Origin: Thiomicrorhabdus aquaedulcis
GTDB lineage: Bacteria > Pseudomonadota > Gammaproteobacteria > Thiomicrospirales > Thiomicrospiraceae
Direction: 5' to 3'
Assembly (NCBI RefSeq): GCF_004001325.1
Contig: NZ_AP018722.1
Location: 310,001 to 374,000, forward strand
Length of the DNA: 64,000 nt
Positions 1 to 64,000 of the stretch are shown here, piece by piece; positions within the stretch are counted from its first letter, which is position 1; every line of letters begins with the position of its first letter. Made by a program: the position numbers and the translations under genes. The notes beneath the pieces are model-generated. The model saw nothing but the letters and a program-made list of their open reading frames with translations, searched no databases and had not been told where the DNA came from.

Positions 1-552
1 GGCCTGCATGTAGGCTGGGCGTAAGTTTTGGTAACGTAGGTAGTAGGCGTGTTCCCACACGTCTAACCCTAAAATGGGCGTGCCTTTTACATCGGCGCAA
101 TCCATTAATGGGTTGTCTTGGTTTGGAGTAGATGAAATTTGCAACGCGCCGTCGGCGGCCACGCTTAACCATGCCCAGCCAGAACCAAAACGGGTTGCGC
201 CGGCAGTGTTAAATTTTTCTTTCATGGCGTCAAAGCCGCCAAAGGTGGCGTTAATGTCGTCGGCCAACGCACCAGTGGGCGCGCCCATGCTGTCGCCGGT
301 CATAATGTCCCAAAAAAATGAGTGGTTGTAGTGTCCGCCGCCGTTGTTACGGACAGCGGGCGCTAAGGTGCCGGCCACGGCGCAAAGTTGTTCGATGGTT
401 TTGTCTTCTAGCTCGGTGCCGGCAATCGCGTTATTGACGTTGGTGATGTAGGCTTGGTGGTGTTTGGTGTGGTGAATTTCCATGGTGCGAGCGTCAATAG
501 ACACTTCTAAAGCGTTGTAATCGTAAGGTAGAGCGGGTAGCGTAAAGGCCAT
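1..552 (-). CDS. sodA: superoxide dismutase, Mn type (3' end cut by window edge)
   Basis: Converts superoxide to oxygen and hydrogen peroxide, normally in the cytoplasm. The reading frame runs from the ATG at 552 to the window edge, giving 184 residues of a protein normally near 200, so only the C-terminal tail is missing. It opens [16 protein letters not shown] and carries the four metal ligands of the Fe/Mn family: His27 ([10 protein letters not shown]), His77 ([11 protein letters not shown]), Asp164 and His168 ([10 protein letters not shown]). Gly residues before the HYNH motif and Gln145 in STPNQDNPL are features of Mn rather than Fe enzymes. A good ribosome site (AGGAA) precedes the ATG. 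The metal preference is inferred from motifs and could be cambialistic. Confidence 0.95.
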
Positions 553-598
553 GATAAATTCCTATTTAAAAGAGTCGTTAAAGGATGAATAGGGTTCT

Positions 599-626
599 AT
601 TGTATTCACTATGGGTAAATTGTAAA
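599..626 (-). promoter_or_regulatory. likely sigma-70 promoter of sodA
   Basis: On the minus strand TTTACA is followed after 16 bases by TACAAT, about 47 bases upstream of the sodA ATG. This is a sequence match only. No Fur or SoxR operator was recognised. Confidence 0.5.
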
Positions 627-661
627 TAGTTGAGTGTTTTAATAGGGTATTACAGCGTTTG

Positions 662-958
662 TTAACAAATGTTGTCTAAGCGCTCGGGTGGAGGTGCCAT
701 ATTGCCGGCTTTTTCGATTTCATTGGGCGGCATTTGCATAAAATAACCTTTGCTGTGCAGGGCGGCCAAAATTGTGTCGGCGTCGCCACGCGGCATTTTA
801 CGCTCTAGGCTAAGGTCAAAATCAATTACGTGCTTGGGTTCACCAAACATCACCAGCAACTCTTTGGGCAGCTTGGTTAAGCCATCGCTTTGCGGCACAA
901 ATAAAAACAGTTGATCTTTTTTAGGACTTTTATAACTGGATACGGTAATGGGGTTCAC
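662..958 (-). CDS. YcgL domain protein
   Basis: A 98-residue protein of the YcgL family (DUF709), small cytoplasmic proteins of gammaproteobacteria with no settled function. Family hallmarks are SYKSPKKDQLFLFV near the N-terminus, LPKELLVMFGEP in the middle and GYFMQMPP near the C-terminus. I chose the GTG at 958 because AAAGAGA lies just upstream and the resulting length and N-terminus match the family. An upstream ATG at 1024 would add 22 unconserved residues. The gene lies next to sodA on the same strand with a 109-base gap and is divergent from the gene at 1133. Confidence 0.8.
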   Translation of the reverse strand: MNPITVSSYKSPKKDQLFLFVPQSDGLTKLPKELLVMFGEPKHVIDFDLSLERKMPRGDADTILAALHSKGYFMQMPPNEIEKAGNMAPPPERLDNIC

Positions 959-1070
959 GCGGTGATCTCTTTTTAAAACAGCAAAAAATGAACTGCATTG
1001 TATCAAAAAAAACCGTCGCCCCATAAATGCTAACGCGCTAAATTTAACGCCTAAGCGTTTGAAAAACTTG

Positions 1071-1082
1071 ACCAGGCCTGGT
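1071..1082. repeat. ACCAGGCCTGGT palindrome, copy 1
   Basis: Exact 12-mer, extended to the 16-bp palindrome TGACCAGGCCTGGTCA (1069-1084). It lies in the divergent intergenic region between the YcgL gene and the NAD(P)-binding protein gene. Member of the repeat family described in the findings. Confidence 0.9.
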
Positions 1083-1132
1083 CATTTACTTATTCTTATG
1101 GGCTTTGAATAACACAATTGGATTTTAGCGCC

Positions 1133-2101
1133 ATGTTAGGAAACAACGTTACAGTGTTTGGTGGGTCGGGATTTGTTGGCCGTGAAGTGGTTAATGCGCT
1201 GTCTAAAGCCGGTTATGTGGTCACTTTGGTGGTGCGCAGACCCGAGCGCTTTCGTGAGTTTGCGCTGTTTCCTAATACCAAGGTGGTGGCGTTAAGTGGT
1301 TACGATAAAGCCGATGAGTTGTACGCCACCTTGCAACACGCCGACATTATGGTTAACCTAACCGCCGACCGTTTAACCGGTACCGAAAAGGTGGAAGAGG
1401 CTGATTTGGTCGGTGTAGCGCAAAAACTTAAGGCCGCTGCCGAACACATGGGCGTTAAGCGCGTGTTGAGTTTGTCACTCATTGGCGCGTCGTCAACCAA
1501 GGGTGACAACGATTGGTTGCGCCATTTGGGCGAAGCCGATGGCTTAATGATGGGCGTGGTAAAAGCCGATGTCACCGTATTGCGCGCGGGTTTATTAATT
1601 GGGCCAAACGACGGCGTGACCAGTGCGTTTATTAAACAGTTAGACCGCATGGCGTTATTAATGGTGGCCAATGCCGACACCGTTGTGCAGCCGTTATGGG
1701 TTAAAGATTTTGCCCAAGCTTTTGTGCAAGCCATTCCACAAAAAGCGTTGTTTAACCAAAAAATTGAAGTGGCCGGCGAAGAGCGTTTAAGCGTGAAAGA
1801 GCTGGGCGAGTTGGTGGCCGAAATCAAACAAAAAACCGCTATTGTGTTTCCAATGTGCCGGTTAAACGCCAAGTTTATGGTGTTTTTGGGGGCGTTAGCG
1901 CCGTTTGCGTCGGTTAGTGCGCAGCAGTTGTTAACCTTAAAAGAAGACAGCGACACCGATCAAGATTTTGCCACGCGCTTTGGCTTTATGCCCAGCAGTT
2001 TAGAGTGGGTTATTGCCAGCTACGCGACGGTGCATCACATTAGAGAGCGGTATAATTTTTACCGCAGAGAAGCCGGGCGCAATTCGCGCGAATTAGTATA
2101 G
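1133..2101 (+). CDS. NAD(P)-binding atypical SDR protein, NDUFA9-like
   Basis: A protein of about 322 residues with an N-terminal Rossmann fold. VTVFGGSGFVGREVV is the GxxGxxG dinucleotide-binding loop. The protein resembles the complex I NDUFA9-like branch of the extended/atypical short-chain dehydrogenases. The classical YxxxK catalytic pair is not apparent, so it may bind a nucleotide without being an oxidoreductase. Substrate is unknown. The start is uncertain: ATG 1133 is used, but TTG 1118 would add five residues, and neither has a clear ribosome site. The stop codon TAG forms the left target duplication of the adjoining MITE, so the element inserted exactly at the gene end. Confidence 0.7.
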   Translation: MLGNNVTVFGGSGFVGREVVNALSKAGYVVTLVVRRPERFREFALFPNTKVVALSGYDKADELYATLQHADIMVNLTADRLTGTEKVEEADLVGVAQKLKAAAEHMGVKRVLSLSLIGASSTKGDNDWLRHLGEADGLMMGVVKADVTVLRAGLLIGPNDGVTSAFIKQLDRMALLMVANADTVVQPLWVKDFAQAFVQAIPQKALFNQKIEVAGEERLSVKELGELVAEIKQKTAIVFPMCRLNAKFMVFLGALAPFASVSAQQLLTLKEDSDTDQDFATRFGFMPSSLEWVIASYATVHHIRERYNFYRREAGRNSRELV

Positions 2102-2262
2102 CGAGACCTCTGCACGAGTGGATGTACGGCCAAAAATGGTTAAATTTCCCCTGCTTTTCGTTAGAAAACTTGTGAATAGCCAGCTATTCACTCCGTTTCC
2201 CGCCTCAATCAGGTAAAATTTTTCGCATTTTTTTCTCGTACCCCACTCGTGCAAAGGTCTCG
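2102..2262. mobile_element. 161-bp MITE with IS5-like terminal inverted repeats
   Basis: Two 20-bp terminal inverted repeats, matching at 19 of 20 positions, lie at 2102-2121 and 2243-2262. They begin CGAGACC and contain GCACGAGTGG. The trinucleotide TAG flanks both ends (2099-2101 and 2263-2265), as expected for a target duplication. The interior has no credible coding region but holds a 9-bp stem-loop at 2172-2191 (GTGAATAGC/GCTATTCAC). Ends of the type GAGACCTTTGCA are known from IS5-family elements, so I infer a non-autonomous derivative mobilised in trans. No parent transposase is in the window. Confidence 0.75.
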
Positions 2263-2302
2263 TAGCGTTTTTTATTGCGCGTAACGCGTAACGTGTCTGT
2301 TT

Positions 2303-2330
2303 AAAAGCCGTCTTTTTAGACGGCTTTTTT
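2303..2330 (+). terminator. intrinsic terminator upstream of cca
   Basis: An 11-bp stem (AAAAGCCGTCT/AGACGGCTTTT) with a TTTT loop and a trailing T run. It lies between the MITE and cca and could end transcription of the gene at 1133. The A/T symmetry could let it work in both directions. Confidence 0.8.
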
Positions 2331-2351
2331 GTTGTATCTGGAGGCAACGCA

Positions 2352-3605
2352 ATGAATCAACAAGTGTATTTAGTCGGTGGCGCAGTGCGGGATGCTCTGT
2401 TGGGAGTAGCTGTTTACGACCGTGACTGGGTGGTAGTGGGCTCAACCCCAGAGCAGATGTTGGCTCAAGGGTTTGTGCAGGTGGGCAAAGATTTTCCGGT
2501 TTTTTTGCACCCTAAAAGCCGTGAAGAATATGCTTTGGCGCGTACCGAACGTAAATCGGGGGTGGGGTATCATGGTTTTGACATAGCCGCCTCGCCCAAT
2601 GTCACGTTAGAAGAAGATTTGCAACGCCGCGACTTAACCATAAACGCCATGGCGCAAGACGCGCAGGGTCACATTATTGACCCGTACGGCGGCCAGGCCG
2701 ATTTAACCCAGCGGGTGTTGCGCCATGTGTCGGCCGCCTTTAGCGAAGATCCGTTGAGAGTATTACGAGTAGCGCGTTTTGCCGCTAAATTACAGCCGTT
2801 TGGTTTTACGATTCATCCCGATACCTTGGCGTTAATGCAGGCCATGGTACAAAGCTGCGAACTGGCGCATTTAACCCCCGAACGCGTCTGGCAAGAGGTG
2901 GTAAAAGCCTTAAGTTGCGATAAACCCAGTGTGTTTTTTAGCGTGTTACGTCAGGTCGGGGCGCTGGCGGTGTTGTTTCCGGAGCTTGAGCGTTTGTTTG
3001 CAGTGCCGCAACCGCCCCAACATCACCCCGAGGGCGATGCGGGCGTGCACACGTTAATGGTGTTGGATGCCGCTTGCGCGTTAAGCGATAGCTTAGAAGT
3101 GCGGTTTGGTGCGCTTATGCACGATTTAGGTAAGGGTGTTACGCCCGAGGCGCTTTGGCCAAAGCATCACGGTCATGAAGCCGCCGGCGTGCCCTTGGTA
3201 AGCGCCTTATGCGAACGCTATCGCGTGCCTAAAAAAATGCAAAGTTTTGCCGAAAAAGTCACCTTATGGCATGGAATTATTCACACTGCACTGGACCAAC
3301 AAGGTGCGCCCTATTTAAAAGCCAAAACGGTTTTAAAAGTGCTTAAAGGTTGTGGGGCGTTAAAAGACCCCGAAGGCTTTAACAAGATACTCTTAGCGTG
3401 TGAGGCCGATGCCAAAGGGCGTACTGGGTTTGAACACATTGACTACAAACCCACCGCGTTTTGGTTGGGGGTGTTGGCGGCGGTAAGCCAGCTGAACAAT
3501 CAAGAAATTTTAGCCCAAGGCTTGAGTGGTGCGGCCATTGGTGAGGCGATTGACGCCAAGCAGTTGCAATTGGCGCACGAATACATGAGCGCGATAACCG
3601 CTTAA
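2352..3605 (+). CDS. cca: CCA-adding tRNA nucleotidyltransferase, multifunctional
   Basis: Adds or repairs the 3' CCA end of tRNAs using CTP and ATP. At 417 residues it is the long class II form. The N-terminal nucleotidyltransferase head shows LVGGAVRD (7-14), the metal-binding D23xD25 in YDRDW, and RRD (92-94) from the nucleotide-selecting motif. The C-terminal half carries an HD phosphohydrolase domain (GVHTL near 231, MHDLGKG with H257/D258), which in the E. coli protein gives phosphatase and 2',3'-cyclic phosphodiesterase activity. A strong ribosome site (GGAGG) precedes the ATG. It appears monocistronic, with terminators on both sides. Confidence 0.95.
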
Positions 3606-3615
3606 TTTATGCGCG

Positions 3616-3631
3616 TTAATAACGTTATTAA
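3616..3631. repeat. 16-bp AT-rich palindrome
   Basis: Perfect palindrome TTAATAACGTTATTAA just after the cca stop codon. It is 13 bases from a copy of the ACCAGGCCTGGT family. Function unknown. Confidence 0.6.
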
Positions 3632-3644
3632 TGTTTTTAACGCT

Positions 3645-3662
3645 TTGACCAGGCCTGGTCAA
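3645..3662. repeat. ACCAGGCCTGGT palindrome, copy 2 (18-bp form)
   Basis: Perfect 18-bp palindrome TTGACCAGGCCTGGTCAA with the exact core at 3648-3659, in the convergent gap between cca and the haem protein gene. It shows the extended consensus of the family. Confidence 0.9.
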
Positions 3663-3692
3663 CCTGATTTTTGGTTTGCAATTTTAAACACA

Positions 3693-3731
3693 AAAAAGCC
3701 GCGTTAACCCAGTTGGATTAACGCGGCTTTT
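3693..3731. terminator. bidirectional terminator between cca and the haem protein gene
   Basis: A 14-bp stem (AAAAGCCGCGTTAA/TTAACGCGGCTTTT) with T runs on both strands, placed between two convergent genes. Confidence 0.85.
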
Positions 3732-3763
3732 AAAAGGTTTTAAAAGCTTTTTAAGGCTTCTAA

Positions 3764-4348
3764 TTACAGCTTAGTTTGCTTAAAGCTAAACGCACCACGA
3801 ATTTGCCCTAACTGGTAGTCAACGGCTTTATCAGTAGGATAATGTTCAGTAATTTTTTGTTTAACCGCCGCAGGTATCGCGGTGCCGTGGCAGGTTAAGC
3901 ACACTTCGGCGGTGCCAACGGCTTTCATGTAACGGTAAGTGTCTTGGCCGTCTACTTTGACAATTTCAAATTTTTCTAAGGTTTTTACGTCTTTGCCCGC
4001 TGCCAATTCTTGGTCAAACCACTGCATGGTTTTGGTTTCCCACGCGTCAGGAGTCGCCGTAGCGCCGCGTGGTTTTAAGCTGACGCGGTTTACGTTCCAA
4101 CCACTGCTTTGGCTTAAGTCGGCGGCAATTTTAGGCGCGACTTCGTGACACATGCCTACCGCATGCACCGGGCCGCCTTCTTTCATGGCTTTGCCCAGCG
4201 CGGGTTGTAACGTCTTACCAAACTCGCCAGCAATTGCGCGTGCTTCGGCCAATTTTGGGTCGGTGATTGGATCGGTGCTGGCAAACGCCGTTGCGCTTAA
4301 CGTTAATGGCAGGACCAATGCGGCGCTTAATAATAGAGTCTTGTTCAT
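3764..4348 (-). CDS. periplasmic c-type haem protein, DUF3365 (Tll0287-like)
   Basis: A 194-residue secreted protein with a Sec signal peptide (residues 1-23, cleavage near AFA-ST) and one CxxCH covalent haem motif (CLTCH, 150-154). The conserved VGMCHEV segment near 65-71 and the overall pattern match the DUF3365/Tll0287-like family, haem proteins proposed to act in redox sensing or electron transfer. An exact role cannot be assigned. It ends against a bidirectional terminator and is divergent from the RND pump genes, with about 290 bases between the starts. Cys67, in addition to the CxxCH pair, is a further feature to note. Confidence 0.8.
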   Translation of the reverse strand: MNKTLLLSAALVLPLTLSATAFASTDPITDPKLAEARAIAGEFGKTLQPALGKAMKEGGPVHAVGMCHEVAPKIAADLSQSSGWNVNRVSLKPRGATATPDAWETKTMQWFDQELAAGKDVKTLEKFEIVKVDGQDTYRYMKAVGTAEVCLTCHGTAIPAAVKQKITEHYPTDKAVDYQLGQIRGAFSFKQTKL

Positions 4349-4568
4349 GGTTATTTCCTTAATAATAAATTTTTATTAAATCTTATTTTTGCTTATGCTT
4401 ATATAAGATTATTTTATACTTCGTAAATATAACATCTGCTTTCAGTTTAAACAACACTAAAAATTACAAGGTTTTTGGGGTGTGCAAATAAGCCCATTTG
4501 CCTTAAATATAAATGGTTTGCGGCCAAGGTTTTCATTAGAATGAGTGGTTCTAAAATGCCTTGGCAAA

Positions 4569-4619
4569 AGCTGGTTAAAGCCGAATCAAGGCGACTCAAG
4601 CCAACTAACGCTGGCTAAA
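4569..4619. repeat. imperfect direct repeat upstream of the efflux operon
   Basis: GCTGGTTAAAG (4569-4579) and GCTGGCTAAAG (4609-4619) lie 40 bases apart, with related AAGCC and CTCAAG words between them. They are within 70 bases of the pump operon start and could be regulator sites. No promoter could be assigned with confidence in 4349-4638, which otherwise holds only AT-rich sequence. Confidence 0.35.
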
Positions 4620-4638
4620 GACTCAATTGGGAAAACGC

Positions 4639-5886
4639 ATGCAAATTCAAAAACTATCACGCTTGTTTAAAAAGAGCCTTATCCCCTTACTTATTTTAGG
4701 TACGGCCATGGCCGCCTACGCTTATATGAAAGCCACTAAGCCCAAGCAAGCGCCGGTGGCCATGCAAGAAAAAACCTGGCAAGTTCATACCCTAAGCGCG
4801 CAATTTGAAAGCGCCGCACCGGTGCATACGTTATACGGTACGGTTGAATCGGCGTCGATGGTAAGTGCGGCCGCGCCCATTAGTGGTGTGGTTGAGCAGG
4901 TGCATGTTAAAACCGGCCAAGAGGTAAACGCCGGCGATGTGTTGGTGTCGATGGCCAGCGCCGATTTAAGCATTCCAGTACAACAAGCTCAAGCCGATGT
5001 GGCCGAGTTAAACGCGCAAATTAAACTGCAAAAATTGGCCGACACAGCCAACGTGCAGCGCTTAACGCACGAGAAAAATGTGTTAAAAATTAAGCAGCAG
5101 AGCGTGGCGAGGACTCAGCAATTGCTGGCCAAAGACTTGGTGTCGCGTTCAGCCTTAGACACCAATCAAGAGGCGTTAGTCAAGCAAGAGTACGCAGTGG
5201 TGGGCGCGCAGTTGGCGGTAGAAGAGAATCAATTAAAGGTAAATCAACTGGGTGCTAAATTACAAAAATCGCAAGCGGCTTTAGCGCAAGCGCGTTTAAA
5301 TCAGCAGCGCGGCACGGTAGTAGCCCCTTATGCGGCGCGTGTTGCCAGTGTTGCGGCGGTCGCGGGTTCGCGGGTAAATGCCGGTGCCGAACTGGTGCGG
5401 TTTTACGCCTTTGACAGTTTAGAGTTACGCGCCAAATTGCCCCTAGACATGTTGGCGCACTATTACCAAGCGCAAGCGAAAAACCAATTCTTAAAGGCGC
5501 ATTATCTGCAAGGTGAAGAGCGCATCGAACTGTCTTTAAGCCGCGTGGCGGGTGAGGCCAGCACCAGTGGCGTAGACGCGTTTTTTGCGCTTGCGCCAGG
5601 CATGCAACAGACCAGGCCTGGTGATTTGCTTGAGATTGGTTTGCAAGGCGTGCTGATGCATAACGTGATGAGCGTGCCGTTTAGCGCCATTTACGGCAGT
5701 GATAAAGTCTATGTGGTTGAAAACGAACGTTTGGTGTCTAAAACCGTCGAAATGATGGGCTCTGTTGTGCGTGACGGTAAGTTGTGGGCGTTGATTAAGC
5801 CAAGTTTTGCGGCTGGCTCAAAGGTCTGCATTACCCACTTACCCAATGCGGTGTCGGGGCTTAAAGTAACCGAGGTGGTGTTATGA
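4639..5886 (+). CDS. RND efflux periplasmic adaptor (membrane fusion protein)
   Basis: A 415-residue HlyD/AcrA-family adaptor that would link the inner-membrane RND pump to an outer-membrane channel. It has an N-terminal membrane anchor (LIPLLILGTAMAAYAYM), a lipoyl half-motif (ISGVVEQVHVKTGQEVNAGDVLV), a long alpha-helical hairpin (roughly residues 110-215), the second lipoyl half (VVAPYAARVASV) and C-terminal beta-barrel domains. The ATG at 4639 is preceded by GGGAA; a TTG at 4627 would add four residues. The stop overlaps the next start by four bases (ATGA), so the two are translationally coupled. A palindrome copy at 5611-5622 encodes TRPG in frame. Substrate unknown. Confidence 0.88.
   Translation: MQIQKLSRLFKKSLIPLLILGTAMAAYAYMKATKPKQAPVAMQEKTWQVHTLSAQFESAAPVHTLYGTVESASMVSAAAPISGVVEQVHVKTGQEVNAGDVLVSMASADLSIPVQQAQADVAELNAQIKLQKLADTANVQRLTHEKNVLKIKQQSVARTQQLLAKDLVSRSALDTNQEALVKQEYAVVGAQLAVEENQLKVNQLGAKLQKSQAALAQARLNQQRGTVVAPYAARVASVAAVAGSRVNAGAELVRFYAFDSLELRAKLPLDMLAHYYQAQAKNQFLKAHYLQGEERIELSLSRVAGEASTSGVDAFFALAPGMQQTRPGDLLEIGLQGVLMHNVMSVPFSAIYGSDKVYVVENERLVSKTVEMMGSVVRDGKLWALIKPSFAAGSKVCITHLPNAVSGLKVTEVVL
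5611..5622. repeat. ACCAGGCCTGGT palindrome, copy 3 (inside adaptor gene)
   Basis: Exact 12-mer in frame within the adaptor gene, read as ACC AGG CCT GGT (Thr-Arg-Pro-Gly) in a beta-barrel region near residues 325-328. Confidence 0.9.
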
Positions 5887-8800
5887 AAGACGCTGAGCGC
5901 TCGTTAACGCCAGGCGATGCGGACATTATTATTCCCGAAAAGCCGTTTAAATCAAACGGCGTAATTGGGTTTTTTGCCCGTCATAAAGTCGCGCCCAATT
6001 TGCTGATGGTGATTATGTTGCTGTTGGGTGTGGTGGCGTTGTTTAAATTGAATGTGCAGTTTTTTCCTAATTTTGAACTCGATTACGCCACGGTTAAAGT
6101 GGTTTGGCCGGGTGCCAATGCCGAAGACATCGAAACCAGTGTGACCGAGCCGATTGAGCGGGTTTTACGCAATATCAATAATTTGGATGAGATTACCTCT
6201 ACCTCGGCGCTGGGGTTGTCGTCTATTTCGCTTAAATTTAACGAAGGCACCGACATGATTGAGGCGCTCGATCAGGTCAATCAACGGGTAAGCGAGCTGC
6301 GAAATTTGCCGCAAGATATTGAACAGCCTGTGGTAGAACGTTTGGTGCGCTATGAGCCGGTAGCACGCATTTTGGTGGTGTCTGAGAAGGGCGATTTAAA
6401 CGAATTACGCACCCAGGCTCGGCAGTTTGAGCGTGAGTTGTTGGATCGTGGGATTGATAAAATTGCTTTTACCGGTTTGCCGGCCGAAGAGTTGGCCATT
6501 GAGCTGTCGCAATCGCAGTTAGAAATTAGTCAGCTGTCGCTCGAAGGTGTGGCCAGTCAAATTGCCAATATGAGCCGAGACTTTCCCGCCGGTTCGGTGG
6601 GGCGTGACGACAGTGTGCGTGATTTGCGTGCGCTGGAGCAAAAGCGCACCGAGGTCGATTTTAATCAACTTTCGTTGGTGGCCAACGACGCCGAAAAGGT
6701 GTTGTTGGGCGATGTGGCCAATATTGAACGCCGTCCGGTAAAAGATGCGCCGTTTATAAGGGTGGGTGGACATGCGGCGGTGGAGATGTTGCTGCAACGA
6801 GCCGAAAACGGCGACACCTTAAAAGCCTCTAAAATTATGAATGAATGGCTGCTGGACACCCAACCTAATTTACCCCAAGGCACCCGTTTGCAGGTGTACG
6901 ATGAAACCTGGGCGTTGGTAAACGAGCGCATTATGCTGTTGGTTAATAACGGCGTGGGTGGGCTGATTTTGGTGGTGCTCATTTTGTATATTTTTATGCA
7001 CGGCCGAGTGGCTTTTTGGGTGGCGGTGGGCATTCCGGTGTCGTTTATGGCCACTTTAATGATTATTTATTTGGCCGGTGGCAGCATAAACATGATTAGT
7101 TTGTTTGGGCTGATTATGGCGTTGGGTATTATTGTGGACGATGCCATTGTGGTGGGCGAAGACGCTTTAGCCCACCACGAACGCGGTGAGTCACACTTAC
7201 AGGCCGCAGAAGGCGGAGCGCATCGAATGTTAGGGCCAGTAACAGCATCATCGCTAACCACGGTAGCGGCATTTTTGCCGCTGATGCTGATTGGCGGTGA
7301 GATTGGTAATATTTTATTTGCCATTCCATTGGTGATTATTGCAGTAATTTTTGCCTCGTTAATCGAAAGTTTTACCATTTTGCCCGGGCATTTACGCTAT
7401 GCCTTAGCTGGGGTAGAAAAAGCCAAACCCGGCTCTATTCGTTATCTGCTTGATTCTAATATTGACCATTTTAGACATCATCAATTTAGACAGGTCATAC
7501 GCTGGGTGCTAAACAATCGCGCCATTACGTTAATGACCACCTTGGCGTTAATGATTTTTGTGATAGGTCTGCTGGCCGGTGGTCGATTGGGGTTTGTGTT
7601 TTTTCCGTCGCCCGATTCGGCTAAGTTAAACGCCGATGCACGGTTTGTGTCGGGTACTACGTCCGAACAGTCGGCGCAGTATGTTGAACAATTGTATCAA
7701 GCACTTTTAGACACCGAGCAGGCTTTGGAACCGGGGATTTTAAAAGTCGCGGTGTTGCACTTTAATAAAACCAGTACACAAACGGGTGCTAATTTTGGGG
7801 GTATTAACATTGAATTGGTCGAACCCGATCAACGCGCCACGCGCAACGCCGAATTTATAAAAGTATGGCAAGAAAAAGCCGGAAATATGCCAGGCTTGGA
7901 CGTGTTAACCATTGAAGCACCGCGCTCCGGTCCACCGGGCAGTGACATTGATGTGCGGTTGTCGGGCGCCGAACCGATGAAACTAAAACAGGCCTCGTTA
8001 GATTTGCAAGGGGTGTTAACCCAAATTGCCGGTGTGAGCAGTGTGCGCGATGACTTGCCGTTTGGTCGTGAGCAGTTGGTGTATGAGTTAACCAGCCAGG
8101 GTCATGCTATGGGCTTTACCACGTTGTCGTTAGGTCGCCAATTATCTGATGCATTTTCGGGGCGTTTGGTGCAAATTTTTACCGACGCCGAGGACGAAGT
8201 TGAAGTGCGCGTGCAATATTCACGCGCCGAGCAAAATACATTGGGTACGTTAAACGCCATGCAAGTCACCGCCCCTGATGGTCGAAGAGTCGCGTTGAGT
8301 TCGGTGGCCAGTTGGTCGAGTAAAAGTGGTTTTGATGTCATGCGTCATGTGGATGGCCAGTTGGCGGTAACGGTGATTGGTGAGGTGGATAAAAATGTTA
8401 ATAACGCCAACTTAATATTAGACGAGCTAAAACGCTCTACCTTGCCTGACCTGGCACAACGTTATGGCTTGCAATACAGTTTAGAGGGGCAAAATAAACG
8501 CCAGGCCGAAACCATGGCCGACATGAAAATGGGCTTAATGATTGGTTTAGCGATGATTTACATTGTGTTGGCGTGGGTGTTTGGCTCGTACGGCTGGCCG
8601 CTGGTGGTGATGATGGCCATTCCCTTTGGACTTGTAGGCGCTATTTTGGGTCATTGGTGGATGGGATTGGATATGACGATTTTGTCCTTGTTTGGCTTTT
8701 TTGGTCTGTCGGGCATTGTGGTCAATGATTCCATTATTTTAGTCAGTTTTTATAAGCAGTTACGCGCTTCGGGCTTGTCGGTTAACCAAGCGTTAGAAGA

Positions 8801-9056
8801 GGCCGCTGTTCAGCGAGTTAGGGCGGTTTTGCTCACGTCGCTTACCACGATTGCTGGTTTAACGCCTTTGTTGTTTGAAACATCGCTGCAGGCGCAGTTT
8901 TTAATTCCGATGGCCACGGCGATTGCGTTTGGCTTGATGTTTTCTACTTTATTGATTTTGTTGGTTATTCCCGCGTTGTTATCGGTGTATGAACGAGGGT
9001 TTGAGCGCTATTTTAAAAAACCGCCCAGTTCAGTACAAAGTCCAGTTGTTTTATAA
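5883..9056 (+). CDS. RND efflux permease (AcrB/MexB-like inner-membrane pump)
   Basis: A 1057-residue proton-driven pump of the resistance-nodulation-division family, with the usual twofold pattern of six membrane helices plus a large periplasmic domain in each half. The first helix (PNLLMVIMLLLGVVALFKLNV) is followed by a porter region with NPxVE-like LPQDIEQPVVER. The TM4 motif LGIIVDDAIVVGEDA carries the paired Asp needed for proton relay, and the second half has FGLSGIVVNDSIILVSF. It overlaps the adaptor gene by four bases. No outer-membrane TolC partner is present nearby, so the pump probably recruits one encoded elsewhere. Substrate class cannot be read from sequence. Confidence 0.92.
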   Translation: MKDAERSLTPGDADIIIPEKPFKSNGVIGFFARHKVAPNLLMVIMLLLGVVALFKLNVQFFPNFELDYATVKVVWPGANAEDIETSVTEPIERVLRNINNLDEITSTSALGLSSISLKFNEGTDMIEALDQVNQRVSELRNLPQDIEQPVVERLVRYEPVARILVVSEKGDLNELRTQARQFERELLDRGIDKIAFTGLPAEELAIELSQSQLEISQLSLEGVASQIANMSRDFPAGSVGRDDSVRDLRALEQKRTEVDFNQLSLVANDAEKVLLGDVANIERRPVKDAPFIRVGGHAAVEMLLQRAENGDTLKASKIMNEWLLDTQPNLPQGTRLQVYDETWALVNERIMLLVNNGVGGLILVVLILYIFMHGRVAFWVAVGIPVSFMATLMIIYLAGGSINMISLFGLIMALGIIVDDAIVVGEDALAHHERGESHLQAAEGGAHRMLGPVTASSLTTVAAFLPLMLIGGEIGNILFAIPLVIIAVIFASLIESFTILPGHLRYALAGVEKAKPGSIRYLLDSNIDHFRHHQFRQVIRWVLNNRAITLMTTLALMIFVIGLLAGGRLGFVFFPSPDSAKLNADARFVSGTTSEQSAQYVEQLYQALLDTEQALEPGILKVAVLHFNKTSTQTGANFGGINIELVEPDQRATRNAEFIKVWQEKAGNMPGLDVLTIEAPRSGPPGSDIDVRLSGAEPMKLKQASLDLQGVLTQIAGVSSVRDDLPFGREQLVYELTSQGHAMGFTTLSLGRQLSDAFSGRLVQIFTDAEDEVEVRVQYSRAEQNTLGTLNAMQVTAPDGRRVALSSVASWSSKSGFDVMRHVDGQLAVTVIGEVDKNVNNANLILDELKRSTLPDLAQRYGLQYSLEGQNKRQAETMADMKMGLMIGLAMIYIVLAWVFGSYGWPLVVMMAIPFGLVGAILGHWWMGLDMTILSLFGFFGLSGIVVNDSIILVSFYKQLRASGLSVNQALEEAAVQRVRAVLLTSLTTIAGLTPLLFETSLQAQFLIPMATAIAFGLMFSTLLILLVIPALLSVYERGFERYFKKPPSSVQSPVVL

Positions 9057-9207
9057 GGGTATGCGTAAAACTTAGGTGATTGATTTTTTTATAATTTTTA
9101 CTGATTTTGCCCGATAGCCGCGCAAATAGAGTGTTTGCGATAAATAAGAAAACTTGATGATTTGATGGTTTTAAGAGAGAATAATCGTCCCAAATTATAT
9201 TATGGTG

Positions 9208-9233
9208 CGGGTTTGTGTGTAAAATTTAACCCG
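9208..9233 (+). other. stem-loop in the tkt upstream region
   Basis: CGGGTT and AACCCG form a 6-bp stem around a 14-base AT-rich loop, 69 bases before the tkt start. The rest of 9057-9302 shows no promoter or terminator I would call with confidence. Confidence 0.3.
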
Positions 9234-9302
9234 TAAAACGGTTTGTTTAAGCGCAATAAGCATCGTAAAAACCGAATTTTTTATAAAAATTGAGGAAGTT
9301 GT

Positions 9303-11291
9303 ATGACAACTCGTAGAGAACTAGCAAACGCTATCCGTGCCTTAAGTATGGATGCTGTACAAAAAGCAAACTCAGGACATCCAGGCGCGCCTATGGGCAT
9401 GGCAGACATCGCTGAAGTTTTGTGGAACAGCCACATGAAGTACAATCCAACCAATGCAAAATGGGCCGATCGCGACCGTTTTGTGTTGTCTAATGGACAC
9501 GGTTCAATGTTGATTTACTCACTATTGCACCTAACCGGCTTTGAGTTGGGCATGGAAGATCTTAAGCAGTTCCGTCAATTACACGCTAAGACAGCCGGTC
9601 ACCCAGAATACGGGTATGCCGATGGAATTGAAACCACTACGGGTCCTTTAGGGCAAGGTTTTACCAATGCTGTGGGTATGGCGATTGCTGAGCGCACGCT
9701 GGCCGCACACTTTAACCGTCCTGAGCATAACGTTGTTGATCACAATACCTACGTCTTTATGGGCGATGGTTGCTTAATGGAAGGTCTTTCTCACGAAGCG
9801 GGTGCTATGGCCGGTGCGTTGGGCTTGGGCAAATTAATTGCATTTTGGGATGACAACGATATCTCTATCGACGGTCACATTGGTGATTGGATGGAGCGTG
9901 ATGTAGCTGGTCGTTTTGATTCTTACAATTGGCACGTAGTGCGTAATGTAGACGGTCACGATGCCGAAGCGATTAATAAAGCCATTTTGGAAGCCAAAGC
10001 GGTAACCGATAAGCCTTCGTTAATTTGTACCCGTACCATCATCGGTTTTGGTTCGCCAAACCTATGCGGTTCACACGATTGCCATGGCGCACCGTTAGGT
10101 GACAAAGAAATCGCCGCAGCACGTGAATTTTTAAACTGGCCGCATGCGCCGTTTGTGATTCCTGAAAACATTTACGCAGGTTGGGATCATAAAGCCGCTG
10201 GTGCGAGCGAAGAAGCTGAGTGGAACACTCGTTTTGCAGCGTATGAAGCCGAATACCCAGAATTAGCATCTGAATTTAAACGTCGTATGGCCGGTGAGTT
10301 GCCTGCTAACTTTGCAGTAGAAATGGATAAGTTTATTTCTCATACGCAAGAGCAAATGCCAAACATCGCTTCGCGTAAAGCGTCACAAAACGCCATTGAA
10401 GCAATGGGGCCATTGTTGCCTGAAATGTTTGGTGGCTCGGCTGACTTAACCGGTTCTAACCTAACCAACTGGTCTGGAACGGTTAAAGTAAATCACGATA
10501 ACGCCAACGGTAACTACCTGTCGTGGGGTGTGCGTGAATTTGGTATGGCACACATGATGAACGGTATGGTGTTGCACGGTGGTTTTAAAGTCTACGGCGC
10601 CACCTTCTTTATGTTTATGGAGTTTATGCGTAACGCGTTGCGTATGTCTGCGTTGATGAAAATCGGCACAATTTATGTGTACACTCACGACTCTATTGGT
10701 TTGGGTGAAGACGGTCCTACGCATCAGCCGGTTGAACAATTGGCCACCATGCGCGTGATTCCAAACTTCCAAACTTGGCGTGGTTGTGACGCTATTGAGT
10801 CGGCAGTTTCTTGGAAAATGGCGATGCTACGCGGCAATGCGCCCACTGCATTGGTGTTTTCGCGTCAAAACCTAACGCCTATGGCGCGTACGGCTGAACA
10901 AGTTAAAAACATCGAAAAAGGTGGTTATGTATTAAAAGATTGTGCTGGCACGCCTGACATTATCTTTATTTCTACCGGTTCTGAAATTGGTTTAACCGTA
11001 CTAGCGGCGGACGCAATGGATGCAAACGTTCGCGTCGTGTCGATGCCTTGCCCTGAAGCGTATGATACGCAAGATCAAGCGTATAAAGATTCGGTACTTA
11101 TTCCTGGCGTTAAGCGCGTGGCGATTGAAGCCGGTGTGGCCGATTGCTGGTACAAGTACGTTGGTTTAGAAGGTGGCACTGTGTGCATGTCTACCTTTGG
11201 TGAATCGGCTCCCGCAGGCGAACTGTTTAAAGAGTTTGGCTTTACTGTTGAAAACGTGGTGGCAACCGCTAACCGTGTTTTAGGCAAGTAA
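9303..11291 (+). CDS. tkt: transketolase
   Basis: Thiamine-diphosphate enzyme that moves two-carbon units between sugar phosphates in the Calvin cycle and the non-oxidative pentose phosphate pathway. At 662 residues it is the usual size. It starts [32 protein letters not shown], including the conserved HPG of the active site, and has GHGSMLIYS, the TPP-binding GDGCLMEG near 153-160, and [10 protein letters not shown] with the catalytic Glu. A ribosome site (TGAGGAAG) precedes the ATG. It heads a same-strand run tkt-gap-pgk-pyk-fba, which supports a role in carbon fixation, although the gaps of 90-250 bases suggest separate transcripts. Confidence 0.97.
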
Positions 11292-11346
11292 TCGTATAAA
11301 TTCGTAAAATGAATTAATAGATTATTTTATTGGTTTTTATAAATTA

Positions 11347-11375
11347 ACCAGGCCTGGTAAACCAGCAGGCCTGGT
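11347..11375. repeat. ACCAGGCCTGGT palindrome, copy 4, plus one-mismatch copy
   Basis: An exact copy at 11347-11358 is followed by AGCAGGCCTGGT at 11364-11375 (one mismatch). They lie between tkt and gap, about 45 bases upstream of the gap start. Confidence 0.85.
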
Positions 11376-11378
11376 TAG

Positions 11379-12419
<1,041 letters not shown>

Positions 12420-12452
12420 TTTTTAGCTATTAAATAGTTAAAACACCCTGTT

Positions 12453-12485
12453 TTCAAAGACTGTGTAAGCAGTCTTTGAAATAAT
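12453..12485 (+). terminator. intrinsic terminator after gap
   Basis: An 11-bp perfect stem (TTCAAAGACTG/CAGTCTTTGAA, 12453-12480) with a six-base loop, followed by an AT-rich tail with a T run. This suggests pgk is transcribed separately. The remaining 12486-12633 shows no feature I can support. Confidence 0.65.
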
Positions 12486-12633
12486 TTTTGGTTTAGACGT
12501 TTGTCACGCTCTTTTAAATGTGTAATGCAAAAAATGAACCTTTAAACCAAAATTTATTTGCTTTAAATTAGCCTTAAATCCCCCGTTATTTTCGATTTCG
12601 AAACTAACTTTTAACCTAAAAAGAGGACTCACT

Positions 12634-13821
12634 ATGTCTGTTATTAAGATGTCTGATCTAGATTTGGCTGGAAAACGTGTATTAATTCGTCAAGACCTAA
12701 ACGTACCAGTTAAAGACGGTAAAGTAACTTCAGATGCACGTATTCGCGCTTCATTGCCGACCATTAAAATGGCGGCAGAGGCTGGCGCTAAGGTTATGCT
12801 AATGTCTCATTTGGGACGTCCAAACGAAGGTGAATATTCAGACGAGTCTTCATTAGCACCGGTAGCGGCAGATTTATCGGTCAAATTAGGCAAAGAAGTC
12901 CGTTTAATTAAAGATTATTTAAGCGGTGGTTTTGATGTAGCTGACGGTGAAGTGGTGTTACTAGAAAACGTACGTTTTAACGTGGGTGAAGGTAAAAACA
13001 CAGAAGAACTTTCAAAACAATACGCGGCATTGTGTGACGTATATGTTATGGATGCATTTGGCACGGCACACCGCGCACAAGCGTCAACGCATGGTGCAGG
13101 TGCATTTGCTGACGCGGCGTGCGCTGGACCTTTATTAGCGGCCGAGTTGGATGCATTAGGCAAAGCCTTAAACAACCCAGCCCGTCCTTTGGTTGCTATT
13201 GTGGGTGGTTCTAAAGTCTCCACTAAGCTAACTGTACTAGAGTCGTTGTCTGAAAAAGTAGATCAGTTGGTTGTGGGCGGCGGTATTGCCAACACGTTTA
13301 TCGAAGCGGCCGGTTACAACGTAGGTCGTTCTTTGTCTGAATCGGATTTGTTGGATACGTGCAAAAAGTTAAACGAGATTATGGAAAAACGCGGAGCCGC
13401 AATTCCTTTAGCCACGGATGTTGTATGCGGCAAAGAGTTTTCTGAAACAGCGGTTGCACAAACTAAAAATGTATCAGAAGTTCTTAATGACGATATGATT
13501 TTTGACATTGGCCCTAATACAGCGGCTGAATTAGCAAAAATTATTAAAAACGCCGGTACTGTTGTATGGAATGGTCCAGTAGGTGTATTTGAGTTTGATC
13601 AGTTTGGTGGTGGTACAAAAGCCATTGCTATGGCGATTGCAGAATCTAATGCATTCTCTATTGCGGGGGGTGGCGACACCTTGGCCGCTATTGATAAGTA
13701 CGGCATTGAAGATAAAGTGTCTTACATTTCTACTGGTGGTGGAGCGTTCTTAGAGTTTTTAGAAGGCAAAAAATTGCCAGCAGTTGAAATGCTAGAAGAA
13801 GCCGCTAAAAAAGCTAAGTAA
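12634..13821 (+). CDS. pgk: phosphoglycerate kinase
   Basis: Transfers phosphate between 3-phosphoglycerate/ATP and 1,3-bisphosphoglycerate/ADP in glycolysis and the Calvin cycle. The 395-residue protein has the two-domain PGK pattern: N-terminal substrate-binding [17 protein letters not shown] and [11 protein letters not shown], the hinge-side segment [17 protein letters not shown], and the C-terminal nucleotide loop GGGDTLAAI followed by [16 protein letters not shown] ribosome site (AGAGGA) lies eight bases before the ATG. It lies downstream of gap as in many proteobacteria, but with a terminator and a 214-base gap between them. Confidence 0.97.
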
Positions 13822-13838
13822 GATTTAAAAACGATTTG

Positions 13839-13868
13839 ACCAGGCCTGGTTAAATGACCAGGCCTGGT
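13839..13868. repeat. ACCAGGCCTGGT palindrome, copies 5 and 6 in tandem
   Basis: Two exact copies (13839-13850 and 13857-13868) are separated by only six bases, directly after the pgk stop. They could form alternative hairpins and may act as a terminator, since a short T run follows. Confidence 0.9.
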
Positions 13869-14069
13869 TTCATTTTAATGTCATTTAAAGTCTGTACATT
13901 ATTTTATGTTCAATGTTATTGAACGGCGTTCTGAATGAGGATGACTCGGTAAGTAAATTGTTTGATACCACAGCCAACGGATTTGGCTGTCTGGATTGGA
14001 TAAATTTATTTTGCGAGACATCTTTTTTAGAATTTTGCACAGCTTAATTTATTAAGGATTTATACAGTT
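13869..14069 (+). other. upstream region of pyruvate kinase with two short stem-loops
   Basis: This 201-base gap contains an inverted repeat TTCAATGTTATTGAA (13908-13922) and a 7-bp stem CAGCCAA/TTGGCTG (13971-13989). No promoter could be chosen with confidence among several AT-rich candidates. The ribosome site AAGGA lies shortly before the pyk ATG. Confidence 0.3.
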
Positions 14070-15512
14070 ATGTTTAATGGTTTAAGAAGAACAAAGATTG
14101 TCGCCACTCTAGGGCCGGCTACCGATCGCGAAGGCGAAATGGAAAAAATGATTATCGCGGGTGTTGATGTCGTGCGAATCAATATGTCGCACGGCAGTCC
14201 AGAAGAGCATAAATTACGCGTACAAAATGTACGCGAACTAGCCGAAAAACTGGATCGTCAAGTCGGTGTATTAGTCGATCTTCAGGGGCCTAAAATTCGC
14301 ATTGGTCGCTTCTCAGAAAATAAGATTATTTTAGCCGACGGTGATAAGTTCTCACTTGATAATAATGTGGGAAAAAACGACGGTAACCAGCGCGAAGTCG
14401 GTCTAACCTATAAAAACCTACCCTATGACGTGAAGTCTGGCCACCGTCTATTACTGGACGATGGTCGCTTGGTGTTTGAAGTAAATGACGTTGTCGGTGA
14501 GCGTGTTAACTGCACCGTAATTGTCGGTGGTGTTTTGTCTAACAATAAAGGTATTAACTTACAAGGTGGTGGCTTGTCTGCTGCAGCGTTGACCGATAAG
14601 GACAAAGAAGACATTATTACCGCCGCTGAAATGAACGCCGATTATTTGGCATTGTCGTTCCCGCGTTCGGCAGAAGACGTAGAATATTGCCGCTCACTGG
14701 CCGTAAAAGCCGGTTTAAATTGCAGTATTGTATCTAAAATTGAACGTGCAGAAGCCGTTGCCGATGACGCGACATTAGACGGAATTATTTTGGCCTCTGA
14801 TGTCATTATGATTGCACGTGGCGATTTGGGTGTTGAAGTAGGCGATGCTCAATTGCCTGCCCTGCAAAAGAAAATGATTAAGCGTGCGCGCCAGCTAAAT
14901 CGCGTCACCATTACCGCAACCCAAATGATGGAAACGATGATAGACAACGCTATCCCAACGCGTGCCGAAGTCTTTGACGTGGCCAACGCAGTTATGGACG
15001 GTTCGGATGCGGTGATGTTGTCTGGCGAAACCGCTACGGGCAAATCACCCAGTTTAGTGATTGAAACCATGGGGCGTATTTGTCGCGAAGCTGAAAAATC
15101 ACGCACGTCGCGCGAGTCTACTCACCGTATTGATGAATCGTTTACCGCTGTGGACGAAACCATTGCGATGGCGACCATGTATGCAGCCAACCATTTTGGT
15201 GTTAAATGCATCGCGGCCTTAACCGAATCGGGTAATACACCCTTGTTAATGTCACGTATTAGTTCAGGCATGCCCATTATTGCCTTAACACCGCATTTGG
15301 CAACGCGTCGTAAAGTAACGTTGTATCGTGGTGTCTATCCTTCATCGGTCGATTACACCGGCTTGGATGACGCGCAGATTCAGGCGTCTATCATTGAAAA
15401 AATCAAAGCTTTTGGCATTGCTGAAGTGGGTGATTTGATTGTACTTACGCGCGGTGAATCTCGCGGCGCTATGGGCGGTACAAATCGCATGGAAATTGTA
15501 AAAGTATTGTAA
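14070..15512 (+). CDS. pyk: pyruvate kinase
   Basis: Catalyses phosphoenolpyruvate plus ADP to pyruvate plus ATP. The 480-residue protein begins MFNGLRRTKIVATLGPATD and contains VVRINMSHGSPEEH, LVDLQGPKIRIGRF, the signature SKIERAEAV with the catalytic Lys, and MIARGDLGVEVG. The C-terminal regulatory domain includes AALTESGNTPLLMSR. Its place within the tkt-gap-pgk-fba run links the Calvin-type reactions to pyruvate supply. The effector specificity cannot be read from the sequence. Confidence 0.96.
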   Translation: MFNGLRRTKIVATLGPATDREGEMEKMIIAGVDVVRINMSHGSPEEHKLRVQNVRELAEKLDRQVGVLVDLQGPKIRIGRFSENKIILADGDKFSLDNNVGKNDGNQREVGLTYKNLPYDVKSGHRLLLDDGRLVFEVNDVVGERVNCTVIVGGVLSNNKGINLQGGGLSAAALTDKDKEDIITAAEMNADYLALSFPRSAEDVEYCRSLAVKAGLNCSIVSKIERAEAVADDATLDGIILASDVIMIARGDLGVEVGDAQLPALQKKMIKRARQLNRVTITATQMMETMIDNAIPTRAEVFDVANAVMDGSDAVMLSGETATGKSPSLVIETMGRICREAEKSRTSRESTHRIDESFTAVDETIAMATMYAANHFGVKCIAALTESGNTPLLMSRISSGMPIIALTPHLATRRKVTLYRGVYPSSVDYTGLDDAQIQASIIEKIKAFGIAEVGDLIVLTRGESRGAMGGTNRMEIVKVL

Positions 15513-15532
15513 CTTCCGGGAATTTATGTATT

Positions 15533-15549
15533 AAGCTTTTTAAAAGCTT
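15533..15549 (+). repeat. short near-palindrome between pyk and fba
   Basis: AAGCTTTTTAAAAGCTT forms a weak AT-rich stem in the 88-base gap between pyk and fba. It lacks a proper terminator T run. Function unclear. Confidence 0.3.
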
Positions 15550-15600
15550 GTTAAAATAACGTAATTCTTTTTTTAAACTCAATATAGAGGAGTCTCGCAC

Positions 15601-16665
15601 ATGGCGATGATTACACTTCGTGAATTAATGGACTACGCAGCAGAACACAGTTTTGGTATGCCTGCGTTTAACGTAAACAACATGGAACAGGTTCGTGCAA
15701 TTATGCGCGCTGCTGCCGCTGTTGACTCTCCAGTAATCCTTCAGGGTTCTGCTGGTGCGCGTAAGTACGCGGGTGAGCCCATGCTACGTCATATGATTGC
15801 TGCGGCAGTTGAAATGTACCCTAACGTTCCAGTGGTTATGCACCAAGATCACGGTTCGGATGTAGGCGTATGTTTACGCGCTATTCAATCTGGTTTTACC
15901 TCTGTGATGATGGACGGTTCTTTGATGGCCGACATGAAAACTCCAGCGTCTTATGAGTACAATGCAGGCATTACTGCAGAAGTGGTTAAGATTGCCCACG
16001 CAGGCGGTGTGTCTGTTGAAGGTGAGCTTGGGTGCTTGGGTTCTTTAGAAACCGGTATGATGGGTGAAGAAGACGGTCACGGTTCTGATCAAAAAATGGA
16101 TCATTCTGCGTTGTTGACTGACCCAGAAGAAGCGGCACAATTTGTTAAAGACACCAATGTTGACTGTTTAGCGGTTGCGGTTGGAACGTCTCACGGCGCG
16201 TACAAGTTTACGTCTAAGCCTTCGGATGACGTGCTTAAGATTGACCAAATCAAAAAAATCCATGAGCGTATTCCTACGACTCACCTTGTAATGCACGGTT
16301 CTTCTTCTGTTCCAGAAGAGTGGTTAGACATTATCAACAACTACGGTGGTGACATGGGGCAAACTTACGGCGTTCCAGTTGAAGCGATTGTAGAAGGGAT
16401 TAAATACGGTGTACGTAAAGTTAACATAGATACCGACCTACGTATGGCGTCTACTGGTGCAATTCGTAAGCATTTAGCTGAAAACACGTCTAACTTTGAC
16501 CCACGTAAGTTCTATAACGCGGCTGAAAATGCGATGATGGAAATTTGTAAAGCACGTTTTGAAGCGTTTGGTTGTGCGGGCCACGGTTCAAAAATTAAGC
16601 CTTTAGGAATTGAAGTTATGCAAGCGCGTTACGCTGCGGGTGCATTGGATCAGAAGGTTAGATAA
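15601..16665 (+). CDS. fba: fructose-bisphosphate aldolase, class II
   Basis: Zinc-dependent aldolase joining or splitting triose phosphates and fructose 1,6-bisphosphate; in the Calvin cycle it may also make sedoheptulose 1,7-bisphosphate. The 354-residue protein has the metal-binding HQDHGSD motif, the [11 protein letters not shown] segment, and the later [10 protein letters not shown] and [14 protein letters not shown] motifs with phosphate-binding residues. This is the longer class IIA-like form with an inserted acidic loop ([15 protein letters not shown]), as in the autotroph CbbA branch. A ribosome site (AGAGGAG) precedes the ATG. Two terminators follow. Confidence 0.96.
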
Positions 16666-16683
16666 TAACCGCTGATGCTGACC

Positions 16684-16712
16684 AAAAAAGCCCGATTTAT
16701 TCGGGCTTTTTT
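16684..16712 (+). terminator. strong intrinsic terminator after fba
   Basis: A 12-bp perfect stem (AAAAAAGCCCGA/TCGGGCTTTTTT) with a five-base loop, 18 bases after the fba stop. Confidence 0.92.
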
Positions 16713-16742
16713 GATTACGTTGGCATTGAATATTTTTTTTAG

Positions 16743-16777
16743 AAATGCCCAAAACTTAGTTTTAGGGCATTTTTTTT
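16743..16777 (+). terminator. second terminator hairpin upstream of small membrane gene
   Basis: AAATGCCC pairs with GGGCATTT, extended by AAAAC/GTTTT with one bulged A, followed by a long T run. It lies 15 bases before the GTG of the next gene, so it could also act as an attenuator in that gene's leader. Confidence 0.7.
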
Positions 16778-16791
16778 GTCAGGAGAAGCCT

Positions 16792-17013
16792 GTGTGTTTA
16801 GTTATATTAGCCGGAATGCTTATTTTGTTTTATGCGTTTTATGGCCAGGTTGAGAGTTATCAATTGGTGGAAATAATAGATGGTTTGGCGACACCCGCTG
16901 GGGATGGGTGGGAGATTTTATGGACATTGTGGCCAATATTAGGCTTTGTATTTTTGCTGGGCGTGCTAACGGTTCTACTGGCTTTAAAAGTATGGATGCC
17001 GCCGCGTGGATGA
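16792..17013 (+). CDS. small two-helix membrane protein, unknown function
   Basis: A 73-residue predicted membrane protein that I do not recognise. It shows two hydrophobic segments (CLVILAGMLILFYAFYG and WPILGFVFLLGVLTVLLAL) joined by an acidic loop with SYQLVEIIDGL, and ends in a short basic tail (KVWMPPRG). I chose GTG 16792 because AGGAG sits six bases upstream; a longer open frame from 16675 would have to be translated through two terminator hairpins. The gene is isolated between the fba terminators and the convergent bioD. No role is assigned. Confidence 0.55.
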   Translation: MCLVILAGMLILFYAFYGQVESYQLVEIIDGLATPAGDGWEILWTLWPILGFVFLLGVLTVLLALKVWMPPRG

Positions 17014-17034
17014 GTTTTCTAAGTAAAAAAACAA

Positions 17035-17772
17035 CTACACCTTGGTTTGCATTGAATTGTCTTGATGACTGAGTAGTTCTATAAGTTTTGGGCTTAGCAT
17101 AACAGGCGTTTGGCTGGGGTTGAAGGCAACGGAAAATATTGGGTAATGGGTGAACTGCGCTAAGCCTTGCGAAAAATCACCGGGTTGCAAATGGTTTACA
17201 ACAATGGCCAGCAAGGATAAACCACTGGCTTCAATGGCTTCAACGGTCAGTAACGTATGATTAATGCACCCAAGCTGATTACCAACAACTAAAATAATGG
17301 GGTAACCCAATCGCATCGCCAAATTTTTATTAAAACCATCGCTCGCCATGGGCGAGTAAAATCCACCGGCACCTTCTATCAAGGCAAAATGATTATTGGG
17401 AACCGAACAGGCCTGGTATAAGTCATTAATGGTGATGTTAAGTCCCGCGTGAGCAAGGGCTAAATGCGGCGAGATGGCGGGTTCAAGAGTATAACGACCT
17501 ATGACATCTAAAGGTTCCAAACTCTTGGCCGCGCATTGTAGAGCGAGCGCATCGGTTGAAAGCAAATCGCCGTTAAGTTGACGAACGCAACCCGAGGCGA
17601 TGGGTTTGCGAGGCGCTACCGTAATGCCGTGCGCCACTAATGTGGCGGCCAGGCAGGCACTTATATAGGTTTTGCCCACGTCGGTGTCGGTGCCGGTTAT
17701 AAAACAACCAGGCCTGGTTAAGTGCGTTTGACTTAACCAGGCCTGGTTGTTGTCTGTGGGCGTATTTGTCAC
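17035..17772 (-). CDS. bioD: dethiobiotin synthetase
   Basis: ATP-dependent closure of the ureido ring from 7,8-diaminopelargonate and CO2, the penultimate step of biotin synthesis. The P-loop GTDTDVGKT lies at 27-35, later than usual, because the protein has an extra N-terminal stretch of about 22 residues. That stretch is encoded by a 21-bp inverted repeat made of two ACCAGGCCTGGT palindromes, and no alternative start exists between it and the P-loop. Downstream motifs include the EGAGGFYSP loop. At 245 residues the protein is slightly long. It lies nine bases after purC on the same strand, so co-transcription is likely, while bioA is 11 kb away. Confidence 0.92.
   Translation of the reverse strand: MTNTPTDNNQAWLSQTHLTRPGCFITGTDTDVGKTYISACLAATLVAHGITVAPRKPIASGCVRQLNGDLLSTDALALQCAAKSLEPLDVIGRYTLEPAISPHLALAHAGLNITINDLYQACSVPNNHFALIEGAGGFYSPMASDGFNKNLAMRLGYPIILVVGNQLGCINHTLLTVEAIEASGLSLLAIVVNHLQPGDFSQGLAQFTHYPIFSVAFNPSQTPVMLSPKLIELLSHQDNSMQTKV
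17406..17417. repeat. one-mismatch ACCAGGCCTGGT copy inside bioD
   Basis: AACAGGCCTGGT differs from the family core at one position. It lies in the middle of bioD and is read as part of YQACS on the minus strand. Confidence 0.5.
17703..17751. repeat. 21-bp inverted repeat built from two ACCAGGCCTGGT copies
   Basis: Arms at 17703-17723 and 17731-17751 are perfect 21-bp reverse complements around a seven-base spacer. Exact cores sit at 17707-17718 and 17736-17747. On the minus strand they encode NQAW and TRPG near the BioD N-terminus. The RNA could form a very stable hairpin starting about 20 bases into the reading frame. Confidence 0.92.
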
Positions 17773-17781
17773 GCTATAACA

Positions 17782-18672
17782 TCACAAGTTTTCGGTTAGG
17801 CGCGCTTGCGCTTCGTGGTATTTTTCAAGCGTTTTAAGCACAATCTCTTCGGGTAAAGCCGGGCCGGTGGCGGGGTTTTTATCCCAATCTAAGGTTTCTA
17901 AGTAGTCACGAATAAACTGTTTGTCAAAACTCGGTGGGTTTTTACCTACTTTATAGCTGGCGGCGGGCCAAAAGCGTGAGCTGTCTGGCGTAAGGGCTTC
18001 GTCAATTAAATGAATCACGCCGTTTTCATCTTCGCCAAATTCAAACTTGGTGTCGGCAATAATAATGCCGCGTTGCAAAGCAAATTCAGCCGCTGCAGTG
18101 TATAGCTTTATGCTGATATCACGCACTTTGTCTGATTTTTCTTGACCCATAATGGTCACCAACTCATCAAAGCTGATGTTCTCATCGTGTTGGCCAACGG
18201 CCGCTTTGGTGGAAGGGGTAAACAAAGGTTCAGGCAGTTTTTGCGATTTTTCAAGTCCGGCTGGCAGTGGAATGCCGCACACACTTTGCGATTTTTTGTA
18301 CTCTTTCCAACCCGAACCAGCTAAATAACCGCGAACAATCGCCTCGACCGGTAAGGGTTTGAGTTTACGCACAATCATGCCGCGACCGTCCAACTGTTTA
18401 AGTTCATCGGCGGTTAAATAGTCGGCCAAGTTCATGTCGGGCGCTAATTGATTGGGGACGATGTCTTGGGTTTTTTTCATCCAAAATTGTGCCGTATCGG
18501 CCAAAATTCTTCCCTTGCCAGGAATGGGTGTTGGCAAAATGGCGTCAAACGCTGAGATGCGATCGGTGGTGACAATTAATAGGTGCGACTCATCAATGTC
18601 ATAAATGTCACGAACTTTACCCTTATTAATTAAAGGTAAGCTTGTTAAATGCGATTCGTAAAGTGGTTGCAT
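17782..18672 (-). CDS. purC: phosphoribosylaminoimidazole-succinocarboxamide synthase
   Basis: SAICAR synthase, the step of purine synthesis that joins aspartate to CAIR with ATP. The 296-residue form is of the longer type rather than the 237-residue E. coli type. It opens MQPLYESHLTSLPLINKGKVRDIY, followed by TTDRISAFDAILP, KPLPVEAIVRGYLAGSGW and the signature FEFGEDENGVIHLIDE with DSSRFWPA near the end. It lies between the psiE-like gene (56 bases upstream) and bioD (nine bases downstream) on the minus strand. Confidence 0.96.
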   Translation of the reverse strand: MQPLYESHLTSLPLINKGKVRDIYDIDESHLLIVTTDRISAFDAILPTPIPGKGRILADTAQFWMKKTQDIVPNQLAPDMNLADYLTADELKQLDGRGMIVRKLKPLPVEAIVRGYLAGSGWKEYKKSQSVCGIPLPAGLEKSQKLPEPLFTPSTKAAVGQHDENISFDELVTIMGQEKSDKVRDISIKLYTAAAEFALQRGIIIADTKFEFGEDENGVIHLIDEALTPDSSRFWPAASYKVGKNPPSFDKQFIRDYLETLDWDKNPATGPALPEEIVLKTLEKYHEAQARLTENL

Positions 18673-18728
18673 TAAGATATTCCTGTGTCTCGTAATTCGT
18701 TTTTCAGAGTGTTAAAGCTGTATGCAGA

Positions 18729-19211
18729 CTAGTCTGTTATTCGGCGTCTTTTGTTGTATGGATAATTTATGTGGCCATATCGAAGTATGAGAGTTGCAAT
18801 CGTAATTAAGGTGATGGTTCCACCAACCGCAATCATTTCCCACTCACTCATCTCTTTCATATCTAAAATTAACAATCGGGCAAGTGCCACAATCGCAATG
18901 TAAAGGGGTAGGCGTATTGGTAGTTTACCGGATTCCAAATAGATAGCGACCATCGCTAATACTTCAAGGTATAAAAATAATAGCAGTAAATCACCTAAGG
19001 TTACCATTCGTGCGTTAATCATGTGCATGACTTCAATGTAACCGGCAAAAAGGGTTGCCAAAGCAATGATAACCAATCCTACGTACTCAGCGTAATGAAT
19101 ACCTTTAGACAGATAAATTTCGCGTTTTGGTCTAACAACTACTTTTCTATATTGTTGATAATTAGTGGCACCACCACTTTGGCGACGTTCTATTGGTTGA
19201 TTTTCATCCAT
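18729..19211 (-). CDS. PsiE-family membrane protein
   Basis: A 160-residue inner-membrane protein of the phosphate-starvation-inducible PsiE family. After a basic N-terminus with no signal peptide, four hydrophobic helices are visible (starting near VGLVIIALATLFAGY, VTLGDLLLLFLYLEVLAMV, PLYIAIVALARLLIL and MIAVGGTITLITIATLIL), with the family segment LPIRLPLYIAIVALARLL. The molecular function is unknown. It is divergent from rpe. I see no Pho box, so phosphate control is not supported here. Confidence 0.75.
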   Translation of the reverse strand: MDENQPIERRQSGGATNYQQYRKVVVRPKREIYLSKGIHYAEYVGLVIIALATLFAGYIEVMHMINARMVTLGDLLLLFLYLEVLAMVAIYLESGKLPIRLPLYIAIVALARLLILDMKEMSEWEMIAVGGTITLITIATLILRYGHINYPYNKRRRITD

Positions 19212-19301
19212 GATTTTAGTCCCTAAACTGAGCTTAAAGCTTGTGGTGGAGCGTAATAACCTACAAAAAACAAATTAGATGCTATTGTCGTATTCAATTT
19301 T

Positions 19302-19330
19302 TTGCCCATTTTATAGGATACTGTTAAAAT
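19302..19330 (+). promoter_or_regulatory. likely sigma-70 promoter of rpe
   Basis: TTGCCC and TAAAAT are spaced by 17 bases, about 42 bases before the rpe start. Sequence match only. Confidence 0.55.
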
Positions 19331-19372
19331 GCACGAATTAATTTTTCAAAAATTTCTATAAGGAACATTAGC

Positions 19373-20077
19373 ATGGCTAAGCAACAAAACTGGATTGCCC
19401 CTTCGATTTTATCAGCAGATTTCGCTCAATTGGGTAAAGATGTTAAAGATGTGTTAACCGCTGGAGCGGACATTGTTCACTTTGACGTTATGGACAATCA
19501 CTATGTGCCTAATTTAACCATTGGGCCGTTGGTGTGCGAGTCGTTAAAAAAGTTTATGGTTCGTGAAGGATTAAGCGCGCCGATTGATGTGCATTTAATG
19601 GTTAAGCCTGTCGACCGTTTAATTGGTGACTTTGCCAGTGCCGGTGCTGACATTATTACCTTTCACCCCGAAGCGTCAGAGCACATTGACCGTTCACTGC
19701 AGTTAATTAAAGCCGCAGGCTGTAAAGCCGGTTTGGTGTTTAACCCAGGTACGTCGTTAAGCTATCTTGAACACGTGATGGATAAAATTGATATGATTTT
19801 GATTATGTCGGTTAATCCCGGGTTTGGCGGCCAGGCATTTATTCCCCAAGCACTTGAAAAATTGCGTGCCGCACGCAAATTGATTGACGAGTCTGGTCGT
19901 GAGATTCGTTTGGAAATTGACGGTGGCGTAAAAGCCGACAACATCGCAGAAGTGGCCGCAGCCGGTTGCGACACATTTGTATCGGGTTCTGGCTTGTTTG
20001 GTAATGTTAATCCAAACGATCCAAACCGTTACGACACCATTATTAAACAGATGCGTGCTGAACTTGCAAAAGTGTAA
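19373..20077 (+). CDS. rpe: ribulose-phosphate 3-epimerase
   Basis: Interconverts ribulose 5-phosphate and xylulose 5-phosphate in the Calvin and pentose phosphate pathways. The 234-residue TIM-barrel protein shows [13 protein letters not shown], the metal-site [33 protein letters not shown] and [11 protein letters not shown] ribosome site (AAGGAA) precedes the ATG. It begins the widespread rpe-gph-trp arrangement; a terminator separates it from gph. Confidence 0.97.
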
Positions 20078-20098
20078 ACACTGATCTTGTTTTTTCTA

Positions 20099-20132
20099 AA
20101 AACGCCGGCGGCTTATAGGGCGCTGGCGTTTT
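20099..20132 (+). terminator. intrinsic terminator after rpe
   Basis: A 12-bp stem (AAAACGCCGGCG/CGCTGGCGTTTT, one G-U pair) with a ten-base loop, followed by a T-rich tail. Confidence 0.8.
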
Positions 20133-20205
20133 GTTATTTTATGACAAAGCACATAACAGCAAAGTACGCTCACGATTGAGTGGTTCAAACGCAAAGGAAG
20201 CCTTA

Positions 20206-20886
20206 GTGGAAAAGTTAAAACCGGGATTTGTGTTGTTTGATTTAGACGGCACGCTTGTCGACAGCGTACCCGATTTGGCGTATTGCGTGGATGAGATGAT
20301 GGCGCAACTTGATATGCCAGTGCGCGGCGAAGATGCGGTGCGTAATTGGGTGGGCAACGGAGTGCAGCGTTTAGTAGAACGCGCCCTTGTTAATGCGGTA
20401 GAAGGCATGCCCGATGCTGATTTAATGGCTAAAGCCTATCCTATTTTTTTAGAGTTGTATAAACACAACACGTCACAGCGCAGTTGTGTGTACGACGGAG
20501 TAGTGGAAGGCATTGAGTGGCTTATTGCCAACGATTACCGTGTGGCATGTGTCACCAATAAAGCCGAGGCCTTTACCATTCCGTTATTAAAAGACAAAGG
20601 CTTGCACGATTACTTTGAAGTGATTGTCAGTGGTGACACTTGTGCCGAGAAAAAACCCAGCCCAATGCCGTTGTTGCATGCGGCACAACAGTTGGGTGTT
20701 GCGCCCGAAAACGCCTTAATGGTGGGCGATTCTAAATCGGACGTGTTGGCTGCACGCGCCGCTGGGTTTCACATTTTTTGTATGCCTTATGGCTACAACC
20801 ACGGTGAAGACATTCGCAACTACCACCCAGATGTCATTATGGAATCGATGGTGGAATTGGCCGATTATTTAGACGCTAAGTCTTGA
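20206..20886 (+). CDS. gph: phosphoglycolate phosphatase
   Basis: HAD-superfamily phosphatase that removes phosphate from 2-phosphoglycolate, the product of RuBisCO oxygenation and of DNA repair. The 226-residue protein begins at GTG 20206, chosen because AAGGAAG lies seven bases upstream and the next residues lead into FDLDGTLVDSVPDLA, with the nucleophile Asp of motif I. Motif II (VTNKAEAF) and motif III/IV (KPSPMPLL, MVGDSKSDVLAARAAG) are intact. Its place after rpe and before trpE is conserved in gammaproteobacteria. Substrate assignment rests on this context as well as on family resemblance. Confidence 0.9.
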   Translation: MEKLKPGFVLFDLDGTLVDSVPDLAYCVDEMMAQLDMPVRGEDAVRNWVGNGVQRLVERALVNAVEGMPDADLMAKAYPIFLELYKHNTSQRSCVYDGVVEGIEWLIANDYRVACVTNKAEAFTIPLLKDKGLHDYFEVIVSGDTCAEKKPSPMPLLHAAQQLGVAPENALMVGDSKSDVLAARAAGFHIFCMPYGYNHGEDIRNYHPDVIMESMVELADYLDAKS

Positions 20887-20918
20887 TTTAAACTGCGTTG
20901 TTGAACCATGTTAAGCAT

Positions 20919-20940
20919 AAACGACCAGGCCTGGTCGTTT
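20919..20940. repeat. ACCAGGCCTGGT palindrome, copy 9 (22-bp form, terminator-like)
   Basis: A perfect 22-bp palindrome with the exact core at 20924-20935, flanked AAACG/CGTTT and followed by GTGTTTTTGG. It may serve as the gph terminator. This is the longest single palindrome of the family in the window. Confidence 0.85.
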
Positions 20941-21013
20941 GTGTTTTTGGTTTTTGAATGCAATCATTATTAAATAAAAACCTTAGAAATTTATAATCAC
21001 ACTGTTTTACTCA

Positions 21014-21026
21014 GAGACCTTTGCAC
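21014..21026. mobile_element. possible solo IS end matching the MITE terminus
   Basis: GAGACCTTTGCAC matches exactly 13 bases of the right-end terminal repeat of the MITE at 2102-2262 (read on the opposite strand). It abuts the ATG of the 48-codon ORF. No second end was found nearby, so it may be a relic or a coincidence. Confidence 0.35.
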
Positions 21027-21173
21027 ATGCGTTTTATTAAAGCATTGTTATTAGAAATTTTTAGACCCATAGTGTGTTCTGTGGCCGGCATTAGCCGTGC
21101 CATTGCGTTTAAACGACTTGAACACCGTGCGGCCAAGCCGCTCAAGACTATCAAGGCAGACCCCAATGAATAA
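21027..21173 (+). CDS. 48-residue basic peptide ORF overlapping trpE
   Basis: A short open frame from ATG 21027 to TAA 21173, which overlaps the trpE start by eight bases. The product begins [17 protein letters not shown] and is basic in its second half ([17 protein letters not shown]). It has no Trp residue, so it is not a classical attenuator leader peptide. The upstream ribosome site is weak (CAGAGA). It could be a real small protein coupled to trpE translation or a chance frame. I do not recognise a family. Confidence 0.45.
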
Positions 21174-22695
21174 TGCACATTTTGCCAATTTAGCCCAGCA
21201 AGGGTATCGCCGTGCTCCGGTCATGCGCACGGTTCTGTCCGATTACGATACGCCCTTGAGCGTTTACCATAAGTTGGCCAATGGCGCGTATTCGTATCTG
21301 TTTGAGTCGGTACAAGGCGGCGATAAATGGGGCCGTTACTCTATTATTGGTTTGCCTTGCCATACCCGTATTCAAATTTGCGGCCAGCATATTAAAGAGT
21401 TTGTAGGCGGGTCGGTGGTGCAACATCAAGTGGTCGATGACCCATTGGCGTGGGTTGAAGCCTATCAGGCCACTTTTAAAGTCTATCCGCAACCAGGCCT
21501 GCCCAAGTTTACCGGCGGTTTAGTGGGGTACTTTGGCTACGACACCATTCGCTATGTAGAAGCGCGTTTAAAAAACACCGCACCGCAACAGGATAATATT
21601 GGCGCGCCCGATATTGAACTGTTGGTGTCCGAAGAGTTGGTGGTGTTTGATAACCTAAGCGGTCAGGTGCACGTGATTGTGCACGCCGATTTAAGCCAAG
21701 CAAACGCCTATGACTTGGCGCAAACTCGCTTGGATGAGCTGGCCAAACAGTTGAGCTTGCCTATGGCGGTGCCTGCTGACCAACCCAGCGGTCGCACCCT
21801 AACCGAAGCCGATTTTAAATCGAGTTTTGGCGAGTCGGAGTTTAAAGCGGCGGTTGAAAAGGTTCAGCAATACATTTTGGCTGGGGACGCCATGCAAGTG
21901 GTTATTTCACAGCAAATGTCGGTGGCGTACAGCGAAAGCCCCATGGATTTATACCGCGCTTTGCGTTATTTAAACCCGTCGCCTTATATGTTTTATTTAA
22001 ACCTGAATGAGTTGTTTATTGTCGGTTCATCGCCCGAAATTTTGGTGCGTCTAGAAGATCAGCAAGTCACCGTGCGCCCTATTGCCGGCACGCGCCGTCG
22101 CGGGGCTACCGTTGAGTTGGATGTGGCGTTAGAGCACGAATTGCTCAACGATCCTAAAGAAGTCGCAGAGCATTTAATGTTGATTGATTTGGGGCGCAAT
22201 GACGTGGGGCGCATCGCCCAAATTGGCTCGGTGGCGTTAACGGAAAAAATGGTGGTCGAGCGGTATTCGCACGTCATGCACATTGTCTCTAACGTCAACG
22301 GCGTGGTTAAGCCGGGCATGAGCGCCATGGATGTGTTGCGGGCGACGTTTCCGGCCGGTACAGTGTCGGGTGCGCCCAAAATTAGAGCCATGGAAATTAT
22401 TGATGAACTTGAGCCGGTTAAGCGCGGAATTTATGCCGGAGCGGTTGGCTATTTGGGTTGGCATGGCAATATGGATACCGCCATTGCGATTCGCACCGCG
22501 GTGATTAAAGACGGTACCTTGTTTGTGCAAGCCGGAGCAGGCATCGTGGCCGATTCGGTGCCGCAAATGGAGTGGGATGAAACCATGAACAAAGGGCGTG
22601 CTATTTTTAGCGCGGCGCAGTTTGTGACCGAAGGCTTGCAAACCACTAATCCACACGCTACAACTCAAACACACCAACCTAAACATAAAACATAA
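21166..22695 (+). CDS. trpE: anthranilate synthase component I
   Basis: Makes anthranilate from chorismate with ammonia supplied by TrpG, the first committed step of tryptophan synthesis. The 509-residue protein starts at ATG 21166 ([19 protein letters not shown]); an upstream in-frame extension to 21097 has no family support. The N-terminal half carries the regulatory region ([19 protein letters not shown], similar to the Trp-feedback LLES segment). The C-terminal chorismate-binding domain has [30 protein letters not shown] and [13 protein letters not shown]. Near 21492 a partial palindrome copy is read as PGLP. Confidence 0.95.
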
Positions 22696-22739
22696 ATAAC
22701 CCAAACACACATAAGCGTAACGCTTGCTGAGGCTTTTAC

Positions 22740-23351
22740 ATGCTGTTAATGATTGATAATTACGACTCTTTTACCTTTAATTTGGTGCAGTATTTTGGCG
22801 AGCTTGGTCAGCAGGTTGAGGTCTATCGCAACGATCAAATTACCCTTGAAACCATTCAGACCCTTAATCCCGACTATTTGGTGATTTCCCCCGGGCCGTG
22901 TACGCCCAGCGAAGCAGGGATTTCGGTGGCGGCGATTCAGCATTTTGCTGGCAAAATTCCTATTATGGGCGTGTGTTTAGGTCATCAAGGCATTGGTCAG
23001 GCGTTTGGTGCAAAAATTGTGCGCGCCAAGCAGGTTATGCACGGTAAAACCTCGCCGGTGTACCATCACAATGTCGGCATGTTTAAAGACTTGCCCAATC
23101 CGGTAGAAACCACGCGTTACCATTCGTTGGTGATTGAACAGGCCTCATTGCCCGAGTGTTTAGAAATCACCGCGTGGACGCAAGATGCCAACGGTCAGCT
23201 CGATGAGATTATGGGGGTGCGCCATAAAACCCTCGCCATTGAAGGGGTGCAGTTTCATCCTGAGTCGATTTTGACCGAACAAGGTCACAAAATGTTGCAA
23301 AACTTTTTAGAACAACATCAATCGCAACCCCACGTTTTGGAGCAGGTATGA
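22740..23351 (+). CDS. trpG: anthranilate synthase component II (glutamine amidotransferase)
   Basis: Class I glutamine amidotransferase that supplies ammonia to TrpE; in some bacteria the same subunit also serves PabB. The 203-residue protein opens [19 protein letters not shown], has the oxyanion-loop [12 protein letters not shown], the catalytic Cys in [14 protein letters not shown], and the His/Glu pair in [12 protein letters not shown] lies seven bases before the ATG. The stop overlaps the trpD start by four bases. Confidence 0.95.
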
Positions 23352-24376
23352 ACTTAACCGTTGCCCTAGAGCAAATCTTGGCCAAAGACGATTTGCACGC
23401 CGACCAGATGGAATCGGTCATGCAAAAATTAATGTCGGGACAAGCCAGCGAAGCGCAAATTGCGGCTATTTTAGTGGCGTTACGCATGAAAGGCGAAAGC
23501 TTGGATGAGCTCACGGCGGCCGTAAAAGTCATGCGTTCTTTGGCGCATGGCGTGCATGTAAAGCAAACCGCGCATTTGGTGGACACCTGCGGTACTGGGG
23601 GGGATGGCGCCAATACCTTTAACATTTCGACCGCCAGTGCTTTTGTTGTGGCCGCCGCGGGTGGCACGGTCGCCAAGCACGGCAACCGTTCTATTTCGAG
23701 TAAATCGGGCAGCGCCGATGTGTTAGAGGCCGCCGGAGTTGATTTAAGTTTGACGCCCGAGCAAGTGGCGCATTGCATTGATTCGGTTGGGGTGGGATTT
23801 ATGTTTGCCCCCGCGCATCATGGCGCGATGAAGCACGTTATTGGCACGCGAAAAGCGCTGGGTGTGCGCACCATTTTTAATTTATTAGGGCCGCTGACCA
23901 ATCCGGCTAACGCGCCGTTTCAGGTGATTGGTGTATACGACAAGTCGCTCACGACGGTGTTTGCGACGGTGCTGCAACGCTTGGGTTCGGCGCATGTGAT
24001 GGTGGTGCATTCGCAAGACGGCTTGGACGAAATCAGCGTTGCCGCTAAAACCTGGGTGGCTGAATTAAAACACGGTCAAATTCACGAATGGCAAATTGAT
24101 CCGGCCGACTACGACATGGATCACGCCAGTTTAGACAGTTTGTCGGTGAGTTCGGCGCAGGACAGCTTAAATATTATTAAAGCGGTGTTTGCCAATAACG
24201 ACGGTGCAGCCAAAGACATTGTGTGTTTAAACGCGGGTGCTGCCATTTATGTAGCCGGACTAGAACCCAGCTACGCGCAAGGCGTGGCGCGCGCACGAAA
24301 AGTCTTGGCCGACGGCTTGGTGTTACAAAAACTCAATCAATTTATAGAACAAACGCAAACGTTTAAAGCGGTGTAA
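23348..24376 (+). CDS. trpD: anthranilate phosphoribosyltransferase
   Basis: Joins anthranilate to phosphoribosyl pyrophosphate. The 342-residue protein has the PRPP-binding [17 protein letters not shown], the [19 protein letters not shown] segment and the GPLTNPA motif near residue 180. It overlaps trpG by four bases (ATGA), so translation is likely coupled. It is followed by a 148-base gap with two palindromes before trpC. Confidence 0.96.
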
Positions 24377-24410
24377 TGTAAGCCGACTTGCTATTGCAAA
24401 CCCTCTTTTA

Positions 24411-24462
24411 ACCAGGCCTGGTTAGTTTAAAATTTTAAACATTTAAACCTACCAGGCCTGGT
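24411..24462. repeat. ACCAGGCCTGGT palindromes, copies 10 and 11, around an AT palindrome
   Basis: Exact cores at 24411-24422 and 24451-24462 flank a perfect 16-bp palindrome GTTTAAAATTTTAAAC (24425-24440). The group fills much of the trpD-trpC gap, so three palindromes lie within 52 bases. Confidence 0.9.
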
Positions 24463-24524
24463 CAATTCATTTTAAAACGTTAAACACTAATAACGTTAAA
24501 CAATATAGCGTTAAGGAAAACGGC

Positions 24525-25322
24525 ATGAGTGCAACGCCCACTATTTTAAAAAAAATTATCTTTCGCAAATTGGAAGAGATTCAACAAGGCTGTGAAGCCA
24601 TTCCGTTACGTGAAATGAAGCAACGCGCCATGCTGGCGCCACCCGCGCGTGACTTTGTGGCGGCCATGCAAGCCAAGTTAGCTGCGGGTCAATCAGCGGT
24701 GATTGCCGAAATTAAAAAAGCTTCGCCCAGTAAAGGTGTGTTGCGTGAGCCGTTTGATCCGGTTGAAATTGCCAAAAGCTACGCTCAGCACGGCGCGGCG
24801 TGTTTGTCGGTGCTGACCGACGTCGATTTTTTTCAAGGCTCTAACGCCTATTTGCAAAGTGTGCGCGCCGCAGTTGATTTACCTATTATTCGTAAAGACT
24901 TTATTGTGGACGATTACCAAGTGTACGAAGCCCGCGCCATTGGTGCCGACTGCATTTTATTAATAGCCGCCGCCATTGGCGACGCACAAATGTACGAGCT
25001 CACCCAAGTGGCGTTGCAGCTGGGTATGGATGTGCTGATTGAAGTGCATAACGAAGATGAATTAGAGCGCGCTTTGCGTCTGCCCTTGCCAATGATTGGC
25101 ATCAATAACCGCGATTTGCACAACTTTGAGGTGTCACTGGACACCACGTTGCGTATGTTGGATAAAATTCCGGATGACCGAATTGTCATTACCGAAAGCG
25201 GCATTTTAACTCCAGCGGATGTGCAAAAAATGCGCGCGCATCACGTCAATAGTTTTTTAGTGGGCGAAACCTTTATGCGGGCTGAAAATCCGGGTGAAAA
25301 ACTTGCTGAACTTTTTAGTTAA
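24525..25322 (+). CDS. trpC: indole-3-glycerol phosphate synthase
   Basis: Closes the indole ring from carboxyphenylaminodeoxyribulose phosphate. The 265-residue TIM-barrel protein shows the signature [67 protein letters not shown] and ITESGI. It is a single-domain TrpC without a fused TrpF. The ribosome site AAGGAA precedes the ATG. It ends the trp cluster here; trpF, trpB and trpA are not in the window. Confidence 0.96.
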
Positions 25323-25441
25323 ATCAGTCACTTGGCGTTGTCGGTTTTAGACACAATCTAAAAAAATAAACTTGCAATGCCACCCAAAAAGTGAATAATA
25401 CGCTCTCCTTTTTTTCCCTCTTGAAAAAATGGTTAAAACCT

Positions 25442-25460
25442 CACGTTATTTTAGAACGTG
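25442..25460 (+). other. weak stem-loop upstream of speD
   Basis: CACGTT/AACGTG forms a 6-bp stem in the 235-base trpC-speD gap. It may end trp transcription or lie in the speD leader; there is no T run. No promoter is called in the rest of the gap. Confidence 0.25.
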
Positions 25461-25557
25461 GCTGGGGTTCATCAAGCTAGCCTTGTCTTGACGAATTTTT
25501 GTTAATCATTCATCTGTCTTTTACAACATAAGCGGATGTTTTAGTAAGGTACTTCCA

Positions 25558-26076
25558 ATGCCAAATTCAGAAAACATACTGGTCACCAGTAACGATCACT
25601 TTGAAGTGATTGAAAAAACCACCCTTATTGACGCCTCTTGGCCAACCCACGAACAAGCCGTTGAAGATTTAACCCTTGATCACTTTATTTGCCGTGACGG
25701 CAAAGTGTACGCAGGCACACACATTATTGCCGACTTTTGGGGCGCGAGTCGTTTAGACGATTTACAACTCATGGAGCGTGCTTTGCGCGAGGGTATTAAA
25801 AAAGCCAACGCCACTTTATTGCATATTCATTTACACCACTTTACCCCCAATGGCGGAATTTCTGGGGTAGCGGTATTGGCCGAATCGCATATTAGTGTGC
25901 ATTCTTGGCCAGAACGTAATTACGCGGCGTTTGACGTGTTTATGTGCGGTGATTCGGATCCGATGATGGCCATTGAGGTGTTAAAAGAAGCCTTTACGCC
26001 CGACAACGTTATCATTGATACGCTGTTGCGTGGCGAAGTTGCCGACATACATGAGGTTGCAAGCGGTGAGCAGTAA
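25558..26076 (+). CDS. speD: S-adenosylmethionine decarboxylase proenzyme
   Basis: Pyruvoyl enzyme that makes the aminopropyl donor for spermidine. The 172-residue protein belongs to the short bacterial class related to SpeH. Self-cleavage is expected between Glu109 and Ser110 in [13 protein letters not shown], with Ser110 becoming the pyruvoyl group. His115 and Cys130 (DVFMCGD) match the processing and catalytic residues of the family. It overlaps speE by 11 bases, and a palindrome copy begins at its last base. Confidence 0.94.
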
Positions 26077-26956
26077 CCAGGCCTGGTCAAATAAAAGTTC
26101 ACAAAACGGTCGCAAAACCTATTTAGAAACGTTGTACCCTGCATGGGGTCAACAGTTTGTAATAGACGAAGTGTTGTTTGAGGCTCAAACCGAGCACCAA
26201 CATTTGGTGATTTTTAATAACGCCCAATGGGGTTCTGTGATGGCGCTGGACGGCGTAATTCAAACCACTGAAAAGGACGAGTTTGTTTATCATGAGATGA
26301 TGGTGCATGTGCCATTATTGGCGCACGGTCACGCAAAGTCGGTGTTGATTATTGGCGGCGGCGATGGTGGTATTTTGCGTGAGGTGCTTAAACACTCGGC
26401 GTTAGAGCATGTGACTCAAGTAGAAATTGATCAACAAGTTATTGATTTGTGTCGTGAGCATTTACCCAATCATTCAGCGGGGGCTTACGATCATCCTAAG
26501 GCGCATATTGTGATTGGCGATGGGGTTGAATTTGTTACTAAAACGACACAAAAATTTGATATCATCATTTCCGATTCGACCGACCCCATGGGGCCTGGAG
26601 AAGTTTTGTTTACGTCACGTTTTTATCAAGGCATTCAGCGTTGTCTAAATTCGGGCGGTGTGTTTGTGGCACAAAATGGGGTGAGCTTTTTGCAAACCAC
26701 CGAGGTGACCACCACGCACAAGCGTTTATCGCCGTTATTTAAAGAAGCCAGTTTTTACAGCGCGGCAGTGCCAACCTATGTGGGAGGTATTATGATGTTT
26801 GCGTGGGCAACCGATGATATGGCATTAAAAAATGTGGATTTAGCCACGCTACAGGCGCGTTTTACACAAGCAGAGATTAAAACGCGTTTTTATACCCCTT
26901 TGTTGCACCAGGCCTGCTTTGCCTTACCGCAATACATTATGGAAGCTTTAAAATAA
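26066..26956 (+). CDS. speE: spermidine synthase
   Basis: Aminopropyltransferase that forms spermidine from putrescine and decarboxylated AdoMet. The Rossmann-like core shows [42 protein letters not shown] and [16 protein letters not shown]. Conserved similarity begins near [15 protein letters not shown], so the start is uncertain: GTG 26066 with GAGG nine bases upstream is preferred, giving 296 residues, while ATG 26051 would add five. The unconserved N-terminal tail contains the NQAW encoded by a palindrome copy. Its stop overlaps the decarboxylase start by one base. Confidence 0.93.
26076..26087. repeat. ACCAGGCCTGGT palindrome, copy 12, at the speD/speE overlap
   Basis: The exact core begins at the last base of the speD stop codon and is read as NQAW within the speE N-terminal tail. 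Confidence 0.9.
26907..26918. repeat. one-mismatch ACCAGGCCTGGT copy in speE
   Basis: ACCAGGCCTGCT lies near the speE 3' end and is read as HQACF, a position that resembles conserved family sequence. It may therefore be coincidental. Confidence 0.35.
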
Positions 26957-28155
26957 TGGATAAACAAACTATCGTCGAATCTTTTGCAGAACAGTCGCAT
27001 CCAGACGTTCTAGAACAATTTGACCGCGCCAGTCTGACCGATTTAGTCGCCAAACACGAAACACCGTTTATGGTGTTGGATTTAGAAGAAATCGACTACC
27101 AATATAAGTCACTGCAAGCGGCATTGCCCGGCGTACAACTTTTTTACGCTTTAAAAGCGTTATCGCATCCCGAGCTTATTAAGCGGTTAAAAAAATTAGG
27201 CAGCAGTTTTGACCTAGCCACCATTGGTGAAGTTGAGCTGGTTGAGTCTTTAGGCATTAAGGGCAATCAGTGTATTCACACGCATCCTATAAAAAAGGAT
27301 AAAGAAATCGCGCGTGCTTTAGAATTTGGGTGCACACGTTTTGTCGTAGATAACGTCGAAGAGATGAAAAAATTCTACAAATACGCGGGTCAAGTAGAGT
27401 TGATTATTCGTGTCAGCTTCCGCAGTCGTCAGGCGGTGGTCGATTTATCACGTAAATTTGGTTGCGCGCTAGAAGAGTTGCCCATTTTGGTCGAAATGGC
27501 GCAGCAAAACGGCATTGATGTGGTGGGCTTGTCCTTTCACGTCGGCTCACAATCGCTTTCACCTATGACCCAAGTCAACGCAATTCGTTCGAGTATTGCG
27601 GCTATGAAAGTGATGAACAATGTTAAATGGAAGTTTCTAGACATTGGTGGTAGTTTTCCGGTGTCATACCAAGAAGCGGTGTTGCCCATTGCAGATTTTT
27701 GTGCACCTGTTATGGAAGCCCTAAGTGAATTGCCTGAAGGGGTAGAAGTGTTTGCTGAGCCGGGGCGTTTTATTTCGGCGCCGTCCATGATTGAAGTGGT
27801 CTCCATTGTAGGCAAAGCCAAGCGCGGTGCTAGAATGTGGTATTACTTAGACGACGGTGTGTACGGTGGGTTTAGTGGTCAGATGTTTGATCACGCGATT
27901 TATCCATTAGCGCCGCTTAAGCCATTTGACCCAACGGGTGTGTTTTTACCCAGCGTCTTGGCCGGGCCTACTTGCGACAGCGTAGACGTGATTGCCGAAG
28001 ACATTGAATTACCTGAAATGGAAATTGGCGACATTTTAATTGGCAAGCAAATGGGCGCGTATACTTTGGCATCGGCCACCGAGTTTAACTACTATCCAAA
28101 GCCTAAAGTCATTGTGGTTGAAGATATTTTTGACCCAGAAACTGAAGCGCTTTAA
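26956..28155 (+). CDS. fold-III PLP ornithine/lysine decarboxylase
   Basis: Alanine-racemase-fold decarboxylase that would supply putrescine (or cadaverine) to the adjoining spermidine synthase. The 399-residue protein has the PLP Lys67 in LFYALKALSHP, the HVGSQ segment, the glycine-rich phosphate site LDIGGSFP, EPGRFISAP, and the C-terminal catalytic Cys in LAGPTCDSVDV with YTLASATEFNY. Its start shares one base with the speE stop, so speD-speE-this gene form one operon. Ornithine is the likelier substrate from context; lysine or both remain possible. Confidence 0.9.
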   Translation: MDKQTIVESFAEQSHPDVLEQFDRASLTDLVAKHETPFMVLDLEEIDYQYKSLQAALPGVQLFYALKALSHPELIKRLKKLGSSFDLATIGEVELVESLGIKGNQCIHTHPIKKDKEIARALEFGCTRFVVDNVEEMKKFYKYAGQVELIIRVSFRSRQAVVDLSRKFGCALEELPILVEMAQQNGIDVVGLSFHVGSQSLSPMTQVNAIRSSIAAMKVMNNVKWKFLDIGGSFPVSYQEAVLPIADFCAPVMEALSELPEGVEVFAEPGRFISAPSMIEVVSIVGKAKRGARMWYYLDDGVYGGFSGQMFDHAIYPLAPLKPFDPTGVFLPSVLAGPTCDSVDVIAEDIELPEMEIGDILIGKQMGAYTLASATEFNYYPKPKVIVVEDIFDPETEAL

Positions 28156-28186
28156 ACCCAGTATTGTTAATTTAAAGGATGTGAAC

Positions 28187-28603
28187 ATGTCAATTTCAAT
28201 TAAATGGCAAGGTAAAAAAGCGTTTGAAGCGACCTCTTCAACCGGGCACAAAGTGATGATGGACGCCTCTAAAGAAGTGGGTGGAGAAGATCGTGGCTCG
28301 CGCCCTATGGAGTTATTGCTGATGGGTTTGGGCGGCTGTTCGGGAATCGATGTGGTGATGATGCTCGAAAAGGGCGGTCAAACCGTTACCGATTGTCAAA
28401 TTGAGGTTGACGCCGAACGTGCCGACGGCATTCCGGCGGTTTACACCAAAATTCATGCGCATTACAAAGTGTTTGGGCAGGCGTTAAATGAGAAAAAAGT
28501 TCAGCGTGCAGTTGAGCTGTCGGCCGAAAAATATTGTTCGGTGTCTAAAATGCTCGAAAAAACTGCCGAAATAACTCACAGCTTTGAGATTATTGAAGCG
28601 TAA
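28187..28603 (+). CDS. OsmC/YhfA-family protein
   Basis: A 138-residue OsmC-superfamily protein. The two conserved cysteines, Cys51 in GLGGCSGIDV and Cys117 in AEKYCSVSKML, match the redox pair of OsmC/Ohr peroxidases. The sequence is closer to the YhfA subgroup, whose substrate is not established. The start ATG 28187 follows AAGGA; an upstream frame overlapping the decarboxylase gene is not credible. It lies 31 bases after the polyamine genes and ends at a strong terminator, so it may be part of that transcript. Confidence 0.85.
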   Translation: MSISIKWQGKKAFEATSSTGHKVMMDASKEVGGEDRGSRPMELLLMGLGGCSGIDVVMMLEKGGQTVTDCQIEVDAERADGIPAVYTKIHAHYKVFGQALNEKKVQRAVELSAEKYCSVSKMLEKTAEITHSFEIIEA

Positions 28604-28639
28604 TTGATTTATTTTTGGCTGTTTGTCAGTTTGTCTGTT

Positions 28640-28669
28640 AAAAAAACCAGTCCTCGGACTGGTTTTTTT
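28640..28669. terminator. bidirectional terminator between osmC-like gene and bioA
   Basis: A 14-bp perfect stem (28640-28653 with 28656-28669) with a two-base loop and A/T runs of seven on both sides, between convergent genes. Confidence 0.92.
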
Positions 28670-28686
28670 ATGTCCAAAATAAAGTG

Positions 28687-28698
28687 ACCAGGCCTGGT
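28687..28698. repeat. ACCAGGCCTGGT palindrome, copy 13
   Basis: Exact core six bases beyond the bioA stop codon, in the convergent gap. Confidence 0.9.
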
Positions 28699-28704
28699 TA
28701 GTTT

Positions 28705-30060
28705 TTAAATTTGCGCAATGCTTAAGGTTTGACCAGGCCTGGTCAAGACCTGTTTAACCGCATTAATTAATGCATCGGTAAGTGTTTGTAGGTCTTCTTT
28801 TGCAATGTTAAACGCCGGCATGGTGTACACCAAGTTGCCGAACGGTCTTAACCATGCACCGTGTTGCAGTGCGATGGTTTGAATTTGTAGACCCAAATCG
28901 TTACGTTCCAGTTCAACCACCCCAATCGCGCCCAAGACGCGAACATCTACAACCCCCGGCAGGGTTTTTAAGGGGTTAAGGTGTTGGCTAAAATGCGCAG
29001 TGATGTACGTAATCTGTGTTTGCCAAGGGCTGTTTAGCAGCACGTTAATGCTTGCCAACGCGGCTGCACACGCCAGCGGATTGGCCATGAACGTGGGGCC
29101 GTGCATGAGCAAACCGGGTTGACCCTGGCTTACGCCGTCGCTAACGTTTTGGGTGCATAAGGTGGCGGCTAAACTTACCGTGCCGCCTGTTAAGGCTTTG
29201 CCAATGCACATAATGTCTGGGGTAATGCCCGCCCATTCGCTCGCAAAGAGCTTGCCGGTGCGCCCAAAGCCCGTAGCAATTTCGTCCACAATCAGCAATA
29301 CGTTGTATTGGGTGCACAGCGCACGTACTTGTTTTAGATAGTCGGGGCGATAAAATCGCATGCCACCCGCCCCTTGCACAATTGGCTCAATGGTGACGGC
29401 GGCAATGTGGGGGTGATGTTGAGAAAGTAACGCTTCAAAGGCGGCGATGTCGCTGTCGCTGTCGTCTTCTGAACAGTCAAAGCCAAGATGGGGCGCGGGG
29501 GCAAACAGATGCGGGGTAAGTAAGTGACCAAATAACGGGTGCATGCCGCTGTCTGGGTCGCAAACGGCCATAGTGGCAAAGGTGTCGCCGTGATAGCCGT
29601 TGCGAACGGTTAACAGGCGGTTTTTATCAGGACGTAGTTGGCTAATCCAATATTGTAATGCCATTTTTATGGCGACTTCCATGGCTACCGAACCGGAATC
29701 GCTGTAAAACACTTTGTCCAGGCCTGGTGGAACGATGTTTAACAGGGCTTTGGTAAGTGCAATGGCCGGTTCATGAGTAAGCCCACCAAACATAATGTGC
29801 GGCATGGTGTCAATTTGTTGGTGCATGGCCGCGCAAATGTCAGGGTGGTTGTAGCCATGAATGGCCGCCCACCAAGAGGACATGCCATCCACCACCACCT
29901 GCTGATTAGCCAATGTAATGTGAGAGCCGCTGGTGCTGATAACGCCCAACACGTTGAGAGGGTTGGGAACTTTTGCATAAGGGTGCCAAATATGTTGGCG
30001 ATCAAATTCCAGTAAGCTTTGCCAGTGTGCCGATGCTGCGGTGTTGTGGGTGAGTGTCAT
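28705..30060 (-). CDS. bioA: adenosylmethionine-8-amino-7-oxononanoate aminotransferase
   Basis: PLP aminotransferase that forms 7,8-diaminopelargonate, the BioD substrate, using AdoMet as amino donor. The 451-residue protein has DGMSSWWAAIHGYNHP near 58-73, the PLP Asp259 in LIVDEIATGFGRTG, and the Schiff-base Lys288 in IGKALTGG. The C-terminus ends LTRPGQTLSIAQI, where TRPG is encoded by an exact palindrome copy (residues 440-443) and so may be a late addition. It follows truC by 28 bases on the minus strand, with no other biotin gene nearby. Confidence 0.95.
   Translation of the reverse strand: MTLTHNTAASAHWQSLLEFDRQHIWHPYAKVPNPLNVLGVISTSGSHITLANQQVVVDGMSSWWAAIHGYNHPDICAAMHQQIDTMPHIMFGGLTHEPAIALTKALLNIVPPGLDKVFYSDSGSVAMEVAIKMALQYWISQLRPDKNRLLTVRNGYHGDTFATMAVCDPDSGMHPLFGHLLTPHLFAPAPHLGFDCSEDDSDSDIAAFEALLSQHHPHIAAVTIEPIVQGAGGMRFYRPDYLKQVRALCTQYNVLLIVDEIATGFGRTGKLFASEWAGITPDIMCIGKALTGGTVSLAATLCTQNVSDGVSQGQPGLLMHGPTFMANPLACAAALASINVLLNSPWQTQITYITAHFSQHLNPLKTLPGVVDVRVLGAIGVVELERNDLGLQIQTIALQHGAWLRPFGNLVYTMPAFNIAKEDLQTLTDALINAVKQVLTRPGQTLSIAQI
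28729..28746. repeat. ACCAGGCCTGGT palindrome, copy 14 (18-bp form, inside bioA)
   Basis: TTGACCAGGCCTGGTCAA with the exact core at 28732-28743, read as TRPG in the last 12 codons of bioA. Confidence 0.9.
29717..29728. repeat. one-mismatch ACCAGGCCTGGT copy inside bioA
   Basis: TCCAGGCCTGGT lies within bioA and is read as PPGLDK on the minus strand. Confidence 0.5.
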
Positions 30061-30088
30061 GTTTAAATATCCAAATTACCGTTGTTAA

Positions 30089-30844
30089 TTAGTGAGCGTT
30101 AAAGTGGTGTGTAAAGCCCAATGCGTCGAGCGCAATTTGAAATGAGGGTTCGGGCGGGCAGTGCAGTGCCACGGTTTGCTGGCTAACCGGGTGAATAAAA
30201 CTTAATTGAGTGGCGGCCAGGTAAAGGCGATGTTGTCCAAGCCAGTCATTAAAAAAATGATTATGATGCCGATCGCCGTGGCTAACATCGCCAATAATGG
30301 GGTGGCTAATGTAGTTTAAATGACGTCTTAACTGGTGCTTGCGGCCAGTTGTGGGGTTAAGCTCTAATAGACTGTAACGCGCGGTTGGGTACTGACCAAT
30401 TTGCTGGGAAATACTTGTTTTTTGAAGGCAGGAGAAGTGGGTCAAAGCTTCTTGATCTGCTTTGTCCAAGCGCGCGTCTTTATCGGCTATTTTATCGTAA
30501 TGAACTTTTAGTGGGGTATTGATGCTTCCATGCGTTGTTGGCCAACCACGGACAATGGCGTGGTACGTTTTTTGAAGGTCATGCTGGCTAAACTGTAAAC
30601 CCAGTTGTTGAGCGATAGTTGGTGACAGGGCAAACAGTAAAATGCCAGAAGTAGCTTTGTCTAAGCGATGCAGGGTATAAACCACCTGACCGATTAAGTC
30701 GCGCGTCATTTGCATGGCAAACTGCGTTTCATGGCGATCTAATGCGGTGCGATGCACTAATAAACCAGCAGGTTTATGGATCGCAACCATCCATTCGTCT
30801 TGATAAAGTATTGTAAAGCTGGATAAGTCGGTGTGTGTTTGCAT
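30089..30844 (-). CDS. truC: tRNA pseudouridine synthase C
   Basis: RluA-family pseudouridine synthase; the E. coli homologue modifies U65 of tRNAs. The 251-residue protein starts near ILYQDEWMVAIHKPAGLLVHRT and has the catalytic Asp62 in HRLDKATSG, AIVRGW, and the TTGRKHQLRRHL motif with PIIGDVSHGD. The extra acidic segment DKIADKDARLDKADQEA and the short length without an S4 domain fit TruC better than RluC/RluD. It is upstream of bioA on the same strand. Confidence 0.88.
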   Translation of the reverse strand: MQTHTDLSSFTILYQDEWMVAIHKPAGLLVHRTALDRHETQFAMQMTRDLIGQVVYTLHRLDKATSGILLFALSPTIAQQLGLQFSQHDLQKTYHAIVRGWPTTHGSINTPLKVHYDKIADKDARLDKADQEALTHFSCLQKTSISQQIGQYPTARYSLLELNPTTGRKHQLRRHLNYISHPIIGDVSHGDRHHNHFFNDWLGQHRLYLAATQLSFIHPVSQQTVALHCPPEPSFQIALDALGFTHHFNAH

Positions 30845-30983
30845 GATTTCAGTATGAGTTTAATAAGGATTATGAAAAATAATGGTAAACAGTATACCAG
30901 CCCTAAATGCCTATGAGGTCGAACGTGAATCCATCGTTAGAAGCAAAAACTCAAATTTAATGTATTTATTTTAAATGTAAGGG

Positions 30984-31011
30984 TTGACAGTCAATAAATA
31001 ATCTATAAAAT
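30984..31011 (+). promoter_or_regulatory. strong promoter of the tRNA-tuf operon
   Basis: Consensus TTGACA and TAAAAT with 16-base spacing, 15 bases before the tRNA-Tyr 5' end. An AT-rich upstream stretch (TTTATTTTAAA) could act as an UP element. Confidence 0.85.
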
Positions 31012-31026
31012 ACGCACTCACAAATT

Positions 31027-31111
31027 GGAGGGTTTCCCGAGCGGCCAAAGGGGGCAGACTGTAAATCTGCTGGCTCAGCCTTCGGTGGTTCGAATCCACC
31101 ACCCTCCACCA
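31027..31111 (+). tRNA. tRNA-Tyr (GTA)
   Basis: 85 bases with a long variable arm, anticodon GTA at 31061-31063, TTCGAAT T-loop and encoded CCA end. First gene of the tRNA-tuf operon. Confidence 0.97.
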
Positions 31112-31112
31112 T

Positions 31113-31187
31113 GCGGGTATCGTATATTGGCTATTACCTCGGCCTTCCAAGCCGATGAGAGGAGTTCGATTCTCCTTACCCGCTCCA
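31113..31187 (+). tRNA. tRNA-Gly (TCC)
   Basis: 75 bases starting GCGGGTA, anticodon TCC at 31146-31148 in a CTTCCAA loop, TTCGATT T-loop and encoded CCA. One base separates it from tRNA-Tyr. Confidence 0.96.
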
Positions 31188-31193
31188 AATTCT

Positions 31194-31244
31194 AAAAAGG
31201 CTCTCTTTGTTGGCAAGTTTAACGCTAATGCAGAGGGCCTTTTT
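31194..31244 (+). terminator. terminator-like hairpin between tRNA-Gly and tRNA-Thr
   Basis: A 13-bp stem (AAAAAGGCTCTCT with 31232-31244, one G-U pair) encloses a 25-base loop and ends in five T. It may cause partial termination or be a processing site inside the tRNA-tuf transcript. Confidence 0.5.
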
Positions 31245-31254
31245 AACATAACTT

Positions 31255-31330
31255 GCTCTTATAGCTCAGTCGGTAGAGCGCATCCATGGTAAGGATGAGG
31301 TCATCGGTTCGATTCCGATTAAGAGCTCCA
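31255..31330 (+). tRNA. tRNA-Thr (GGT)
   Basis: 76 bases starting GCTCTTA, anticodon GGT at 31288-31290, TTCGATT T-loop and encoded CCA. It directly precedes tuf, as thrT does in E. coli. Confidence 0.97.
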
Positions 31331-31385
31331 ATTTTATAGTCTTGGCACCGAACGCTAGCGTCGCTGCTTTAATGGAGTTTGCATC

Positions 31386-32576
31386 ATGGCAAAAGCAAAA
31401 TTTGAACGCGCGAAACTGCATGTGAATGTTGGAACCATCGGTCACGTTGACCATGGTAAGACAACTCTAACAGCGGCTTTAACAATCGTGCAAGGAAAGA
31501 AATTTGGTGGCGACATCAAAGACTTCGCATCAATCGATAACGCACCAGAAGAAAGAGAGCGTGGAATCACAATCTCTACTTCACACGTAGAATACGAATC
31601 AGAAACGCGTCACTATGCACACGTAGATTGCCCAGGTCACGCCGACTATGTAAAAAACATGATCACCGGTGCAGCGCAGATGGACGGAGCGATTCTAGTT
31701 TGTTCAGCCGCTGATGGCCCGATGCCACAAACGCGTGAACACATCCTGTTATCACGTCAAGTAGGCGTACCGTACATCGTAGTATTTCTAAACAAAGCCG
31801 ACATGGTAGATGACGAAGAACTACTAGAGCTTGTAGAAATGGAAGTACGTGAGCTGTTAGACATGTACGAATTCCCAGGTGATGACACGCCCGTTATCAT
31901 TGGTTCAGCCACACTAGCCATCGCTGGAGACACCTCGGAAATTGGTGCCCCTTCAGTAGAGCGTCTAGTAGCTGCATTAGATACCTACATTCCAGATCCA
32001 GTACGTGACACAGACAAGCCATTCCTAATGCCAGTAGAAGATATTTTCTCTATCCAAGGCCGTGGAACAGTAGCGACTGGTCGTATTGAAACAGGCATTG
32101 TAAAAGTAGGCGAAACAATTCAAATCGTCGGAATTCGTGACACGCAAGAAACCACGGTTACCGGTGTAGAAATGTTCCGCAAGCTACTTGATCAAGGACA
32201 AGCTGGAGACAACGTAGGTGTTCTACTACGTGGAACCAAGCGTGACGACATCGAGCGTGGACAAGTATTGGCGCACAAAGGCACAATCAAACCACACAAT
32301 AAGTTTGAAGCTGAAATCTATGTATTATCAAAAGACGAAGGTGGGCGTCATACTCCATTCTTCAACGGCTACCGCCCACAGTTCTACTTCCGTACTACGG
32401 ACGTAACAGGCGCATGTGAATTACCAGCAGGAATCGAAATGGTTATGCCAGGTGATAACGTACAGATGACTATTGAACTCATCAACCCGATCGCAATGGA
32501 CGAAGGTCTACGTTTTGCGATACGTGAAGGTGGACGTACAGTAGGCGCTGGTGTAGTTGCCAAAATTCTTGCTTAA
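31386..32576 (+). CDS. tuf: elongation factor Tu, copy 1
   Basis: GTPase that brings aminoacyl-tRNA to the ribosome. The 396-residue protein has the P-loop GHVDHGKT (19-26), the switch II DCPGH and NKAD. The gene is identical at the DNA level to the copy at 47724, and the identity spans 1199 bases from the ATG to eight bases past the stop, which points to gene conversion. This copy is in the tRNA-Tyr-Gly-Thr transcript, matching the tufB position in E. coli. A terminator with an embedded promoter follows. Confidence 0.98.
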
Positions 32577-32586
32577 TTGCAGGTAG

Positions 32587-32614
32587 TTGTAAAATTAAAA
32601 AAAGGGTGTATAAT
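32587..32614 (+). promoter_or_regulatory. promoter of tRNA-Trp, overlapping the tuf terminator
   Basis: TTGTAA and a perfect TATAAT (32609-32614) are spaced by 16 bases. The -10 box lies in the loop of the tuf terminator hairpin, so transcription would start in its T run, about 18 bases before tRNA-Trp. Confidence 0.65.
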
Positions 32615-32625
32615 GCCCTTTTTTT
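32597..32625 (+). terminator. intrinsic terminator of tuf copy 1
   Basis: Seven A plus GGG pair with CCC plus seven T around a nine-base loop, TGTATAATG. Confidence 0.8.
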
Positions 32626-32638
32626 ATAAACACATTCC

Positions 32639-32715
32639 AGGGGTATAGCTCCAATTGGTAGAGCAGCGGATTCCAAATCCGCGTGTTGGGAGTTCGAATC
32701 TCTCTACCCCTGCCA
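32639..32715 (+). tRNA. tRNA-Trp (CCA)
   Basis: Starts AGGGGTA, anticodon CCA at 32673-32675 in a TTCCAAA loop, TTCGAAT T-loop and encoded CCA end. It lies between tuf and secE, as in many gammaproteobacteria. Confidence 0.97.
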
Positions 32716-32775
32716 CATTCTAACGACCTGCATTTGAAAGGGTGCAGGTCGTTTTTCAATTAAGCTGATGGATTT

Positions 32776-33159
32776 ATGAGTAAAGAAGCAAACAGTCAAA
32801 GTGTCTCTGGTTCGCTTGATACGGCCAAAATGTTATTAGCCATTGTTGTTTTGGTGGGTTCTTTATTAGGGTATTACCTATTTAAAGATTTGCATGCCGT
32901 CGTTAGGGTTCTAGGGGTTGTTGCCGGTGTTGCGTTGGCTATATTTATTATGTATCAGACGACCGTTGGCAAAAACTGGTTTCATTACTTAACGCAAGCA
33001 AAGCGTGAAGTTAAGTTAGTAGTTTGGCCGACGCGCCCTGAAACTGTTCAAATGACATTAATCGTCTTTGTAGTAGTTATTCTGATGGGTATCTTTTTGT
33101 GGTTGATTGACATGTTCTTTTTATGGGCAGTAAAACTATTAACAGGACAAGGTGGTTAA
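32776..33159 (+). CDS. secE: preprotein translocase subunit SecE
   Basis: Small essential subunit of the SecYEG protein-export channel in the inner membrane. The 127-residue protein is the long three-helix form typical of gammaproteobacteria, with helices starting near MLLAIVVLVGSLLGYY, VVRVLGVVAGVALAIFI and MTLIVFVVVILMGIFLWLI. The conserved cytoplasmic amphipathic segment EVKLVVWPTRPET precedes the last helix. nusG follows after two bases, the usual arrangement. Confidence 0.95.
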   Translation: MSKEANSQSVSGSLDTAKMLLAIVVLVGSLLGYYLFKDLHAVVRVLGVVAGVALAIFIMYQTTVGKNWFHYLTQAKREVKLVVWPTRPETVQMTLIVFVVVILMGIFLWLIDMFFLWAVKLLTGQGG

Positions 33160-33161
33160 CT

Positions 33162-33694
33162 ATGGCACAAAGATGGTACGTCGTTCATGCTTATTCAGGT
33201 TATGAAAATAAAGTAAAAAAGAGTTTAACGGACTATGTTGAACGGGCTGGATTGCAAGATCAGTTTGGGGATGTTTTAGTTCCGTCTGAAGAAGTTATAG
33301 AAATTAGAGACGGAAAAAAAGAACCAGTGAGCGTAAGTTTTTTCCGGGTTACGTTTTAGTGCAAATGGAAATGACGGAAGAGTCATGGCATTTGGTTAAA
33401 AGCGTACCACAGGTTTTAGGATTTATTGGCGGCACTAGTGATCGCCCAGCCCCAATATCGCAAAAAGAAGTCGATCGTATTTTACAAAGAGTAGAAACGA
33501 GTGTCGATAAGCCGCGTCCTAAAGTTATGTATGAGCCTGGAGAAATGGTTCGAGTGGTCGATGGGCCGTTTAATGATTTTGAAGCGATTGTTGAAAATGT
33601 CGATTATGACAAAAATAAGTTACAAGTTTCAGTGTTAATCTTTGGTCGTTCAACACCGGTTGAGCTTGAGTTTACTCAGGTTGCTAAAGTTTAA
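33162..33694 (+). CDS. nusG: transcription antitermination factor NusG (single-base frameshift)
   Basis: Binds RNA polymerase and couples transcription to Rho or to the ribosome. The N-terminal NGN domain starts [15 protein letters not shown] and the C-terminal KOW domain has [17 protein letters not shown]. The frame breaks at a run of seven A (33314-33320). One more A would restore [13 protein letters not shown] and give a single protein of about 177 residues. Without it, translation stops at 33359. In an essential gene this is most likely a sequence error. The start at 33162 is set by homology; two bases separate it from secE. Confidence 0.93.
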
Positions 33695-33751
33695 TCTGAT
33701 TTTTTAATCTACTGGGAAGCTTAACGGCGCTATACCCATAAGGAGCAAGAC

Positions 33752-34180
33752 ATGGCTAAGAAAATTGCAGCCTATATTAAGTTACAAGTAAAAGCTGGGG
33801 AAGCAAACCCTAGTCCACCGGTTGGTCCTGCTTTAGGACAAAAAGGTGTTAATATCATGGAATTCTGTAAGGCGTTTAACGCTCAGACAGCGGGTCTAGA
33901 AAAAGGCTTGCCAATTCCAGTTGTTATCTCTGTTTACAGCGATAAAAGTTTTACATTTATTACCAAAACACCACCTGCTTCAGTATTGCTTAAAAAGGCA
34001 GCTGGCATTAAAAGTGGTAGCCCAATTCCTAACTTAAATAAAGTTGGAACGGTAACTCTGGCGCAAATTGAAGAAATTGCGAAAACTAAAATGGCCGATT
34101 TAAATGCAAATGATTTAGATGCAGCAGTCAAGACTATCTCGGGTTCTGCTCGAAGTATGGGTCTAGTGGTAGAGGGTTGA
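33752..34180 (+). CDS. rplK: 50S ribosomal protein L11
   Basis: Part of the GTPase-associated centre; binds 23S rRNA near 1070. The 142-residue protein starts [28 protein letters not shown] and has the C-terminal RNA-binding motif including GSARSMGL. A ribosome site (AAGGAG) precedes the ATG. rplA follows after four bases. In E. coli the L1 protein represses this pair. Confidence 0.98.
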
Positions 34181-34184
34181 TAAA

Positions 34185-34874
34185 ATGGCAAAACTAACTA
34201 AAAAACAAAAAGTTAACGCAGCGCGTATTGACACTAATGCTTCTTATAATTTTATTGAAGGTATCGATTTACTAAAAGAATTAGCAACTGCTAAATTTAC
34301 AGAGTCAGTTGATGTTTCAATTCGTTTAGGAATTGACCCACGTAAATCAGATCAAGTGGTGCGTGGCGCTACTGTTATGCCAAACGGAACTGGTAAAACA
34401 GTTCGCGTAGCTGTATTTACCGGTGAATCTAATCATGCAGCGGCTAAAGCTGCGGGTGCTGATTTTGTTGGTATGGAAGATTTGGCTGATGAAATCAAGA
34501 AAGGCATGATGGATTTTGACGTTGTCATTGCGTCTCCTGATGCTATGCGTGTTGTGGGTATGTTAGGTCAGGTTCTTGGACCACGTGGTTTAATGCCTAA
34601 CCCAAAAACAGGTACTGTAACACCTGATGTCGTAACAGCTATTAAAAACGCTAAAGCAGGCCAAGTGCGCTACCGTGCCGACAAGGCCGGTATTATTCAT
34701 GCTGCCATTGGTACTGTTAAATTTGATGCTGACAAATTACAAGAAAATTTAAAAGCTCTTCTTGAAGACTTAGTAAAAGCGAAGCCCGCTTCTGCTAAAG
34801 GTGTCTACATGAAGAAAGTGACTATTTCTACTACTATGGGCCCAGGCCTGTTGGTTGATCAGTCTTCAATATAA
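34185..34874 (+). CDS. rplA: 50S ribosomal protein L1
   Basis: Forms the L1 stalk at the E site and, in E. coli, acts as translational repressor of the rplK-rplA mRNA. The 229-residue protein has the family motifs [26 protein letters not shown] and [12 protein letters not shown]. Near the 3' end CCCAGGCCTGTT (34841-34852) resembles the palindrome family with two mismatches but encodes the conserved GPGL, so it is likely a coincidence. Confidence 0.98.
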
Positions 34875-34880
34875 TGATTT

Positions 34881-34901
34881 CTGCATTCCTAAGGGGTGCA
34901 G
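34881..34901 (+). other. short hairpin after rplA
   Basis: CTGCA/TGCAG stem around an 11-base loop, seven bases after the rplA stop. It may be part of a processing or attenuation region in the rplA-rplJ gap. Confidence 0.35.
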
Positions 34902-34960
34902 ATATTATTTGCGAATTGGGACTCTTTAAAACAAATTATGTTTGTAGTGAAGAGCGCCCA

Positions 34961-35050
34961 TCGCAGACCGTAGGCGAACGCTAAGGTGCGTTCTTAATAG
35001 ATTTAAGCCTACGTAGATGGAAGAGTTTAATAGCCGCAATGCTATTAAAC
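34961..35050 (+). promoter_or_regulatory. L10 leader: structured 5' region of rplJ-rplL
   Basis: Three nested or adjacent perfect stems are visible: CGTAGGC/GCCTACG (34969-34975 with 35007-35013), inside it GAACGC/GCGTTC (34976-34981 with 34988-34993), and a 10-bp stem GTTTAATAGC/GCTATTAAAC (35025-35034 with 35041-35050) ending six bases before the ribosome site. Position and layout match the known L10(L12)4 autoregulatory leader. Assignment to that Rfam family is inferred, not tested. Confidence 0.7.
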
Positions 35051-35064
35051 TGTTTGGAGGTTAT

Positions 35065-35565
35065 ATGGCGCTCAATATCGAAGATAAAAAGCTAGTCGTT
35101 GAAGAAGTTTCTGCTGTTGTGGCGGGTGCGGGTTCAGTGGTTGCAGCTGAATATCGTGGTTTGACGGTAGAGAAAATGACCCAACTTCGTGCAGCTGGTC
35201 GCAAGTCAAATGTTAAGATTCGTGTAATCAAAAACACTTTGGCTCGTCGTGCTGTTGCAGGCACTAAATTTGAAGACATGTCTGACACATTTGTTGGTCC
35301 GTTGGTTTTTGCTTTCTCTGGTGAAGAGTTAGGAAACGCTGCGCGTGTTCTAAAAGAATTTGCTAAAACGAATAATGCATTAGTGGTTAAGTCACTTTCA
35401 ATTGGTGAAGGCGTTATGGACGCAAGCCATTTAGATTTAGTGGCAGCTCTACCTACTTACAACGAAGCTCTAAGTAAACTATTGTTTGTGATGAAAGAAC
35501 CGGTTGCTAAATTGGCACGTGGTTTGGTTGCTGTTAAAGAACAGAAAGAATCAGAAGCAGCTTAA
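35065..35565 (+). CDS. rplJ: 50S ribosomal protein L10
   Basis: Anchors the L7/L12 stalk to the ribosome and, with L12, represses its own mRNA through the upstream leader. The 166-residue protein starts at ATG 35065 (MALNIEDKKLVVEEV), set by GGAGG; a longer frame from 35017 would run through the leader stems. Motifs include AEYRGLTVEKMTQLR and RVIKNTLARRAV. Confidence 0.97.
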   Translation: MALNIEDKKLVVEEVSAVVAGAGSVVAAEYRGLTVEKMTQLRAAGRKSNVKIRVIKNTLARRAVAGTKFEDMSDTFVGPLVFAFSGEELGNAARVLKEFAKTNNALVVKSLSIGEGVMDASHLDLVAALPTYNEALSKLLFVMKEPVAKLARGLVAVKEQKESEAA

Positions 35566-35617
35566 ATTTTACTTAAGCGTTATAAATATGAAACATAATT
35601 AAATTTTGGAGATAAAC

Positions 35618-35986
35618 ATGTCTGTATCAAAAGAAGATATTTTAGAAGCCGTTGCTAATATGTCAGTAATGGATGTAGTTGCTTTAGTAGCTGCTATGGA
35701 AGAGAAGTTTGGTGTTTCTGCAGCAGCTGTTGCAGTTGCAGGTCCTGCGGCTGCTGCGGCAGAAGTTGAAGAGCAAACTGAATTTAACGTAGTTCTAACT
35801 GGAGCTGGATCTAACAAAGTTGGCGCAATCAAAGCGGTTCGTGCAGCAACTGGTTTAGGCTTAAAAGAAGCTAAAGATGCAGTAGAAAGCGTTCCTTTCA
35901 CATTGAAAGAAGGTGTTTCTAAAGCTGAAGCTGAAGCATTAGCTAACGAGCTTAAAGAAGCTGGTGCAGAAGTAGAAATCAAATAA
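35618..35986 (+). CDS. rplL: 50S ribosomal protein L7/L12
   Basis: Flexible stalk protein that recruits translation GTPases. The 122-residue acidic protein has an N-terminal dimerisation helix ([28 protein letters not shown]), an Ala-rich hinge ([15 protein letters not shown]) and a C-terminal domain with [12 protein letters not shown] and [12 protein letters not shown]. The start ATG 35618 follows GGAG; an in-frame ATG at 35606 is too close upstream of that site to use it. Confidence 0.98.
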
Positions 35987-36017
35987 TATTGGTTTTAGCT
36001 GTTTACAGCAGAGAGAT

Positions 36018-36043
36018 GGCTGGTGCTTTTGCACCGGCCTTTT
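36018..36043 (+). terminator. rplL-rpoB attenuator hairpin
   Basis: A 9-bp stem GGCTGGTGC/GCACCGGCC with a TTTT loop and a short T run. In E. coli a partial terminator at this position lowers rpoBC relative to rplJL transcription; the same role is inferred. The rest of 36044-36174 is AT-rich leader. Confidence 0.75.
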
Positions 36044-36174
36044 CTCGTTTTTAACAGTGTGTAAAAGTGTGATAGTTAATTTAATTTTTTTATTTTGCTA
36101 CAACAGTTTTATGCATTCTTTTAAATAGTCATTTGGCTGTTTAATTCTAAGCAATTCTATCGTCGAGGTTAACG

Positions 36175-39100
36175 ATGACTTATTCTTTAACAGAAAAGAA
36201 ACGAGTCCGAAAGGATTTTGCAACACGTCCATCCATTCTTGAAGTTCCTTATTTGCTCTCATTGCAAAAGGGTTCTTTCCATGATTTTCTTCAATTAGAC
36301 AAAAAACCTTTAGAGCGAAAATTAGTTGGTTTGCATGCCGCATTTGCGTCGGTGTTTCCTATTCATGGTGTTGCTGGAACAGCTGACCTTGAGTATGTAA
36401 GTTACCACATGGGACAACCAGACTTTGATGTTAAAGAGTGTAAGCAACGTGGCGTTACCTATGCGTCTCCTTTACGCGTAAAAATGCGTCTTGTGTTGTT
36501 TGACAAAGATGCACCAGCAGGTAAGCGTCCAGTTAAAGACGTTAAAGAGCAGGAAGTCTACCTAGGCGATATTCCTTTAATGACCGATAACGGAACCTTT
36601 GTTATTAACGGTACAGAGCGCGTTATTGTGACTCAGTTGCACCGTTCTCCAGGCGTTATTTTCGACAATGACAAAGGTAAGTCGCATTCTTCTGGCAAGT
36701 TATTGTTTAATGCTCGAATTATTCCATATCGTGGTTCGTGGTTGGACTTTGAGTTTGACCATAATGATTGTTTGTTTACTCGTATTGACCGTCGTCGCAA
36801 ACTGCCAGTGTCGATACTGTTGCGTGCAATGGGTTATTCGAATGAAGATATACTCGGTAAATTCTTTGAATCTAATACGCTAAAGCTGACTAAAAAAGGC
36901 TTTGAGCTTAAATTTGTATTAGAGCAGTTAAAAGGTCAAACCGCAGGGTTTGATATCGAGCACGAAGGTGTCAAGATTTTAGAAGCCGGTAAAAAGGTTA
37001 CTGCACGTAATCTTAAGGCGATTCAAGAATCTGGTGTGACTACGGTTATAGTCCCTAATGAATATTTGTTAGGAAAAGTATTGGCAACCGGTATTGTTGA
37101 TAGTACTACTGGCGAGTTAGTTGCGCGCACTAATGATGTGTTGACAACTGAAACTATTGAGAAAATTTCGTTAATAAAAAATTGTCAAATTCGTATTTTG
37201 TATGTAGACGAACTTGAAAATGGTCCTTATATTTCAGATACATTAAATTTAGATTCAACGACTTCGCCGCTTGAGGCGCAGGTTGAAATCTATCGCATGA
37301 TGCGTCCAGGTGAGCCACCAACAAAAGATTCTTCAGAAGCTTTGTTTAACAGCTTGTTTTTTGATGAAAGTCGATATGATTTGTCAGCAGTAGGACGCAT
37401 GAAGCTTAATCGTCGTTTAGGCAGAAAGTCAAACGACGGTGCGGTTGTGCTTGAAAAAGAAGATGTCATCGAAGTGCTACGCGAACTTATTAATATTCGC
37501 AATGGTTTAAGCACAGTAGATGATATTGACACTTTAGGCAATCGTCGTATTCGTGCGGTTGGTGAGATGGCAGAAAACGCATTCCGTGTTGGTTTAGTTC
37601 GTGTTGAACGCGCTGTTAAAGAGCGTCTAAATCAGGCTGAAACTGATGGTTTGTTACCACAAGATCTTATTAATGCTAAGCCTGTTTCTGCTGCCATTAA
37701 AGAGTTCTTCGGTTCAAGTCAGTTGTCACAGTTTATGGATCAGGTAAACCCACTTTCTGAGATTACTCATAAGCGTCGTGTTTCTGCTCTAGGGCCAGGC
37801 GGATTAACGCGTGAGCGTGCTGGTTTTGAGGTGCGCGATGTTCACCCAACACATTATGGTCGTGTTTGCCCAATTGAGACTCCTGAAGGGCCAAACATTG
37901 GATTAATTAATACGTTAGCTATTTACGCTAAGACCAATGAATACGGGTTTTTAGAGACTCCTTATCGCAAAGTGGTTAACGGTCAGGTAACAGACGAAGT
38001 TGAATATGTTTCTGCTATTGATGAGGCGCAATTTGTTATTGCTCAGGCCAGTGCGAATATTGACGAAAACGGACGATTCGTTGACAACCTAATTTCTTCA
38101 CGTCACCAAAATGAGTTTACATTGTCTTCATCTCAAGACGTTGACTATATGGATGTATCGCCTAAGCAGATTGTATCGGTTGCGGCTGCTTTGATTCCGT
38201 TTCTTGAGCATGACGATGCTAACCGCGCACTAATGGGTGCAAACATGCAACGTCAGGCAGTTCCTACATTACGTGCCGATAAGCCGTTAGTAGGTACAGG
38301 GATTGAAAAAACAGTTGCAATAGATTCGGGTGTTACCGTAATTGCAACCCGTGGTGGAGAGGTTTTATCCTCTGATGCAGCACGTATTGTGGTTCGTATC
38401 AATGCCGAAGAGATTAAGGAAGGTGAGTCAGGGGTTGATATTTATAACTTGGTTAAATACCAACGTTCAAACCAAAACACTTGTATTAACCAAAAGCCGA
38501 TTGTAAAAGCCGGTGATGTGGTAAGACGTGGAGATGTTTTGGCTGATGGTCCTTCTACCGATTTAGGTGAGTTGGCTTTGGGTCAAAATATGCGTATCGC
38601 GTTTATGCCATGGAACGGTTACAACTTCGAAGACTCGATTTTGATTTCAGAGCGCGTTGTTCAAGAAGATCGTTATACCACCGTGCACATTGAGGAACTA
38701 ACGTGTTTAGCTCGTGATACTAAGCTTGGGCCAGAGGAAATTACAGCGGACATTCCAAACGTTGGTGAGTCAGCATTGGCTCGTTTAGACGAGTGCGGTA
38801 TTGTCTACGTTGGTGCCGAGGTTAAGCAAGGTGACGTTTTGGTTGGGAAAGTAACCCCTAAGGGTGAAACTCAATTAACGCCAGAAGAAAAATTGTTACG
38901 CGCCATTTTTGGAGAAAAAGCGTCTGATGTTAAAGACACTTCTTTGCGAGTTACTAAGGGAGTTGAAGGTACTGTTATTGATGTACAGGTATTTACTCGT
39001 GAAGGCATTCAAAAAGATTCACGTGCTTTAGCCATTCAGGCTGAAGAACTTTCAAAAATTCGTAAAGACATTGATGAGCAATATAAGATTTTAGAGAAAG

Positions 39101-40233
39101 ATACTCTAGATCGAATTAAAGTTATGTTGCTAGACCAAAACTTAGTAAATGGAACTCAATTAACATCAGAGTATCTAGACAGTATTGAACGTCATAAGTG
39201 GTTCTCGTTAAACGTTAACGATACAGAAATTATGCGTCAGTTAGAGATGCTTGAAGCTCAGTTGAAAGAAAAACGCACCTTTTTTAACGATGCTTACGAA
39301 GAGAAACGTAAAAAATTAACACAGGGTGATGACTTAGCACCAGGTGTTTCTAAAATGGTTAAAGTATATGTTGCCATTAAGCGTCGTATTCAGCCGGGCG
39401 ATAAAATGGCTGGACGTCATGGTAACAAAGGGGTTATTTCGCGTATTTGCCCAGTTGAAGACATGCCATATGACGAAACAGGTCGTCCTGTCGATATTTG
39501 TCTAAACCCATTAGGTGTTCCGTCACGTATGAACGTTGGGCAGATATTAGAAGTTCATCTTGGATTAGCGGCAGAAGGTTTAGGAACAAAAATTAACGCA
39601 ATGTTGACGCGTAATGCTGACATAGCTGACATTAGAGGGTTTTTGCATAAAATTTATAATGAAAGCCAAGGACAGCTTGTTGATTTTTCTCAGTTTAGTG
39701 ACAAAGAAATTATTGAATTATCTCATAATCTTAAAAAGGGTGTGCCGGTTGCATCGGCTGTATTTGATGGTGCATCTGAAGCTCAAATTAAGGCATTATT
39801 GCGCTTAGCAGATCTACCAGAATCAGGGCAAATGAAATTATTTGATGGTATTTCTGGTGAAGAGTTTGACCGCCCAGTAACGGTTGGTTATATGTATTAC
39901 CTAAAGTTAAACCATTTGGTTGACGATAAGATGCATGCACGTTCGACTGGTCCATATAGTTTAGTGACTCAACAACCATTGGGTGGTAAAGCTCAGTTTG
40001 GTGGTCAGCGTTTTGGAGAGATGGAAGTGTGGGCACTTGAAGCGTATGGTGCGGCTTTCACTTTACAAGAGATGCTAACGGTTAAGTCGGACGATTTAAA
40101 CGGGCGTACTAGAATGTATAAGAACATCGTTGATGGTAATGAGTATATGGAACCTGGTATGCCAGAATCGTTTAGCGTATTACGTAAAGAAATTCGTGCG
40201 TTAGGTATTGATATTGAGTTGGAGCAAGACTAA
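36175..40233 (+). CDS. rpoB: RNA polymerase beta subunit
   Basis: Catalytic-core subunit of RNA polymerase. The 1352-residue protein is full length and begins [19 protein letters not shown]. The rifampicin-binding cluster ([31 protein letters not shown]) has wild-type residues at the usual resistance sites (Asp, His, Ser). The catalytic-side segments [13 protein letters not shown] and [13 protein letters not shown], and the C-terminal [12 protein letters not shown], are all present. rpoC starts immediately after the stop. Confidence 0.99.
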
Positions 40234-43200
40234 ATGAAAGATTTACTCGGTTTTCTAAAAAACAAAATGTGTCTAGTGACTTTGATGCGATTAAAGTATC
40301 GCTAGCTTCACCAGAGAAAATTCGTTCATGGTCATACGGAGAAGTTAAGAAACCAGAAACGATTAACTACCGTACCTTTAAACCTGAGCGTGATGGTCTT
40401 TTTTGCGCCAAAATCTTTGGTCCAATTCGTGATTTTGAGTGCTTGTGTGGTAAGTATAAGCGCTTAAAGCATCGTGGTGTGATTTGCGAAAAATGTGGTG
40501 TAGAGGTTACACAGTCTAAAGTTCGTCGCGAGCGTATGGGTCATATTGATCTGGCGACATCTGTTGCTCACATTTGGTTTTTAAAGTCATTACCTTCTCG
40601 TATTGGTTTGATGTTAGATAAGACTTTAAAAGAAATTGAAGCAGTATTGTATTTTGAAGCCTTCATGGTCGTTGATCCTGGTCTGACACCTTTAGAGCCT
40701 TGGCAGTTATTAACCGAAGAAGAATATTTAGACGCATTAGATGAGCACGGCGATGAATTCGAAGCACAAATGGGTGCAGATGCAATCAAAAAGATGTTGC
40801 AGTCAATTGATCTTATTACTGAAGCCGAACGTCTTCGTGAAGAGATGGAAAGTACTAACTCTGAAACCAAGCAAAAGAAGATTTCTAAGCGTTTAAAGTT
40901 AATTGAATCGTTTAGCGGATCTGGTAATAAGCCAGAGTGGATGGTTTTAGATGTACTTCCAGTATTGCCACCTGAACTGCGTCCTTTGGTACCCCTGGAC
41001 GGTGGTCGTTTTGCGACGTCTGACTTAAATGATTTATATCGTCGTGTAATTAACCGTAATAACCGTTTAAAACGTTTGTTAGATTTAATGGCTCCTGACA
41101 TTATTGTTCGTAATGAAAAGCGTATGTTGCAAGAGTCGGTTGATTCGTTATTGGATAACGGTCGTCGTGGTCGTGCAGTTACCGGCACCAATAAGCGTCA
41201 GTTAAAATCACTTGCTGACATGATTAAAGGTAAGCAAGGTCGTTTCCGTCAAAACTTGTTAGGTAAACGTGTTGATTATTCTGGTCGTTCAGTTATCGTT
41301 GTTGGTCCAACACTAAGACTGCATCAGTGCGGGTTGCCTAAGAAAATGGCATTAGAGTTGTTTAAGCCATTTATTTTTAGCAAGCTACAAAAACGTGGTT
41401 TGTCGCCGACTATTAAAGCGGCTAAAAAGATGGTTGAGCAAGGTTTACCTGAGGTTTGGGATGTACTAGATGAAGTAATTCGTGAACACCCAGTATTGCT
41501 AAACCGTGCACCAACATTGCACAGATTAGGGATCCAAGCGTTTGAACCTGTTTTGATTGAGGGTAAAGCGATTAACTTGCATCCGTTAGTTTGTTCGGCT
41601 TTTAACGCTGACTTTGACGGTGACCAAATGGCGGTACACGTACCTTTGTCACTTGAAGCGCAAATTGAAGCTCGTACATTGATGATGTCAACTAATAACT
41701 TGTTGTCACCTGCAAACGGTGATCCAATTATTGTGCCTTCACAAGACGTTGTTTTAGGACTTTATTACATTACTCGTGAACGTATTAATGCGATTGGTGA
41801 GGGTAAGGCTTTCTCAAATTGGCAAGAAGTTCAACGTGCCATTGATGCCAAAGTTGTCCATGTACATACTCGTATTAAGTTAAAGGTGCATGAAACTGTT
41901 ATCGATGAAGCAGGTGTTGAAACAGTCAGTTCACGTATTGTTAATACCAGTGCCGGTCGTGCTTTATTGTGTCGTATTTTGCCAAAGGGCTTAAGTTTTG
42001 ATTTGTTAAATACAAATTTAACCAAGAAAAACATCAGTACAGTATTAAACACTTGTTACCGCGTACTTGGTCCAAAAGAAACCGTTGTGTTTGCAGATCA
42101 GCTCATGTATGCAGGTTTTAAATGGTCAACATTAGCAGGCCTGTCCTTTTGTTCAGATGACATGTTAATTCCTGATAATAAAGCCGGAATCATTAAGCGT
42201 GCAGAAGGGCAAGTAGAAGAGATTCAAAACCAGTTTGCTCAAGGTTTAGTAACCGAAGGCGAGCGTTATAATAAGGTAGTTGATATTTGGTCGCACACCA
42301 ACGAATTGGTAACCAAGTCGATGATGGATGAGCTTCAATTTGAAACCGTGGTTGATGCCAGTGGAAACTCAGTACAACAAACTTCATTTAACTCGGTTTA
42401 TATGATGGCGGATTCCGGAGCACGTGGATCAGTAGCGCAGATGCGACAGTTAGGTGGTATGCGTGGTCTTATGGCTAAGCCTGATGGTTCGATTATTGAA
42501 ACGCCTATTACGGCAAACTTCCGTGAAGGATTAAACGTACTTCAGTACTTTATTTCGACCCACGGTGCTCGTAAAGGGCTTGCGGATACAGCATTAAAAA
42601 CGGCAAACTCAGGTTACCTTACTCGTCGTTTAGTGGATGTTGCCCAAGATGTTGTAGTAACTGAAGTGGATTGCGGTACTGATAAAGGTATCTTGATGAC
42701 GGCCAAGGTTGAGGGTGGCGATGTTGTCGTCACTTTAAAAGACACTGTGCTAGGTCGTGTTACGAATGAAGATATAGTCGCTCCTGATGGTACATTGTTG
42801 ATTGAGCGTGGAACATTGCTTGATGAGCAGTTGGTCGCATTGATTGATGCGCATGCTGTTGATAGCGTTTTTGTTCGTTCACCAATGACATGCGAAACAA
42901 AGTTTGGTATTTGTAAGCAATGTTATGGTCGCGATTTGGCTCGTGGCCATCTGGTTAACATGGGTGAGGCTGTTGGTGTAATGGCGGCTCAGTCGATCGG
43001 TGAACCCGGAACTCAGTTAACAATGCGTACCTTCCACATTGGTGGAACAGCATCAGGTTCTGCAGCGCAAAGTCAGATTGAAGTTAAGCATACAGGTACT
43101 GTTAAATGGGATAACCTAAAAACGATTACCAACTCTGAAAAGCAAATTGTGGTTACTTCGCGTTCAGGCGAGGTATCTGTAATTGATGAGTCTGGCCGTG

Positions 43201-44456
43201 AAAAGGAACGCTATAAAATCACATACGGTAGTATTTTAGCAGTTCAAGATGGCGGTAAAATAACCTCTGGTGAGGTCTTGGCTCAATGGGATCCACACAC
43301 GCACCCGGTAATTACGGAAGTGTCAGGGTCGGTTCAGTTTGGTAACTTTGATGGCACTGTTGAGGAGCACATTGATGAGCTGACTGGTTTAACTTCGTAC
43401 GTAGTTAAAAGTGCAAAAGAGCGCACAACGGCAGCTAAAGAAATGCGTCCATATATTGCATTAGTAAATGCTTCTGGCGTAGCGATTAATTTCCCAGGTA
43501 CTCAAACACCTGCGATGTATTATTTACCTGAAAACGGTATCGTCGTTGTTCAGGCCAATGTGAGTGTAGGGGCAGGTGATGTAATTGCTCGTATTCCTCA
43601 AGCGTCTTCTAAAAATAAAGACATTACAGGTGGTCTACCTCGTGTTGCGGACTTATTTGAAGCTCGTCAACCAAAAGAGCCATCTATCATGGCTGAAGTT
43701 CCAGGTGTGGTTGGGTTTGGTAAGGAAACTAAGGGTAAGCAACGACTATTAATTACACAAGATAGTGGTGAGCAATATGAAGCTTTAATTCCTAAGTGGC
43801 GTACGGTTAGTGTTTTTGAAGGTGAGCGTGTTGAAAAAGGTGATGTTGTAGTAGAAGGAAGTCCTAATCCACACGATATACTTCGTTTACTTGGTATTGA
43901 ACGATTGGCTGAATACATTGTTGATGAAGTTCAAGACGTTTATCGTTTACAAGGGGTTAAAATTAACGATAAGCACATTGAAACAATTGTTCGTCAAATG
44001 CTTAGAAAGGTTGAAATCAAGACTTCAGGAGACACTGGTCTTATTAAAGGCGAGCAAACAGAGTATGCCAAAGTCATTGAGTTAAATGAAAAAGCGCGTG
44101 AAGAAGGTAAGGTTGAAGCTAGCTATGAACGCGTTCTATTAGGGATCACTAAAGCTTCATTAGCTACAGAATCATTTATTTCGGCTGCGTCTTTCCAAGA
44201 AACAACGCGTGTTTTAACACAGGCGGCAGTAAGTGGTAAGCGTGATAAGTTAGTTGGTTTAAAAGAAAACGTAATTGTAGGCCGCTTGATTCCAGCCGGT
44301 ACGGGCTTTGCATATCACCAGGCAAGAAAAGTTGCTAGTGAAAAAACGTTGGATGAACTAAAGGCTTTTATGAAGCATGAGCATCCGGAAGATGTTACCG
44401 CTGATTCGGTGTCTGATGAAGAAGTGGTATTAGAAAACGAAGAGGCAGGTGTCTAA
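40234..44456 (+). CDS. rpoC: RNA polymerase beta' subunit (single-base frameshift near start)
   Basis: Largest RNA polymerase subunit. The true start is ATG 40234 (MKDLLGFLK), directly after the rpoB stop. A run of six A (40257-40262) is one short; an added A restores [16 protein letters not shown] and gives a protein of about 1407 residues. The remaining frame is intact, with the N-terminal zinc site ([20 protein letters not shown]), the catalytic [12 protein letters not shown], the second zinc cluster ([19 protein letters not shown]) and the trigger-loop region ([16 protein letters not shown]). Most likely a sequence error, since the gene is essential. Confidence 0.96.
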
Positions 44457-44485
44457 ATCAAATAATAAATTCAAGTAGTTAAGGC

Positions 44486-44514
44486 TTGACTTATTGTTTG
44501 TGGGCAATTAGAAT
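44486..44514 (+). promoter_or_regulatory. promoter of the str operon (rpsL)
   Basis: TTGACT and TAGAAT with 17-base spacing, 83 bases before the rpsL ATG. The predicted transcription start lies just upstream of a 10-bp inverted repeat. Confidence 0.7.
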
Positions 44515-44522
44515 CCTCAGTC

Positions 44523-44556
44523 CTTAAGTGTATGACTATAAACGTTTACACTTAAG
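44523..44556 (+). promoter_or_regulatory. 10-bp inverted repeat in the rpsL leader
   Basis: CTTAAGTGTA and TACACTTAAG are perfect reverse complements around 14 bases. They would form a hairpin at the very 5' end of the str operon mRNA. There is no T run, so it is not a normal terminator. It could stabilise the mRNA or be a protein-binding site. Confidence 0.5.
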
Positions 44557-44596
44557 ATTAAAATGTTAGAGTTAATCTCAAATTTGGAGAAAATGA

Positions 44597-44974
44597 ATGG
44601 CTACAATTAACCAGTTGGTGCGTAAGCCGCGTAAAGATAAGCGTAAAGTTTCAAACGTTGCTGCGTTGCAGGCTTGTCCTCAGCGTCGTGGAGTTTGTAC
44701 GCGTGTTTACACAACAACCCCTAAAAAGCCAAACTCTGCTCTGCGTAAAGTTGCGCGTGTACGTTTAACGAATGGTTATGAAGTTGCTTCCTATATTGGT
44801 GGTGAAGGTCATAACTTACAAGAACACTCGGTAATATTAATCCGTGGTGGTCGTGTAAAAGATTTACCTGGTGTGCGTTATCACACAGTGCGTGGTGCTT
44901 TAGACTGCGCAGGTGTTGCTAATCGTAAACAAGGTCGTTCTAAGTACGGTGCAAAGCGTCCTAAGGCTAAGTAA
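44597..44974 (+). CDS. rpsL: 30S ribosomal protein S12
   Basis: Decoding-centre protein and site of streptomycin-resistance mutations. The 125-residue protein has wild-type Lys in [13 protein letters not shown] and in the later [13 protein letters not shown], so no resistance change is seen. GGAG precedes the ATG. First gene of the str operon rpsL-rpsG-fusA-tuf. Confidence 0.99.
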
Positions 44975-45030
44975 TACCTTAAAATACGTTTTGCAATTTT
45001 AGTGTTATATTTATACCGGAAGAGTTAAGA

Positions 45031-45504
45031 ATGGCAAGAAGAAGAGAGATACCAAAAAGACAGGTACTACCTGATCCGAAGTTTGGTGATGTAACGTTGA
45101 CAAAATTTGTTAACATGTTGATGGTTAGCGGTAAAAAAGCCGTTGCCGAAAAAATTGTATACGATGCATTAGATGTTGTCGTTCAACGTAAAAATGGTGG
45201 TCAGCAAGCTTCTTTATTAAAAGATGCATTGGATAATATTGGCCCTATGGTTGAAGTAAAGTCACGTCGTGTGGGTGGTGCAACATATCAAGTACCAGTT
45301 GAGGTTCGTTCAGAGCGTAAAGTTGCTTTGGCTATGCGCTGGTTGGTTGATGCCGCTCGTAAACGCAGTGAAAAAGGTATGATGTTACGATTGGCTGGCG
45401 AGTTAAGTGACGCGCTAGACGGTCGAGGTTCAGCCGTTAAAAAGAAAGAGGATACACATAGAATGGCCGAGGCAAACAAAGCCTTCTCACATTTCCGTTG
45501 GTAA
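45031..45504 (+). CDS. rpsG: 30S ribosomal protein S7
   Basis: Primary 16S rRNA binding protein that starts assembly of the 30S head. The 157-residue protein starts [20 protein letters not shown] and contains [12 protein letters not shown] and the C-terminal [13 protein letters not shown]. In E. coli S7 represses its own operon through the rpsL-rpsG gap; the 56-base gap here shows no obvious strong stem. Confidence 0.99.
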
Positions 45505-45512
45505 TCTGATTG

Positions 45513-45530
45513 AGGCCCTAAATAGGGCCT
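45513..45530 (+). other. hairpin between rpsG and fusA
   Basis: Perfect 8-bp stem AGGCCCTA/TAGGGCCT with a two-base loop, followed by TTTGTTATTT. It may be a weak attenuator within the str operon. Confidence 0.5.
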
Positions 45531-45564
45531 TTGTTATTTATGTCATAAATAAAAGGTAAATAAA

Positions 45565-47666
45565 GTGGCACGTACAACCCCTTTAGAAAGATACCGTAAT
45601 ATCGGTATTATGGCGCACATTGATGCCGGTAAGACAACAACAACTGAACGTATCCTTTACTATACTGGTGTTTCTCACAAGATTGGTGAAGTTCACGATG
45701 GTAGTGCAACCATGGACTGGATGGAGCAGGAGCAAGAGCGTGGTATCACCATTACTTCTGCTGCGACTACTGCCCATTGGAGTGGTATGGCTAAGCAATA
45801 CCCAACGCACAGAATTAATATTATTGACACACCTGGGCACGTGGATTTCACTATCGAAGTAGAGCGTTCATTGCGAGTTCTTGATGGTGCTGTTACATGT
45901 TTTTGCTCGGTAAGTGGTGTTGAGCCGCAATCTGAAACTGTTTGGCGTCAGGCAGATAAGTACGGCGTTCCACGTATGGGTTATGTTAATAAAATGGATC
46001 GTGCCGGAGCTAATTACCTAAATGTTGTTAAGATGGTGGTAGACCGTTTAGGTGCGAAGCCTGTTCCAGTACAATTACCTATTGGTGCCGAAGAGACATT
46101 TTGTGGGGTTGTTGATTTAGTCAAGATGAAGGCTATTTATTGGGCAGAAGAGAACATGGGTATGGAATATCGCTATGAAGATATTCCTGCAGACATGCTT
46201 GAACTTGCGCAAGAATGGCGGGAAAAAATGGTTGAAGCCGCCGCTGAAGCAACTGAAGAGTTGATGGATAAATATCTTAATGAAGGTGATTTGTCTGAAG
46301 AAGAGATAAAATTTGGTATTAGAAAGCGTTGTATTGCAGTAGAGATTGTTCCAATGTTCTGTGGTTCCTCATTCAAGAATAAGGGTGTTCAAACGTTGCT
46401 AGACGGTGTTATTGATTACATGCCTGCTCCAATTGATGTACCTGCTATTAAGGGTGAACTAGAAGATGGTACTCCCGAAGAGCGTCATTCCACAGATGAT
46501 GAGCCTTTCGCATCATTGGCATTTAAGATTATGACGGATCCTTACGTTGGAACATTAACATTCGTTCGTGTTTATTCTGGTGTTTTAGCTGCGGGCAGCC
46601 CAGTTTATAACTCTGTAAAACAGAAGCGTGAGCGTGTAGGTCGTATGTTGCAAATGCATGCTAATTCACGTGAAGAGATTAAAGAAATTCGTGCTGGTGA
46701 GATTGCTTGCGTAGTTGGTTTAAAGGATACGACGACTGGTGATACATTATGTGATCCAGACAATAGAATTGTTCTTGAGCGCATGGAGTTTCCAGAGCCA
46801 GTAATTTCGATTGCCATTGAGCCGAAAACTAAGCAAGATCAAGAGAAAATGGGTATTGCATTGCAAAAGTTGGCAGCTGAAGATCCATCGTTCCGTGTTC
46901 ATACGGATGATGAGACTAATCAAACGATCATATCTGGAATGGGTGAGTTGCATCTTGATATTATTGTAGATCGTATGAAGCGGGAATTTGGGGTTCATGC
47001 AAACGTTGGAGCTCCTCAGGTTTCATACCGTGAAACAATTAGAACAGCTGTTGAGGCTGACGGTAAGTTTGTTCGTCAGTCTGGTGGTCGCGGGCAATAT
47101 GGTCACGTCGTATTTAAAATTGCACCACGTGAAGCAGGTGCTGGTTTTGAATTTGTTAACAGTGTTGTCGGTGGTACAGTGCCTCGTGAATACATTGGTG
47201 CTGTTGAGAAAGGTGCGAAGGCTCAGCTGGAGAACGGTGTTATAGCTGGTTATCCTATGGTTGATGTTAGAGTTGAGTTAATTGATGGTTCATACCACGA
47301 TGTTGACTCAAACGAAATGGCATTTAGTGTTGCGGCTGGTATGGGTGTAAAAGCTGGGGTTCAAAAGCGAATCCAGTGATTTTAGAGCCTATTATGTCTG
47401 TAGAAGTCACTACACCTGAAGAATATATGGGTGATATTATCGGTGACTTAAACCGTCGTCGTGGATTGATTACTAGCATGAATGACATTCCAGCAGGTAA
47501 GGCCGTTAAAGCAGAAGTGCCTCTGTCTGAAATGTTTGGTTATTCAAATCAGATGCGCTCATTGACTCAAGGTCGTGCAAACTACAGTATGGAATTCTTG
47601 AAGTACAATGATGCACCGCGTAACATTCAAGAAGAAATTATAGCAAGTGCCAAAAAAGGCGCTTAA
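45565..47666 (+). CDS. fusA: elongation factor G (single-base frameshift)
   Basis: GTPase that drives translocation and, with RRF, ribosome recycling. It starts at GTG 45565 ([31 protein letters not shown], with the P-loop). The frame breaks at a run of four A (47363-47366). One more A restores [23 protein letters not shown] and yields a protein of about 700 residues, the normal length. Switch and G motifs ([12 protein letters not shown]) and the domain IV segment [10 protein letters not shown] are present. Most likely a sequence error. Confidence 0.96.
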
Positions 47667-47679
47667 TTAATAAAGTTAT

Positions 47680-47703
47680 AAAGGTCTTATTTTTAAGGCC
47701 TTT
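47680..47703 (+). other. hairpin between fusA and tuf copy 2
   Basis: A 10-bp stem (AAAGGTCTTA/TAAGGCCTTT, one G-U pair) with a TTTT loop. It may be a weak attenuator; the T run is only three bases. Confidence 0.45.
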
Positions 47704-47723
47704 AGCATAAAAGGTAATTAGAT

Positions 47724-48914
47724 ATGGCAAAAGCAAAATTTGAACGCGCGAAACTGCATGTGAATGTTGGAACCATCGGTCACGTTGACCATGGTAAGAC
47801 AACTCTAACAGCGGCTTTAACAATCGTGCAAGGAAAGAAATTTGGTGGCGACATCAAAGACTTCGCATCAATCGATAACGCACCAGAAGAAAGAGAGCGT
47901 GGAATCACAATCTCTACTTCACACGTAGAATACGAATCAGAAACGCGTCACTATGCACACGTAGATTGCCCAGGTCACGCCGACTATGTAAAAAACATGA
48001 TCACCGGTGCAGCGCAGATGGACGGAGCGATTCTAGTTTGTTCAGCCGCTGATGGCCCGATGCCACAAACGCGTGAACACATCCTGTTATCACGTCAAGT
48101 AGGCGTACCGTACATCGTAGTATTTCTAAACAAAGCCGACATGGTAGATGACGAAGAACTACTAGAGCTTGTAGAAATGGAAGTACGTGAGCTGTTAGAC
48201 ATGTACGAATTCCCAGGTGATGACACGCCCGTTATCATTGGTTCAGCCACACTAGCCATCGCTGGAGACACCTCGGAAATTGGTGCCCCTTCAGTAGAGC
48301 GTCTAGTAGCTGCATTAGATACCTACATTCCAGATCCAGTACGTGACACAGACAAGCCATTCCTAATGCCAGTAGAAGATATTTTCTCTATCCAAGGCCG
48401 TGGAACAGTAGCGACTGGTCGTATTGAAACAGGCATTGTAAAAGTAGGCGAAACAATTCAAATCGTCGGAATTCGTGACACGCAAGAAACCACGGTTACC
48501 GGTGTAGAAATGTTCCGCAAGCTACTTGATCAAGGACAAGCTGGAGACAACGTAGGTGTTCTACTACGTGGAACCAAGCGTGACGACATCGAGCGTGGAC
48601 AAGTATTGGCGCACAAAGGCACAATCAAACCACACAATAAGTTTGAAGCTGAAATCTATGTATTATCAAAAGACGAAGGTGGGCGTCATACTCCATTCTT
48701 CAACGGCTACCGCCCACAGTTCTACTTCCGTACTACGGACGTAACAGGCGCATGTGAATTACCAGCAGGAATCGAAATGGTTATGCCAGGTGATAACGTA
48801 CAGATGACTATTGAACTCATCAACCCGATCGCAATGGACGAAGGTCTACGTTTTGCGATACGTGAAGGTGGACGTACAGTAGGCGCTGGTGTAGTTGCCA
48901 AAATTCTTGCTTAA
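47724..48914 (+). CDS. tuf: elongation factor Tu, copy 2
   Basis: Second copy of EF-Tu, in the tufA position at the end of the str operon. The 396-residue protein and the DNA from ATG to eight bases past the stop are identical to the copy at 31386, whereas the flanks differ at once. The two genes are in direct orientation, 16.3 kb apart. A strong terminator follows. Confidence 0.98.
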
Positions 48915-48933
48915 TTGCAGGTTGTTGTAAGAA

Positions 48934-48962
48934 AAAAAATGGGAGCATTGCTCCCATTTTTT
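48934..48962 (+). terminator. intrinsic terminator of the str operon
   Basis: A 13-bp perfect stem centred on ATGGGAGC/GCTCCCAT with a three-base loop and flanking A/T runs. Confidence 0.93.
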
Positions 48963-48978
48963 GTTTTTAAATAAAGGA

Positions 48979-49007
48979 TTGTTTTAATTAAAATAAGTTG
49001 CTATAAT
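48979..49007 (+). promoter_or_regulatory. promoter of the S10 operon
   Basis: TTGTTT and a perfect TATAAT with 17-base spacing, 70 bases before rpsJ. The leader is short, so an E. coli-like L4-responsive leader is not evident. Confidence 0.75.
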
Positions 49008-49076
49008 CCGCTCCCTTAGTTTGCATGCTTGAATAAGTGTGTTTTCCTATACTTAAAAAATAAATGAGAATTAATT

Positions 49077-49388
49077 ATGGCGACTCAGAATATACGTATT
49101 CGCTTAAAAGCGTTTGATCATCGTTTGATTGATCAATCAGCTCGTGAGATTACTGAGACAGCAAAAAGAACAGGTGCGCAAGTTCGTGGACCTATTCCTA
49201 TGCCTACTCGTATAGAGCGTTTTACAATTTTGACATCACCACACGTGAACAAAGATGCTCGTGATCAGTACGAAATTCGTACTCACAAGCGTTTGTTAGA
49301 CATTGTTGATCCAACTGAGAAAACGGTTGATGCATTGATGAAGTTGGACTTGGCCGCTGGTGTAGATGTTCAATTAGAATTACGCTAA
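49077..49388 (+). CDS. rpsJ: 30S ribosomal protein S10 (NusE)
   Basis: Ribosomal protein and, as NusE, a transcription antitermination partner of NusB and NusG. The 103-residue protein has the family pattern [27 protein letters not shown] and [17 protein letters not shown]. First gene of the S10 operon. Confidence 0.99.
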
Positions 49389-49450
49389 TCGTAATAAGGT
49401 CTTGTCATCAATCGTAATGACGGGCGGTTTTATAATAATGAGGTAATGAT

Positions 49451-50089
49451 ATGAGTATTGGTATCATTGGTAAGAAGATCGGAATGACACGTGTGTTTAG
49501 TGATGATGGTGTATCTACTCCAGTAACGGTTGTAGAAGTATCATCTAATCGAATTACACAAATTAAGTCAATATTGACTGATGGTTATTCTGCTATTCAA
49601 GTTACCACTGGTTCAGTTCACGCTGGACGTATTAATAAGCCTGCGGCAGGGCATTTCGCTAAAGCGGGTGTTGATGCAGGTCGTGGTTTGTGGGAGTTTC
49701 GTGTTGATTCAGAGTCAGAATTAGATGGATTACAAGTTGGCTCAGAGCTAACTGTATCACGCTTTAATGAGATTTCTGTGGTTGACGTAACTGGTACTAC
49801 TAAAGGTAAGGGTTTTCAAGGTGGCGTTAAGCGTCATAACTTCCGTACTCAAGATGCTACCCACGGTAACTCACTTTCACACCGTTCAAACGGTTCAATC
49901 GGACAAAATCAGACTCCCGGGCGTGTTTTCAAAGGTAAGAAAATGTCAGGGCATATGGGTGATGTTCGTCAAACAACGCAGAACTTAGATTTAGTTAAAA
50001 TTGATACAGAGAATGGTCTGTTATTGATTCGTGGAGCAGTTCCCGGGGCTAAAAATAGTACTGTCATTGTTCGTAAAGCTGTTAAGTAA
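49451..50089 (+). CDS. rplC: 50S ribosomal protein L3
   Basis: 23S rRNA binding protein near the peptidyl transferase centre. The 212-residue protein starts [16 protein letters not shown] and includes [15 protein letters not shown] and the loop [23 protein letters not shown]; its Gln is the methylation site of PrmB in E. coli. rplD starts seven bases after the stop. Confidence 0.98.
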
Positions 50090-50096
50090 GGTGGGC

Positions 50097-50678
50097 ATGA
50101 TGGATTTAAAATTAATTGAATTATCAAGTGGTAAAGAGTCAGGTTCTGTATCTGTGTCTGATGCTTTATTTGGTGTTGATTTCAATGAAGCGCTTGTTCA
50201 CCAGGTTGTTACTGCTTATATGGCAGCTGGCCGTTCAGGTACTAAAGGGCAAAAGAATCGCGCTGCTGTGAGTGGTGGTGGTGCTAAGCCTTGGAATCAA
50301 AAAGGAACAGGGCGTGCTCGTGCTGGTACCAGTCGCAGTCCTATCTGGGTTGGTGGTGGACGTGCTTTTGCTGCTCAGAATCGTGACTTTTCACAAAAAG
50401 TAAACAAAAAAATGTATCGTGGTGCCATGCGTTCCATCTTTTCTGAATTGAATAGAAGCGGTCGTTTAATTATTGTTGATGAGTTTACGCTGTCTACACC
50501 TAAGACAAAAGAATTTAACGCTAAGTTGGCACAGTTAAATGTAACTGACGCATTGGTTGTTACTGAAGGTTTTGACGAGTATTTATATTTGTCTGCACGT
50601 AATCTTTATCATGCTGATGTTTGTGATGTTGCATCAATTGATCCAGTGAGTTTGGTAGGTTTTCAAAAATTATCATGA
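50097..50678 (+). CDS. rplD: 50S ribosomal protein L4
   Basis: Lines the exit tunnel; in E. coli also regulates the S10 operon. The product is about 193 residues with [23 protein letters not shown] in the tunnel loop. Two ATG codons are adjacent (50097 and 50100) after AAGG, so the first residue is uncertain by one. A longer upstream frame overlapping rplC is not credible. Confidence 0.97.
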
Positions 50679-50715
50679 CTCAAGGGGCTGTTAAGCGATT
50701 AGAGGAGCAATTAGC

Positions 50716-51012
50716 ATGAACAATGAAAGAATTCTAAAAGTTTTGCTTGCTCCTCATGTTTCTGAGAAGTCGGCAATTATGGCTGATGCATCTGAGCAAT
50801 ACGTATTTAAAGTTGAGCCTACTGCCACTAAGATTGAAATTAAACAAGCTGTTGAGTCTTTGTTTGATGTTAAGGTTCAATCTGTTAACGTTTTAAATGT
50901 TAAAGGCAAGCGTAAAATATTTAAAGGTCGTAAAGGTCAACGCAATGGCATTCGCAAAGCAATCGTTCGTTTAGCTGCAGGTCAAGAAATTGATTTTGCT
51001 ACTGCTGAGTAA
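50716..51012 (+). CDS. rplW: 50S ribosomal protein L23
   Basis: Sits at the tunnel exit and is the docking site for trigger factor and SRP. The 98-residue protein starts [22 protein letters not shown] and has [22 protein letters not shown] precedes the ATG. Confidence 0.98.
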
Positions 51013-51023
51013 GGAGTTCAAAC

Positions 51024-51866
51024 ATGGCAATTATTAAAAAATCAAAACCGACTTCTCCAGGTCGTCGTTTTGTCGTCAGTGTTGTGGAACCAACCTTGCA
51101 CAAAGGTAAGCCTCACGCAGCATTGTTAGAAAAGCAGTCCAGATCAGGTGGTCGTAATAATAACGGTCGTATTACTGTTCGTCATCAGGGTGGTGGGCAT
51201 AAGCAACACTATCGTTTAGTTGACTTTAAACGTGGCAAAGTTGGTATTCCAGCAACAGTTGAACGTTTAGAATATGATCCAAACAGAACAGCTCACATTG
51301 CATTACTTAAGTATGCAGATGGAGAACGTGCCTATATTATTGCACCAAAAAATTTACTTGCTGGTGCGACAATTGAATCTGGTGAGCATGTAGCAATCAA
51401 AGTTGGTAATTGTTTACCTTTACGCAATATTCCTGTCGGAACAGTTATTCATAACGTCGAGATGCGTCCTGGTAAGGGTGCTCAGATAGCACGTAGTGCT
51501 GGTACTTCTGCGTCTGTTGCTGGTAAAGACGGTGCATATGTTTTGCTAAAGTTAAGATCTGGTGAGATGCGTAAAATTCTTGCTGAATGTAAAGCAACAA
51601 TTGGTGAAGTTGGTAATGCTGAGCATAGCCTACGTAAGCTGGGTAAAGCTGGTGCTAAGCGTTGGCGTGGTGTTCGTCCTACCGTTCGTGGTGTGGCTAT
51701 GAACCCTGTTGATCACCCTCATGGTGGTGGTGAAGGTCGTACCTCTGGTGGTCGTCACCCAGTAACTCCGTGGGGTGTTCCAACCAAAGGTAAGAAAACT
51801 CGTAGCAACAAGCGTACTGATGGAATGATCGTACGTCGTAGAAACAAAAATAAGGATGGACACTAA
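51024..51866 (+). CDS. rplB: 50S ribosomal protein L2
   Basis: Needed for subunit association and peptidyl transferase activity. The 280-residue protein contains the C-terminal signature [17 protein letters not shown] with the conserved His, plus [15 protein letters not shown]. The stop overlaps the rpsS start by one base. Confidence 0.99.
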
Positions 51867-52141
51867 TGCCACGTTCAGTTAAAAAAGGACCTTTTGTTGA
51901 TCTTCACTTGTATAAGAAAGTGACTGAGGCACAAGAATCTGGTAATAAACGTCCCATTAAAACATGGTCTAGAAGATCGATGATTCTTCCTGACATGATT
52001 GGGTTAACTATCGCAGTTCACAACGGTAAAGAACATATACCAGTTTTCGTTTCTGAAAATATGGTTGGTCATAAGCTGGGTGAATTCTCAATGACGCGTA
52101 CTTATCGTGGCCATGCCGCTGATAAAAAAGCTAAACGATAA
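51866..52141 (+). CDS. rpsS: 30S ribosomal protein S19
   Basis: 30S head protein near the A site. The 91-residue protein starts [19 protein letters not shown] and ends with [23 protein letters not shown]. Confidence 0.99.
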
Positions 52142-52154
52142 TTAGGAGAACGTT

Positions 52155-52487
52155 ATGCAAGTAAGTGCAACACATAAATTTGCTCGAATTTCTCCACAAA
52201 AAGCTCGTTTAGTAGTGGATTTAATCCGTGGTAAGGATGTTGAAACGGCAGTAAATATTTTGACTTTTAGTGATAAAAAAGCGGCAGATCTTATAAAGAC
52301 TGTATTAAATTCTGCTATCGCTAATGCCGAAAATAATGAAGGTGCTGATATTGATGAGCTAAAGGTAACTGCAGCTTTTGTTAATGCGGGACCAATCATG
52401 AAGCGTATGCGCGCTCGTGCTAAAGGTCGCGGTAATAGAATCATGAAACGTATCAGTCATATTACTGTTACTGTCGGCGATAAATAA
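52155..52487 (+). CDS. rplV: 50S ribosomal protein L22
   Basis: Tunnel-lining protein; macrolide-resistance mutations occur in its beta hairpin. The 110-residue protein has [20 protein letters not shown] and the hairpin [29 protein letters not shown] with no obvious deletion. Confidence 0.99.
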
Positions 52488-52498
52488 GGAGAATCAGA

Positions 52499-53179
52499 AT
52501 GGGTCAAAAAGTACATCCTATCGGAATTCGTCTTGGTATCACTAAGGATTGGAATTCTCGCTGGTATGCAGATAGTAAAAACTATTCTGATTTCCTTATC
52601 AGTGATGTTGAAATTCGTAAAGAAATTAATCAAAAATTGTCACATGCGTCAGTTAGTAAAATTAATATTGAACGTGTTGCAAATGGTGTTCGCGTTACTA
52701 TTCATACTGCCCGTCCGGGCGTTGTAATTGGTAAAAAGGGCGAAGACATTGAAAAGCTAAAGCAAGTGTTGATAGCTAAGACTGGCCTGCCAGTTAATAT
52801 TAATATCGAAGAGATTAAGAAGCCTGAGCTTGATGCTAAGTTAGTAGCAGAAAGCATTGCTCAACAATTAGAAAAACGTATCCAATTTAGACGTGCAATG
52901 AAACGTGCTGTTGGAAATGCTATGCGTTTAGGTGCAGAAGGTATTAAGGTGAATGTTTCTGGTCGTCTAAACGGCGCAGACATTGCTCGTGCTGAATGGT
53001 ATCGTGAAGGGCGTGTCCCGTTACATACATTTCGTGCTGATATTGATTATGCGACATTTGAAGCAGATACTACATACGGTAAGATTGGCGTCAAGGTTTG
53101 GATTTTCAAAGGCGAGAAGCTAGGTAAACTAGCACTTAATGATGATAATCAGTCTAAGGGCAAGAAAGGCCGTAATTAA
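52499..53179 (+). CDS. rpsC: 30S ribosomal protein S3
   Basis: Part of the mRNA entry channel. The 226-residue protein starts [22 protein letters not shown] and has the KH motif [14 protein letters not shown] and the C-terminal [30 protein letters not shown]. Confidence 0.99.
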
Positions 53180-53193
53180 AAGGATAACTAACT

Positions 53194-53607
53194 ATGTTAA
53201 TGCCTAAACGTACCAAATTTAGAAAAGTTCACAAAGGACGTAACCGTGGTTTGGCGCAAGTTGGAAACAAAGTTAGCTTCGGTGATTTTGGTCTTAAAGC
53301 CTTAGAACGTGGAAGAATGACTTCTCGTCAAATCGAAGCTGGCCGTCGAGTAATGACTCGTCACGTAAAGCGTGGAGCAAAAATCTGGATTCGAGTGTTT
53401 CCAGATAAACCAATTACCAATAAGCCTTTAGAAGTGCGTATGGGTAAAGGTAAAGGAAGTGTTGAGTACTGGGTAGCACAAATACAACCGGGAAGAGTCT
53501 TGTACGAAATCCAAGGTGTTGAAGAAAAATTAGCACGTGAGGCATTTGAATTAGCCGCTGCTAAGCTACCTTTTAAAACCCAAGTTGTAATTAGAACGGT
53601 GATGTAA
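53194..53607 (+). CDS. rplP: 50S ribosomal protein L16
   Basis: Contacts A-site tRNA. The 137-residue protein starts [11 protein letters not shown], similar to the E. coli [11 protein letters not shown], which supports ATG 53194 over 53200. It includes [13 protein letters not shown] and [13 protein letters not shown]. Confidence 0.98.
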
Positions 53608-53799
53608 ATGACTGCTATAGAATTAAATCAAAAGTCTGTTGAAGAGCTAAAAGCTGAATTGCTTAATTTATTAAAAGAACAATTCAATTTAAGAATGCAA
53701 CATGCAACTGGTCAGTTATCTAACTCTTCGCAATTAAGAACGGTTCGCCGTTCAGTTGCGAGAGTTAAAACCATCATTCGTCAAAAAGTGAGTAAATAA
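53608..53799 (+). CDS. rpmC: 50S ribosomal protein L29
   Basis: Small tunnel-exit protein of 63 residues made of two helices, with [20 protein letters not shown] and [14 protein letters not shown]. Starts directly after the rplP stop. Confidence 0.96.
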
Positions 53800-53801
53800 G
53801 A

Positions 53802-54065
53802 ATGGCTGGTCAAGAAAGCAAAGCAAGAACAATGCAAGGTTTGGTTGTAAGTAACGGAATGCAAGATTCTATTGTTGTACTTACATCACGCTTCATTAAA
53901 CATGCAAAATATAAAAAGTTTATTAAAAAATCTACTAAAGTTATGGCTCATGATGCTACAAATGTCTGTGGCGTTGGAGATACGGTAACCATTCAAGAAT
54001 GTAAGCCTATTTCTAAAAATAAGTCTTGGACATTAGTTAGTGTAGATGTAAAAGCAAAAATTTAA
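53802..54065 (+). CDS. rpsQ: 30S ribosomal protein S17
   Basis: Binds 16S rRNA helix 11. The 87-residue protein has [17 protein letters not shown] and [16 protein letters not shown] followed by [18 protein letters not shown]. Last gene of the S10 operon. Confidence 0.98.
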
Positions 54066-54070
54066 GTTTT

Positions 54071-54100
54071 TAGACATTACTTAATATTTTCTGTTATAAT
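54071..54100 (+). promoter_or_regulatory. probable spc operon promoter
   Basis: TAGACA and a perfect TATAAT with 18-base spacing in the 142-base rpsQ-rplN gap, the position of Pspc in E. coli. Confidence 0.6.
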
Positions 54101-54207
54101 TTGTAAATATTGAAACCGCTTTAAGAGTTAAGCCTGATTTTATTAGGAACTGACTTTTTTAGTGGTTTTTGTGCTGTAAGTAAATTATTTATGGATGGAG
54201 ATCCACC

Positions 54208-54576
54208 ATGATTCAGATGCAAACTGTGCTTGAAGTCGCTGACAATAGCGGTGCACGACGTGTCCAGTGTATAAAAGTATTGGGCGGCTCACACCGTCGT
54301 TATGCTCACATTGGTGACGTGATTAAAGTGAGCGTAAAAGAAGCTACGCCGCGTGGTAAGGTTAAGAAAGGCGATGTTTATAATGCTGTTGTAGTTCGTA
54401 CTGCAAGTGGTGTTAGACGTCCAGATGGCTCACTTATTAAGTTTGATGGTAATGCTGCCGTTATGCTAAATAATAAACATGAGCCTATTGGTACTCGTAT
54501 TTTTGGCCCGGTCACGCGTGAACTTCGTAACGAAAAGTTTATGAAGATTGTTTCATTAGCTCCTGAAGTTCTATAA
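54208..54576 (+). CDS. rplN: 50S ribosomal protein L14
   Basis: Interface protein forming bridges to 16S rRNA. The 122-residue protein starts [27 protein letters not shown] and has the signature [20 protein letters not shown] strong GGAG site precedes the ATG. First gene of the spc operon. Confidence 0.99.
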
Positions 54577-54586
54577 GGAAAAAGTG

Positions 54587-54901
54587 ATGAATCGTTTAAG
54601 AAAAGGTGATGAAATTATCGTTACTACAGGTAAAGACAAGGGTAAACGCGGTTCGGTTTCTAAAGTTTTTGCTGACGGTAAAGTTATGGTAGATGGTATT
54701 AATTTAGTTAAAAAGCATACTAAGGCAAATCCTACAACAGGATCAGCTGGTGGGATTATTTCTAAAGAAATGCCGATCGATGCCTCTAATGTGGCTTTAA
54801 TCAATCCTGATACCAATAAAGCCGATAAGATTGGTTTTAAATTGGACGGTGATGTGAAAATCCGATTTTTTAAATCTACTGGTAAAGCGGTAAACGCTTA
54901 A
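54587..54901 (+). CDS. rplX: 50S ribosomal protein L24
   Basis: Assembly-initiator protein with a KOW motif (RKGDEIIVTTGKDKGKRGSV). The 104-residue protein starts at ATG 54587 after AAGGA; an in-frame GTG three bases upstream is less likely. Confidence 0.97.
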   Translation: MNRLRKGDEIIVTTGKDKGKRGSVSKVFADGKVMVDGINLVKKHTKANPTTGSAGGIISKEMPIDASNVALINPDTNKADKIGFKLDGDVKIRFFKSTGKAVNA

Positions 54902-54915
54902 TTAAGGGTAGAACA

Positions 54916-55454
54916 ATGGCAACATTACAAAAAAATATAAAGACCAAGTTGTTCCGATGTTAATGGAACAGTTTGGGTACAAGTCTCCAATGCAAGCTCC
55001 AAAGTTAACTAAAATAACCATAAATATGGGCGTTGGTGAAGCGATTGGCGATAAAAAAGTGTTGGATAATGCAGTTTCTGATATGGAAGCAATTTCAGGG
55101 CAGAAAGCTGTAAGAACTCTTGCTCGTAAGTCTGTAGCAAGCTTTAAAGTACGCGATGGTTACCCTTTAGGTTGCAAAGTGACTTTACGTGGCGAACAAA
55201 TGTATGAGTTTCTTGATCGACTAATTAATATTGCTTTACCACGTGTAAGAGATTTTCGTGGTGTAAATCCGAAGGGATTTGATGGCCGAGGTAATTATAA
55301 CTTGGGTCTTAAAGAGCAAATTATTTTCCCTGAGATTGAGTTCGAGAAGGTGGATAAAATTCGTGGAATGGATATTAACTTCGTCACGACTGCTAATACT
55401 AATGACGAGGCCAAAGCACTTTTAGAAGCCTTTAATTTTCCATTTAAGAAATAA
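54916..55454 (+). CDS. rplE: 50S ribosomal protein L5 (single-base frameshift near start)
   Basis: Binds 5S rRNA in the central protuberance. The start ATG 54916 gives MATLQK, then a run of seven A (54929-54935) is one short. One more A restores [17 protein letters not shown] and gives 179 residues, the same length as in E. coli. The remainder, including [12 protein letters not shown] and [17 protein letters not shown], is intact. Most likely a sequence error. Confidence 0.95.
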
Positions 55455-55465
55455 GGGATTTTCTG

Positions 55466-55771
55466 ATGGCTAAGCAATCAATGATTCAACGAGAAAAGAA
55501 ACGAGCTGAAACAGTTGCTAAATTTTCTGCAAAGCGTGCTTTGTATAAAGAGCAAATTGTTAATATGTCATTAAGTTTCGAAGAGCGTATGGAAGCTATG
55601 GATAAGTTGCAAGAACTTCCACGTAATGCTTCTCCTGTTCGTCAGCGTAATCGCTGTAGAATTACGGGGCGCCCACACGGCGTATACAGAAAGTTTGGTT
55701 TGTCACGTAACATGCTACGTCAGTTAGCTATGCAAGGTGATGTTCCTGGTTTAAGAAAAGCCAGTTGGTAA
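55466..55771 (+). CDS. rpsN: 30S ribosomal protein S14
   Basis: The 101-residue zinc-free (C-minus) form: in the [21 protein letters not shown] region only one Cys remains of the four zinc ligands. Start [13 protein letters not shown]. Located between L5 and S8 as usual. Confidence 0.98.
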
Positions 55772-55783
55772 GGATAATTATCT

Positions 55784-56179
55784 ATGAGTATGTCTGATCC
55801 AATCGCTGATATGTTAACTCGCATTCGTAACGGCCAAATGGCTGGTCACGCTAGCGTATCTATGTCATCTTCAAAAGTAAAAGTAGCTGTTGCGAAATTG
55901 CTGGGTGATGAAGGTTATATATCTGCATTTAGTATTAAAGAAAATGATGGTAAAGCTGAGTTATCAGTTGATCTTAAGTATTTTGACGGTAAGCCTGTTA
56001 TTGACATGATTAAACGTGTTAGTCGTCCAGGTTTACGAGTTTATAAAAACAAAGATGAATTACCTGAAGTCATCGGTGGTCTTGGTATCGCTGTAATTTC
56101 AACATCTAAGGGTATTATGACCGACCGTGATGCGCGTAAAGCTGGCATTGGTGGTGAGGTTGTTTGTTACGTAGCATAA
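55784..56179 (+). CDS. rpsH: 30S ribosomal protein S8
   Basis: 16S rRNA binding protein; in E. coli also represses the spc operon by binding the rplE mRNA start. The 131-residue protein starts [18 protein letters not shown] and ends with [22 protein letters not shown]. Confidence 0.99.
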
Positions 56180-56189
56180 GGAGTTAGGT

Positions 56190-56723
56190 ATGTCTAGAAT
56201 TGCGAAAGCTCCTGTTACGTTACCAAATGGTGTTGAAATTAGCATTAATGGTACAGAAGTAACAGTTAAAGGTTCAAAAGCGACCTTAACAAAAGTTATA
56301 AATTCAGCTGTCAATATTAATAACGTAGATGGTTCTATTGTTTGTACTCCGGTCGAGGGTGCAGCAAATGGTTGGGCGCAGGCTGGAACAGCTCGTGCTT
56401 TAATCAATAACATGGTTATTGGTGTTACAGAAGGTTTTGAAAAGAAATTACAGTTAGTTGGTGTTGGTTATCGTGCAAAAGCTGAGGGTTCTGTACTTGA
56501 TTTGACCCTAGGTTTTTCGCATCCTGTAAAGCATATATTGCCAGCGGGTATTACTGTAGAAACTCCAACTCAAACTGAAATCGTTGTAAAAGGTGCTGAT
56601 AAGCAAGTTGTTGGTCAAGTTGCTGCAGAAATCCGTGGATACCGTCCTCCTGAGCCTTATAAAGGTAAGGGTGTTAAGTATGCTGGTGAACGCATTTTAC
56701 GTAAAGAAGCTAAGAAGAAATAA
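56190..56723 (+). CDS. rplF: 50S ribosomal protein L6
   Basis: Located near the GTPase centre. The 177-residue protein has [17 protein letters not shown] and the C-terminal [19 protein letters not shown] motif. Confidence 0.99.
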
Positions 56724-56737
56724 GGCTGGAAATTAAT

Positions 56738-57090
56738 ATGAATAAAAAAGCAGCCCGTCTTCGTAGAGCCAAGAAAACTCGTGGAAAAATTGCTGAACTT
56801 CAAATGCCTAGATTGTGCGTGTTTCGTACATCTCAGCACATTTATGCTCAGTTGTTTTCTGCCGATGGTACGCAAGTAATTGCTTCTAGCTCTACTGTAC
56901 AAGCGGACGTTAAAAAGAAATTAGCAACACTGGTAATAAAGATGCCGCTAAAGCAGTTGGAAAGTCGATTGCATTAAAAGCAGTATCTGCTGGTATTACA
57001 TCTGTTGCCTTTGATCGTTCAGGTTTTAAATATCACGGACGTATCCAACAATTAGCAGACTCAGCCCGTGAAAACGGTCTTGAATTTTAA
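56738..57090 (+). CDS. rplR: 50S ribosomal protein L18 (single-base frameshift)
   Basis: Binds 5S rRNA. The frame breaks at 56926-56927, where GCAACAC should read GCAAACAC; the added A restores [22 protein letters not shown] through [18 protein letters not shown] and gives 117 residues, the E. coli length. Only two A remain at the site, so polymerase slippage could not easily repair it. Most likely a sequence error. Confidence 0.94.
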
Positions 57091-57104
57091 TAGAAGGATT
57101 TATT

Positions 57105-57614
57105 ATGTCTTCACGTGAATTACAAGATGCATCTGATGGACTAATTGAGAAATTAGTGAACGTGCGTCGTGTCGCTAAAGTTGTAAAGGGTGGACGTGTG
57201 TTTGCTTTTTCAGCTTTAGCAGTAGTAGGTGATGGTGAAGGTCGTGTAGGTTATGGTAGCGGTAAAGCTAGCGAAGTACCTGTAGCGATCAAAAAAGCCA
57301 TGGAAAAAGCTCGTCGTAATATGAAAGACGTTCAATTAAATAATGGAACAATCCAATACCCTGTTAATTTTAAGCAAGGTGCAGCAAACATTGTTATGTT
57401 GCCAGCGTCTGAGGGTACTGGGGTTATTGCTGGTGGTGCAATGCGTGCTGTTCTTGAAGCAGCTGGTGTAAAGGATGTATTATCTAAGTGTGTCGGGACA
57501 ACGCGTCCGGTAAACGTAGTACGTTCAACAGTTAATGCTCTAACGGGTATGAACAGTCCTGAATACATTGCAGCTAAACGTGGTAAAACCGTTTCTGAAA
57601 TCGTAGGTGGTTAA
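57105..57614 (+). CDS. rpsE: 30S ribosomal protein S5
   Basis: Decoding-fidelity protein and part of the mRNA entry site. The 169-residue protein has the signature [29 protein letters not shown] and [19 protein letters not shown]. One base separates it from rpmD. Confidence 0.99.
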
Positions 57615-57615
57615 C

Positions 57616-57804
57616 ATGTCAGATAAGAAATTTGTAACTGTGACATTAGTTAAAAGTCCAATCGGTCGCCTGCCTAATCATAGAGCGTGTGTTGCTGGTC
57701 TTGGTTTAAGAAGAATGCACCATACTGTAACTGTTGTTGATACCCCTGCAAATCGTGGGATGATCAATAAGGTTTCTTATTTGTTAAAAGTAGAGGGTGC
57801 ATAA
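57616..57804 (+). CDS. rpmD: 50S ribosomal protein L30
   Basis: A 62-residue protein ([18 protein letters not shown], then [25 protein letters not shown]). The start ATG 57616 is set by homology; a frame from 57607 would add three residues overlapping rpsE. Confidence 0.97.
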
Positions 57805-57806
57805 TT

Positions 57807-58240
57807 ATGTTATTAAATTCTCTTAAGCCTGCAGATGGTTCAACATCTGAAAGAAAGCGCGTTGGACGTGGTCAGGGTTCTGGCTGGGGAAAAATGGGTG
57901 GACGTGGTCATAAAGGACAAAAGTCTCGTTCTGGTGGTATGCCAAGAATTGGTTTTGAGGGCGGTCAAATGCCTATTCAAAGAAGACTTCCAAAAGTAGG
58001 ATTTTCTTCTAGAACTTCAGCTTACGTTACTGAAATACGTCTAGATACACTTTCTAAAATTTCGACAGATATTATTGATATTGCTGTTTTAAAGCAGCAG
58101 ATTTAATTTCTGACAAAATTAAGGTTGTTAAGGTAATAAATTCTGGTGAGCTTACTAAAGCAGTTAAATTATCAGGAATTAAAGCCACTGCGGGTGCCAA
58201 GGCTGCTATTGAAGCTGCTGGTGGTAGCGTAGAAGCCTGA
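57807..58240 (+). CDS. rplO: 50S ribosomal protein L15 (single-base frameshift)
   Basis: Late-assembly 50S protein. It starts [29 protein letters not shown]. The frame breaks at three A (58091-58093). One more A restores [29 protein letters not shown] to the TGA at 58240, giving 144 residues as in E. coli. Without it, translation stops at 58106. Most likely a sequence error. secY follows after two bases. Confidence 0.94.
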
Positions 58241-58242
58241 TT

Positions 58243-59553
58243 ATGAATAGTTCTATTGCATCAACAGGTATGAGTGATTTAAAGAATCGAATTCTATTCG
58301 TTTTAGGTGCGATAATCGTCTACCGATTAGGTACACATATACCGGTACCATCTATTGATCCGATTGCTTTAGCTGCAATGTTTGAACAGCAAAAGGGCAC
58401 TATTTTAGACATGTTCAACATGTTTTCAGGTGGTGCACTTGAGCGTTTATCTATTTTCGCACTAGGAATTATGCCTTATATTTCGGCATCTATTATTATG
58501 CAGCTGTTAACGGTTGTTTCACCTACTTTAGAACAACTAAAAAAGGATGGTGAGCAAGGTCGTCGAAAAATAACGCAATATACTAGAATGGGAACGGTTG
58601 TTTTAGCAACTTTCCAAGGTTTAGGTGTCGCTATAGCCTTAGAATCCCAAAATATTAATGGCATGGCCGTTGTTATTGATCCAGGTCTTTTGTTTAAAAT
58701 CACAGCAGTATTTACTCTCGTTGGAGGAACTATATTTTTAATGTGGTTAGGTGAGCAAATAACAGAACGTGGTATAGGTAATGGTATTTCTATCATTATC
58801 TTTGCCGGGATTGTTGCTGGTCTTCCTTCTGCCCTTGGTGGTACGTTTGAACAAGTAAATACTGGGGCAATGCATGCTATTACTGTTTTTATATTATTAG
58901 CATTAGTTTTTGCGGTCATTGCGTTTGTTGTTTTTGTAGAGCGCGGTCAACGTCGTATACCAGTTCATTATGCGCAAAAAATGCGTGGAAGAAAATTATA
59001 TGGTGGTCAAGAAAGTCATCTACCACTTAAGTTGAATATGGCGGGTGTAATTCCTCCAATTTTTGCTTCTAGTATAATTTTGTTTCCAGCAACTCTTGGT
59101 GGTTGGTTTGGAGCTGCAGAGGGAATGGGTTGGTTAAAAGACATTGCTACCACAATGTCGCCTGGTCAACCTTTGTACGTATTGTTGTATGCTTTAGCGA
59201 TTATTTTCTTTTGCTTTTTTTATACAGCAATAGTGTTTAATCCTAAGGAGACAGCAGACAATTTGCGGAAGTCTGGTGCTTATCTGCCTGGTATTCGCCC
59301 AGGTGCACAGACTGCTCGTCATATTGACGGTATCATGGGTCGACTAACCTTAGCAGGTGCTATTTATATAACAGCAGTTTGCTTGTTGCCAGAATTTTTA
59401 ATTTTATATTGGAATGTTCCGTTTTACTTTGGGGGCACTTCTTTATTGATTATAGTTATTGTAGTTATGGATTTTATGACTTCAGTACAGGCACAAATGC
59501 AATCTAGTCAGTATGAAAGTATGATGAAAAAATCAAAATTAAAAGGTAAATAA
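58243..59553 (+). CDS. secY: preprotein translocase subunit SecY
   Basis: Ten-helix core of the SecYEG export channel. The 436-residue protein has [25 protein letters not shown], the plug and lateral-gate helices, the cytoplasmic loop [26 protein letters not shown] and the C-terminal [21 protein letters not shown]. It is placed after rplO as usual, but rpmJ (L36) does not follow. Confidence 0.98.
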
Positions 59554-59566
59554 CCAATATTGGTTA
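59551..59566. repeat. 16-bp palindrome at the secY stop
   Basis: TAACCAATATTGGTTA is a perfect palindrome that begins at the secY stop codon. It precedes the alpha operon promoter by about 30 bases. It could be an operator or an mRNA end structure. Confidence 0.6.
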
Positions 59567-59595
59567 TAAATCTAGTATTTAGAGTGGAAGACGGG

Positions 59596-59601
59596 TATAA
59601 T
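59596..59601 (+). promoter_or_regulatory. probable -10 box of the alpha operon promoter
   Basis: A perfect TATAAT 41 bases before rpsM, preceded by GG. The -35 region is weak (TAGTAT at 17-base spacing). Confidence 0.45.
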
Positions 59602-59641
59602 CGCTCGTTTTTCAGTAGATGGAATTAAAGGGAGCGTCAAA

Positions 59642-59998
59642 ATGGCTCGTATTGCCGGCGTAAACATACCAGTAAACAAACACGTTGTTATTGGATTGAC
59701 TTCGATCTACGGGATTGGTTCAACTTCAGCAAAAGCAATTTGTGTTGCTGTGAAAATTGATCCAAGCACGAAAGTTCGATTACTGACTGAAGACCAGTTA
59801 GAAGCACTTCGTTCAGAAGTATTAAATTTCACGATCGAAGGTGATCTTCGTCGTAAAGTATCTATGGACATTAAACGTTTAATGGACATGGGTTGCTACC
59901 GAGGAATTCGTCACCGTCGTAGCCTACCTCTTCGTGGGCAACGTACTAAGACTAATGCACGCACTCGTAAGGGTCCAGTTAGACCTATTAAGAGATAA
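59642..59998 (+). CDS. rpsM: 30S ribosomal protein S13
   Basis: 30S head protein contacting P-site tRNA. The 118-residue protein starts [26 protein letters not shown] and ends with the [15 protein letters not shown] signature. Confidence 0.99.
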
Positions 59999-60019
59999 TG
60001 CGTAATTGCGAGATAAGAT

Positions 60020-60409
60020 ATGGCAAAACCAAATTCGCGTGTTAAAAAGAAAGTAAAACAAGTTGTTACCGATGCAATTGCACACGTGCATGCAAGCTTT
60101 AACAACACAATTGTGACAATTACAGACCGTCAAGGTAATGCATTGTGCTGGGCAACATCAGGTGGTAGTGGTTTTCGCGGATCACGTAAAAGTACCCCTT
60201 TTGCAGCACAAGTAGCAGCCGAGAAAGCTGGAATGGTAGCGCATGACTATGGTGTAAAAAACATGGAAGTTTTAGTAAAAGGTCCAGGCCCAGGCCGTGA
60301 CTCAGCTGTCCGTGGTTTACACAGTGCTGGTTTCAAAATTACGTCAATTGCTGATGTAACTCCGATTCCACACAATGGTTGCCGTCCACCTAAGAAACGT
60401 CGCGTTTAA
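60020..60409 (+). CDS. rpsK: 30S ribosomal protein S11
   Basis: Platform protein near the E-site codon. The 129-residue protein has [19 protein letters not shown] and the C-terminal [23 protein letters not shown]. Confidence 0.99.
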
Positions 60410-60423
60410 TATTTGAGGTAAAC

Positions 60424-61044
60424 ATGGCTAGATATATTGGTCCAAAATGTAAACTTGCACGTCGTGAAGGTACTGATCTGTTTTTGAAGAGTGGTGTGCG
60501 TAGCATCGATTCAAAATGCAAGATTGATCAGTTACCTGGTCAACACGGTGCGGGTCGTAAGAAAGTTACTGAATACGGTTTACAGTTGCGTGAAAAGCAA
60601 AAAGTTCGTCGTATTTATGGTGTTCTTGAAAAGAAATTTCGTTTGTACTATCAAGAAGCTGATCGTCGTAAAGGTTCAACTGGTGTTAACTTGTTGCAAA
60701 TCTTGGAAAGTCGTTTAGATAACGTAGTATATCGTATGGGTTTTGCTGCAACGCGCTCTGAAGCACGTCAGCTTGTTTCTCATAAATCAATTTTAGTAAA
60801 TGGCAAATCGGTAAACATTCCTTCTTATGAAGTTAATGCTGGTGACACTGTTTCTATTAGAGAAAAGTCTCGTAACCAAAACCGTATCGCTTCTGCATTA
60901 GAATTAAATGCACAATCTGGTACAGTTTCTTGGATTGACGTGAATAAAACTGCATTTGAAGGAACGTTTAAATCTGTTCCAGATCGTTCAGATTTATCTG
61001 CTGATATTTCAGAAAACCTAATTGTTGAGCTTTACTCTAAGTAA
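60424..61044 (+). CDS. rpsD: 30S ribosomal protein S4
   Basis: Assembly initiator and, in E. coli, repressor of the alpha operon. The 206-residue protein starts [21 protein letters not shown] and has the S4 RNA-binding domain ([35 protein letters not shown]). Confidence 0.99.
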
Positions 61045-61068
61045 ACTTTGAAACGGAGATAACTTCTA

Positions 61069-62055
61069 ATGCAAGAGATGTTGGAACAGTTGTTAACACC
61101 TCGCTTGGTTGATATTCAAAGATTGTCTGCTTTTCATAGTCGTGTGACTTTAGAACCACTTGAACGTGGTTTTGGTCATACTTTAGGGAATGCATTACGC
61201 AGAATCTTACTATCATCTATGCCTGGTGCAGCTATTGTAGAGGCCCAAATTGATGGTGTTTTACATGAGTACTCTTCTATTGAAGGTGTAAGAGAAGATG
61301 TTTTAGAAATTCTCTTAAATTTAAAAGAAGTTTCTGTAAAGCTACACACTAGAGACAGTGCTGAATTGTCCCTTAATATTAAAGGTCCTGCTGTTGTTTG
61401 TGCTTCTGATATTCAGTTAACCCATGATGTTGAAATTGCAAATCCGGATCATATTATTGCGCATGTTTCTGAAGGTGCCGTACTAAATATGACGATTCGT
61501 GTCGAAACCGGTATGGGTTATCGCGCTGCAGTACAGTCTGATTCTGATTCAGGTCATATTGGTGTATTGCGTTTAGATGCAAGTTTTAGTCCTGTTCATA
61601 CTGTAAGTTATGAAGTCCAAAATGCTCGTGTTGAGCAGCGTACGGATTTAGATAAACTTATTTTGGATGTGGTAACTGATGGAACTTTAGATCCTGAAGA
61701 TGCAATTAAACAAGCAGCAACGGTTCTTCATTATCAGTTAAATGCATTTGTTGATTTGAAACACAAAGAAGTTGTTACACAGGAAGAGGAAGAGAGTGAG
61801 TTTGATCCTATTTTCCTACAGCCTGTTGACGATTTAGAATTAACAGTACGTTCAGCAAACTGTCTAAAAGCAGAGCAAATTTATTATATTGGTGATTTAG
61901 TGCAACGAGCTGAGCCTCATTTGCTAAAAACACCAAACCTAGGTAAAAAATCTTTGCAAGAAATTAAAGATGTTCTTGCTCAAAGAGGTTTAAGCTTAGG
62001 GACTAAGTTAGAAAACTGGCCACCAGCAAGTTTGGTAAGTAAAGAGTCAGCTTAA
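61069..62055 (+). CDS. rpoA: RNA polymerase alpha subunit
   Basis: Assembly platform and regulator contact subunit. The 328-residue protein has the N-terminal dimerisation domain ([25 protein letters not shown]) and the C-terminal domain that binds UP elements ([27 protein letters not shown] and [16 protein letters not shown], including the conserved Arg and Asn-Leu-Gly-Lys-Lys). Confidence 0.99.
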
Positions 62056-62070
62056 TATAAGGAAGCTATC

Positions 62071-62457
62071 ATGCGTCATGGTAAATCAGGTCGTAAGTTA
62101 AATAGAAACAGCTCACACCGTAAGGCAATGTTTAAAAACATGTCTGCTTCACTTATCGAGCACGAAGTAATTCGTACTACGGTTGCAAAGGCTAAAGAAC
62201 TTCGTGGAGTTGCTGAGCCTTTAATTACACTAGCCAAAGAAGATAGTGTACATAACCGTCGTACTGCATTTGCCCGTTTAGGTAATAAAGCAGCAGTTGG
62301 TAAATTGTTTCAAGAGTTAGGTCCTCGTTACCAAACTCGTCCAGGTGGATACATTCGCATTTTGAAGTGTGGATCTCGTCCTGGTGATAATGCGCCCATG
62401 GCCATTGTTGAGTTAGTTGACCGTCCAGTAGGAAGTTCAGCTGCCGCCGCTGAGTAA
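62071..62457 (+). CDS. rplQ: 50S ribosomal protein L17
   Basis: Tunnel-exit region protein. The 128-residue protein starts [24 protein letters not shown] and has [23 protein letters not shown]. Last gene of the alpha operon; a terminator follows after nine bases. Confidence 0.99.
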
Positions 62458-62466
62458 TCAGTGTTT

Positions 62467-62493
62467 AAAAAGCCGGTCTTGACCGGCTTTTTT
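62467..62493 (+). terminator. intrinsic terminator of the alpha operon
   Basis: A 12-bp stem AAAAAGCCGGTC/GACCGGCTTTTT with a two-base loop and T run, after rplQ. Confidence 0.95.
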
Positions 62494-62516
62494 ATGTCTT
62501 AATTTTTAGTTTTTTT

Positions 62517-63281
62517 ATGTCTATAATTGTTGATACTCATTGTCATCTTGATGTGTTTCCCTCCCCAGTTTTTCATCAGCAATCTGCTGAGTTTTTGTCT
62601 ATTCATCTCTCACCAATTTTTTTAACAATGGGTGTTTCTCGTTCTAACTGGTTAACAATTTTGCAATTGTCTAACAAATATCCTAATGTTTATGCATCTT
62701 TAGGCATTCACCCTTGGTATGTTAACGACGAATCACTGGTTGATTTATTAGAGTTACGCCATTTATTATCACAATATTCAGTGTGTGCTCTAGGTGAGAT
62801 TGGCTTGGATTTTTCGGGAGATTATCGGTCAAGTCGAGTTTTGCAGATGGATGTGTTTTCTGAGCAATTAAAGTTAGCAGAGTATTTTAATAAACCCATT
62901 TCTGTGCATTGTAACAAGGCTCATAATGAAATGCTTGGGTTGCTTGGTACATACCGTGTTTGTGGTGTTATGCATGGTTTGGGAGCGAGCGTGCCTTTAG
63001 CGCAGCGCTACATTGAACTGGGTTTTAAAATTGGACTAAATGCTGTTTTAATGCGCGCTAATGCGGTGCGCTATCATCAGTTAGTTAGGCATTTTGGATT
63101 AGACTGCTTTGTACTAGAGTCGGATGCTCCAAATGTTCGTTTACCTGGTTGTGATACGAGTCATTTAACCGATATATTTCAGGTAGCCCTTAAAGTAGCA
63201 GAGTTAAAAAACAGGTCAGTTCAAGCGGTTTTACAGCAAACAACGGCGAATGCACGTTGTATTTTTGATTTTATAAAGTAG
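62517..63281 (+). CDS. TatD-family metal-dependent hydrolase
   Basis: A 254-residue TIM-barrel hydrolase of the TatD DNase-like family, closer to YjjV-type proteins than to TatD itself. It shows the metal ligands DTHCHLD (6-12), the Glu in ALGEIGLDF, the His in PISVHCNKAH and the terminal Asp in LESDAPNVRLPG. The usual HCFSGS-type motif is replaced by GVMHGLGASV. Family members act as 3'-5' exonucleases or D-aminoacyl-tRNA deacylases; the substrate here is not known. No ribosome site is visible before the ATG. tcdA starts 10 bases downstream. Confidence 0.85.
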   Translation: MSIIVDTHCHLDVFPSPVFHQQSAEFLSIHLSPIFLTMGVSRSNWLTILQLSNKYPNVYASLGIHPWYVNDESLVDLLELRHLLSQYSVCALGEIGLDFSGDYRSSRVLQMDVFSEQLKLAEYFNKPISVHCNKAHNEMLGLLGTYRVCGVMHGLGASVPLAQRYIELGFKIGLNAVLMRANAVRYHQLVRHFGLDCFVLESDAPNVRLPGCDTSHLTDIFQVALKVAELKNRSVQAVLQQTTANARCIFDFIK

Positions 63282-63291
63282 GGTTTATTAA

Positions 63292-64000
63292 ATGCTTGAT
63301 CCATTATTTGAACGCAGTGTTCTAGTTTTTAGTGAAGCAGGCCTGGTTAGATTACAAAACTCTCATATTTTGGTGGCAGGCGTGGGTGGTGTAGGTGGTT
63401 TTGTGGTAGAAGCTTTGGCGCGTGCTGGCGTGGGTCGGTTAACCATTGTTGATCATGATTCGGTTTCGGCGTCGAATAAAAATCGCCAAATCATCGCATT
63501 AAACTCAACGCTGGGTATGAATAAGGCTCAGGTTATGGCACAACGCATCGCTGACATTAATCCGGACTGCCAGGTGACTGTAAACACCTCTTTTTTGCGC
63601 CCTGAAGACATGGAGCCTTTGCTGAGCACGGGTTATGATTTTATGGTGGATGCGATTGACAGTTTAAATTGCAAGGTTGCATTGGTTGCGACTGCTGTGA
63701 AACTCAACCAGCCCATTGTTTCGAGTATGGGGGCAGGTCGACGTGTTGACCCCTCTAAAATTCACTTGCTGGACATCTCTAAAACACACGGATGTGCTCT
63801 TGCTCGCAATGTACGCCAGCGGTTAAAAAAACAGGGTATTGAAAAAGGCGTTATGACGGTGTTTTCAAGTGAATTGCCCCAGGCACCTGGCCCTATGGAG
63901 GCTATTGAAGGTGCTCGTGGCCGTGTGGTAAATGGTACGGCCAGTTACATGCCTGGTTTATTTGGTCTTATGTTGGCCGGTCATATTATTAAAACACTTA
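63292..64000 (+). CDS. tcdA: tRNA threonylcarbamoyladenosine dehydratase (3' end cut by window edge)
   Basis: ATP-dependent ThiF/E1-like enzyme that cyclises t6A37 of tRNAs to ct6A. The open frame of 236 codons runs off the window; the family is about 250-270 residues. Visible motifs are the N-terminal MLDPLFERSVLVFSEAGLVRL, the nucleotide-binding VAGVGGVGGFVVEALARAGVG, the Asp-rich DHDSVSASNKNRQ and MVDAIDSLNCKV. The SMGAGRRVDPSKIH and VFSSELPQ segments agree with TcdA/CsdL rather than MoeB or ThiF. Confidence 0.92.
   Translation, partial: MLDPLFERSVLVFSEAGLVRLQNSHILVAGVGGVGGFVVEALARAGVGRLTIVDHDSVSASNKNRQIIALNSTLGMNKAQVMAQRIADINPDCQVTVNTSFLRPEDMEPLLSTGYDFMVDAIDSLNCKVALVATAVKLNQPIVSSMGAGRRVDPSKIHLLDISKTHGCALARNVRQRLKKQGIEKGVMTVFSSELPQAPGPMEAIEGARGRVVNGTASYMPGLFGLMLAGHIIKTL
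63336..63347. repeat. one-mismatch ACCAGGCCTGGT copy in tcdA
   Basis: AGCAGGCCTGGT near the tcdA start, read as EAGLV. It is the only near-match to the family after 35 kb. Confidence 0.4.

Follow-up and report, generated by a model that had tools for sequence, protein, structure and literature searches.

Iterated core motif with dialects in the Thiomicrospiraceae: a probable DNA uptake sequence

The window considered here, the whole 64 kb stretch of a Thiomicrorhabdus genome (G000) that was analysed, carries many copies of the palindrome ACCAGGCCTGGT lying between, past, and within its genes. A first-pass annotation of this DNA had placed 14 exact and 5 single-mismatch copies, and all of these are found exactly at the positions it gave:

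1071..1082, unstranded, exact copy between divergent ORFs
3648..3659, unstranded, exact copy, convergent intergenic, 42 nt past the stop of a poly(A)-polymerase-like gene
5611..5622, unstranded, exact copy within an HlyD-like gene (4639-5886)
11347..11358, unstranded, exact copy past a transketolase gene, adjoining the one-mismatch copy at 11364
11364..11375, unstranded, one-mismatch copy, AGCAGGCCTGGT
13839..13850, unstranded, exact copy past pgk, first of a close pair in the pgk-pyk gap
13857..13868, unstranded, exact copy, second of the close pair in the pgk-pyk gap
17406..17417, unstranded, one-mismatch copy within ORF 17035-17772 (-)
17707..17718, unstranded, exact copy close to the 5' end of ORF 17035-17772 (-), whose start codon is uncertain
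17736..17747, unstranded, exact copy close to the 5' end of the same ORF, 17035-17772 (-), whose start codon is uncertain
20924..20935, unstranded, exact copy 37 nt past a stop at 20886
24411..24422, unstranded, exact copy past a glycosyltransferase-family-3 gene (23348-24376)
24451..24462, unstranded, exact copy sharing its intergenic gap with the copy at 24411
26076..26087, unstranded, exact copy beginning at the last stop base of ORF 25558-26076, within ORF 26051-26956
26907..26918, unstranded, one-mismatch copy within ORF 26051-26956
28687..28698, unstranded, exact copy, convergent intergenic
28732..28743, unstranded, exact copy at the 3' end of a class-III aminotransferase gene (28705-30060, -)
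29717..29728, unstranded, one-mismatch copy within the class-III aminotransferase gene
63336..63347, unstranded, one-mismatch copy within ORF 63292-63999

When up to 2 mismatches are allowed the window contains 22 matches, compared with a mean of 1.45 and a largest value of 5 in 100 shuffles. Positions 30001-64000 contain no exact copy, which has a P of 6.6e-5 at the genome mean for a stretch chosen post hoc, after its emptiness had been seen. The suggestion that the genome could hold many hundreds of copies is borne out by 718 in the 2,537,035 bases of G000, a mean spacing of ~3.5 kb, with 0 copies of a reversed-pattern control. This is far from random expectation, as a 464 kb sample of G000 contains 124 copies where an order-3 Markov model expects 0.05. 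A slight evenness in the spacing of copies falls short of significance (CV 0.85 vs. 0.955 at random, P 0.10).

The strict part of the core is CAGGCCTG, with the outer A and C being more tolerant: 43 of 53 one-mismatch copies deviate at position 1 or 2. The core is embedded in a longer AT-rich frame, AATTnACCAGGCCTGGTnAATT, and an A-rich stretch 10-12 bases from the centre together with a T at 8 bases recurs in samples from T. chilensis, G005, and G023; in the small samples from G035 and G036 this A-rich frame is faint or cannot be seen. Base preferences in the flanks are alike in coding and non-coding copies. Excess flank symmetry is confined to the non-coding copies, and the left and right flanks of coding copies have none, so that the earlier remark that flanks extend the symmetry holds for the former and not the latter, the flanks following fixed base preferences. 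In coding copies of G000, the single positions -8 and -14 fall below expected symmetry (z -2.5 and -2.1). A one-sided reading of the palindromic dialects, in which either flank is enough, predicts a negative correlation between flanks that is absent here (r is 0.057 for the coding copies of G000 and -0.045 for G023).

Within the 464 kb sample 52 of the 124 copies lie in genes, in agreement with the first-pass view of copies within and between genes that are not simply terminators or operators. Density is 0.53-2.0 per kb in intergenic DNA vs. 0.13 per kb in coding DNA and is highest between convergent genes. A T-rich tail lies behind 26 of 59 copies vs. 19 of 146 controls, and copies past genes often also act as terminators. 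At the terminator position past pgk, as judged by eye, several motif-bearing species have the motif where ordinary hairpins occur elsewhere. These tails, the hairpin symmetry of non-coding copies, and the pgk position are all compatible with a family-specific intrinsic terminator and nothing more, a reading to which we give next to no credence, as it is ruled out by the coding copies with their similar flank preference and lack of hairpin symmetry.

The coding copies arose by substitution in place, because their alignments against relatives that lack the core at the site, to which this comparison was limited, are gap-free in 210 of 219 cases and at 76 of 82 sites. The suggestion of a self-spreading micro-palindrome does not survive this result. 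A mobile REP-like or MITE-like micro-element inserting by itself could account for a palindrome with many intergenic copies and for the 6 pairs of flanks with at least 60% identity (best 0.98) among 121 copies, vs. 0 in 124 random positions. The flanks of nearly all copies are nonetheless unrelated to one another, and Y1_Tnp is missing from 6 of the 15 motif-bearing genomes searched; these absences and the gap-free alignments rule out REP/RAYT and mobile elements, making insertion extremely improbable. A viral collection contained 41 stretches with one site each, at most 3 stretches per contig, and no site-rich virus.

The core is present across the Thiomicrospiraceae, where relatives carry related but differing versions and 21 of 37 genomes are motif-bearing, and is probably ancestral in the family. 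Outgroup genera are motif-bearing, and motif-bearing and motif-poor states need 2 changes on the tree vs. 10.6 in shuffles, with 0 of 500 shuffles as low. One or more lineages have lost the core, and on at least two occasions it was re-specified, as TACCGGCCGGTA in G023 and as the non-palindromic AAACTCAACAGGCCGGGTA in T. cannonii. The G023 dialect ACCGGCCGGT was observed 95 times in 240 kb vs. 0.38 expected, and the T. cannonii dialect AACAGGCCGGGT has 43 copies in 226 kb, in which the two symmetric versions have 0 and 0. T. cannonii has the same A-rich stretch at 10-12 and T at 8 bases from the centre, but on one side only, and its close pairs are inverted in 4 of 4 cases, two being followed by at least 5 T. 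Strand bias is measurable only in this asymmetric dialect, and none was seen, either relative to GC skew in a 220 kb sample (32:30) or with a looser pattern counted genome-wide (311:312). Chi and KOPS likewise occur as hundreds of short lineage-specific copies, but are strand-biased, and the T. cannonii counts rule out a polar motif of this kind.

The first-pass annotation drew an analogy with HIP1 and methylation, which is not supported as a leading idea. In the model of PMC4390886, an iterated palindrome is made or maintained by a methyltransferase recognising part of it, and others replace it in relatives, as among the alternate HIPs of cyanobacteria. The palindrome with its GGCC centre, the swapping of versions between relatives, and the one C5-methylase of G000, fused to a MerR-type helix-turn-helix, are reminiscent of this. 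A search of 58 genomes for 2 methylase families, PF00145 and PF01555 (E 0.001), however, recovered neither from 9 of the 21 genomes that bear the motif. Completeness is at least 99% in 8 of these 9, which include T. chilensis, T. cannonii, and G023. The sequence AGGCCT, with 199 of its 265 occurrences in the G000 sample inside CAGGCCTG, is not enriched outside it, and the T. cannonii version is strictly non-palindromic. The absence of these two methylase families removes a HIP linked to them as a general explanation, and a HIP1-type origin appears very unlikely.

Another of the roles suggested earlier, an uptake mark, is the best-supported reading here, and the Thiomicrospiraceae probably have a DNA uptake sequence with ACCAGGCCTGGT as its core. 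The signature has the appearance of a tag by which DNA of close kin would be taken up, and the uptake sequences of Neisseria and Haemophilus, with their dialects, appear to be a closer likeness than HIP1 palindromes, REP elements, or Chi sites. From the earlier interpretation, then, a genome-wide iterated sequence and an uptake role are retained, and the HIP1/methylation lead and the self-spreading micro-palindrome are set aside. A putative competence DNA receptor would favour fragments with the core, strict at CAGGCCTG, inside the AT-rich frame, and these, coming mostly from members of the same species, would be taken up and recombined. Variants nearer the preferred sequence would spread, and copies would accumulate by substitution in genes and between them, with intergenic copies additionally serving as arms of terminator hairpins. 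A change of receptor could lead to slow re-writing of the genome to a new dialect, and loss of specificity to decay of the copies.

Several results count against an uptake role. PilQ (TIGR02515) reached its cut-off in none of 37 family genomes but in 18 of 21 from other families, and ComP_DUS (PF16732) gave a sub-cut-off match in 1 of the 37, the motif-poor G019. ComEC, whose presence in 28 of the 32 genomes of the genus speaks for uptake, is kept in 12 of the 14 motif-poor ones. Uptake sequences are expected to be scarce in codon-atypical genes, a crude proxy for foreign DNA, and no depletion was seen there (0.30, 0.43, 0.25, and 0.24 core 8-mers per kb by quartile); the spacing, not more even than random, adds to this. 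G000 has T2SS, Tad-like, and pilin-like genes, and no receptor candidate tracking the motif emerged from ComP, PilQ, or the pilin pattern in G000. To our knowledge, none of the well-known uptake sequences is palindromic.

The lack of PilQ and ComP matches above cut-off in the family, the dyad-symmetric site with independent halves, and the strict core with copies throughout genes and intergenic DNA would also suit an intracellular protein, such as a nucleoid, chromosome-organising, recombination, or repair factor, that binds sites genome-wide with species-varying specificity. We give such a protein some weight but regard it as unlikely, since part of one genus no longer has the motif, two or more re-specifications have taken place, and in T. 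cannonii the motif is asymmetric yet without strand bias. As a matter of argument, re-specification amounts to hundreds of substitutions, for which uptake would supply a drive and plain binding none.

The chances seem about even that the proposed uptake system arose in sulfur-oxidizing autotrophs independently of those in Neisseria and Haemophilus, and is one in which an ancestral palindrome was readable both ways, perhaps by a two-fold-symmetric receptor, with no recognisable PilQ needed (perhaps Tad or MSHA-like pili serve instead), and in which, on the branch leading to T. cannonii, the reader turned asymmetric and the genome followed, making the shift from a two-sided to a one-sided signal visible inside a single genus. 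In the open-access library searched, no paper contained the exact motif strings, and none combined uptake or palindromes with Thiomicrospira names; broader searches there gave no description of the motif among the matches listed, and a Hydrogenovibrio paper (PMC6501319) makes no mention of competence, pilus, or transformation. If the uptake reading is true, this family is a further lineage with uptake sequences, in which a single genus shows several dialects as well as losses, and symmetric forms exist beside asymmetric ones. The origin and turnover of such signals, which require a receptor and hundreds of genomic sites to shift in concert, could then be tested directly, as could the identity of the receptor, and DNA exchange among these autotrophs would be seen to favour kin.

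Two bacterial families provide the well-described cases of abundant uptake sequences. In the USS of Pasteurellaceae the AT-tracts are on one side only, a feature found here only in T. cannonii; the USS core differs, and USS spacing is ~1 kb vs. 3.5 kb here. The candidate USS receptor is ComN/PpdA, and the DUS receptor is ComP. PMC7811141 names Pasteurellaceae and Neisseriaceae as the uptake-sequence families and describes, as in our genomes, a strict inner core with AT-tracts and overlapping inverted pairs as terminators; dialects are also reported for USS in PMC12616744. The DUS of Neisseriaceae, according to PMC3630211, similarly have many copies with species dialects around a conserved part, inverted pairs tied to terminators, and common intragenic copies, and in Simonsiella overlapping DUS pairs with dyad symmetry, for which a dimer-based reader was suggested. 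The Thiomicrospiraceae motif, a putative uptake sequence, differs from DUS in its sequence, in the palindromic form of most of its dialects, and in having no ComP_DUS above cut-off.

All 14 exact and 5 single-mismatch copies of the palindromic 12-mer core that the first-pass annotation reported in the window lie where it placed them, and its expectation that the genome could hold many hundreds was borne out by a count of 718 copies across the 2.54 Mb genome (2 contigs), with 0 matches to the reversed pattern as a control. The inner 8-mer, CAGGCCTG, occurs 1106 times. The best matches to the window's pyruvate kinase are Thiomicrorhabdus proteins, with T. chilensis at 88% identity. We sampled 464 kb of this genome (the window and 20 stretches, each 20 kb long) and found 124 copies of the 12-mer versus 0.05 expected under an order-3 Markov model; the core is strict, with 43 of 53 one-mismatch copies deviating at position 1 or 2 from either end. 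Coding sequence holds 52 of the 124 copies (0.13 per kb). Another 44 lie between codirectional genes (1.1 per kb), 18 between convergent genes (2.0 per kb), and 8 between divergent genes (0.53 per kb); the last 2 fall at the ends of stretches. Window positions 30001-64000, a 34 kb stretch chosen post hoc, hold zero exact copies (P 6.6e-5 at the genome mean); judging from ORF sizes and tRNAs, we take this stretch to resemble a tuf-nusG-rpoBC-ribosomal-protein region. Another family genome with 400 copies (G036) has 83 kb on contig 1 (209038-292354) free of the 12-mer among the matches listed, possibly an acquired island.

A second dispersed repeat, GAGACCTTTGCACGAGTG..., also occurs in the sample (e.g., in stretch L115) and in the window at:
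21014-21023, plus strand
2252-2261, minus strand
Its 10-mer has 34 matches in 464 kb versus 0.42 expected, it was found once as a 37-bp inverted pair, and it looks like a MITE or an insertion-sequence end. In a further genome of the family, G016, its reverse complement, CAAAGGTCTC, is enriched as well. A different word, ACAAGACAAG, probably a tandem repeat, has 22 occurrences in the 40 kb sampled from G014 (stretches L185 and L186).

Over 58 genomes including its own, the 12-mer count is 0-718 within the Thiomicrospiraceae and 0-1 elsewhere, and the 8-mer core is abundant (at least 236 copies) in 15 of the 32 genomes of the genus and 3 of the 5 from the family's other genera. On a transketolase tree of 33 rows, a single-gene tree with several open branches from which G002 and G017 were left out, the split between motif-bearing and motif-poor genomes takes 2 changes (2-3 over bootstraps), versus a mean of 10.6 with shuffled labels (0 of 500 as low as observed). 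Together with the placement of the bearing genera outside on this tree, this makes it likely that the family's ancestor already had the core, with one loss or more since. Within the poor rows sits G023, which carries its own version, ACCGGCCGGT (95 copies in 240 kb), and the looser pattern ACMGGCCGGK is found by strand 1058/1059 times in G023, 311/312 in T. cannonii, and 174/193 in G004, with 0-29 per strand in the remaining 29 genus genomes; the motif was re-specified in G023 and in T. cannonii/G004. Eight motif-poor genomes have no comparable dispersed word among the words listed (40 kb samples, one of 20 kb).

The T. cannonii version, AACAGGCCGGGT, is not a palindrome. It has 43 copies in about 226 kb, where the symmetric versions AACAGGCCTGTT and ACCCGGCCGGGT have 0 copies each, and its A-tract is confined to one side of the motif (103 sites). 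Given this asymmetric dialect, explanations that depend on a palindrome do not hold for the whole group. The sites divide 32 versus 30 by strand relative to GC skew (n = 62); 32 of them fall in coding sequence (0.16 per kb) and 30 outside it (1.53 per kb). All 4 close pairs are inverted, 2 of them followed by a run of at least 5 T. The main rival to an uptake signal, less probable but a serious candidate, is an intracellular protein occupying the core sites, against which stand both this asymmetric dialect without strand bias and the repeated re-specification of the motif.

Copies in genes form by substitution. Orthologues in the retrieved loci served as the comparison for 347 coding copies, taken from 19 genomes or records; an orthologue without the core was available for 82 sites, at least one such alignment was gap-free at 76 of these, 210 of 219 alignments were gap-free overall, and at 0 of 82 sites did every alignment have a gap of at least 3 residues. 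Flanks of separate copies are unrelated outside a shared frame, except for 6 pairs, among 121 copies, whose flanks are at least 60% identical. Moving outwards, the flanks in T. aquaedulcis favour A or G and then the series T, T, A, A; beyond these come a GC-richer stretch and, at 15-17 bases from the centre, a second AT-rich zone. The pattern is similar in 44 coding and 71 non-coding sites (zones compared informally). Samples of T. chilensis, G005, and G023 share an A-rich stretch at 10-12 bases and a T at 8 bases from the centre, features that are weak or unseen in small samples of G035 and G036. Counting from the 8-mer, left/right flank symmetry shows no excess at positions -3 to -7 of 116 coding sites, and an excess (z 2.0 to 2.8) at 6 of 8 positions within -3 to -10 in 80 non-coding sites (3 of 199 sites, at stretch ends, were left out). 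This suggests that the general signal would be read as double-stranded DNA, the hairpin being an extra role of intergenic copies; a T-rich tail accompanies 26 of 59 gene-copy pairs at most 120 nt from a stop versus 19 of 146 controls.

Methylase families PF00145 and PF01555, sought in 58 genomes, are both absent from 9 of 21 motif-bearing genomes (G010, G015, G018, T. cannonii G020, G021, G023, T. chilensis G025, G027, and G033), and the REP-type Y1_Tnp is absent from 6 of 15 motif-bearing genomes (40 searched). T. aquaedulcis itself encodes a C5 cytosine methylase with a fused N-terminal MerR-type helix-turn-helix (stretch L266, 8060-9310), and genes resembling mutS and recA lie nearby.

ComEC is present in 28 of 32 genus genomes; that 12 of the 14 motif-poor ones keep it is a result against the uptake reading, as are the absence of motif depletion in codon-atypical genes, the non-significant evenness of spacing, and receptor searches (ComP, PilQ, and a pilin pattern in T. 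aquaedulcis) that found no candidate. ComP_DUS gave a single match in the family, below cut-off. Of the family's 37 genomes, 0 score above cut-off with the PilQ model TIGR02515, versus 18 of 21 from other families, and weaker secretin matches occur in most family genomes, so that Thiomicrospiraceae may be without the standard type IV pilus secretin. T. aquaedulcis has what we take to be T2SS pseudopilin-like genes, pilin-like genes at 1834-1841 kb, and a Tad/Flp-like operon that carries a secretin of its own, the Flp pilin match being below cut-off. Missing PilQ would not be fatal to the uptake reading, since natural transformation in Micrococcus luteus reportedly requires Tad/Flp-type pili (PMC6370729).

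For Thiomicrospiraceae, the best-supported reading is a putative family of DNA uptake sequences divided into dialects, most of them palindromic and one asymmetric. The anatomy of the T. cannonii dialect is the same as that of the neisserial and Haemophilus uptake sequences, and on the features tested the core system behaves like DUS/USS, uptake itself being what we infer from sequence.
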